A stretch of DNA of 32,642 nucleotides, from positions 1 through 32,642 of the forward strand of contig JALWLO010000129.1 in the NCBI GenBank assembly GCA_027084135.1, written 5' to 3'. Below are positions 1 through 32,642 of this stretch, one piece after another (the stretch's first letter is position 1; every line of letters starts with the position of its first letter). The position numbers and the translations under genes are program-made. The DNA is from Campylobacterales bacterium. Lineage in GTDB: Bacteria > Campylobacterota > Campylobacteria > Campylobacterales > QNZT01. The notes beneath the pieces are model-generated. The model was not told the origin of the DNA. It did not search any database and saw nothing but the letters and a program-made list of their open reading frames with translations.

Positions 1-3
1 TTG

Positions 4-444
4 ATGAAGGTATATTTAGCAGTACTGGCGATTGTTCTGATTTTGATGCAGCTTATTCGGATCGATATAAAAAATAGTCCAACCGATAGCAGACTTGAGA
101 TCAAAGCTGATGAAAATGTCTCAAAACTTTTGCGCAGAAGCTGTTACGATTGCCACTCAAATAGTACCGATATGCCTTGGTATAGTCATGTAGCTCCTGT
201 TTCATGGTTTGTAAGACACCATATCAAAGAGGGGAGAAAGGCGATTAATTTCTCAAAATATACCCAGATTGACCCAAAGATAAAAGCAAAAAGGCTCAAA
301 CGGGCTATCCAGACCGTACGCAACGGCATGATGCCACTGCCGTCCTATACATGGATGCACAAAGATGCAAAGCTGACAAAAGAGCAAAAAGAGTTACTTG
401 CAAACTTTTTCCAAAAAGAGTTGGACAAGTTGGAGGGGGAGTAG
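4..444 (+). CDS. Haem-binding domain protein (single-haem c-type cytochrome family)
   Basis: Small exported protein of about 146 residues with one c-type haem site, CYDCH at about residues 47-51. The surrounding residues (LRRSCYDCHSN, then PWYS, P.SW and H...G) match the haem-binding domain family PF14376. An N-terminal hydrophobic stretch (about residues 3-18) acts as a signal anchor, so the haem would sit in the periplasm. I chose ATG at 4, because a TTG directly before it (TTGATG) opens the window and the same TTGATG arrangement recurs at several other genes here. The true start could lie upstream of the window. The family is usually annotated as a cytochrome of unknown electron partner; no redox partner is visible nearby. 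It converges with the GAPDH-like gene, with only 7 bp between the two stop codons. Confidence 0.8.
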   Translation: MKVYLAVLAIVLILMQLIRIDIKNSPTDSRLEIKADENVSKLLRRSCYDCHSNSTDMPWYSHVAPVSWFVRHHIKEGRKAINFSKYTQIDPKIKAKRLKRAIQTVRNGMMPLPSYTWMHKDAKLTKEQKELLANFFQKELDKLEGE

Positions 445-451
445 TTTAGTA

Positions 452-1432
452 CTAAACGATATATTTTGCCATCCGTGCTAACTGATAGGCATATCCGTAC
501 TCATTATCTTGCCAGGCAAATATTTGTATCAAGTCTCCCTCTATCACTTTTGTGAGAGCCAAATCTATTGTAGCCCCATAGGGTGAGGCGATGTAGTCGC
601 TGGATACTTTTGGCTTGGTTGTTATATCCAAGATATTGACTTTTTGGGATCCTAGTACCAGTAGTTCCCTCAACTCATCTATATCTACACACTTTTCAAC
701 TCTCATAGTCAAGTCATAAAGAGTGGTTGCCGCAACGGGTACTCTTACACTCTTGGCATAGGTTGCTCCTTTTAAGTTAGGGAAAAAGTGAAGTATCTCA
801 TCGGCGGCGGAGCTTAAAAGGGGTAGTATATTTTGCGTGGCGGATCTTGCCCTTCGTATATCTTTGGAGTAGTGGGGTGAGTCGAGGAGCTTTTGGTAAG
901 CTGAGTAGCTGTGGTACATCACGCTAGATAGCGCCGAGACACCTTTTGCTTTGTTTACGATATCCACTATTGGAGCGATGGCGTTTATGGAGCAGGAGGA
1001 GTTTGAGATGATGGTTTGGTTTTGGTAGTCTATGTGGTTTAGATCCATCACAAATCTCTCTATATCATTTGATGCGGGAGCTGAGATGAGCACCTTTTTG
1101 GCTCCGTTTTTTAAAAATATCTCATTTTGCTCTCTATTTAGAAATATTCCCGTACAGTTGATAAGGAGATCAACTCCCTCAAGAGTTAAATCTTTTGGAT
1201 TGGGGGTGTTGTGGAGCTTGATCGCTTTAGAGTTTAGTACTAAATAGTTCTCTTGCAGTTTTACATCATACTTATACTCACCGTAGATGGAGTCTCTTTG
1301 GAGCAGATCCCTCATCATCTCAAAACTGTATATATCGTTGATCCCGACTATCTCTATCTCATCGGAGTCAAAGAGGATCCTAAACAAAGACCTTCCTATC
1401 CTTCCAAATCCAGTTATGAAAATCTGCTTCAT
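452..1432 (-). CDS. gap: Divergent GAPDH-family dehydrogenase (type I)
   Basis: 326-residue cytoplasmic NAD(P)-dependent aldehyde dehydrogenase of the glyceraldehyde-3-phosphate dehydrogenase family, which makes 1,3-bisphosphoglycerate from glyceraldehyde 3-phosphate. The N-terminal nucleotide fold has GFGRIGR (8-14) and an IND segment (31-33), whose Asp is typical of NAD preference. Catalytic Cys147 lies in SNSSCSIN, where the usual form is SNASCTTN, and His174 lies in HSYSAYQ. The C-terminal signature WQDNEYGYA (307-315) is kept. The altered cysteine loop makes this a diverged family member, so an erythrose-4-phosphate or other phospho-aldehyde dehydrogenase is possible. It is the last gene of the minus-strand operon, overlapping the short-chain dehydrogenase by 4 bp. 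Its TAG stop lies inside a TAGTACTA palindrome. Confidence 0.85.
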   Translation of the reverse strand: MKQIFITGFGRIGRSLFRILFDSDEIEIVGINDIYSFEMMRDLLQRDSIYGEYKYDVKLQENYLVLNSKAIKLHNTPNPKDLTLEGVDLLINCTGIFLNREQNEIFLKNGAKKVLISAPASNDIERFVMDLNHIDYQNQTIISNSSCSINAIAPIVDIVNKAKGVSALSSVMYHSYSAYQKLLDSPHYSKDIRRARSATQNILPLLSSAADEILHFFPNLKGATYAKSVRVPVAATTLYDLTMRVEKCVDIDELRELLVLGSQKVNILDITTKPKVSSDYIASPYGATIDLALTKVIEGDLIQIFAWQDNEYGYAYQLARMAKYIV

Positions 1433-2103
1433 CTATCTCGCTTTAGTGAAAAGATTTGTGGTTCCACGGTTATATCTGTAACGACACTCCCCTCTCTCAT
1501 CTCCAAAATATCAGCCACGATCTGTGCAATATCTTTAGGCTCGATGTAGTTTAGAGGATCATCGGTCGGCTGAAAGCTAAGAGTGTCAAAAAAGGGTGTC
1601 TTTGTGATGTCGGGATTGATATTTACCACCTTTAATCCACTCTTTCTCTGCTCCTTAAATAGCGATAGACCAAAGTGTCTAAGGGCGGATTTTGTAGCAC
1701 CGTAAACCGCACCAAAGGGGGCAGGGGAGATGCCGGAGATGGAGTTAATGTTGATGATACACCCTTTCTGCTCTTTGAGTTTGTCAAGATAAAAGTTGGT
1801 GATCAAAAGCGGTGCGGTTAGATTTACCTCAACCATCTCTCTTATCTTGTTGGCGTTTAACTTCTCATGCTTTCCAAAGTAGCCGACTCCTGCCGAATTT
1901 ACCAAGAGGTCTACTCTTTCAAGCGGTGGCGGTTCAAACGCTTTTGAGAGGTCGATCTCATGGGGGATAAAGTTTTTATCTTCAAATGCTTTAGTACTAA
2001 ATCTAGCTATCCCATGCACTTCATAACCTAGTACTAAGAGCTTATGGGCTATTGCCTCTCCTATACCGCTATTTGCACCTGTGACAACTGCTACTTTTGA
2101 CAT
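1429..2103 (-). CDS. Short-chain dehydrogenase/reductase (SDR)
   Basis: 224-residue classical SDR oxidoreductase, cytoplasmic, substrate unknown. Visible motifs are TGANSGIG (8-15) for the cofactor, NSAG (69-72, usually NNAG), a catalytic Ser in the NINSISG segment (about 121-123), and YGATK (134-138) carrying Tyr134 and Lys138. An arginine just after beta-2 (GIAR, 31-34) hints at NADP(H) preference, which is inference only. It overlaps the upstream nucleosidase-like gene by 13 bp and the downstream GAPDH-like gene by 4 bp, so translation is probably coupled. Two TAGTACTA palindromes (1992, 2029) lie in its first third. SDRs are too diverse to name a reaction. Confidence 0.85.
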   Translation of the reverse strand: MSKVAVVTGANSGIGEAIAHKLLVLGYEVHGIARFSTKAFEDKNFIPHEIDLSKAFEPPPLERVDLLVNSAGVGYFGKHEKLNANKIREMVEVNLTAPLLITNFYLDKLKEQKGCIININSISGISPAPFGAVYGATKSALRHFGLSLFKEQRKSGLKVVNINPDITKTPFFDTLSFQPTDDPLNYIEPKDIAQIVADILEMREGSVVTDITVEPQIFSLKRDR

Positions 2104-2654
2104 ATCATCTCCATGGCTTTAGAGCTAACACTCTCAATAACTTCAACGATCTTATCATGGATACTCTCATCAAACGCCATATTATCCGTAACTGTTTTGA
2201 TGATCTCAATATCTTTGATTTTGAAAAATCTCTTAGCCGATAGGTAAAATCCGCTACTCTCCATATCTACCAAATCGGTTTTTATCTGGGCTTTGTCAGT
2301 CGTTATTTGAGAAATGGTAGTGATCGACAGCCTCCCTTTTTTAGTACTATCTAAGTGATAGACACTATCATTGCAGCGATCAACGATCTTGCCGATAAAA
2401 GCAGTGGTACCGACCTTAGTACTAACCGCTCCGCAGCTTCCAAAGTTTACGATGCTATCTAGCTCTTTGGGAGGATATTTTGTCAAAAGATAGGTTGTTG
2501 CAACGGCAGCGTTTAGAGAGCCTATACCGCTTAGTACTAAACTATATGAGCTATTTTGGTATATCAAAAATGGATCTTTTTCTATAAGCTCTAAATTTAG
2601 AGTATCGATGATAAAGTTGGCTTCAGCTTTTAGTGCAACTACGATATATCTCAT
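2091..2654 (-). CDS. Nucleoside phosphorylase / nucleosidase family protein
   Basis: 187-residue protein resembling the PNP/UDP phosphorylase superfamily that includes MTA/SAH nucleosidase (Mtn/Pfs). Evidence is the N-terminal VVALKAEAN strand, the GSCGAV phosphate or ribose-loop-like segment (about 92-97), and VDMESSGFY (about 148-156), which corresponds to the DMEGAA nucleoside-binding segment. It is shorter than typical Mtn (about 230 residues) and diverged in the middle, so the exact reaction (nucleoside or futalosine-type hydrolysis or phosphorolysis) cannot be assigned. It starts 19 bp after the histidine-kinase stop, shows no clear ribosome-binding site, and overlaps the SDR by 13 bp. 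Three TAGTACTA sites fall in this 564-bp gene. Confidence 0.7.
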   Translation of the reverse strand: MRYIVVALKAEANFIIDTLNLELIEKDPFLIYQNSSYSLVLSGIGSLNAAVATTYLLTKYPPKELDSIVNFGSCGAVSTKVGTTAFIGKIVDRCNDSVYHLDSTKKGRLSITTISQITTDKAQIKTDLVDMESSGFYLSAKRFFKIKDIEIIKTVTDNMAFDESIHDKIVEVIESVSSKAMEMICQK

Positions 2655-2673
2655 AGAGATATTTTATCTACAT

Positions 2674-5600
2674 TTATATATAGTTTTGCAATATCGTATT
2701 GAGATAGGTTTGATCGGCACTGTTGATGAGTACTTCGTCAAACTTGGATCTGATCGCATCATCGATAATAGTGTCAAAACTTCTAAATAGTATCAGTGCC
2801 GTCTTATCTCTTTCCTCTATACTATCGATAAGGACTCTAAGATCTAACCCCTCTATCTCTTTATCCACCATTACCACTCTATATCTATGGTTTCTTAATA
2901 ATTCGAAAAACTCTTCCACATTTTCGGCTGTATCTATTTGGGAGTAACTTTTGCTCAATACCTTCTCAAATATCTTCGTCTCGACTTGGCTCTTTTTAAA
3001 GATCAATATATCTCTAAACGCCTCATACCTCTCGTCGATCACTCTCTCTATATTTGCTTCGACCTCCTCCTCTCTTGTCTCGTCGCTACTTGATCTTTGC
3101 GTCTCGTCGATCGTGATATCGTACTTGAGAAGGATCTCTTTGATCTCGCTCTCTTTTGCCGGTTTACTGATATAGTCATCGAGCCCGTCATTTAAAAATC
3201 TCTCTTTGTCACCCTTTAGCGCATTTGCCGTTACCGCTACAATCGGAGTGTGAGCCAAGCCTTTTGACTTTTCATATTTGATGATCTCCTTCGTTGCCGT
3301 TACCCCATCCATCACAGGCATGGCAATATCCATAAAAATCAGGTCATATTGATGCTCTTTGACCGCTTCTAGCGCCTCTTTTCCGTTATTGACCGTTGTC
3401 GGGTTGAGGGAGAAGTTGGTTATGATCTTTTTCAAAAGTCTTTGATTGATCTCATTATCTTCGGCAATGAGGATATCTTTTTTGATGATTGAACTCTTTT
3501 TCCTCTGGATAGTCGGCTTCTCTTTTTTCAGAGGGGTGATATTGATATGATGATCTTTTGCGATTTGGGTCAATTTTTCGACCAATCGACTGAGATTTAC
3601 AGGTTCACTCATAGGGTAGATGCGCTTTTTCTGATAGGGTGAGAGTCTTGAGTAGTATTTGGTCGGGAAGATGACTATGGAGGGGAGTTTATACTTTTTA
3701 AGAAACTCATACTCCTCTTTCGAGAGAGCCGTAAAGTATGCGATGATCACCTTTGCATCAAACTTTTTCTCCTTTTTTAGCTCACTGAAGCTTACGACTT
3801 TAGCTTTTGCTCCCAAATAGTTAATACATCTGCTTAGAAGTTTACTCTTATAGCTATCTCTACTCTTTACAATGAGTGCGTCAAGGTACTTAAATCTTCC
3901 TCTATGAATCTCTTTAAGAGGGTTTCCTTTTTTGAACTCGAGTGTAAAGAAGAAGTTGCTACCTACACCTTTTTTACTCTTTACCTCGAGTTTTCCACCC
4001 ATTAAAGATACATAGTTGTAGGAGATGGTGAGTCCTAGTCCGGTACCGCCATACTTTCTTGTGATGGTGGAGTCAGCTTGTCTAAATGCGTCAAAGATAT
4101 CGCTCATCTCCTCTTCACTCATGCCGATACCGCTATCGCTCACCTCAAAATAGATCCTCTCTTTTGCATCGCTTTCATTTGAGAGCTTTTTGATAAGTAC
4201 GATGATTTGACCACCCTCTTTGGTAAATTTTACGGCGTTTGAGATTAGATTGAGAAGAACCTCCTTGACCTTTACGACATCACCGATGAGATATCTATCA
4301 AATCCGCAATCCATTAGGAGTGTTAGATTGATATTTTTATCAGCGGCTTTTGGAACATAGACATCTATACTGTTTTCAAACTCTTCAACAGGCGAGAAAG
4401 GCATCTCATCAAGTTCGATTTTATTGCTCTCTATCTTAGATAGATCTAAGATCTTGTTGATGATTTCAAGCAAGTTGTCGGTGCTTTTATCAATGATCTC
4501 AACATACTCTTTAGCCTCTTTATCAAGGTTTCGTTTTTTGAGAAGCTCTGTAAAGCCGACGATACCGTTTATCGGTGTTCTGATCTCGTGAGACATATTT
4601 GCCAAAAAGATACTCTTTGCCGCATTTGCCCTCTCAGCCTTTTTCTTCTCGATAGCGATCTTATCGACACTCTTTTCGATGATAGAGTAGGTTTTATCTA
4701 TCCCCTCGGTAGTTCCAAGGTCAATCGTATCCTCTATCAGTGCATACTCCACGATCTTATCAAGTATCTTCTCAAGACCCTTAGTAGAGTAGAGGTATCT
4801 GTTGAGTTTGCTATATACAAAAAGGGCATAGAGTGAAAATAGGGCAACCAATAGCGCTAATAGCGCTTTGATGAGTGTATAGCTTTTTTCGCTCTCAAGT
4901 GCCTTATGCATCTCAAGCAGAAGAGAGTTTGCGGCTCTGTTTAAGTTTATAATCTTTTTTGTTTCGAGTTTAAACCACTGAACCGGATCGATTTTGACAA
5001 CTCTTGAGCTTAAAAGCTCTTTTTTGATCTCGTTGCTTTTGGTGTTTGCATCGATAAACTCATCTTTATCGATAGCGCTTTTGATAATATTTAGGCTATC
5101 TTTATCGAAAGTTTTAAAGAGGTGCGAGAGCTTTGCATCTTCAAATATTTGAAGTAGTAGAAGATTGTCTCTTTTTACTCTACTACTTAAGATATTGGTT
5201 ACATTGTCTCGTTCATTTGCAACCGCTCTTATTAGATCAAGTATCTTAAGATAGCTATTATATAGTGCATGTAGTTTGAGTGTTGGAAAGTTTTGAGCTC
5301 TCTTCTCTTTGGTTAAAATGGCACTATTGATCTCGTCAAAATAGGCAAAACTCTTTTCATATGGGAGTTGAAATTTATCGATAGAGGCTCTGATTTTGCC
5401 GATTTTCTCTATTTTACTGAGTACTCTATTTGTTATAATGTTTGAGGCACTATTTTGGGTATAATAGGTTTTGGCTGCTTTGATAGCGTTGTCACTTATC
5501 TCTCTTTGAGCCAAGAGCAGTGCTTTACTCTTCTCTTGTCTGCTTAGATTGTATAGCGTGCTCAAACCTCTCTCTCTAGATAGGTTTATAAATAGTGATT

Positions 5601-5748
5601 TTAGTACCTTGCTCTCATCTAGAGAGTGTTGGAAACTTTGGATAACTCTATAGTGGATCAAAGAGCTATAGAGTATATAGAAACTCCCTATTGCCAAGAG
5701 AATAATTGGAATAATCGTCACTACTCTTAGGTTATTTTTTATCTTCAT
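2674..5748 (-). CDS. Hybrid sensor histidine kinase with NIT-like sensor and receiver domains
   Basis: 1024-residue membrane-bound hybrid kinase. A transmembrane helix (about 10-30) precedes a helical periplasmic sensor (about 40-290) that carries RERGLST (58-64) and a second NERDN element (178-182). This resembles the nitrate/nitrite-sensing NIT domain (PF08376). A second helix spans about 291-313. The transmitter has HisKA with His387 in NMSHEIRTP, Asn504 of the N box, DSGIGM (538-543) and GGTGLGL (567-573). A degenerate receiver-like region (about 621-735) follows, then a canonical receiver (758-875) with phospho-acceptor Asp807 and Lys862. The C-terminus (about 910-1024) looks like a further degenerate receiver with Asp962. 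No DNA-binding output domain is encoded beside it. It heads the operon with the nucleosidase-like, SDR and GAPDH-like genes. Confidence 0.9.
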
Positions 5749-5866
5749 TTAGCTTATCAACTCCATTCGTTATAAAGTTGCAACTCCTTCATTTGTTGGA
5801 AATAATTTCACTAGTACTAGGTTAATCATCTTTTTTGAAGCAGTGCATAAACTCTTTATGGTGATG

Positions 5867-5875
5867 ATTATAGCA
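5867..5875 (-). promoter_or_regulatory. Extended -10 promoter for the histidine-kinase operon
   Basis: On the minus strand the sequence reads TGCTATAAT, a perfect extended -10 element, about 120 bp before the kinase ATG. It would give a leader of roughly 110 nt. Campylobacterota sigma-70 promoters typically rely on the -10 box with a weak -35, which fits. Seen in sequence; activity is inferred. Confidence 0.5.
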
Positions 5876-5897
5876 TTTAAGCCTAAAAGATTAATAG

Positions 5898-6067
5898 TTA
5901 AACCCAAATTTTGCATTAGAGATTCACAACCTTTTGCAAATATTTGGCTATGAGCTTTTACAAATAATCATCAACTTAACCTCTTGGTTAAGCTCAAATT
6001 TTTTGCAAATACCCAAAATCAAAGCATTTACCAAATCTTTGCCAATTCTAATGCAAATTTGGGTTAA
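5898..6067. repeat. 170-bp imperfect palindrome (MITE-like or large hairpin)
   Basis: The outer arms at 5898-5920 and 6047-6067 are reverse complements apart from two single-base indels; the core is CCCAAATTTGCATTAG. The inner arms also pair imperfectly, for example GCAAATATTTGG near 5936-5947 against CCAAATCTTTGC near 6031-6042. The centre is a clean hairpin, CTTAACC (5975-5981), loop TCTT, GGTTAAG (5986-5992). The symmetry is centred on one point across the whole 170 bp. It could be a decayed miniature inverted-repeat element or a long hairpin RNA. No target-site duplication is clearly visible. Confidence 0.65.
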
Positions 6068-6172
6068 AGATTTTGCAGGAAGAGGTGAAGATATCCCCTT
6101 TAAAGAAAATATTCTTAATAAAATATTTCGAAAAGTAAATATATTGTCTATTATCCTCCGATATATCTTTTA

Positions 6173-7693
6173 TCAAAACAGATCTTTGATCTCCTCTTTT
6201 TTCTCTAAATTCACCCTATCTTCAGTAGAGTTGTTTGATTCTGTTCCGTTTAGCTCATCAAAAATCATATCGAGCGTTTTTGCGAAAGATTTATGTGCTC
6301 TACTTTCATCCTTTTGGGTTTGAATCTTCATCTCGATCTCATCATGAGCATGAAAGAGCGCACCCTCTTTTTCCTCTTCGATCTTGATTTTCTGCTCCTG
6401 CTTATTTAGACTTATCGTTGGAGTAGCCACCTCTTGTGGTACAGTTTCACTTACATTTGGTCTACTATCACCGTTTGAGTCTATCTGTTCTAAGTCTATT
6501 TTGATTTGATTGATGATATCCGCTTTACTTTTCTGCTTTAGCTCCTCTTTTTTTGCAACACTCTCTTGCTCTATGGTACTAAAGATATTGATGTTGCCAC
6601 TTCCGCTTTCTGGACTCTCTTTATCACCATCACTCTTGATAAAGTCGCTATTGAGACTAAAGTCTCGTTTCTCTTCTTCCACTCTCCCCTCTGCCATATT
6701 ACCCTTTTTGAGTGACCACTCGCTCTCTTCTTCACTCTTCTCTTTGATAGATATTTGAGGCTCTACCTTTTTCTTGAGTACCGCTTGAGGCTCCTCATCA
6801 ATCGCTTCACTTTTGCTTTCTTCCTCATCATTGAGATTTATTTTGAGAAAACTTAGATCTATACCGTTACTGTTTGTAGGTGTAGAAGGTTGTTCTTCTG
6901 CTTTTATCCCAAAGTCATCAGCTTGGAGATCACCGCTATGATCTTCATCCAATTTGATGTTGAGATTTTGAGTAGTATCGTTATGTTGCGCTTTACTGCT
7001 CTTATCTATCTCTAGTTTTATAGAAAAATCACCCACACTTTCAGTTCTCAAACGCTCCTCTTGAGTCTCATTTTCAATGCTATTACCAAAGAGAGGAGGC
7101 TTTATCTCTAGGTCATCGGTAGATAGGTTTTGACTATTGAGACTATCGGGTATATCGATCTCTAGTTCATCACTTGGCTCTTGTGTGGCTTTTGGTTCAT
7201 CTTCACTCTTGATAAGGTTTATGGATAGATCAGGAGTAGTCTCTCTTTTCTCTTCATCCTCCTCTTGTGGGGCTACTGACGGATCGATGATCGAATTGAG
7301 TGAAAAGTTGCTTTTGGGTTGTTCTCTTTTGATATTTGGATTGACTTTACTGGCAATTTTGATAAATTGATCGGTGATAAGTCTTACACCGTAAAATTTA
7401 GTTACCCCTTCTAACTCTCTTGTTAAAAAGACCTCTTTGACCGTTATCTTGATCTCGACCTCTTCTCCACTTTTTAACTTGACGATCGCCTCTTTATTGG
7501 GAGCACCGCTATAGAGTATATAGTCAAGCCAAGAGAAGTTTTGAAAGTTATAGATATACCCCTCTTTTTGTACCAAAAGTTCAGAAAAATCGTTGTGTTG
7601 AGCCATAAAGTCCTGAATACTCTCATAGCCTAAAAAGCTCACTGTTTCATTGCTTACACCGATAAAGTTATAGTTTTGATCATAAAGTATCAA
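6173..7693 (-). CDS. PAS-domain protein with long acidic tail of iterated short motifs
   Basis: 506 residues. Residues 1-108 look like a single PAS domain (ILYDQNYNFIGVSNE, then FLGYES and WLDYILYSG, ending FYGVRLITD). The rest is a highly charged, probably disordered tail rich in Glu, Asp, Lys and Ser. In it a short motif of the form [D/N][F/L/I]S[I/L][K/N] recurs about a dozen times, for example near 128, 154, 193, 221, 242, 259, 312, 343 and 425. A final helical segment, KSFAKTLDMIFDEL (468-481), precedes the C-terminus. The start is TTG at 7693, with GGGG six bases upstream, 14 bp after the uvrC stop. There is no signal peptide, so it should be cytoplasmic. I do not recognise the family and assign no function beyond a likely sensory or docking role. 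Confidence 0.75.
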   Translation of the reverse strand: MILYDQNYNFIGVSNETVSFLGYESIQDFMAQHNDFSELLVQKEGYIYNFQNFSWLDYILYSGAPNKEAIVKLKSGEEVEIKITVKEVFLTRELEGVTKFYGVRLITDQFIKIASKVNPNIKREQPKSNFSLNSIIDPSVAPQEEDEEKRETTPDLSINLIKSEDEPKATQEPSDELEIDIPDSLNSQNLSTDDLEIKPPLFGNSIENETQEERLRTESVGDFSIKLEIDKSSKAQHNDTTQNLNIKLDEDHSGDLQADDFGIKAEEQPSTPTNSNGIDLSFLKINLNDEEESKSEAIDEEPQAVLKKKVEPQISIKEKSEEESEWSLKKGNMAEGRVEEEKRDFSLNSDFIKSDGDKESPESGSGNINIFSTIEQESVAKKEELKQKSKADIINQIKIDLEQIDSNGDSRPNVSETVPQEVATPTISLNKQEQKIKIEEEKEGALFHAHDEIEMKIQTQKDESRAHKSFAKTLDMIFDELNGTESNNSTEDRVNLEKKEEIKDLF

Positions 7694-7707
7694 GATCGAC
7701 CCCTTCG

Positions 7708-9507
7708 TTATTTAATATTTTTAATCTTTAATGCGATATTGGCACCGACGACTCGTTTAAGCTCCTCATAGGAAGCCTTTTGGATATTGCTAAAAGTCTC
7801 AAAATATTGCAAAAGTTTCTTGATTGATCCTTCACCAACACCTTTTGTTTTGAGAAGAGAGATCTTTTGATCTCTCCTTAGCTTCACCTTTTTGTGGTAA
7901 TTTATCACAAATCTGTGAGCCTCATCTCTAATATTTTGTAAAAAGTGTAGCCTCTCATCGCTACTTGATAACCTAAGTGCACCATCTTTTGTATAGATGA
8001 TATCTCTTGCCTTTCCTTTTGAGCGATTTGCTTTGTGATCAATCTTCTCTTTTGCAACTGCAACTATATCGACATTCGCACCTTTTTCTTTAACTATTTG
8101 AATAGCAAGTTTTAAAAGGGTCTCACCGCCGTCTATGACCATCAGATCCGGTGGCGGATTTGTTGAAAACTTCTCCACTCTTCTGCTAAGAAGCTCTCTC
8201 ATCTGAGCATACTCATCTTTAGCCTCTAAATTGTAGTGTTTATACTCCTTTTTGATAAATGTTCCATCCCACTTGATCACCGCGCCGACTGTTGCTTCAC
8301 CACCTAAGTGTGAATTGTCGTACCCCTCTATCACATAAGGCGTTTTTGATAGGTTGAGTAGCTTTTGGAGCTTTGTTAAAATCTCATCCGAACCTTTTTT
8401 CTCTTTTTTGATCAACTCTTTGGCATTTTGATACGCAAGTTCGGTGAGTCTCCTCTTTTGACCGATTTTCGGAACGGTTAGATTGACCTTTCTCTTAAAC
8501 TTCTTCTCCAAAAATCTTTCGATACTCTCCATATCTTCAAACGCTTCATAGAGTAAGATATCCTTTAGTACTACCAGTTCATTTTGATAGTATGAGAGCA
8601 AAAATCTACGATAGAGTTCTGCTTTGTCAAAACCGCTTTGAGATTTGAAAACGGAGTGAGTACTGGAGACAACACGCCCGTCTCTGATAAAGATTCTGAT
8701 TCCGCAAGCCTCTTTTTCACCGATATAGATCGCAAAAATATCATAATCCTCCAGTTTCGCTAAATCGATGTTGGAAACAGCGCTACTGCTCTTTATCTTC
8801 TCTATAGCATCTCTGATTCTCGCGGCATCTTCAAAGCGTAAAGTTGAGGCATACTCCTCCATCTTCTCTTGCAGTTTTGCCAGCAGACTCTTTTTGTTGT
8901 ATAGAAGCTCCATCGCCTCATCTACAAGCTCTTTATACACCTCTTTACTCACTTTACCCTCGCAAGGCCCTAGGCATCTCTTGATCTGATAAAAGAGACA
9001 TAGGGACTTTTTTTTGATATCTCCCTCTCTTTGTACTAAAGGAAATAGCTCATAGATGGAGTCTAGTATCTCTCTAGCGGCGGTAGAGAAGGGACCAAAG
9101 TATCTTATCTTTTTCCCCTTTACCACTTTCCTCGTGATTTTGAAACGGGGAAAATCTTCTGATAGATCGATATAGATATAGGGATAGGTTTTATCGTCTC
9201 TAAGAAGAATGTTATATTTTGGGTTTAACTGTTTGATGAGTGAGTTTTCAAGTATGAGAGCATCATGCTCACTATCGACGACGATATATGAGAGAGAGGC
9301 GGTTTCTAAGAGCATTTTGTGGATTCTAGGTGAAAGATTTGGTGCGGGTGAAAGCTTAGGTGTATAGCGAAAATAGCTTTTTACCCGTTTTTTGAGAGAT
9401 TTTGCTTTTCCTACATAAAGTAGCTTTCCGTCACGATCGAAGTATTGATATACTCCTGGACTATCGGGAAGCTTTTTGATACGCTCTTGGAGGCTATTTT
9501 GATCCAT
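7708..9507 (-). CDS. uvrC: Excinuclease ABC subunit C
   Basis: 599-residue UvrC, the nuclease that makes both incisions around a UvrB-bound lesion in nucleotide excision repair. The GIY-YIG nuclease domain is at the N-terminus (SPGVYQYF at about 17-24, LLYVGKAKSLKKRV at about 29-42). A UVR motif that contacts UvrB lies near residues 212-232 (ASTLRFEDAARIRDAI). The RNase H-like second nuclease domain includes GYDNSHLGGE and MVIDGG, and the C-terminus has tandem helix-hairpin-helix motifs (KTKGVGEGSIKKLL, then VVGANIALKIK). Length is normal. It overlaps the upstream DUF721-like gene by 14 bp and is followed after 14 bp by the PAS-protein gene. One TAGTACTA site lies at 8566. Confidence 0.97.
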   Translation of the reverse strand: MDQNSLQERIKKLPDSPGVYQYFDRDGKLLYVGKAKSLKKRVKSYFRYTPKLSPAPNLSPRIHKMLLETASLSYIVVDSEHDALILENSLIKQLNPKYNILLRDDKTYPYIYIDLSEDFPRFKITRKVVKGKKIRYFGPFSTAAREILDSIYELFPLVQREGDIKKKSLCLFYQIKRCLGPCEGKVSKEVYKELVDEAMELLYNKKSLLAKLQEKMEEYASTLRFEDAARIRDAIEKIKSSSAVSNIDLAKLEDYDIFAIYIGEKEACGIRIFIRDGRVVSSTHSVFKSQSGFDKAELYRRFLLSYYQNELVVLKDILLYEAFEDMESIERFLEKKFKRKVNLTVPKIGQKRRLTELAYQNAKELIKKEKKGSDEILTKLQKLLNLSKTPYVIEGYDNSHLGGEATVGAVIKWDGTFIKKEYKHYNLEAKDEYAQMRELLSRRVEKFSTNPPPDLMVIDGGETLLKLAIQIVKEKGANVDIVAVAKEKIDHKANRSKGKARDIIYTKDGALRLSSSDERLHFLQNIRDEAHRFVINYHKKVKLRRDQKISLLKTKGVGEGSIKKLLQYFETFSNIQKASYEELKRVVGANIALKIKNIK

Positions 9508-9970
9508 TTTTGATGATCTTCCTTATCTCTTCAAACTTTTTTTGCAGATTACTATCTTTTGATAAGACCTTAAACTCTCCTCTAGCTCTCTCATCAAAGT
9601 GGTTATCACACGCATACTCAAAGAGCTCCTCTCTCTTCTTCTCTTTATATGTCACAAACGATTTGATTTCATTTATCTCAATATCTGCACAACTTTTATC
9701 AATATTTTTAATTTTATTTAATAAGCTTTTTATTAAATTGTGATTATAATCTATCTCCATTTTGATACCAGGGTGCTTGAGTGCGATAAAAAGCGTTCTC
9801 TTTTTTTGATAAACAAATGCGATATGCTGACGGAGATGTTTAGGAAGAACGGAGATAAGCTTTATGAAGCAAGCATGGGTTGAAAGTTTTTTAAATTGAG
9901 GTTTTTGTAAAAAATGAGTTTGAATAATCTCTTTAGCGCTGTTAAACTTTTTAGAATAGACTTTTTTCAT
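9494..9970 (-). CDS. DUF721 / DciA-like protein
   Basis: 158-residue basic cytoplasmic protein. The central segment (about 41-90: LPKHLRQHIAFVYQKKRTLFIAL, then GIKMEIDYNHNLIKSLLNKI) resembles the core of the DUF721 family, whose best known member DciA helps load the replicative helicase. The rest is low-complexity and Lys/Glu-rich. The assignment is by fold pattern only, so confidence is moderate. It heads the operon with uvrC (14-bp overlap). The start at 9970 has no ribosome-binding site, but a perfect extended -10 lies so close upstream that the mRNA may be leaderless. The first 57 bp overlap, head to head, a small lipoprotein gene on the other strand. Confidence 0.65.
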   Translation of the reverse strand: MKKVYSKKFNSAKEIIQTHFLQKPQFKKLSTHACFIKLISVLPKHLRQHIAFVYQKKRTLFIALKHPGIKMEIDYNHNLIKSLLNKIKNIDKSCADIEINEIKSFVTYKEKKREELFEYACDNHFDERARGEFKVLSKDSNLQKKFEEIRKIIKNGSK

Positions 9971-10078
9971 ATAGTTATTATACCATTTATCCTTTTTGTA
10001 TATCTTGGTTGTGGTTATAAGGCTCCTCCGACATATAAAAACCAGAAGTTCAAAGATGTAAAAAGAGTAAATATATGA
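9914..10078 (+). CDS. Small LptM-like lipoprotein
   Basis: 54-residue open frame below usual gene-finding cutoffs. It has a basic N-terminal region (Lys11, Arg14), a hydrophobic stretch IVIIPFILFVY (20-30), then LGCGYKAPP (31-39) with lipidation Cys33, and a short basic tail. The CGYKxPP pattern right after the cysteine is the hallmark of YifL/LptM-type lipoproteins (PF13627), which in E. coli help LptD mature. Its TGA overlaps the nadB ATG in an ATGA, arguing for coupled translation. The start is uncertain: ATG at 9914 (weak GAGG 12 nt upstream) or TTG at 9920. The residues before Cys (YLG) are not an ideal lipobox. lptD lies 8 kb downstream. Confidence 0.72.
   Translation: MSLNNLFSAVKLFRIDFFHIVIIPFILFVYLGCGYKAPPTYKNQKFKDVKRVNI
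9977..9985 (-). promoter_or_regulatory. Extended -10 promoter placing transcription start at the DUF721-gene ATG
   Basis: The minus strand reads TGGTATAAT, with the -10 box ending at 9977 and the ATG beginning at 9970. Transcription normally starts about 6-8 nt after the -10 box, so the start point would fall on or next to the start codon. The lack of a Shine-Dalgarno sequence agrees with this. Promoter match seen; leaderless reading inferred. Confidence 0.5.
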
Positions 10079-11520
10079 TCTATGACGCTATTATCATCGG
10101 TTCAGGTGTTGCAGGCTTAAATGCGGCGGCAAACTTTCCAAACGATGCAAATGTACTCATTATCTGCAAAGAGAATTCGTGGGATTGCAATACCTTTTAC
10201 GCCCAAGGAGGTGTGGCTGTTGCTGTTGACGAAGCTGATATTGCTTCACATATTCAAGATACCTTGAGTGCCGGTGCTGGATTGTGCGATGAAGAAGCGG
10301 TTGAGATTATGTGTAGAGACGGTAGAGAGGAGATCGCAAATCTCATAAAGAGAGGCATGGAGTTTGATAGAGATGAGAAAGGAAATCTACTCTATACAAA
10401 AGAGGCGGCACACTCTAGAAATCGAATACTTCACGCCGGAGGGGATGCGACGGGAAGAGAGCTTCACCACTTTTTGATGAGAGAAAATCCTCACCAACTT
10501 CTCTACCACTCGACGGTTACGGATCTACTGATAGAAGATGGTATCTGTCACGGAGTTCGAGTCTATAATGAGGTAGAAAACCGGTGTAAAAACTTTTATG
10601 CCAAGAGTGTGATCATCGCAAGCGGCGGTATAGGGAGTCTCTATGAGTACCATACCAATTCACGAACGATTGCGGGTGAGATCCAAGGGATTTGTATCGA
10701 GAAGGGGATTGAGCTTAGGGATATGGAGATGACACAGTTTCACCCGACAGTCTTTATCCATAATAAAGGTGCGAGAAAACAGCTACTGACCGAAGCGCTC
10801 AGAGGGGAGGGGGCTTATATCATCGATGAAAATGGCAAGCGCTTTCTCTTTGATTATGACGAGAGAGGAGAGCTGAGTCCTAGAAGTGTAGTTTCAAAAG
10901 CGATATTTGACTATAAAAGTAAAACCGGTTTAGAGGTATTTTTAAATTTTGATAACTTTGAGAAAGATTTTTTTAGGGAGCGCTTTCCGACGATCTACTT
11001 TAACTTAAAAGATATGGGCTTTGATCTTCCTAGAGACGATGTACCTATTTCACCCGCTTTTCACTACTGCATGGGCGGTATCACCACCGATCTAAACGGA
11101 AAAATTAAAGGGTGTGAAAATCTATACGCTGTGGGAGAGGTAGCATCCACAAGGGTTCACGGTGCAAATAGACTCGCTTCAAACTCCCTTCTTGAGGGTT
11201 TAGTCTTTTCAAAAAGGGCGGTAGAAGATATACAAAAAAGAGATATCTACTTTAAATTTAAAAAGTTTAATGATGAGTGTGAAGTGCTCTTTAAAGAGGG
11301 GGATAGAGAGATCAAAAATGAGCTAAGAGCTATTATGTGGGAGAGTGTCTCTATCGTAAGAAGCAGAAAGAAGCTAGAGGAGAGTTTGAGTAGAATCGAT
11401 ACTTTTTTGGAGGGGGATATCGGTAAAATGTTAAGACTTAGACTAAGATTATCAAGAAATATCATCGAAAGTGCGATATCTAGAGAAGAGTCTCTCGGGG
11501 CGCATACTATTACAGATTGA
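10075..11520 (+). CDS. nadB: L-aspartate oxidase
   Basis: 481-residue FAD enzyme that oxidises L-aspartate to iminoaspartate, the first step of de novo NAD synthesis; NadA uses the product. It is a homologue of the succinate dehydrogenase/fumarate reductase flavoprotein. Seen are the dinucleotide motif GSGVAGL (9-15), QGGVAVAV with the flavin-binding segment, HSRNRILHAGGDATGRE, the active-site region MTQFHPT and TEALRGEG, and the C-terminal HGANRLASNSLLEGL. It is shorter than the E. coli enzyme (about 540 residues) because the C-terminal helical domain is reduced. Translation is probably coupled to the small lipoprotein gene (ATGA overlap). nhaD follows 12 bp later. Cytoplasmic. Confidence 0.96.
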   Translation: MIYDAIIIGSGVAGLNAAANFPNDANVLIICKENSWDCNTFYAQGGVAVAVDEADIASHIQDTLSAGAGLCDEEAVEIMCRDGREEIANLIKRGMEFDRDEKGNLLYTKEAAHSRNRILHAGGDATGRELHHFLMRENPHQLLYHSTVTDLLIEDGICHGVRVYNEVENRCKNFYAKSVIIASGGIGSLYEYHTNSRTIAGEIQGICIEKGIELRDMEMTQFHPTVFIHNKGARKQLLTEALRGEGAYIIDENGKRFLFDYDERGELSPRSVVSKAIFDYKSKTGLEVFLNFDNFEKDFFRERFPTIYFNLKDMGFDLPRDDVPISPAFHYCMGGITTDLNGKIKGCENLYAVGEVASTRVHGANRLASNSLLEGLVFSKRAVEDIQKRDIYFKFKKFNDECEVLFKEGDREIKNELRAIMWESVSIVRSRKKLEESLSRIDTFLEGDIGKMLRLRLRLSRNIIESAISREESLGAHTITD

Positions 11521-11532
11521 AAGGAAGAGAAA

Positions 11533-12924
11533 ATGGTTAAAGTAGTTTTATTATTACTTGGTTTATTGAATTTTGTTTTTGCAAATGAATACGCTGCCGC
11601 TCAAGGAGCATTTGATTCACATACACTCACGACGAGTTGGGTGGGGATAGTCTCATTTATCATATTTTTAGTGGGATACTACTTTATAGCGACAGAAGAG
11701 AAGTATCATATCAATAAGGCAAAACCGGCACTTTTTGTCGGTACATTTTTGTTTATGCTGATCGGTTTTTACTTTAGTATAAACGGATTAAACCCCGAGC
11801 CGATCCATGAAGAGATCTCGCACCTTATTTTGGAGATAGCGGAAATCTTTTTCTTCCTGTTTGTCGCGATGACATATATAGAGACGCTGATAGAGAGAAA
11901 TGTCTTTGAAGTGATGAAATATAATCTTATCTCAAAAGGGGCAAGCTATAAGAAGCTCTTTTGGCTTACAGGAACTTTGGCCTTTTTTATCTCTCCGGTA
12001 GCGGATAACTTAACGACAGCGTTGATACTCTCAACCGTTTTGATCACGATTGATAGAGAAAAAACAAGTTTCTTGGTACCGGGAGCTATCAATATAGTGG
12101 TAGCGGCAAATGCTGGCGGAGCATGGAGTCCGTTTGGAGATATTACCACATTGATGGCATGGACAGCTCAAAAAGCGGAGTTTTTAGAGTTTCTATTTCT
12201 CTTTCCTGCTTCATTTTTAGGATGGTGGCTAACGGCGTTTTTGCTTAGTCGTTATGTACCTGAAGGAAAACCACACTTCGATGCGGCTACAATGCCAAAA
12301 CCTAAGCTTAAAGATGGAGCAAAAGTTGTGATATGGCTAGGGGTTGCAACGATCGCTTTTGCGGTTCTTGGACACCAATTTTTCCATATTCCGGCGATGT
12401 GGGGTATGATGTTTGGTCTCTCTTTACTAAAGCTTTATGCCTACTGGATGAAGAAAAAACCAAATCAAACTACCTTTGATATTTATGCGAGTATGAGACA
12501 TATCGAAAATGACACACTCCTCTTTTTCTTCGGTATATTGGCTGCAGTCGGTGCGCTCCACTTTTTAGGATTTTTGAACTATATCACCAAACTCTACGAG
12601 ATTATCGGAAATACGGCTGGAAACATTTCTGTTGGTTTTTTATCCGCGATCGTTGATAATGTTCCTGTGATGTCAGCTATTTTGAAAGCCAACCCCTCTA
12701 TGGATTTAGCTCAATGGCTTCTTGTTACCTTAACTGCCGGAATAGGCGGTAGTTTGATAAGCTTCGGTAGTGCCGCAGGAGTAGGTGTGATGGGTAGAAT
12801 GAAAGGGATCTATACCTTTAACTCACATATGAAGTATGCATGGACGATATTAGCAGGATATATATTATCACTCATCATATGGTATTTCCAATTTGAAGTA
12901 TTTGGTTTATACTTACACAAATAA
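11533..12924 (+). CDS. nhaD: Sodium:proton antiporter, NhaD family
   Basis: 463-residue inner-membrane protein with about a dozen hydrophobic helices and a cleavable-looking N-terminal segment (residues 1-18, VLLLLGLLNFVFA). Motifs typical of NhaD and the wider ion-transporter superfamily are present: SPVADNLTTALI, NAGGAWSPFGDITTLM and its pseudo-repeat VDNVPVMSAI. NhaD exchanges Na+ (or Li+) for H+, and is common in marine and alkali-exposed bacteria. The ribosome-binding site AAGGAAGAG sits just before the ATG. It is the last gene of the lipoprotein-nadB-nhaD unit, and a strong hairpin terminator follows. Confidence 0.93.
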   Translation: MVKVVLLLLGLLNFVFANEYAAAQGAFDSHTLTTSWVGIVSFIIFLVGYYFIATEEKYHINKAKPALFVGTFLFMLIGFYFSINGLNPEPIHEEISHLILEIAEIFFFLFVAMTYIETLIERNVFEVMKYNLISKGASYKKLFWLTGTLAFFISPVADNLTTALILSTVLITIDREKTSFLVPGAINIVVAANAGGAWSPFGDITTLMAWTAQKAEFLEFLFLFPASFLGWWLTAFLLSRYVPEGKPHFDAATMPKPKLKDGAKVVIWLGVATIAFAVLGHQFFHIPAMWGMMFGLSLLKLYAYWMKKKPNQTTFDIYASMRHIENDTLLFFFGILAAVGALHFLGFLNYITKLYEIIGNTAGNISVGFLSAIVDNVPVMSAILKANPSMDLAQWLLVTLTAGIGGSLISFGSAAGVGVMGRMKGIYTFNSHMKYAWTILAGYILSLIIWYFQFEVFGLYLHK

Positions 12925-12928
12925 CATT

Positions 12929-12965
12929 AGAGCCAACCCTCAACAAAAGGGTTAGTTCTATTTTT
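12929..12965 (+). terminator. Rho-independent terminator after nhaD
   Basis: The 12-nt arms AGAGCCAACCCT (12929-12940) and AGGGTTAGTTCT (12948-12959) pair with one G-U and one mismatch around a 7-nt loop. The run TATTTTT (12959-12965) follows immediately. It begins 5 bp after the nhaD stop. Confidence 0.85.
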
Positions 12966-12991
12966 AAACCTCCCTTAAAGCTCTTTTAGAA

Positions 12992-13024
12992 TACAATCCC
13001 CAAAAATTAGTACTAATGCAAGGA
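12992..13024 (+). promoter_or_regulatory. guaA promoter and leader with a palindrome
   Basis: TACAAT (12992-12997) is a plausible -10 box, giving a transcript start near 13004. The 12-bp palindrome ATTAGTACTAAT (13006-13017) then lies at the very start of the transcript, followed by the ribosome-binding site AAGGA (13020-13024) and guaA ATG at 13030. The palindrome belongs to the TAGTACTA set seen throughout the window. It could be an operator or simply another copy of the repeated word. Confidence 0.5.
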
Positions 13025-13029
13025 AATGT

Positions 13030-14565
13030 ATGGATAGCGTACCTATTGTTGTGCTTGACTTTGGTTCTCAATATACCCAACTGATAGCAAGAAGGCTAAG
13101 AGAGAGCGGAATATATTGTGAAATTGTCCCCTATAATGAAAAGATTGAAAATATCAAAGCGAAAAATCCCAAAGGCTTAATTCTTAGCGGTGGACCCGCA
13201 TCGGTATATGATAAAGATGCTTACCACCCCGATAGTGAGGTATTTGAGTTAGGACTACCGATACTCGGTATCTGCTACGGCATGCAGCTGATCACGCAGC
13301 ACTTTGGAGGGGTGGTGATACCCTCTGATCACCATGAGTATGGAAAAGCTGAGCTTCACTATACCGAGAGTTGTGATCTCTTTAGCGACACGCCAGATCC
13401 GCAAATCGTCTGGATGAGCCATGCTGATAGGGTAGATATGTTGCCTGATGATTTTGAAAAAATAGCATACTCAGACAACTCACCCTACGCCGCTATCAGA
13501 AACAGTGAGGGGAGTATCTACGCATTGCAGTTTCACCCTGAAGTGTACCACACTGAGTATGGTGCGACGATACTGAAAAACTTCGCAAATAAGATTTGTG
13601 GTTGTGAGAGTAGTTGGGATATGGGCTCATTCGCAAAAGAGCAGATAGAGAAGATTAGAGCAAAGGTGGGTGACAAAAAAGTGCTTTGCGGTGTAAGCGG
13701 CGGAGTGGATAGCTCTGTCGTGGCAACGCTTTTGCATGAGGCGATTGGTGATCAACTGGTGGCAATCTTTGTCGATCACGGCTTACTGAGAGCAAATGAA
13801 GTGGAGCAGGTTCAAAAGATGTTTGAGTCTCACCATGTCAATCTCATCACAGTTGATGCGAGTGAAACCTTTTTGGAGAGATTAAAGGGTGTTACGGATC
13901 CTGAAGAGAAGAGAAAGATTATCGGTGAGACCTTTATCGAGGTGTTTGAAAATGAGGCTAAAAAGCATCAAGATATCTCATTTTTGGCTCAAGGAACACT
14001 CTATACGGATGTGATAGAGTCTGTTTCGGTTAAGGGACCGAGTAAAACGATAAAATCTCACCACAATGTAGGCGGATTGCCGGATTGGATGAATTTTGAG
14101 TTGATCGAGCCTCTGAGAGAAGTATTTAAGGATGAGGCGAGAAAGCTTGGATTAGAGCTTGGACTTCCGGAAGAGATGATCAAACGACACCCCTTTCCTG
14201 GTCCGGGATTGGCTATCAGAATCATGGGGGAAGTGACCAAAGATGCACTAGAGTTGGTTAAAAAGTCTGATGCGATTATGATAGAGGAGTTGAAGTCATA
14301 CGGGTATTATGACAAAGTATGGCAAGCCTTTTGTGTCTTGTTAAATGTCCATAGTGTCGGTGTAATGGGTGATAATAGAACCTATGACAATACGATATGC
14401 GTAAGGATGGTGGAGAGTGTGGACGGTATGACCGCAACTTTTGCGAAGGTGCCGCACGAGCTTTTAAACAATATATCCAATCGTATCATCAATGAGGTAG
14501 AGGGGATCAATAGGGTTGTTTATGACATCACTTCTAAACCGCCTGGAACGATAGAATGGGAGTAA
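13030..14565 (+). CDS. guaA: GMP synthase (glutamine-hydrolysing)
   Basis: 511-residue enzyme that converts XMP to GMP with ATP and glutamine, the last step of GMP synthesis. The N-terminal class I glutamine amidotransferase has Cys82 (GICYGMQ) and the His169/Glu171 pair (FHPE). The ATP-pyrophosphatase domain has SGGVDSS (223-229), and the C-terminal dimerisation domain ends with the typical KPPGTIEWE. Length and all catalytic residues are normal. The ribosome-binding site AAGGA is 5 nt before the ATG. It begins the long plus-strand run that continues through hemD and purD. The next gene starts 4 bp after its stop. Confidence 0.98.
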
Positions 14566-14569
14566 ATTG

Positions 14570-15475
14570 ATGAAGCGTTTTATAAAGTTAGTACTAACAA
14601 TGGGGCTCTTTTTCGCTTCAACACAGGGCTTTTCAAATCAGGATGACATTGAAAAAATATATCAGTCGCTAAAACCTCAATATGAGTCTATGAGTAAGCT
14701 GAAAGAGGTAGCAAAAAAGGGAAAAACGATCAACTACATATCCGCCGCTTTGGCGCTAGTAATTTTTTTACTATTTGCGAAATTTTTTAAACTTTACGGT
14801 GTGATTGTCGCCCTTATGATGATAGCCGCCGGCTACTATGTCATAAATCGTGCAAACAGTGCACCCAAAACATATGAAACGCTCTTTAAGCAGAAGATCA
14901 TCTCCCCCTTAAGTGGAGGATATCGATATACCCCCGATGCGATCACACTGCAAGATATCAAAAACTCAAAGATCTTTTTGCCGACAATCAAAAACTATAC
15001 GATTGTCGATACCTATCGAAAGAGAAATATCAGTTTAGCGTATGTCGTTGCGATATTTTATACGAAAGAGAATGCATCGGTAGAGCGATTTAACGAAAAT
15101 AAGTTTAACGGAATATTTATCAAGTTAGAGAAGCCGACAAAAAGTAACGGCGTTGTGATAAGTGACGCTTTTAGAGAGAAGGTTGCCGATATGGATATCG
15201 AATTTTCAACCTTTTTTGCTGATGCGAAGCGAGTAGGGAAGCGAGAAGGTTTTGATATTTACGGTGAGATACGCGATGAAGAGTTTGACAAAATTGTAAA
15301 ACTTAGCGATAAAAGCGTAGCGATCTCTTTTACAAATGATGCGATCTATATCCTTCTTTATCGTATTGAAGACCCCTTAAAGGTGGATATTTTTAGGGAG
15401 TTCAATCGACAAGTTACACAAGAGTATGCTGAATTTTTCAAAATGGTTGACGAGGTTGTAGAGCTATTTGAGTGA
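14570..15475 (+). CDS. DUF3137-like membrane protein
   Basis: About 301 residues. A signal-like N-terminus (KRFIKLVLTMGLFFASTQGFS) and a short helical region precede two transmembrane helices (about 56-92, AALALVIFLLFAKFF and VIVALMMIAAGYYVI). The C-terminal soluble domain contains NGIFIKLEKP and FFADAKRVGKREGF, resembling the DUF3137 family of unknown function. I chose ATG at 14570 over the TTG 3 bp before it. It sits 4 bp after guaA and its end overlaps hemD by 8 bp. The palindrome GTTAGTACTAAC lies at 14587-14598, inside the signal-sequence codons. Function unknown. Confidence 0.7.
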   Translation: MKRFIKLVLTMGLFFASTQGFSNQDDIEKIYQSLKPQYESMSKLKEVAKKGKTINYISAALALVIFLLFAKFFKLYGVIVALMMIAAGYYVINRANSAPKTYETLFKQKIISPLSGGYRYTPDAITLQDIKNSKIFLPTIKNYTIVDTYRKRNISLAYVVAIFYTKENASVERFNENKFNGIFIKLEKPTKSNGVVISDAFREKVADMDIEFSTFFADAKRVGKREGFDIYGEIRDEEFDKIVKLSDKSVAISFTNDAIYILLYRIEDPLKVDIFREFNRQVTQEYAEFFKMVDEVVELFE

Positions 15476-16115
15476 TATCATAGTACTCAATGATCGAATC
15501 TATGAAGGGGCTATCAATCTTCCCGTTATAACATTTAAATTTTATGATAAAAGTGTTACGTGTGATAGTTACGAAGCACTTGTTTTTACTTCGATCAACG
15601 GTGTAAAAGCGCTCAATAGGATCTCAAACAGTTGGCTTGATATACCCTCTTACGCTATCGGTGAAGCAACCTATCACTACTTGAAAAAAGTGGGTGCAAA
15701 TGTTGTATATCGTGCAAAAAGCTCTTACGGGGATCACTTCGCAAAAGAGATCAAAGATCTATTAGAGGGTAAAAGGGTGCTCTTTTGCAGACCTTCCAAA
15801 GTCACTTCAAATCTCAACAACATTTTAAAAGCTAACGGGGTACTTTTGGATGAAATCATACTCTATGAGACGATCTGTGTCAACAACACGAAGACTCCAC
15901 AGCCGAAATCCGGTTCAACCATTATATTCTCATCACCCTCTACGATAGAGTGCTTTTTTAAATATTTTAGTTGGGATAAGAGCTACAATGCCCTAGTACT
16001 AGGTACGAAAACCGCCTCTTTTATGCCGCCTCATGTTCGATATGAAATCTCTCCGCAACCCAATATAGAGGTAGCGATAAAATTTGCCAGAGATTTAAGT
16101 AAGAAAGGGTTATAA
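15468..16115 (+). CDS. hemD: Uroporphyrinogen-III synthase
   Basis: 215-residue cytoplasmic enzyme that closes and inverts ring D of hydroxymethylbilane to give uroporphyrinogen III, the branch point for haem and sirohaem. Family features are YEALVFTSINGVKAL (about 33-47), YAIGEATYHYLKKVG (about 61-75) and the second-domain segment GSTIIFSSPSTIECF. HemD is always poorly conserved, and these match the expected positions in two alternating Rossmann-like domains. The start is TTG at 15468, overlapping the preceding gene by 8 bp; no ATG is available. Its stop codon overlaps the -10 box of the 6S RNA. A 12-bp palindrome, CCTAGTACTAGG, lies at 15992. Confidence 0.88.
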   Translation: MSDIIVLNDRIYEGAINLPVITFKFYDKSVTCDSYEALVFTSINGVKALNRISNSWLDIPSYAIGEATYHYLKKVGANVVYRAKSSYGDHFAKEIKDLLEGKRVLFCRPSKVTSNLNNILKANGVLLDEIILYETICVNNTKTPQPKSGSTIIFSSPSTIECFFKYFSWDKSYNALVLGTKTASFMPPHVRYEISPQPNIEVAIKFARDLSKKGL

Positions 16116-16116
16116 T
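16111..16116 (+). promoter_or_regulatory. -10 box of the 6S RNA gene
   Basis: A consensus TATAAT overlaps the hemD TAA stop. It lies 7 nt before the 5' end of the structured RNA predicted from its closing stem, as expected for a sigma-70 promoter. Confidence 0.7.
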
Positions 16117-16120
16117 TATC

Positions 16121-16312
16121 ATGCCTGGGGGATGCGATAACCACATTAACGAGGGTCTAACATAGTATGTATACTGGGAAGTCGTACGCCTCTCGGTGTG
16201 TGGAGATCTCGTTAAAGCTTTAAAAAAGCTAGAGTTCACCCCTAAAGAGAGGGTCACTCCCGATTTTTGGTCTAAAAGGGCCACTACAGATAGTGGGACG
16301 CTCCCTCGGGTA
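16121..16312 (+). ncRNA. ssrS: 6S RNA (purD-motif RNA of Campylobacterota)
   Basis: A structured RNA of about 190 nt between hemD and purD. The closing stem pairs CCTGGGGGATGCG (16124-16136) with CGCTCCCTCGGG (16299-16310), with one bulge and G-U pairs. A second long-range stem pairs TTAACGAG (16146-16153) with CTCGTTAA (16208-16215). Local hairpins follow, including CCACTA/TAGTGG with a 4-nt loop (16281-16296). The length, the rod-like shape with internal bubbles and the position upstream of purD match the 'purD' motif of epsilonproteobacteria, later recognised as their 6S RNA. 6S RNA mimics an open promoter and sequesters sigma-70 RNA polymerase. Ends are estimates from the -10 box and closing stem. 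Confidence 0.85.
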
Positions 16313-16333
16313 AATCAAAGAAAGTGACTTTAT

Positions 16334-17599
16334 ATGGATATTTTAGTAGTTGGAAGTGGTGGAAGAGAGTATTCTATCGGTTTAGCATTAAGTAAAGATG
16401 CAAATGTTGAAAAGTTATATTTTGCGCCGGGTAACGGTGCGACAGACACGCTTGGTGAAAATATCGATATAAAAGAACTTACGCAGTTGGCCGATTGGGC
16501 GAAAGAGAGGGGTATAGACCTGACTGTAGTAGGACATGAGGCGCCTTTAGTGGATGGGATAGTCGATATCTTTAAAGAGAGGGGTTTGGTCATTTTCGGT
16601 CCATCTAAAGAGGCTGCAAGGCTAGAGGGTTCGAAGGTCTATATGAAAAACTTTTTAAAAAAGTACCATATTCCGACGGCGGAATATATCGAAACTTCCT
16701 CTAAAGAGGAGGCAAATCGTTTTATCGAGCAATTAACTCCCCCCATCGTTGTGAAAGCTGACGGACTCTGTGCCGGCAAAGGGGTGATCATCGCGCAAAG
16801 CCAAGATGAGGCAAAAAGCACCGTTGAAGAGATGTTAAGCGGTGAAAAATTTGGAGAAGCCGGCAAGAGGGTGATTGTAGAAGAGTATCTAGATGGGTAT
16901 GAACTAAGCATTTTTGCGATATGTGACGGTAAAGATTTTAAGCTATTGCCTGCGGCTCAAGATCACAAAAGACTACTAGATGGGGATCAGGGACCAAATA
17001 CTGGCGGAATGGGGGCATACGCTCCAACTCCTCTCATAGATGACAAGCTTTATGAGAAGATCATAGAACAGGTGATCAAACCTACCCTTAAAGGTATGCA
17101 AGATGAGGGCACACCCTATGAGGGTGTTTTATTTATAGGTCTTATGATAGTAAACGGTGAACCAAAAGTATTGGAGTTTAATGTACGATTTGGAGACCCG
17201 GAGTGTGAGATATTGATGCCGCTTATCAATAGTAGTGTCGCGGATCTTCTCTACAAAGCGGCAACGAAAAAGTTAGATGAGATTGATATCAAGGTCGATA
17301 ATAGATATTGTGTGGGTGTGGTGATGGCGAGTGAAAACTACCCTTATAGCAGTAGCAAGCCTGCTGAGATCATTATCGATGAGATAGTTGATGATGATTT
17401 AAGAGAGAACTCACACATCTCCTTTGCCGGTGTGACAAAAGAGGATGGCAAACTCTTTGCAAGCGGGGGAAGGGTATTGGTATGTGTCGGTCTCGGTGAG
17501 AGTATTCATGAGGCGAGAGAGAGGGCATATGACCTTTGCGGTCAGGTGCACTTTGTCGGTAAAAAATTTAGAAGAGATATAGCATATCAGGCGATTTGA
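16334..17599 (+). CDS. purD: Phosphoribosylamine-glycine ligase (GAR synthetase)
   Basis: 421-residue ATP-grasp enzyme that joins glycine to phosphoribosylamine, the second step of de novo purine synthesis. Motifs are the N-terminal [25 protein letters not shown], the ATP-binding [15 protein letters not shown], the substrate loop [20 protein letters not shown] and [15 protein letters not shown]. Length is normal. The ATG is 24 bp after the end of the 6S RNA closing stem and has no strong ribosome-binding site. It may be expressed by read-through from the 6S promoter. Its TGA overlaps the next gene's ATG by one base. Confidence 0.97.
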
Positions 17600-18054
17600 T
17601 GGATGAGGATAAGGTACTCAATACACTTCAGAGAGAGGGGCTTGCGCTAGCTTCTGTACAAAAAAGGGCAGTCGCTTTTTTTATAGATGATATGATCATA
17701 TCACTACTTTTTGGTCTGATTTTTTATAAAGAGTTTAGTGCCTTAAGCGGTGATCCAATTGCTATGGTCAATTTTGTAAACGCTATCTTCCCATATGTGC
17801 TATTTGTAAAAATCTTATATCATACCGTTTTTGTCTATCTCTATGGAGCCACGCTTGGTAAAATGGCTCTAAAGATCAGGGTCATCGATATAGCCTATCT
17901 GGATACCCCCGACTTTATCACCGCACTCTCTAGAGCTTTAGTCAGAGTTGTAAGTGAGATGATTTTTTATTTAGGTTTTGTGTGGGCACTCTTTAATCAA
18001 CTCAATCTCACTTGGCACGATAGAGTAGCCAAAACTTTGGTTGTAGATGCTTAG
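17599..18054 (+). CDS. RDD-family membrane protein
   Basis: 151-residue inner-membrane protein with three or four hydrophobic helices. The RDD signature is seen in QKRAVAFFIDDMII (about 17-30) and in YGATLGKMALKIRVID (about 80-95), then WHDRVAKT near the end. RDD proteins are of mostly unknown function; some act in cation exchange. I chose ATG at 17599, overlapping the purD TGA (TGATG), over the TTG at 17596. The end overlaps lptD by 8 bp. No specific role can be given. Confidence 0.85.
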   Translation: MDEDKVLNTLQREGLALASVQKRAVAFFIDDMIISLLFGLIFYKEFSALSGDPIAMVNFVNAIFPYVLFVKILYHTVFVYLYGATLGKMALKIRVIDIAYLDTPDFITALSRALVRVVSEMIFYLGFVWALFNQLNLTWHDRVAKTLVVDA

Positions 18055-20149
18055 AATCTTTACTGCAATATTGCTACTGCTTTTGCATCTGGATGCAAAA
18101 GCTCCAAAAAAAGATAAATTTATACTTTATGCCAAAAAGATCACCAGCACAAATAGTGTGATAGAGGCAGAGGGTGATGTACTTCTCTACTCTAAAAAGT
18201 ATACTTTTAGGGCAAATAGAGCTCTCTATCATAAAGCTACAAAAAGCATCGATCTTTTTGGTGATGTATACATCTCTGATGATCAGGGGAATATCACCCA
18301 TCTCAACAAGACAAGCGTGAACTTAAACCGATATAGCTTCAATACAAAAAATCTCTTTATTTTTAACAGAGAGAGTGATATCTGGTTTCACAGTGATAAT
18401 GTATCTTCCTCTAAAGATAGATATATCTTAAAAGGGTCAGCCCTTTCTTCTTGTGACAGGTTGGATCCGGACTGGATGATAGGCTTTACAAAGGGAGTAT
18501 ATAACAAAAAAGAGGAGTTTGTGCTCTTGAAAAATCCAACTTTTTATATCAAAAATAGAGCTGTACTCTATCTCCCCTGGTTCGCTTTTCCCACAGCCAA
18601 AGAGAGGAAGAGCGGTTTTTTAAAGCCGATTTTTGGATTTGAGAGTCGGGAAAATATATTTTTCGTCATGCCCTATTTTATCGCATCTCATGAAAATTGG
18701 GATCTAGAGCTTGATCCTCAGATCAGGTTAAATAGAGGGCAAGGGCTTTATGCGACATTGAGATTTATGGATAGTCGGCGCTCCGGAGGAGTGCTCAATG
18801 TTGGATTTTTTAATGATAAAAAGCGTTATAAAAGAAAGCACAATCTCAAAAACATCACCCATTATGGGTTAAATTTTCAATATTTCAACGCATATCTTTT
18901 AGATAAAAAGGGTACATTTCTAGAAAAAGATAGCTTTAAAGACGGCTTACTAGCAGATATTACCTACCTCAATGATATCGACTATATTAACCTCAATCAC
19001 AAAAACAGAGGGGCAACCTCCAAGCTTGCCACTTCAAAGATTAACTATGTACTCTTTAATGACAATCACTTTTTTGGTCTCTATAATAAATACTTTATCG
19101 ATACTGAGAAAAGCTCCAACTCCGATACCCTTCAAACCCTACCTTCATTGGAGTATCACTACTTTTCACATAGGTTTAAGATACCAAATATCCTATACTC
19201 CTTTGATTATAAATTTAAAAACAACTATAGAAAAAGTGGATTAAATGCAAGGCAGCAGGAGTTTTTGTTGCCCATTACATTTTCAAAAGCACTTTTTGGG
19301 GAGTATCTCAATTTTCAGATATCTGAAAATCTCTACTACTCAAAAGTGAACTATTCAAATGAAACTGTAACGAAAGATTATGCCGACTATTTTAGTAATT
19401 ACCATAAATTTGAACTATCCTCTGATCTTACAAAAAGATTTGACACTTTTATTCACAATATTCAACTTTATAGCAGCTTCGTGGTACCTAGCAAAGAGAA
19501 GAGAAGCGGTTATTTTGCAGACTTTATTCCCTTTAACTTAGAGACTAAAAATCTCTCACTCAAACTCAATGAGTATTTCTACCACTTTGACGGATTTAAC
19601 TTTCTCACACATAGAATGGTGCAACTCTTTTATGACGATGAGAGATTTTATAAATATGGAGACTTAGAAAATCAAATTATCTACTACCCTACAAAAGATA
19701 TCAAACTTGATAATACGATATTCTATTCACATAAGTTTCATAGAGTTAAAAAGTTACAAAGTAGTCTGGATTATAGAACAAAGCGATACTACTTTACGAT
19801 AAATCATACTTATGAATATAAAGAGAATGATAAAGATACCAACTTCCTCGCTTCCTCTTTTGGTGCAAAGATTGATAGAGTTTATGATATATTTGGATCT
19901 TTAGATTACAACTTGGAAGATAAGTTTACCAAAGAGTGGACGGTAGGTTGGAGAATGCAAAAAAAGTGTTGGGAATATATGTTTCGATATAAAGAGAGTG
20001 TAACACCAAATTTAACGAGTAAAGGTGCAGAGTCTCTTATAAAAAGAGGAGTTTTGCTTTCTGTTAGTTTTCATCCTTTTGGAGGTGTAAAATATGAATA
20101 CAATAGAGAGAGCATACTCACTTCTACTGAGGAGTTAAGAGATGAATAA
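18047..20149 (+). CDS. lptD: LPS-assembly outer-membrane protein LptD
   Basis: 700-residue outer-membrane protein that inserts lipopolysaccharide into the outer leaflet, together with LptE and the LptA bridge. A signal peptide (about 1-18, ILLLLLHLDAKA) is followed by the LptA-like jellyroll (about 24-120, AEGDVLLYSKKYTFRA, then DLFGDVYISD). The barrel follows, beginning with the conserved VLYLPWFAFPT segment and rich in alternating aromatic strands. The protein has only two cysteines, Cys136 in SSCDRLDP and Cys641 in KKCWEY, so a single interdomain disulfide is likely; E. coli has two. It overlaps the RDD gene by 8 bp and the MCE gene by 8 bp. Confidence 0.93.
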   Translation: MLRIFTAILLLLLHLDAKAPKKDKFILYAKKITSTNSVIEAEGDVLLYSKKYTFRANRALYHKATKSIDLFGDVYISDDQGNITHLNKTSVNLNRYSFNTKNLFIFNRESDIWFHSDNVSSSKDRYILKGSALSSCDRLDPDWMIGFTKGVYNKKEEFVLLKNPTFYIKNRAVLYLPWFAFPTAKERKSGFLKPIFGFESRENIFFVMPYFIASHENWDLELDPQIRLNRGQGLYATLRFMDSRRSGGVLNVGFFNDKKRYKRKHNLKNITHYGLNFQYFNAYLLDKKGTFLEKDSFKDGLLADITYLNDIDYINLNHKNRGATSKLATSKINYVLFNDNHFFGLYNKYFIDTEKSSNSDTLQTLPSLEYHYFSHRFKIPNILYSFDYKFKNNYRKSGLNARQQEFLLPITFSKALFGEYLNFQISENLYYSKVNYSNETVTKDYADYFSNYHKFELSSDLTKRFDTFIHNIQLYSSFVVPSKEKRSGYFADFIPFNLETKNLSLKLNEYFYHFDGFNFLTHRMVQLFYDDERFYKYGDLENQIIYYPTKDIKLDNTIFYSHKFHRVKKLQSSLDYRTKRYYFTINHTYEYKENDKDTNFLASSFGAKIDRVYDIFGSLDYNLEDKFTKEWTVGWRMQKKCWEYMFRYKESVTPNLTSKGAESLIKRGVLLSVSFHPFGGVKYEYNRESILTSTEELRDE

Positions 20150-21578
20150 TGAACTGAAGGTTGGTATATTTACCTTTATAGCAATGATATTTCTATTCTT
20201 TTTAACGACTCAAGTCGGCAGTTTTAAGAACCTGTCTAGAGAAGGGTATGAAATCGTATCCTATTTAGATAATGCTGCCGGTCTTGAAGAAAACTCAAAA
20301 GTGAAGGCAAACGGTATCAATATAGGGTATATCAAAAAGCTAACTATCAATGGAGATAGAATAAAAACAACACTTTTTATCGATAAGGGAGTTAAGATAC
20401 CCAAAGATTCGGTTCTTTCTCCTATGCAAGAGTCGATGTTAGGTGGAAAATATGCTCAGATCAAACTTGGATCAGAAGATCAATTTTTAAAAAGCGGAGA
20501 TGAGATAAAAAGTTCTAAAGGTTTAGCAACGATTAATGAAGCGAGTGACTCCATTGCAAAAGCGGCAAATGAATTTAAAAACTTTATCAAAGATTTTAAT
20601 GATGTATTTGATGATAGATCAAGGCAGAGTCTCAAAAATACCTTTGCAAATCTTGAGGCGATCACACATGAGTTAAGAGAGTTTACAAAATTAAATAAAC
20701 TTAATCAAACAGCCGAGAACTTCAACAATATGGCAAAGAGTATCACAAGTACAAGTGATAAATTTGCTAAAACCGCCACATTGATCAATGAGAGGCTTCC
20801 GCAAATCATGGCAAATCTCGATAGTTTGATGAGAGATCTCAAAGCGACAAGTAAAGAGCTTAGAGGTAAAATACCGCTTTTAGCTCAAAAGTTTGCTCAA
20901 ATCGGCGATGATATAGATAGCTTGATCAAAGAGAATAGAACCTCTATTCATAACACGATAAAATCTGCGGACAACTTCTTCAGTAGCGGAGAGAAAACCT
21001 TTAGTAAGGTAGATGATCTACTTGCTACGATCGATAAAGTACAACTACAAGTTGCTATGTATGGTGAGTGGATGGAGAGGGATAAGTATGCAAAGGGTCA
21101 TATGACGCTGGATTATAAACCCAGTGATACAAAAAGTTATCAATTTGATATAGTTGGTATGGATGATTATAGTAGACTTGGAGAGGATGGTAGGGTGATA
21201 GAGCCTAAAAAGCATGAGAAGAGTAAGCTCTTAGTGTCGGCTCAGATAGCAAAAAGGCTTGGAGATGCAAAGCTTAGAGCGGGACTTATTGAGAGTACTT
21301 TTGGAGCAGGATTGGATTATTATATGTTTGGAGATAGGCTAAAAACTTCGCTTGATCTCTATGATATGAATGCACAAAATGATGTCAGAGGCGATAAGAT
21401 GCATGCGAAATTTTCCGCTAGATGGACACTCTTGAAGCATCTTGATATTTATGGTGGAGTTGATAACTTTTTAAATAGTGATATTTCAAATACATTTCTC
21501 GGTATGGGTGTTAGATTTTATGATGATGATCTAAAAACGCTTATCATCTCTCAGGGCGTAACCGGACTGGCTAAGTGA
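20142..21578 (+). CDS. MCE/MlaD-like protein with C-terminal beta-strand domain
   Basis: 478 residues. An N-terminal membrane anchor (about 7-24) precedes one MCE domain (about 36-115: VSYLDNAAGLEENSKVKANG, then MLGGKYAQIKLG). This is the lipid-carrier fold of MlaD, which works with an ABC transporter (MlaEF) to move phospholipids across the periplasm. A long amphipathic helical region (about 130-300) follows. The C-terminus (about 302-470) is made of short alternating strands (HMTLDYKPS, YQFDIVGM, LRAGLIESTFGAGLDYYMFG, LDIYGGVDNF, FLGMGVRFYDDDL) reminiscent of outer-membrane barrel proteins. mlaE and mlaF are not in this window. It overlaps lptD by 8 bp and the J-domain gene by 4 bp. Confidence 0.88.
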   Translation: MNNELKVGIFTFIAMIFLFFLTTQVGSFKNLSREGYEIVSYLDNAAGLEENSKVKANGINIGYIKKLTINGDRIKTTLFIDKGVKIPKDSVLSPMQESMLGGKYAQIKLGSEDQFLKSGDEIKSSKGLATINEASDSIAKAANEFKNFIKDFNDVFDDRSRQSLKNTFANLEAITHELREFTKLNKLNQTAENFNNMAKSITSTSDKFAKTATLINERLPQIMANLDSLMRDLKATSKELRGKIPLLAQKFAQIGDDIDSLIKENRTSIHNTIKSADNFFSSGEKTFSKVDDLLATIDKVQLQVAMYGEWMERDKYAKGHMTLDYKPSDTKSYQFDIVGMDDYSRLGEDGRVIEPKKHEKSKLLVSAQIAKRLGDAKLRAGLIESTFGAGLDYYMFGDRLKTSLDLYDMNAQNDVRGDKMHAKFSARWTLLKHLDIYGGVDNFLNSDISNTFLGMGVRFYDDDLKTLIISQGVTGLAK

Positions 21579-21847
21579 AAAAGGTTGACAGAGAGTTGAT
21601 ATTATGGGCATTGGAAGTTTTAGAGATGCCTGTTTTCGTATCGCTAAACGATATAAAAAAACAGTATAGAAAGCTATCCAAAAAGTATCATCCCGATCTT
21701 AATGAAAGTAGTAGTAAAATAAGAGATATAAACCAAGCGTATGAGATTTTGACCAACTATATTCAAAATTTTCGTTTTACATTTAGTGAAGAAGAGATAA
21801 AGAGACAATTTCCTGAAAGTGATTATGCAGACAAATATAGAATCTAA
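21575..21847 (+). CDS. Small J-domain (DnaJ-like) protein
   Basis: 90-residue protein that is almost entirely a J domain, with HPD at 39-41 between helices II (LNDIKKQYRKLSKK) and III (KIRDINQAYEIL). J domains stimulate the ATPase of a DnaK-type partner. It lacks the G/F, zinc and client-binding regions of DnaJ, so it is a minimal J protein whose client is probably set by a partner. The start is GTG, whose last two bases form part of the MCE gene's TGA stop (GTGA). Its end overlaps the phosphoribosyltransferase gene by about 23 bp. Confidence 0.88.
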   Translation: MKKVDRELILWALEVLEMPVFVSLNDIKKQYRKLSKKYHPDLNESSSKIRDINQAYEILTNYIQNFRFTFSEEEIKRQFPESDYADKYRI

Positions 21848-22529
21848 CAACTTTATTTTTAGCAACCGACTAGATGGTGCTCAAAACCTTTTAGAAGAGT
21901 TGCCAAAAGATAAACTCAAACAGAGTGATTGGGTCATTTTAGCACTCTCAAGAGGAGGCATAGTTATCGCTCAAGAGTTGTCAAAGGCACTTGAGATAGA
22001 TTTTGATGTTTTTATCATTTCAGCAATCTACGCCCCTCAAAATGATGAGTGTGAGATCGCTATGATTAGTGAAACGAAGGATATCTTGATAAACAGTGCC
22101 TTGGCTGATTCATTTGGTATAAGTAAAGACTTTATCTATGATGAGGCACAAAAGATCTACTTTGCAAAGGTGATACTCGATATTTCATGGCTTAGAGCTA
22201 CGCTTCCTTTATCGGAGTTAAAAGGCAAAAAGGTTTTGCTTATTGATGAGGGTTGTGAGACCGGCTTTAGAGTGATGTGTGCTATCAAGTCGGTACTAAA
22301 TATAGGAGTAGCAAAAGTCTCAATTGCTACTCCGGTAATGCCGGAAGATCTCTATCATGATCTAGAGTTGATCGTCGATAATGTTTACTGTCCTAAAAAG
22401 ATAGATAATTTTACGGCTACTAGAGACTATTATCATGAGTTGGAAAAACCGAAAAAGAGTGAGATAAAAAAACTATTAGAAGAGAGTAGATACTATTTAC
22501 CATTTAAAAAGGAGAGAGGCGATGAGTAG
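21825..22529 (+). CDS. Phosphoribosyltransferase family protein
   Basis: About 234 residues, resembling the predicted phosphoribosyltransferases of COG1926. The family's N-terminal SNRLDGAQNL and LALSRGGIVIAQELSKAL are present. The PRPP loop reads VLLIDEGCETG (about 137-147), where DE replaces the usual DD and the final residues are less standard. Such proteins may act in purine salvage or as regulators, and the substrate is unknown. I chose ATG at 21825; GTG at 21819 is the alternative. The end overlaps pnp by 8 bp, placing it firmly in the same transcript. Confidence 0.8.
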   Translation: MQTNIESNNFIFSNRLDGAQNLLEELPKDKLKQSDWVILALSRGGIVIAQELSKALEIDFDVFIISAIYAPQNDECEIAMISETKDILINSALADSFGISKDFIYDEAQKIYFAKVILDISWLRATLPLSELKGKKVLLIDEGCETGFRVMCAIKSVLNIGVAKVSIATPVMPEDLYHDLELIVDNVYCPKKIDNFTATRDYYHELEKPKKSEIKKLLEESRYYLPFKKERGDE

Positions 22530-24645
22530 CCAAGTTGAGATAGAGTTAAATAATAAGTGTGAAATCTATGAGATAGATAAAGTTGCAAAGCAGGCTAACG
22601 GCGCCGTGCTATTGAGAGAGAAAGATGCCGTAGTACTAGCGACGGTAGTCTTTGAAGATAAGCCGGTAGAAGAGGACTTTATGCCTCTTACCGTTCAATA
22701 TGTAGAAAAAGCGTATGCTGTATCGAAAATCCCTGGCGGTTTTATCAAGAGGGAGAGCAGACCGAGTGATTTTGAGACACTGACCTCTAGAATCATAGAT
22801 AGAAGTATAAGACCTCTCTTTCCAAAAGGGTTTAACTATCCGACTCAGATAACGGTTATGGTACTTAGCGGGGATTATAGCGTTGATCTCCAAACGATGG
22901 CTACAAATGCGGCTTCAGCCGCACTATATCTCTCAGATCTTCCGATAGAGAGGGCTGTTGCTTCAGTTCGAGTTGCAAAAATTGACGGTGAATATGTGAT
23001 AAATCCCGATCTTGAAAAATTAGAAGAGAGTACGCTTGATATGCTTGTGAGTGGAAGCGGTAAAGATCTCTTGATGATAGAGATGATGGTCAAAGGTGAT
23101 GAAGAGAGTGATGAGATGAATGAGCTAAGCAGTGATGAGACTGTTGAAGCGCTCTCATTAGCCTCCGAGGCTATAGAGAGTGCGAGCAAGGCTTATGAGA
23201 GTAGGTTCTCTCCCTATAAAAAAGAGGTGGTAGAACTGGAGTTTGCTGTCGTTCAAGAATCCGATGAGATATATAACTACATCAAAGATATCTATAAAGA
23301 GGAAGTATATGACGCTATCAATCGCATGGCAAAGAGTGAGAGAGCCGGAGAGCTTAAAAAGATAGCGCATAAGATTGCCCTGACGCATGATGAGTGGTCT
23401 GTAGAGGAGATTGAACCGGTAGTTGATAAATATAAGCGAGAGATTGTGCGGGAGATGATACTCAAGGAGAGAAAAAGAGCCGATGGAAGAGGGTTGAAAG
23501 ACATCAGAGATATCTCTATAGAGACAAACCTCCTTCCATCTGTTCACAGCTCCGCACTCTTTACGAGAGGTCAAACACAAGTATTGGTAGCTTTAACTCT
23601 GGGTGGCGCAAAAGATGCACAATCATACGATACCCTGATGCATAGAGAGACGCAGTATGAAAACTTTATGGTTCACTATAACTTCCCCGGATTTTCAGTC
23701 GGAGAGGCTTCTCCCCTAAAAGCACCTGCAAGAAGAGAGCTTGGACACGGCAATCTAGCTAAAAGAGCGCTGCAATCCTCTATCAGTCTATCAAAGGGTG
23801 AGACGGTTCGGCTTGTTGCTGAAGTTTTGGAATCAAACGGTTCATCATCGATGGCTACCGTTTGCGGCGGCTCTCTTGCGCTTAAGGCGGCAAATCTCAA
23901 TGTAAAAAAGCTTGTTGCGGGTGTGGCTATGGGACTTGTGGTTGAAGGTAGCGAATATGCTATTTTGACTGATATTATGGGTCTTGAGGATCATGACGGA
24001 GATATGGATTTCAAAGTAGCCGGAACGAGAGACGGGATAACCGCTTTGCAGATGGATATAAAGCTGGGAGGCATCGATAAGCAGATACTCCAAGAGGCGC
24101 TATATCAAGCGGATGAGGCGAGAAATTATATACTAGATTTGATGGAGGAAGCCGCAAGTATGATAGAGTTAAATAGTGCACTTCCCTCTAAGTCTATCTT
24201 TACGATTGACCCTTCAACCTTTGGAGCGATTATTGGACAAGCCGGTAAAAATATTAAAGAGATGATAGAGAAGTTTGATGTAACGATCGACTTGGATAGA
24301 GATAGCGGTGAAGTGAAAATTGAGGGTAGAAGTGAAAATGTTGAAGCGGCAACCGCTCACATAAAGCAGGTCTCAAAAGATGAGAGTGAGAGAAGAGGGG
24401 AGAAAAAAGTAGCTCCAACTTTTAAAGAGGGGCAGGTTTTTGACGGTAAAGTTGAGAGGATAGCTGATTTTGGCGCTTTTGTCTCTTTACCAGGAGGCGT
24501 TGACGGACTTTTGCACATCTCAAAACTTTCAGATGAGAGAGTTGATGATGTTAGAGATGTGCTAAGTGAGGGAGATATGGTAAAAGTCAAGATTCTTTCT
24601 CAAAAGGGAAATAAGGTAGAGTTGGCACTTGTTGAGAAACTTTAA
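22522..24645 (+). CDS. pnp: Polynucleotide phosphorylase
   Basis: 707-residue trimeric 3'-5' exoribonuclease that phosphorolyses RNA to nucleoside diphosphates, central to mRNA turnover and part of degradosomes. It has two RNase PH domains. The first begins near residue 10; the second (about 318-540) includes FTRGQTQVL, the phosphate-binding SNGSSSMATVCGGSL and the catalytic DHDGDMDFKVAG segment. A KH domain (about 553-615, AIIGQAGKNIKEM) and an S1 domain (about 634-705, DFGAFVSLPGGVDGLLHISKL) follow. Length is normal. The preceding ribosome-binding site is AAGGAGAG. It ends the long plus-strand run, and no hairpin terminator follows before the atpE promoter. Confidence 0.97.
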   Translation: MSSQVEIELNNKCEIYEIDKVAKQANGAVLLREKDAVVLATVVFEDKPVEEDFMPLTVQYVEKAYAVSKIPGGFIKRESRPSDFETLTSRIIDRSIRPLFPKGFNYPTQITVMVLSGDYSVDLQTMATNAASAALYLSDLPIERAVASVRVAKIDGEYVINPDLEKLEESTLDMLVSGSGKDLLMIEMMVKGDEESDEMNELSSDETVEALSLASEAIESASKAYESRFSPYKKEVVELEFAVVQESDEIYNYIKDIYKEEVYDAINRMAKSERAGELKKIAHKIALTHDEWSVEEIEPVVDKYKREIVREMILKERKRADGRGLKDIRDISIETNLLPSVHSSALFTRGQTQVLVALTLGGAKDAQSYDTLMHRETQYENFMVHYNFPGFSVGEASPLKAPARRELGHGNLAKRALQSSISLSKGETVRLVAEVLESNGSSSMATVCGGSLALKAANLNVKKLVAGVAMGLVVEGSEYAILTDIMGLEDHDGDMDFKVAGTRDGITALQMDIKLGGIDKQILQEALYQADEARNYILDLMEEAASMIELNSALPSKSIFTIDPSTFGAIIGQAGKNIKEMIEKFDVTIDLDRDSGEVKIEGRSENVEAATAHIKQVSKDESERRGEKKVAPTFKEGQVFDGKVERIADFGAFVSLPGGVDGLLHISKLSDERVDDVRDVLSEGDMVKVKILSQKGNKVELALVEKL

Positions 24646-24653
24646 GGATTTTT

Positions 24654-24713
24654 TGCTAAAATCTTAATCTCTTAGTGATAAGTAGGGATACGCAAGCCGA
24701 ACGGACTAAGAGA
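24654..24713 (+). promoter_or_regulatory. atpE promoter and structured leader
   Basis: TGCTAAAAT (24654-24662) is an extended -10 box just after the pnp stop. Transcription would start near 24669. There the perfect 9-bp inverted repeat TCTCTTAGT (24668-24676) / ACTAAGAGA (24705-24713) can close a stem-loop with a 28-nt loop at the 5' end of the transcript. Such a 5' stem may stabilise the abundant atpE mRNA; that is inference. Confidence 0.55.
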
Positions 24714-24737
24714 AGAAAAATTTTTTAGGAGTATTTG

Positions 24738-25049
24738 ATGAAAAAGGTTCTATTTTTGATCTTTGCACTTACAACAGCTGCATTTGCAGGTGAGGGTTCC
24801 GGAAGTGATATGATTAAAGCATACTCAGTGGTTGCCGCAGGTGTCGGTCTTGGTCTTGCTGCACTTGGAGGAGCGATTGGTATGGGTCATACTGCTGCTG
24901 CTACTATTGCCGGTACTGCAAGAAACCCAGGTCTTGGCGGTAAACTTATGACAACGATGTTTATCGCTCTAGCGATGATCGAGGCTCAAGTTATCTATGC
25001 GCTTGTTATTGCACTCATTGCACTATACGCAAATCCATTTTTAGGATAG
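24738..25049 (+). CDS. atpE: ATP synthase F0 subunit c
   Basis: 103-residue proteolipid of the membrane rotor. It has a signal-peptide-like extension (about 1-18, LFLIFALTTAAFAG), as in other Campylobacterota, then two helices joined by the polar loop ARNP. The ion-carrying Glu is about residue 82 in ALAMIEAQVIY. The residues flanking it and those in helix 1 lack the Gln and Ser of Na+-type c-rings, so it is probably H+-driven. ATG 24738 is preferred over TTG 24735, with AGGAG 6 nt upstream. The gene is monocistronic and away from the other ATP synthase genes, as is usual in this phylum. Confidence 0.96.
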   Translation: MKKVLFLIFALTTAAFAGEGSGSDMIKAYSVVAAGVGLGLAALGGAIGMGHTAAATIAGTARNPGLGGKLMTTMFIALAMIEAQVIYALVIALIALYANPFLG

Positions 25050-25063
25050 GCGAATGAGGATCT

Positions 25064-25115
25064 GGTCAGGGCTTAACTTTTAATTTTTGAAAAAGTTAAA
25101 AGTTAAGCCCTGACC
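25064..25115. repeat. REP-like long hairpin between atpE and tRNA-Leu
   Basis: A 52-bp near-perfect palindrome. GGTCAGGGCTTAACTTTTAA (25064-25083) is the exact reverse complement of 25096-25115, and inside it TTTTT (25084-25088) faces AAAAA with one bulged G. It lies 14 bp after the atpE stop and 9 bp before the tRNA. It could end atpE transcription, but the T-run sits in the stem rather than after it, which is atypical. From memory, GGTCAGG-CTTAACTTTTAA words recur in unrelated bacterial genomes as REP elements tied to REP-associated (RAYT) transposases. Confidence 0.75.
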
Positions 25116-25124
25116 CCTATTTAA

Positions 25125-25209
25125 GCGATCGTGGTGGAATTGGTAGACACGCTATCTTGAGGGGGTAGTGCCAACAGGCGTGGGGGTTCAAATCCCCCCG
25201 ATCGCACCA
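25125..25209 (+). tRNA. tRNA-Leu (anticodon GAG)
   Basis: 85-nt class II tRNA with encoded CCA. The acceptor stem GCGATCG pairs with CGATCGC, and the D-arm reads GTG...CAC. The anticodon stem CTATC/GGTAG encloses the loop TTGAGGG, giving anticodon GAG (CUC/CUU codons). A long variable arm (about TGCCAACAGGCG) and the T-arm GGGGG-TTCAAAT-CCCCC follow, then acceptor, discriminator A and CCA. Confidence 0.96.
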
Positions 25210-25251
25210 TTAATCTTCTACTTTTTAACTTCCGATTTATCGACAATATTG

Positions 25252-25278
25252 TACAATCAACAAACATTTTTTAAAGGG
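25252..25278 (+). promoter_or_regulatory. purL promoter and ribosome-binding site
   Basis: TACAAT (25252-25257), within the 10-bp palindrome ATTGTACAAT, is a plausible -10 box. AAAGGG (25273-25278) is a good ribosome-binding site 6 nt before ATG 25285. The leader would be about 20 nt. This supports starting purL at 25285 rather than further upstream. Confidence 0.5.
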
Positions 25279-25284
25279 CATTTT

Positions 25285-27489
25285 ATGGAAAATATCCAAG
25301 AGGTTTTAAAGTCTCACAAACTCACCAATTTAGATTATGAGCATATAAAAAAGATACTCAAAAGAGAGCCGAATCTATTAGAGATAGGTATATTTAGCGC
25401 TATGTGGAGTGAGCACTGCTCCTATAAGTCGAGCAAAAAGTATCTAAGAGGGTTTCCTACCGAAGCTCCTTGGGTGATACAGGGTCCAGGAGAGAATGCC
25501 GGGGTGATCGATATCGGTGATGGATTGGCAGCAGTATTTAAGATGGAGAGTCATAACCATCCAAGCTTTATAGAGCCCTATCAAGGTGCCGCAACGGGAG
25601 TAGGTGGGATACTTAGAGATGTTTTTACCATGGGTGCTAGACCGGTAGCAAACCTCAATGCCTTGAGATTTGGTGAGATCACCAAAGATGATGATATAAG
25701 CCGTCATCAGAGATATTTAGTACGAGGAGTGGTAGCCGGAATCGGGGATTACGGTAACTGTATGGGTGTACCGACTATCGGCGGTGAGACATTTTTTGAC
25801 GCTTCCTATAATGGAAATATCTTGGTAAATGCCTTTACACTCGGCATCGCAAAGCGTGATGAGATATTTTACGGTAGAGCCGAGGGTGTAGGAAATCCGG
25901 TGATCTATGTAGGTAGTAAAACCGGACGAGACGGTCTAGGTGGAGCGGTGATGAGTAGTGATAGCTTCAACGAAGAGAGCAAATCACTTAGACCTACCGT
26001 TCAAGTGGGTGACCCGTTTACCGAGAAGCTTTTGCTAGAGGCGTGTTTGGAGCTATTTAAGCATGATTATATTGTCGGTATCCAAGATATGGGTGCGGCG
26101 GGACTCACTTCAAGTAGCTTTGAGATGGCTGGAAGAAGCGGTTCTGGAATGATCATGCATCTTGATAAGGTTCCTGCAAGAGAAGAGGGGATGACCCCTT
26201 ATGAATTTATGTTAAGCGAGTCCCAAGAGAGGATGCTTATTTGTGCTAAAAAAGGGTTTGAAGATAAGGTAGTTGAGATATTCCACAAGTGGGATTTGGA
26301 TGCGGAGATCATCGGAGAGGTGACTGATAGCGGTGAGATGGAGCTCTTTTGGCATGGTGAGAAGGTAGCTCAGATACCGATAGAGCCGATAACGGAAGAG
26401 GCACCCGTTCTTGATAGACCTATAGAAAAACCAAAATATCTTGAGAGCGTAAATAAAAAGAGTGTCGATGATTTTGAGAGGATAGATAATGGGGTAGCTT
26501 TTGATAAGCTCTTTTCATCGATGGAGGTGGTCGATAAGGCGTGGATCTATGAGCAGTATGACTCAATGGTACAGACAAATACCGTCAAAGCTCCTGGCTC
26601 ACTCGATGCCAGTGTGATACGCATAAAAGAGAGTGGTAAGGCGATAGCGATAAGTAGCGACTGTAATCCAAGGTATTGTTATATCGATCCAAAGTTGGGT
26701 GCGGCGGCTGCGGTGATGGAGAGCGGTAGAAATGTAGCGATGAGTGGAGCGAGACCACTTGCTATAACCGATTGCTTAAACTATGGAAATCCTGAAAATC
26801 CTGAGATCATGTGGCAGTTTGCGATGGGCTGTGAAGGTATCAAAGAGGCGTGTAGAGCCTTAAACACCCCTGTAGTTAGCGGGAATGTCTCTCTCTATAA
26901 TGAGACCGAGGGTGAGTCGGTATTTCCTACTCCATCTATCGCTATGGTTGGAGTCAATGAGGATGCCAATAAAACTTTACCTTCATATTTTCAAAAGAGC
27001 GGGAGTAGTATCTATCTGCTAGGGGAGATAGGAAGCGATTTTGGTGGAAGTCTCTATATAAAAGCGCTTTTTGATGAAGTTGTCGGCAAGATGGCTGATA
27101 TTGATTTTCAAAAAGAGCTTAAACTTTGGGATTTTGTTATCGAAGCAAACAGAAAAGATCTACTACTAAGCTCTAAAGATATCAATGTCGGCGGTTTGGC
27201 TATCGCACTTGCTAAGATGTCGGTGAAGTCCGGTATCGGAGTAGAGGCGAAGATAGCGTTAAACGATAGCAGGGATATTTTTAGCGAAACTCCAAGCTGT
27301 GCCATAGTAGAAGTAGAGGATAGTGAGAGTTTTGAGAAGTTTGCTAAAGAGTTTGGCATAAAAGTTACAAAACTAGGTAGTACTAACTCTTGTACTAAGT
27401 TTATCTGTAATGATGTTGAGAGAGATTTAGGTCAACTAAAAGATGTCTATTTTGGTGAGTTTGTCAGAGTAGTGGAGAGGGATATCTAG
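25285..27489 (+). CDS. purL: Phosphoribosylformylglycinamidine synthase subunit PurL
   Basis: 734-residue large subunit of the small-PurL type, which makes FGAM from FGAR using ATP and ammonia delivered by PurQ, with PurS as bridge. Motifs are [10 protein letters not shown] (41-50) with catalytic His44, MESHNHPS (87-94), [20 protein letters not shown], and the duplicated AIRS-type halves, the second starting near [10 protein letters not shown]. The open frame extends upstream into tRNA-Leu, but ATG 25285 has the ribosome-binding site and the family's usual N-terminus. PurQ and PurS are not in the window. The TAG stop lies in a TAGTACTA palindrome (27487-27494), and another copy lies at 27378. 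Confidence 0.97.
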
Positions 27490-27517
27490 TACTAACCAAA
27501 GGGTACCTCTCAAATCT

Positions 27518-27552
27518 ATATGGGCACCTAGGGTTATTAGAGGTGCCCATAT
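27518..27552. repeat. Perfect 12-bp inverted repeat, 11-nt loop
   Basis: ATATGGGCACCT (27518-27529) and AGGTGCCCATAT (27541-27552) pair perfectly around AGGGTTATTAG. No T-run follows, so it is not a standard intrinsic terminator. The word GGGTTATTAGAGGTGCCC looks, from memory, like the end of some IS5-type elements, so a terminal remnant is possible. Confidence 0.7.
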
Positions 27553-27557
27553 GAATC

Positions 27558-27588
27558 AGGAGTAAAATAAGTTCAAAATTTTGCTCCT
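27558..27588 (+). terminator. Second hairpin after purL, possible terminator
   Basis: AGGAGTAAAAT (27558-27568) pairs with ATTTTGCTCCT (27578-27588) apart from one G-U, with a 9-nt loop. A run of T residues lies only 12 nt further on (27601-27610), so termination is possible but not canonical. Confidence 0.45.
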
Positions 27589-27760
27589 AGATGATAAAGA
27601 TTTTTTTTTCAATCTACAAGCTCTATCTGATGATCGAGATGACTACTAGAGGAATAAACAAAAGTATATCTTAATAGTTTAACTAATATTAATATTTAAG
27701 CTAGTTTTATATAAAAAAAGATAAAAATAAGTTTACTAATTTAGAGATAAAAGAGCCGAA

Positions 27761-28972
27761 GTGACTTTCACGAACAAGAGTATTACTTACAAAGAGCAAA
27801 CTTTTAGAATAGTGCTTTTTATATTGTTTACGGTTGCGATTGCTTCAATGGGTATATATGCCAACGATACAACTATTGTAATATCCAATCTAATTGTAGT
27901 GATTTTTTTGGGATTTTTCTTTTTTTACCAGCTGCTTTATGATGTGAAAAGTTACCATATCAACTTAGTTTGGGTCTCCTATGCCCTCTTTTTTATCTTT
28001 TCGATCGCTTCTATTTTTTGGACGATAGAGCCTCAAAACACTCTCTTTACTCTAAAGAGAATTTTTATGATATTGGTGATTGGGTTGGTAATATACAATA
28101 TCTTGAAAATATATCAAATGTATGACGCACTTTATATCGGGATGATGATCGGTGGATTTTACAATTTCTATCTTGCGCTCACCTCTCTTGGAGAGTATCA
28201 TGCTGGTGAGCGTTTTTCAGGTGCTTTTGAGTTGCCGACTGCACTTGGAACTTATATGATGCTGGCAATAATGGCTGCTGTACTATTTCTACAAAAAAGA
28301 AGAGTCTTTTGGCTTAGATGGGTTAGTTATCTATTTATCGCCACATCGTTTTTTGTGATTGTGCTTAGTATCTCAAGGGCATCGATGGTTTTATCATTTG
28401 TGGTGATTCTTCTCTTTTTCTACCAATCTATCAAAGATAAAAAGGTGAGGAGAGATATCTATATTTTGCTCTTTCTCATTGCCGTGGGTCTTATCTACTT
28501 TGTAGATTTTAAAGATATTGTTGAGTACTACAATAAAATTGTAGATAGGGTACTAGGATTGATAGGGGCTACCGGTTCAGGATACAGAGATGATAGTACG
28601 ACTGAAAGGATGAGACTTGCTAAACTGGCTTTTGAAGTATATGCTAGTCATCCCTTTTTGGGTACCGGCTTGGATAGTTTGCGTGGACACTTGATAGCGG
28701 ATCTGCATTCACATAATACATTCTTAGAGCTATTAGGTGGTGTCGGACCTCTTGGAATGATTTTATACTTTTTGCTCTACTACTATTTGATCAAAAAGAT
28801 CATTGCGATGCCACATTCATGGTTAAGAACTTACCTGCTTCTTTTTACGATATTGTTGCTTATTAGAAATCTTACGGGTATTACTTATAACAATAAGCTC
28901 TATATCTTTTATGCTTTTCTTTTTAGTGCACTTGCAGAGGATAGCACAAAGAAAATAGTGGTAAAACAATAG
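27761..28972 (+). CDS. O-antigen ligase / Wzy-type polymerase family membrane protein
   Basis: 403-residue inner-membrane protein with about ten to twelve hydrophobic helices and one large periplasmic loop. The loop region carries FLGTGLDSLRGH and then the family signature DLHSHNTFLELLGGVGPLGM, in line with the PF04932 O-antigen ligase/polymerase fold. Members either ligate O-antigen to lipid A-core (WaaL) or polymerise repeat units (Wzy). The Wzz/BY-kinase gene next door favours a polymerase for an exported polysaccharide. The start is GTG at 27761 with a weak AAGAG upstream; no earlier ATG is available. 78 bp separate it from the next gene. Confidence 0.85.
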   Translation: MTFTNKSITYKEQTFRIVLFILFTVAIASMGIYANDTTIVISNLIVVIFLGFFFFYQLLYDVKSYHINLVWVSYALFFIFSIASIFWTIEPQNTLFTLKRIFMILVIGLVIYNILKIYQMYDALYIGMMIGGFYNFYLALTSLGEYHAGERFSGAFELPTALGTYMMLAIMAAVLFLQKRRVFWLRWVSYLFIATSFFVIVLSISRASMVLSFVVILLFFYQSIKDKKVRRDIYILLFLIAVGLIYFVDFKDIVEYYNKIVDRVLGLIGATGSGYRDDSTTERMRLAKLAFEVYASHPFLGTGLDSLRGHLIADLHSHNTFLELLGGVGPLGMILYFLLYYYLIKKIIAMPHSWLRTYLLLFTILLLIRNLTGITYNNKLYIFYAFLFSALAEDSTKKIVVKQ

Positions 28973-28983
28973 TTACAAAGTAA

Positions 28984-28989
28984 TATAAT
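28984..28989 (+). promoter_or_regulatory. Possible -10 box before the Wzz/BY-kinase gene
   Basis: TATAAT lies in a very AT-rich 78-bp gap (28973-29050), 61 bp before the TTG start. AGGAG (29041-29045) then provides a strong ribosome-binding site. In so AT-rich a region the match has limited weight. Confidence 0.35.
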
Positions 28990-29050
28990 ATTTAATATAT
29001 TATTAAGGTTAAATTTCATAGTATAGTTGTAGTTTTTTTAAGGAGCCGTT

Positions 29051-31360
29051 TTGGAACTAAAATATGAGGGCAATAATGTTGATTTGGGAAAGTTTTTTAA
29101 AACCTTTAAAAAATATAAGTTGCTCAACCTTTTGATTATTCTCTCATTTATATTATTGGGTCTTTTATACTATCTGCTATCGACCAAAAAATATGAGACA
29201 TACTTTACGGTTCAGATCAAAGATATACCGGCTGAACTAAGAAGAGATCTTTTTGGAAATATGGTAAGTACCGCATCGACTGCGGATATAGAGAGTGAAA
29301 AAGATATCGTCCAATCAGATTTTATACTGGCTAAATCTCTCCTAAGTGTGGGTAAAGAGGTTAGATACTTTAATGAAGATGGTTTGAAAAAATTTGAGTT
29401 TTATAAAAATGCACCCTTTACGATAGAAAATTTGAGAGTGAAAAATAGAAAAATTTACGGCAAAAAGATAGAGATCGATGATTTAGGGGAGAGATTTAGG
29501 CTCCATATCAAATCCTCAATCATAGGTAAATTACTAAAAAGGGAAAAGTTAGAGGATTTTAGCAAGATTTACAGATATGGTGAGCCGGTTAGTACTAAAG
29601 ATGTTGAGTTTATAGTACAGAAAAGAAGAAACTTTAAAGGTGAAAAAGATAGTTTTATCTTATCCTCTATTGAAGCACTTGTGAAAGATTCGAAAAAAAA
29701 TTTGAAGGTAACAACCGCCTCTAAAGATTCACAAGTCTTAAAGGTTATCTATCAAGATAATATCGCAAGAAGAGCGAAAGATTTCTTAGATGCGATGCTT
29801 CACAACTATCTGAACTTTAGTACAAAAGTGGAGTCAAAAGAGAAATTGAAACAGCTTAGTTTTGTGGACAATAAGCTGGGAGATATACAAAAAGAGCTTG
29901 AGAGATCTGAAGAGAACCTAGCAAGATTTAAATCATCACACAATATTAGTGATATCGCTACCCAAAAAGAGGAGTTGGTCAGAAGAATAGGTGAATTAAA
30001 AAACCAACTCATTGAACTTGAAGGGGCTTATGAGAGTATCCATAGGATCAATAGAGAGATTAACAAGGGAAACTATTCAATCATCAGTGCTCTAGGTGGT
30101 GATTATCCGGTACTAAATACTTTGATAGAAAATATCGAGGAGCTAAAAACCAGAAGAGATGAGCTTTTGGCAAACTATACGACAAAGCATCCTGAGGTAG
30201 TAAGTATCACAAGAAGTATAAGCAATATAAAACGATCAATAAAAAGTGTTGCAAAAGGTATAGAGTCTACTGTACTACATAGAAAAAATATTACTCAAAG
30301 CTCTCTAAACGAGGCGCAACAAAAATTAAAAGAGATGCCTATCTTAGATAAAGATTTAGTGAGACATAGAAGAGTTTTTGAGGTGAAAAACAATATCTAC
30401 AACTATCTACTTGAGAAGAAGTCTGAACTCTCTATTGAAAATGCGGCACTCTCAACCAATAAGGTTGTACTTGATTACCCAAGATTAAAACATGAGGCAG
30501 CTAATTTTAAATTACCGTTTGTGTTACTATTCTCTACACTCTTAGGTATGATCGCAGCATTTTTACATACTGTCTTTAGAGTGAGAACGCAAAAAGAGGT
30601 AGAAAATGAAAATGATATTAGAGTGTTAAGTTCACTGCCGATATTAAGTACGCTTCCCTATGTATCTGCAACGCAAGAGTCACTTAATCTCATTAGAAAT
30701 CCAAATTCAGCACTTAGTGAAGCATTTAGGGTTTTGCGTGAGAAGTTAAATTACATCAAAATAGCCAATGAATCCAAAGTTGTTTTGATAAGCTCGATAG
30801 ATCGCTATGCAGGAAAAAGTGTGATTGCGGCAGGATTAGCTTCTGCGATAGGTATGAGCGGTAAAAAATGTGTCGTTTTATCTATGGATTTTCGAAATCC
30901 TACACTCCATAAAAAGTTTGGTCTACCAAATAAGAGGGGTGTGAGTGAACTTTTACTAAAAGATGCTCCTTTAGAAACCGTGCTCTGGGTACATAATAAA
31001 TATAAAAACTTAAATATCATCACTTCAGGTACGAAACCGCTCTATCCTGCTGAAGTGGTTGCATCTCATAAGGTCGAAGAGATCATTGAAGCGTTGAGAA
31101 AAGAGTTTGAGTATATTATTATCGACACTCCTCCTGTCGCACTCTATGCCGATACATTGAGTCTCTTTAAGTATGCAGATATATCACTCTTTGTGGTTCG
31201 ATCTTCTCTATCACAAAAGGAGTCTATCGCTGCATTAGAAGATATGGTCAAAGAGCTTAGGATCGAAAATAGTTATATCATTTTAAATGCCAAGGCAGAG
31301 CAGTTAAATCATACAAAAAAGAGCTTATCATTTAACAGAACAAATCTTCTAAGGGCATAA
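29051..31360 (+). CDS. Wzz-type chain-length protein fused to BY-kinase (polysaccharide co-polymerase)
   Basis: 769-residue inner-membrane protein. A cytoplasmic N-terminus, first helix (about 25-43), a large periplasmic region with coiled coils (about 265-425) and a second helix (about 487-508) form the Wzz/PCP part. This controls polymer length and export. The cytoplasmic ATPase has the oligomerisation motif E557xxR560xxR563, Walker A ending GKS (588-590), Walker A' VLSMD (609-613) and Walker B IIIDTPP (689-695). The C-terminus has no tyrosine cluster, unlike Wzc or CapB. The start is TTG with AGGAG 5 nt upstream. It follows the ligase/polymerase gene and converges with lnt. Confidence 0.9.
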   Translation: MELKYEGNNVDLGKFFKTFKKYKLLNLLIILSFILLGLLYYLLSTKKYETYFTVQIKDIPAELRRDLFGNMVSTASTADIESEKDIVQSDFILAKSLLSVGKEVRYFNEDGLKKFEFYKNAPFTIENLRVKNRKIYGKKIEIDDLGERFRLHIKSSIIGKLLKREKLEDFSKIYRYGEPVSTKDVEFIVQKRRNFKGEKDSFILSSIEALVKDSKKNLKVTTASKDSQVLKVIYQDNIARRAKDFLDAMLHNYLNFSTKVESKEKLKQLSFVDNKLGDIQKELERSEENLARFKSSHNISDIATQKEELVRRIGELKNQLIELEGAYESIHRINREINKGNYSIISALGGDYPVLNTLIENIEELKTRRDELLANYTTKHPEVVSITRSISNIKRSIKSVAKGIESTVLHRKNITQSSLNEAQQKLKEMPILDKDLVRHRRVFEVKNNIYNYLLEKKSELSIENAALSTNKVVLDYPRLKHEAANFKLPFVLLFSTLLGMIAAFLHTVFRVRTQKEVENENDIRVLSSLPILSTLPYVSATQESLNLIRNPNSALSEAFRVLREKLNYIKIANESKVVLISSIDRYAGKSVIAAGLASAIGMSGKKCVVLSMDFRNPTLHKKFGLPNKRGVSELLLKDAPLETVLWVHNKYKNLNIITSGTKPLYPAEVVASHKVEEIIEALRKEFEYIIIDTPPVALYADTLSLFKYADISLFVVRSSLSQKESIAALEDMVKELRIENSYIILNAKAEQLNHTKKSLSFNRTNLLRA

Positions 31361-31361
31361 C

Positions 31362-32636
31362 TCACTCTCTAATGAGTGCGCTTTTTGTCATATTTGCCGA
31401 GTGAATGATAGTGGTGTGATATTTCCTGGAGAAGTAGCGAAGTAACAGCCATTGGAGTGTCGGCTCTATAGAGGGCGTAAACCAAGCATTATTGCTAATA
31501 GCGATCATATATTTTGGATTGCCCACAAACAGCTCATCTCGCGTCGCTTCATAGCAGATGGCATTTCTATATATCTCTCCCTTTATCTCTATATCGCTTG
31601 GTTTGGAAGCGGCGATATAATCCTCCGCACCGTTATAGATGATTTTGTTGATAAATTTTGAGATAAATCTCGGTAACGGTACCTCCTCACCAAAGGGGAC
31701 TAACACCACCTTATTTGCCACAAGAAAGCGACCATCATCAAAGTAGTAGGTGGAGTTGAATGAATCTTTTCCGTCATAATAGAGCGCTCCCGTTACGATG
31801 GTGATCTTTTTAGAGAGTTTAGATAACCTCTCCATCAAATAGGGCTCCATATTTAAAAATAGTGCAAAAGCACTCTCACTTAGTACCACGATATCATAAT
31901 TTTTAGATATGGCATCATGGATGATCTGAAAATTCTCTTTGATGCTGATCGGCTTATATGACTCTAACCACTTCTTATCCTGAGGCGTTTTTAGAGCACT
32001 TATGTAGATATTTGCGTTTGGCATAGGAGAGGGTGTGCGATTGAATTCAAGCGCAAATAGCATCAAAAGTGGTGCAAGATATTTTATCTTTCCCTTTAGT
32101 GTTAAAAAGAGTGCGATAGAGATTAAAATCATTTCAAACTGCCACCATTTGATTCCAAATATCGAATCGATTAAAGAGGCTTGCGGTATAAACCAGTTGA
32201 AGTTTAAAGGTTGTATATAGCTAAAGAGAGAAAAAAGTAGAGCTCTCACAATAGGCGTAAAAAAGCCAAGTAGATTGAAGATGATTCCGTATGAAGCTCC
32301 TATTCCAAGAAGCATCAACGGTATTAAATATACTAAATCATAATATCGAAATGAGAGTGCTATCCAGTAAAACCACAAAAGTCCGATAAAAAATCCGCTC
32401 CAAAAAAGTTCCGCTCTATTTTGTGAAAGTATTTGATAAAAGGAGAGTATCGCTGAAATAGTTGTTACTATTTTTAAGATAGTGAGATTTTCTACGCCAA
32501 AATAGTGTAAATAAATAAAGAGAGAGAGAAGCAAAGCGGTTAAAAAGCCTTTTGTTATATAAGTAGTGTTAAAATATCCCTTAAAATTTTTTATACTAAA
32601 GGATTTGTATGCAGGGTCAAGGAAATATTTTAGCAT
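31362..32636 (-). CDS. lnt: Apolipoprotein N-acyltransferase
   Basis: 424 residues visible. An N-terminal domain of about six to seven membrane helices (about 27-195) is followed by a periplasmic nitrilase-like domain. The triad is Glu254 in VLSESAF, Lys309 in NKVVLVPFGEEVPLP and Cys361 in NAICYEA, with NNAWF following. Lnt adds the third acyl chain to the N-terminal cysteine of lipoproteins before outer-membrane sorting, which would include the small lipoprotein encoded at 9914. It is shorter than the E. coli enzyme (512 residues), as is common in this phylum. The ATG at 32636 is 6 bp from the window edge, so a start further upstream cannot be excluded. Its stop lies 1 bp from the kinase stop, on the opposite strand. 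Confidence 0.92.
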   Translation of the reverse strand: MLKYFLDPAYKSFSIKNFKGYFNTTYITKGFLTALLLSLFIYLHYFGVENLTILKIVTTISAILSFYQILSQNRAELFWSGFFIGLLWFYWIALSFRYYDLVYLIPLMLLGIGASYGIIFNLLGFFTPIVRALLFSLFSYIQPLNFNWFIPQASLIDSIFGIKWWQFEMILISIALFLTLKGKIKYLAPLLMLFALEFNRTPSPMPNANIYISALKTPQDKKWLESYKPISIKENFQIIHDAISKNYDIVVLSESAFALFLNMEPYLMERLSKLSKKITIVTGALYYDGKDSFNSTYYFDDGRFLVANKVVLVPFGEEVPLPRFISKFINKIIYNGAEDYIAASKPSDIEIKGEIYRNAICYEATRDELFVGNPKYMIAISNNAWFTPSIEPTLQWLLLRYFSRKYHTTIIHSANMTKSALIRE

Positions 32637-32642
32637 CGATTT

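Follow-up and report, generated by a model that had tools for sequence, protein, structure and literature searches.

The octamer TAGTACTA is a genome-wide, species-specific word of one species among 400 genomes, and the force that spreads it acts on the DNA letters, overriding the choice of codons and, as far as this is tolerated, of amino acids. Related species replace it with words of their own, in which species-specific flanks surround an invariant 4-bp core, GTAC or CATG. Because the word has spread over the whole genome in a protein-changing manner and the closest relatives use different words, TAGTACTA probably marks the cell's own DNA.

The window, a stretch of 32,642 nt from contig JALWLO010000129.1 of an uncultured member of the Campylobacterales, holds 16 copies of TAGTACTA between positions 447 and 29597, compared to 0.63 expected from 100 dinucleotide shuffles (sd 0.85, largest 4). 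The preliminary description had given the same 16 copies against about one expected, and about 24 occurrences of AGTACT, of which we count 23; its range of 444 to 29599 requires a minor correction, as the first copy begins at 447, not 444. As it had also reported, copies lie in ORFs of both strands and between genes, and some extend to palindromes of 12–14 bp: 6 of the 16 reach at least 12 bp, the copy at 447 extending to 14 bp and five others to 12 bp, while four end at 10 bp and six at 8 bp. The copies, listed with no strand, are the following:

447..454, no strand: copy 1, within the 14 bp palindrome GTTTAGTACTAAAC, junction of two convergent genes
1235..1242, no strand: copy 2, 12 bp palindrome, GAPDH-like gene, Leu-Val-Leu
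1992..1999, no strand: copy 3, 12 bp palindrome, short-chain dehydrogenase gene, Ser-Thr
2029..2036, no strand: copy 4, short-chain dehydrogenase gene, Leu-Val-Leu
2342..2349, no strand: copy 5, phosphorylase-superfamily gene, Ser-Thr
2417..2424, no strand: copy 6, as TTAGTACTAA, phosphorylase-superfamily gene
2532..2539, no strand: copy 7, as TTAGTACTAA, phosphorylase-superfamily gene
5812..5819, no strand: copy 8, as CTAGTACTAG, intergenic
8566..8573, no strand: copy 9, uvrC, Val-Val-Leu
13008..13015, no strand: copy 10, 12 bp palindrome, nhaD/guaA spacer
14589..14596, no strand: copy 11, 12 bp palindrome, ORF 14567-15475, Leu-Val-Leu
15994..16001, no strand: copy 12, 12 bp palindrome CCTAGTACTAGG, hemD-like gene
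22631..22638, no strand: copy 13, pnp (polynucleotide phosphorylase)
27378..27385, no strand: copy 14, 3' part of purL, Ser-Thr
27487..27494, no strand: copy 15, overlapping the purL stop codon
29590..29597, no strand: copy 16, as TTAGTACTAA, Wzc-like tyrosine kinase gene, Ser-Thr

Genome-wide abundance and effect on proteins

The enrichment is not confined to the window. Across the genome, which is 92% complete with 0.04% contamination, we counted 1,214 copies (0.61/kb) compared to 78 of the mirrored control, and all contig pieces of at least 7 kb carry the word, evenly spread at densities of 0.29 to 0.98 copies/kb. Present in coding and non-coding DNA and by far the strongest palindromic octamer, it bears out the earlier suggestion of a genome-wide motif comparable to HIP1. 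Statistics other than pattern counts are based on 792 kb (40% of the genome). An order 2 Markov model predicted 3.75 copies in 185 kb where 120 were found, and under an order-4 model TAGTACTA ranked 2nd of 31,721 octamers, surpassed only by its own shift AGTACTAA. The full consensus reads yTTAGTACTAAr, in which the GTAC core is intolerant of change and the flanks are tolerant: most one-mismatch variants at the outer two positions exceed expectation 2-4-fold, core variants are mostly at or below it, and sequence beyond about 6 bp on either side is close to random. Density outside ORFs is twice that within them, peaking at convergent gene ends and reaching its minimum between divergent genes, and spacing is near random with a slight surplus of near pairs. 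GTAC outside TAGTACTA occurs near expectation. Judged by title and abstract, none of the 20 listed among 214 papers that contain the string treats TAGTACTA as a repeated word.

That this abundance stems from chance, codon usage, base composition, a repeated element or an assembly artefact is hardly credible, the tests having already refuted it. Dinucleotide shuffles, synonymous-codon shuffles and the order-4 Markov model all fail to yield it; the near-random outer flanks, the presence of the word in every contig piece of at least 7 kb and the low contamination also count against these readings. We found no support for any of these readings. In fact, coding sequence holds 416 copies compared to 25 ± 4 after synonymous-codon shuffling (16-fold), and the effect reaches the proteins themselves. 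The tripeptides STK and LVL have observed-to-expected ratios of 2.58 and 1.85, compared to 0.97 and 0.67 in the relative G002, an inflation of 2-3-fold, and amino-acid identity to G002 is 49% at the TAGTACTA sites that align to it and 61% overall.

Words of related species and their methyltransferases

Among the 400 genomes examined, the others of the order have at most 126 copies of TAGTACTA each, and the counts in two congeneric species are 26 and 8. The word of the same-genus genome G001 is TGGTACCA (331 copies in 0.9 Mb, with no more than 71 elsewhere), that of Kmv14 is TTACATGTAA, at nine of nine sites, and G004, G008 and G057 have TATCATGATA in common. Words are palindromic in the source genome (G000), G001, Kmv14 and G004; asymmetric ones occur only in G003, G007 and G009, that of G003, TATCATGTA, being found in several reading frames and orientations. 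The words of relatives resemble dialects whose core is either GTAC or CATG. Different words on these cores in relatives had not been foreseen by the preliminary description. Two candidates were rejected: AGATGCA of G006 and G013 is largely locked to one reading frame and therefore reflects a codon effect, and a purL word at an orthologous position in G000 and Kmv14 proved to be two words 8 residues apart.

In Helicobacter pylori, HpyIM/M.HpyAI (hp1208) recognises CATG and M.HpyAXII recognises GTAC (PMC3936762), exactly the two cores seen here. A D12 methyltransferase of matching, HpyIM-like type is present in the CATG-word genomes tested (G003, G004, G007, G008, G009 and G057). In the family, six genomes exceed 800 TCATGA/Mb, and each of them has a close D12 methyltransferase; median TCATGA frequencies with and without the enzyme are 873 vs 328 per Mb (p=0.0045, not corrected for relatedness). 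A phage homologue carries the annotation 'ulcer associated adenine specific DNA methyltransferase', which is the H. pylori hp1208/HpyIM type; that type methylates CATG. The correspondence has exceptions, however: D12 homologues occur in 179 of the 400 genomes, of which very few have a word, and G040 is rich in TCATGA without a D12 enzyme. Searches of the 92% complete source genome with four methyltransferase families (PF01555, PF02086, PF07669 and PF02384) found no GTAC methyltransferase.

The source genome does have several modification systems. The SPPY methyltransferase on contig C19 at first resembled the GTAC enzyme but was rejected because it adjoins a TdeIII-type endonuclease (PF09520) and its homologues do not track the word; this TdeIII-type system was rejected as the source of the word because close homologues of the C19 enzyme occur in about 18 other genomes, none of them with the word. 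A type III-like Mod (C105) and an HsdM (C39) are not expected to recognise such a palindrome, and the PF07669 matches are PrmC- or TrmN6-like housekeeping enzymes and HsdM. PDB searches with the methyltransferases returned nothing useful.

Likeness to HIP1 and rival explanations

HIP1 and the alternate HIPs occur about once per kb; they deviate at outer positions and are accompanied by a methyltransferase that acts on the core (PMC4390886). Like HIP1 (GCGATCGC; PMC4390886), TAGTACTA is an octamer palindrome found about 0.6-1 times per kb within and between genes, with tolerant outer and strict inner positions; it is swapped for another word in sporadic relatives, and the CATG words are accompanied by a matching methyltransferase type. 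Two marks of the general HIP class, a single octamer far over Markov expectation and near-misses mainly at outer positions, are found, whereas HIP1 proper is GCGATCGC in a cyanobacterium, not TAGTACTA among Campylobacterales. Unlike cyanobacterial HIPs, the word belongs to another phylum, has A+T-rich flanks around a GTAC/CATG core, varies between species of one genus and has asymmetric versions; no GTAC methyltransferase was found in the searches above, and the proteome shows a visible shift in its tripeptides.

The main rival to an uptake word, which we regard as unlikely, is a HIP1-type word that plays no part in uptake: its methylated core would direct a repair or conversion process by which adjacent bases are ratcheted into the palindrome, as in Elhai's model for cyanobacteria. 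It is favoured by the tolerance at outer positions shared with HIPs (PMC4390886), by the family-wide company of CATG-cored words and close D12 methyltransferases, and by the phage annotation, which points to the CATG-methylating hp1208/HpyIM type. The many D12-bearing genomes without a word show, however, that a methyltransferase is insufficient, the TCATGA-rich G040 lacks the D12 enzyme, no GTAC enzyme was found with the four Pfam families, and a symmetric 4-bp methylation site can by itself hardly account for the asymmetric flanks of G003, G007 and G009.

It is improbable that the word, at about 1 site/1.6 kb, serves to bind a protein of chromosome organisation, segregation or recombination. 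A dimeric binding protein would fit palindromes that are 10-12 bp long and graded at their outer positions, and the even density over contigs also speaks for such sites, but a global binding protein would have to evolve fast to keep pace with a word that changes rapidly from species to species and has no counterpart in G002. Moreover, Chi-like and KOPS-like signals are oriented, which is impossible for a perfect palindrome, and the density minimum in divergent (promoter) spacers argues against regulation. Very improbable, finally, is an epigenetic or restriction-related site whose surplus is a by-product of a restriction-modification system or of regulatory methylation. Although several modification systems are present, restriction sites are normally avoided, as are ACGT (39 vs 574) and GGCC (73 vs 788) in this genome, whereas TAGTACTA shows 30-fold enrichment; elsewhere than in the word, GTAC is about as frequent as expected, and the C19 methyltransferase is part of a TdeIII-type system.

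A candidate self-DNA uptake word

The likeliest reading, which we put forward tentatively, is that TAGTACTA (yTTAGTACTAAr) serves natural transformation as a self-DNA recognition word and owes its spread to bias in uptake and recombination. The DNA-binding part of the uptake machinery would prefer fragments with the local dialect, and words born by mutation would gain favour at each round of uptake and recombination and would therefore accumulate where the gene product tolerates them. The word is perhaps read via methylation of its core: an HpyIM-type enzyme probably methylates it in the CATG lineages, much as CtsM methylation labels DNA as acceptable in Campylobacter jejuni, and a GTAC enzyme is predicted for the source genome, although the four Pfam families searched did not yield it. 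Three adjacent prepilin-like ORFs are present (L034), but no competence receptor was identified; crude motif scans of 40% of the genome found neither DprA nor ComEC, which is not evidence of absence.

Even density, restriction to one species, sister dialects, graded flanks and the override of protein sequence count for an uptake word. Its palindromic form and near-random spacing, unlike the even spacing reported for USS, count against it, as does the HIP1 class of cyanobacteria, which shares many of these features without a proven uptake role. Like the DUS of Neisseriaceae (PMC3630211) and the USS of Pasteurellaceae (PMC1939737), the words here have hundreds to thousands of copies and a 9-12 bp consensus, form species dialects with a common invariant short core and graded flanks and are commoner outside genes; graded flanks and a strict core also mark the Neisseriaceae dialects, and TAGTACTA is about as numerous as known uptake words are (PMC3630211). 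Copy number and core-sharing dialects agree, whereas USS and DUS are non-palindromic (PMC1939737) and have a demonstrated uptake function and receptor, uptake being a proposed function here. Uptake in C. jejuni, which belongs to the same order, is restricted to DNA with a CtsM-methylated motif (PMC8468864), a short methylated motif thereby gating DNA entry; unlike that short, degenerate and frequent motif, ours is a highly over-represented 10-mer, and no CtsM equivalent was identified for GTAC. The functions listed in the preliminary description, among them methylation, segregation, repair and uptake, are narrowed by species specificity, dialects and protein override.

It is possible, if doubtful, that DNA uptake words evolved once more in a lineage independent of Neisseriaceae and Pasteurellaceae, where the dialects change fast and the palindromic core they surround is methylated. 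If true, such a lineage would unify HIP1-like palindromes, whose function has been open since 1995, with the methylation-gated uptake of C. jejuni and the DUS/USS dialects; to our knowledge, detailed knowledge of uptake words comes from only two families of bacteria. A short DNA word is able to reshape a proteome measurably, one genus holds sisters with different words on the same core and one sister without any, and the second core of the nearest relatives matches a known methyltransferase specificity. Comparison of this natural series of dialects could put to the test how such words arise, how they spread and what reads them.

A genome-wide palindromic word with a GTAC core

The preliminary description held that the palindromic octamer TAGTACTA is over-represented in the window and looks like a genome-wide motif, and both claims were borne out. 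The window contains 16 copies as compared to 0.63 in shuffles, and the whole of G000, the genome holding it (1.98 Mb in 144 contigs, with 92% completeness and 0.04% contamination), contains 1,214 copies, as compared to 78 for the mirrored control word ATCATGAT. A check against an order-4 Markov model agreed: of 31,721 octamers, the only one to outrank TAGTACTA was its own one-base shift AGTACTAA; among palindromic octamers of G000 it was by far the strongest. Pattern counts are whole-genome, and the remaining statistics refer to 40% of G000. The 792 kb read held 507 copies (0.64 per kb), and densities ranged from 0.29 to 0.98 per kb across all contig pieces of 7 kb or more within the first 515 kb. 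Copies were spaced nearly at random, apart from slightly more close pairs than expected.

Because the word is preceded by T (0.66) or C (0.19) and followed by A or G, its full form is yTTAGTACTAAr; beyond ~6 bp, the surroundings are close to random. TTAGTACTAA alone occurred 139 times vs 0.6 expected (515 kb). One-base variants in the GTAC core were mostly not over-represented, most variants at the outer two positions were 2-4 times above expectation, and GTAC outside TAGTACTA was near its expected count.

Effect of the word on protein sequence

With ORFs called by a simple longest-frame rule, the density in G000 was 1.22 per kb outside ORFs vs 0.58 inside, with 2.2 per kb in convergent, 1.15 in co-directional and 0.65 in divergent spacers. 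Copies within ORFs occupied the two stop-free frames (233 and 185 copies); the third would create an in-frame TAG. Within-gene synonymous codon shuffling left 25 ± 4 coding copies, as compared to 416 observed. The observed/expected ratios of the STK and LVL tripeptides were 2.58 and 1.85 in G000 vs 0.97 and 0.67 in G002, another species of the genus. In alignments with G002 orthologues covering 47 sites, the G002 sequence differed from TAGTACTA at 2-7 of 8 bases, and amino-acid identity was 49% at the site codons vs 61% over whole proteins. Conservation of word-made Ser-Thr sites was 0.27, compared to 0.49 for Ser-Thr pairs encoded without it (p=0.03); for Val-Leu sites the corresponding difference was not significant (p=0.21). 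According to the shuffles, inflated tripeptides and low site conservation, the pressure acts on the DNA word, which overrides protein sequence, settling where the protein tolerates it.

Dialects and methyltransferases among relatives

Nearly all of the analysis refers to metagenome-assembled or draft genomes. Across 400 genomes of the order, TAGTACTA reached at most 126 copies in any genome besides G000, with 26 in G002 (99% complete) and 8 in G001, a further species of the genus. The control ATCATGAT is itself a word: two genomes from a different genus of the same family hold 1,902 and 1,311 copies, G057 (another family) holds 685, and no other genome has more than 262. The word of G001 is TGGTACCA, with 331 copies in 0.9 Mb and at most 71 in 299 other genomes (whole-genome count); in 391 kb of G002, no word of comparable strength was found. 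Samples besides G000 and G002 were small (5-52 kb), so consensus words without whole-genome counts are provisional. These include TTACATGTAA in the metagenome-assembled genome Kmv14 (JACUTV010000030.1), whose octamer occurs 9 times in 13.9 kb vs ~0.2 expected, 9/9 copies lying within the full 10-mer, often as CyTTACATGTAArG. G003 has the asymmetric TTATCATGTAg, with a palindromic CATG core and unequal flanks; 13.4 kb of contig C169 contain 11 copies of TATCATGTA, which lie in either orientation and in more than one frame. Weaker candidates are CTTCATGA/TTCATGAA in G009 and TCATGACA/TATCATGA in G007. TCATGA is unusually frequent in G040 (family f19; 1,524 copies) and in G226 and G330 (family f16; 1,364 and 1,658), possibly reflecting further words. 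In genus g47 of family f13 (G102, G114, G176 and others), AGTACT is strongly avoided, with 6-11 copies per ~1.6 Mb vs ~290 of TCATGA.

In Helicobacter pylori, GTAC is methylated by M.Hpy99XII/M.HpyAXII (gamma class) and CATG by M.HpyAI (hp1208, alpha class) (PMC3936762). A close D12 (alpha) enzyme was present in all sampled CATG-word genomes (G003, G004, G007, G008, G009, G057). A phage annotation for this type reads 'ulcer associated adenine specific DNA methyltransferase', which is the HpyIM name. Within the family and uncorrected for relatedness, median TCATGA per Mb was 873 with the enzyme vs 328 without (p=0.0045), and 6/6 family genomes above 800 carried it. There are exceptions: many genomes have the enzyme and no word, and TCATGA-rich G040 lacks it, no D12 homologue being found there or in TCATGA-rich G226. 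The close D12 enzyme was not found in G000 (92% complete) or G001 (57% complete), nor was a GTAC enzyme in a search with the four families PF01555, PF02086, PF07669 and PF02384. Of the two PF01555 matches in G000, one is paired with a TdeIII-type endonuclease and the other is a Type III-like Mod. Two loci of G000 with methyltransferase genes have no copy of TAGTACTA in their genes:

L070:1501-3842 (contig C19), complete TdeIII-type pair, SPPY-motif methyltransferase then PF09520 endonuclease
L182:11859-14254 (contig C39), Type I HsdM then RhuM-like ORF, near an integrase-like ORF

ACGT (39 vs 574 expected) and GGCC (73 vs 788 expected) are strongly avoided in 515 kb of G000, and likewise in G002 (ACGT 2 vs 551), which suggests restriction against ACGT in the genus.

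A proposed self-DNA recognition word and its rival

Neisseriaceae have eight uptake-word dialects with a common strict CTG core and graded flanks (PMC3630211). The change of word between sister species, the invariant core and the amino-acid override seen here resemble that system, where they are the product of biased uptake and recombination (PMC3630211). C. jejuni, of the same order as G000, admits only DNA bearing a CtsM-methylated motif (PMC8468864). Given these two likenesses, we tentatively favour a role of TAGTACTA in self-DNA recognition, with core methylation as a possible gate; the word's palindromicity is a problem for this reading. The main rival, a methylation/repair ratchet of the type of HIP1, the highly iterated palindromes of cyanobacteria (PMC4390886), appears rather unlikely to us; its difficulty is that the four-family search yielded no GTAC enzyme.

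One further locus of G000 may encode pseudopilins of an uptake system:

L034:451-2075 (contig C80), a run of three prepilin-like ORFs next to a hydrogenase cluster

The data themselves establish the genome-wide enrichment, the dialects, the structure of core and flanks, the effect on proteins and the link between CATG words and a D12 enzyme. As a self-DNA recognition word, TAGTACTA may be methylated at its core, and would be read by the uptake machinery and spread by recombination.

Follow-up and report, generated by a model that had tools for sequence, protein, structure and literature searches.

A PAS protein with an acidic motif-array tail in a Campylobacterota histidine-kinase operon: a putative kinase-docking scaffold

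The PAS protein described here is almost certainly, in both identity and history, one family's version of a PAS–linker–HPt protein encoded in a histidine-kinase operon of the Campylobacterota, as judged from sequence comparisons. The window, that is, the whole stretch of DNA that was analysed, comprises 32,642 nucleotides of a contig from a Campylobacterales bacterium, and its taxonomic family is referred to below as f1. As read from the aligned genes, the HPt phospho-histidine and the receiver gene of the operon are gone from f1, and the whole HPt domain is gone from the window protein; the former linker is now a lengthy acidic chain, predicted to be disordered, whose array of motifs is conserved above the remaining tail. 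We propose that a component of a phosphorelay has been remodelled into a scaffold that docks on the kinase, an explanation which, taken as a whole, we consider evenly poised between right and wrong. The preliminary description of this DNA had not recognised the family, but the protein can be placed, as a remodelled PAS–HPt member of a histidine-kinase operon. Literature searches, among open-licence papers, returned no earlier description of a PAS motif-array protein.

The PAS gene and its operon

The gene occupies positions 6173–7693 on the minus strand, as an open reading frame of 506 residues with a TTG start codon and an AGGGG ribosome-binding site just upstream, and it begins 14 nt past the upstream gene of the cluster (7708–9507, minus strand), which is conserved in position and which we name uvrC from its sequence. 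The genome holds one copy of the PAS gene, and orthologues were found in 21 of the 22 f1 genomes, the exception being a genome that is 65% complete. A scan of contigs with the single window protein as the query confirmed no relatives, and a scan with an alignment as the query then succeeded. At E ≤ 1e-5, a profile of the PAS domain picked up relatives in 99 of the 298 genomes examined in the class, although some of its weaker hits are to ordinary PAS domains.

Residues 1–117 (7343–7693, minus strand) adopt a PAS fold in the AlphaFold2 model, with a pLDDT of approximately 95, and comparison of this model with PAS and LOV chains by VIA gave Z-scores of 8.4–9.2 over 91–110 aligned residues. The single PAS domain of the preliminary description is therefore borne out by the fold, even though Pfam is silent: searches of the window protein against Pfam and NCBIfam matched no family, PAS_9 was touched by just four of 21 relatives (all at E ≥ 0.032), and the cut-off of the curated PAS model was not reached. 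A sequence search of the PDB with the PAS alignment gave two chance matches and nothing else. There are 18 invariant columns in the domain across 21 relatives; none of the invariant positions in this alignment (A1) is a Cys or a His, and we do not claim a cofactor. The mean identity of the domain is 0.58 in f1 compared with 0.61 in the SU group, so that the PAS domain itself has not been tightened in f1.

The gene belongs to an operon found across the Campylobacterota, in the order uvrC, PAS protein, hybrid histidine kinase and single receiver. The fuller order is a dciA-like gene, uvrC, an Aer-like PAS gene (some families), the PAS protein, a Sel1-repeat gene (some families), the hybrid histidine kinase and the single receiver. 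The PAS gene adjoins the hybrid kinase across the families of the class, and the receiver follows in most families outside f1. With a threshold of E ≤ 1e-20, an orthologue of the single receiver beside the kinase was detected in 12 of the 14 genomes used as controls and in none of the 22 f1 genomes; in three f1 genomes searched more loosely, the best matches were paralogues, at 1e-12 to 1e-13.

Several further features of these loci were recorded. The Hydrogenimonas operon carries both an Aer-like PAS gene (PAS_3; L057:5576-5998) and a Sel1-repeat gene (L057:7707-8108), and the two also occur in the operons of some other families and are absent from that of f1. In the window, 424 bp (5749–6172) separate the PAS and kinase genes, a long spacer for this operon when compared with 24 bp in the f1 relative L022 and 137–166 bp in the genus mates L023 and L024; it contains a terminator-like hairpin at 5973–5994 on the minus strand, together with inverted repeats. 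On the other side of the cluster, a 158-residue open reading frame (9494–9970) that overlaps uvrC has a weak match to DciA (E 0.0013, below the cut-off), and many relatives keep a similar frame ahead of uvrC. At 14567–15475, between guaA and hemD/purD, lies a gene for a 302-residue membrane-type protein of no known family. The guaA–purD interval is the site of cheO in C. jejuni, according to PMC9665402; we rejected this gene as cheO, because its product reads as a membrane protein and CheO is described as probably cytoplasmic.

Composition and motifs of the tail

The tail beyond the PAS domain is acidic, with an acidic fraction (Asp and Glu) of 0.24, a basic fraction (Lys and Arg) of 0.13 and a net charge of −45 over 388 residues. 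By pLDDT and composition, residues 118–381 (6551–7342, minus strand) are mostly disordered, with pLDDT values below 50 across most of residues 148–378, and the same AlphaFold2 model places helices in the distal tail, at residues 382–406, 447–482 and 494–505. The earlier picture of some 400 disordered acidic residues was thus right as to acidity and as to the region 148–378, but because of the C-terminal helices the tail is not uniformly disordered. A long disordered region, a mark of kinase-recruiting scaffolds such as PodJ and SpmX, is present in the window protein, where it also bears repeated, conserved motifs.

The strict form of the motif, [DN][FL]S[IL][KN], occurs four times in the window tail, compared with 0.02 times in shuffled tails: as NFSLN at residues 129–133 (7295–7309; all motif coordinates are on the minus strand), the first copy past the PAS domain and widely kept in f1 as F-S-L-x-x-L, as DLSIN at 155–159 (7217–7231), as DFSIK at 222–226 (7016–7030) and as DFSLN at 344–348 (6650–6664). 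A looser core, [FLI][SNGTD][IL][KN], has nine copies compared with 0.69 in shuffled tails, and motif-like cores include LNIK at 244–247 (6953–6964), FGIK at 261–264 (6902–6913), ISIK at 314–317 (6743–6754) and ISLN at 427–430 (6404–6415). Neither count was reached in any of 10 000 shuffles, and the motif is therefore real and far beyond chance, although the 'about twelve' repeats first counted require still looser definitions. Nor does the motif recur regularly, as had been supposed: the gaps between the four best sites in the window are 26, 122 and 69 residues, and the spacing is not conserved among homologues.

The motif was then described for the family by expectation-maximisation on 18 f1 tails, with the genus of the window excluded. 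The consensus is [DE]-F-[KSN]-L-[DN]-[FLI]-[LP]-K-x-[ED], with the core [DE]-F-x-L-[DN]-[FLI]-[LP]-K, and the f1 tails contain 2–12 copies each, compared with 0.1–0.6 when shuffled. As the weight matrix was trained on these 18 tails, the counts that are independent of training are those for the window's own genus and those obtained by leaving out one genus at a time. The latter gave 105 sites in 21 f1 tails compared with 8.1 in shuffled tails, with an excess in all six held-out genera (g1, 11 compared with 1.1; g2, 2 and 0.1; g3, 16 and 0.4; g4, 26 and 2.0; g5, 10 and 0.8; g6, 40 and 3.7). In the window tail the matrix found four sites of at least 6 bits, compared with 0.38 in shuffled tails and a maximum of two in 300 shuffles; the copy nearest to the family consensus is GIDLSFLKIN at residues 277–286 (6836–6865; 7.5 bits). 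This is a weak array beside the 6–12 sites of many relatives, and the motif may therefore be decaying in the window protein.

Conservation of the motifs was compared with that of the surrounding tail in seven homologue pairs. In all seven, the motif cores were approximately twice as identical as the remaining tail (0.48–0.92 compared with 0.26–0.46), and hydrophobic residues showed identities of 0.62–1.00 within motifs and 0.28–0.55 outside them, values that apply to pairs picked by hand as close relatives and in which the motif-guided alignment somewhat inflates the identity of the motifs. These figures, with the excess of sites in the held-out genera, show that the tail does not vary freely within f1.

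The array is confined to f1. There, 136 matches were found in 20 proteins compared with 7.9 expected, and the other groups lie at or near background, with 3 matches found and 3.5 expected, 5 and 2.8, 7 and 4.7, 7 and 5.5, 4 and 3.4, and 5 and 2.7 in the larger of them. Homologues lacking the motif, which the preliminary description would have counted against its reading, are thus the rule outside f1, but within f1 the array is conserved. A search for a tandem repeat, as a trace of origin by DNA duplication, found none, and a DNA-pattern scan of the 22 f1 genomes revealed no second motif-bearing protein, the number of matches being of about the same order as in the reversed-pattern control.

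Two further motifs, each present in a single copy, lie in the helices of the distal tail. The first, IINQIKIDLEQID at residues 393–405 (6479–6517, minus strand), falls in the helix 382–406, with a block-mean pLDDT of 86, and its family form, IxQIKxDIxEID, occurs in 18 of the 21 proteins from f1; contig ends truncate the remaining three. The second, SFAKTLDMIF at residues 469–478 (6260–6289, minus strand), lies in the helix 447–482 and is found as SFxxTLxxLF in 15 of the 21. Neither pattern was matched among relatives outside f1, and the two (the first by its segment QIKxDIxEID) are candidates for docking as good as the motif array.

The HPt domain and the partner kinase

In the families f8, f9 and Hydrogenimonas/f11, the C-terminus of the PAS protein consists of one or more HPt domains, one of which, that of the Hydrogenimonas protein L057, is called by Pfam (PF01627) at 2.8e-15. 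The phospho-histidine is present in 13 of 13 proteins of f8, six of six of f9 and nine of ten of Hydrogenimonas/f11, the tenth being cut by a contig end; elsewhere it is found in two of 23 Sulfurospirillum-like proteins and in none of the ten from f3, the five from termite gut and the 15 from f1. Five Hydrogenimonas proteins (L055, L057, L059, L062 and L066) have two HPt domains, the first with Phe, Met or Ile in place of the His and the second intact. The presence of the domain with its phospho-histidine in three families argues that the PAS protein was ancestrally a phosphorelay component. On the kinase tree, in which the placement of SU_L041 and SU_L046 is unsure, the histidine label needs two changes, a figure that we do not put forward as the number of losses. 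An active HPt domain was probably the ancestral state, the tree itself being unrooted.

In f1 the HPt-like domains carry Ile, Val or Lys at the position of the phospho-histidine. The fold is well preserved in the relative L022, in which residues 482–575 form a four-helix HPt domain (pLDDT approximately 93) whose top five PDB matches are HPt proteins. The window protein and those of its genus mates L023 and L024, all complete, have no HPt domain, and the best match to an HPt remnant in the 424-bp gap downstream of the PAS gene scored 4.8 bits, which we take as chance; the f1 proteins of L026, L034 and L039, which run off their contigs, were given no verdict. Other HPt proteins are encoded at two places in the genome of the window, so that REC2 of the kinase might yet pass phosphate to a different partner.

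The partner kinase (2674–5748, minus strand; 1024 residues) has the architecture NIT-HisKA-HATPase-pseudoREC1-REC2-pseudoREC3. Pfam identifies the NIT, HisKA and HATPase domains and one receiver, and alignment adds receiver-like domains before and after REC2. REC2 (3133–3483) possesses the phospho-Asp, as do all 58 kinases of the compared set, and in pseudoREC3 (residues 912–1024; 2677–3015), the docking site that we propose, the acidic pair is replaced by Lys-Lys.

The conservation of these domains was compared in pairs of kinases matched for HATPase identity (means of 0.71–0.77; 81 pairs in f1, 39 in SU, 41 in f8 and seven in f9). The identity of pseudoREC3 was 0.62 in f1 compared with 0.40 in SU, 0.41 in f8 and 0.33 in f9. 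REC2 and pseudoREC1 moved in the opposite direction and are less conserved in f1, with identities for REC2 of 0.63 compared with 0.76, 0.79 and 0.73, and for pseudoREC1 of 0.30 compared with 0.56, 0.49 and 0.46, in the same order. Within pseudoREC3, the f1 values exceed those of SU most in beta4-alpha4 (0.71 and 0.33) and beta5-alpha5 (0.85 and 0.59) and less in beta3-alpha3 (0.58 and 0.35), and beta2-alpha2 is unchanged (0.36 and 0.37). The beta5-alpha5 value in Hydrogenimonas, 0.82, is near that of f1, and the ratio of pseudoREC3 to REC2 conservation is near 1 in two shallow groups, those from termite gut (0.87) and f3 (1.01); the comparison omits seven f3 kinases missed by the H-box pattern, among which L155 has the box and the other six are without it. 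On the tree, all f1 kinases group in a single clade (100/100) whose stem branch is long (0.62), and the tightening of pseudoREC3 must therefore be counted as one evolutionary event rather than as repeated evidence.

In CheY, the alpha4-beta5-alpha5 face is the binding site of the FliM and CheZ peptides. The tightening of pseudoREC3 in f1 falls mostly on this same face, which we therefore propose as the receptor for the array or for one of the helical motifs; for the array, pseudoREC3 is a tentative candidate, with the chances somewhat against it. The signal is a correlation, and could reflect self-association of the domain or another partner.

Twelve kinases were read in f3, which, judging by its likeness to named loci, is apparently the Campylobacteraceae. 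Six of them no longer have the H-box histidine, the N-box and the G-box, and the HATPase and HisKA models barely match these six. All six, from the genus g8, are full-length open reading frames in the same operon (L139:1391-4261, L140:1396-4257, L141:1337-4258, L144:743-3613, L153:1406-4252 and L154:743-3613), two of them looking alike, and all six keep the pseudoREC3 signature ILxxKK[ST]xxENKIF, with Ile or Val variants. They are kept beside a PAS protein whose HPt-like domain is dead. As the genes are retained despite the loss of the kinase boxes, the system can apparently lose its phosphate chemistry and still be kept.

Proposed docking on the kinase and other explanations

We propose that the PAS domain would still sense or oligomerise, with an output that is no longer phosphate transfer, and that the motifs, each binding weakly, would together recruit the partner kinase and tune its activity, the likeliest receptor being the alpha4-beta5-alpha5 face of the C-terminal pseudo-receiver. 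That the array docks on the partner kinase at all we consider probable, by a modest degree. The composite claim, in which a phosphorelay became a docking machine, losing its phospho-histidine and its output receiver and gaining a multivalent array that docks on the pseudo-receiver, is doubtful as a whole. The multivalent docking scaffold of the preliminary description is thus supported in part: the array is conserved within f1 and fits docking, but its spacing is not conserved and it does not extend beyond f1.

The strongest competing explanation, unlikely but a serious one, is that the motifs bind a target other than the kinase, such as the chemoreceptor array, the flagellar switch, a polar ATPase or the PAS domain of the same protein, and that the protein is a localisation factor. 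The alternating hydrophobic pattern of the motif could form short edge strands, an Aer-like PAS gene sits in the Hydrogenimonas operon, and ChePep is a lineage-specific polar signalling protein of the Campylobacterota. CheO is another, as described in PMC9665402. In the loci read, however, the PAS gene keeps company with the kinase and not with chemotaxis genes, and the AlphaFold2 model, in which the tail has pLDDT values below 50, does not place the motifs in an ordered way against the PAS domain, a weak argument in itself.

It is less likely again that the motifs are self-adhesive 'stickers' separated by spacers, that the protein phase-separates and that the kinase is a client of the condensate. 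Many hydrophobic stickers along an acidic disordered chain would suit such behaviour, and phase separation with kinases has been reported for the bacterial scaffolds PodJ and SpmX (PMC8980812 and PMC8849385). Particular positions of the motif are nevertheless kept (Asp or Asn at position 5, Leu or Pro at 7 and Lys at 8), a pattern that suggests a defined receptor more than unspecific adhesion. Least likely of all is that this arm of the phosphorelay is degenerating, with a drifting tail and a motif that is a leftover or a compositional quirk, because, despite the loss of the HPt histidine, the HPt domain and the receiver gene, the low motif count in the window and the absence of even the kinase catalytic boxes from the f3 relatives of g8, the PAS domain and the orthologues are kept in f1 at the levels given above, and the motifs, being conserved above the remaining tail and absent from relatives with an active HPt domain, look like a gain.

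Docking on the kinase, the reading that we prefer, can be set beside three known kinds of system. The protein resembles HPt phosphotransfer proteins and HPt-bearing proteins such as RcsD (PF01627) through its orthologues in f8, f9 and Hydrogenimonas, which have a C-terminal HPt domain with the phospho-histidine, and through their operon, in which a hybrid kinase and one receiver complete a phosphorelay-like set; it differs in that the window protein is without the HPt domain and its f1 relatives keep the fold with Ile, Val or Lys at the histidine position. ChePep, a signalling protein specific to the Campylobacterota and known from Helicobacter and Campylobacter, likewise has a folded N-terminal domain followed by a long acidic disordered region, but its N-terminal domain is a receiver and that of the window protein is a PAS domain. 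In the Caulobacter pairs PodJ–PleC and SpmX–DivJ, a long disordered region reportedly concentrates one histidine kinase and modulates it, and the scaffolds reportedly lie at the pole and phase-separate (PMC8980812 and PMC8849385). The likeness to these would be functional, and we claim no homology; in the window, moreover, the PAS domain is part of the proposed scaffold itself, which has kinship with a phosphotransfer protein.

A proposed partner and a specific face on it make the docking idea directly testable. If the reading of f3 is true, the operon has there gone further, and contact between the PAS protein and pseudoREC3 would be a function that has outlived the phosphate chemistry. The relatives display a series of stages, namely an active HPt domain, a dead HPt domain with the receiver, a dead HPt domain with the motif array, no HPt domain, and a dead kinase. 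To our knowledge, arrays of short linear motifs with an identifiable evolutionary origin have rarely been described in bacterial signalling. The operon would thus offer a traceable case, within one phylum, in which enzymatic phosphotransfer has apparently been replaced by multivalent motif docking.
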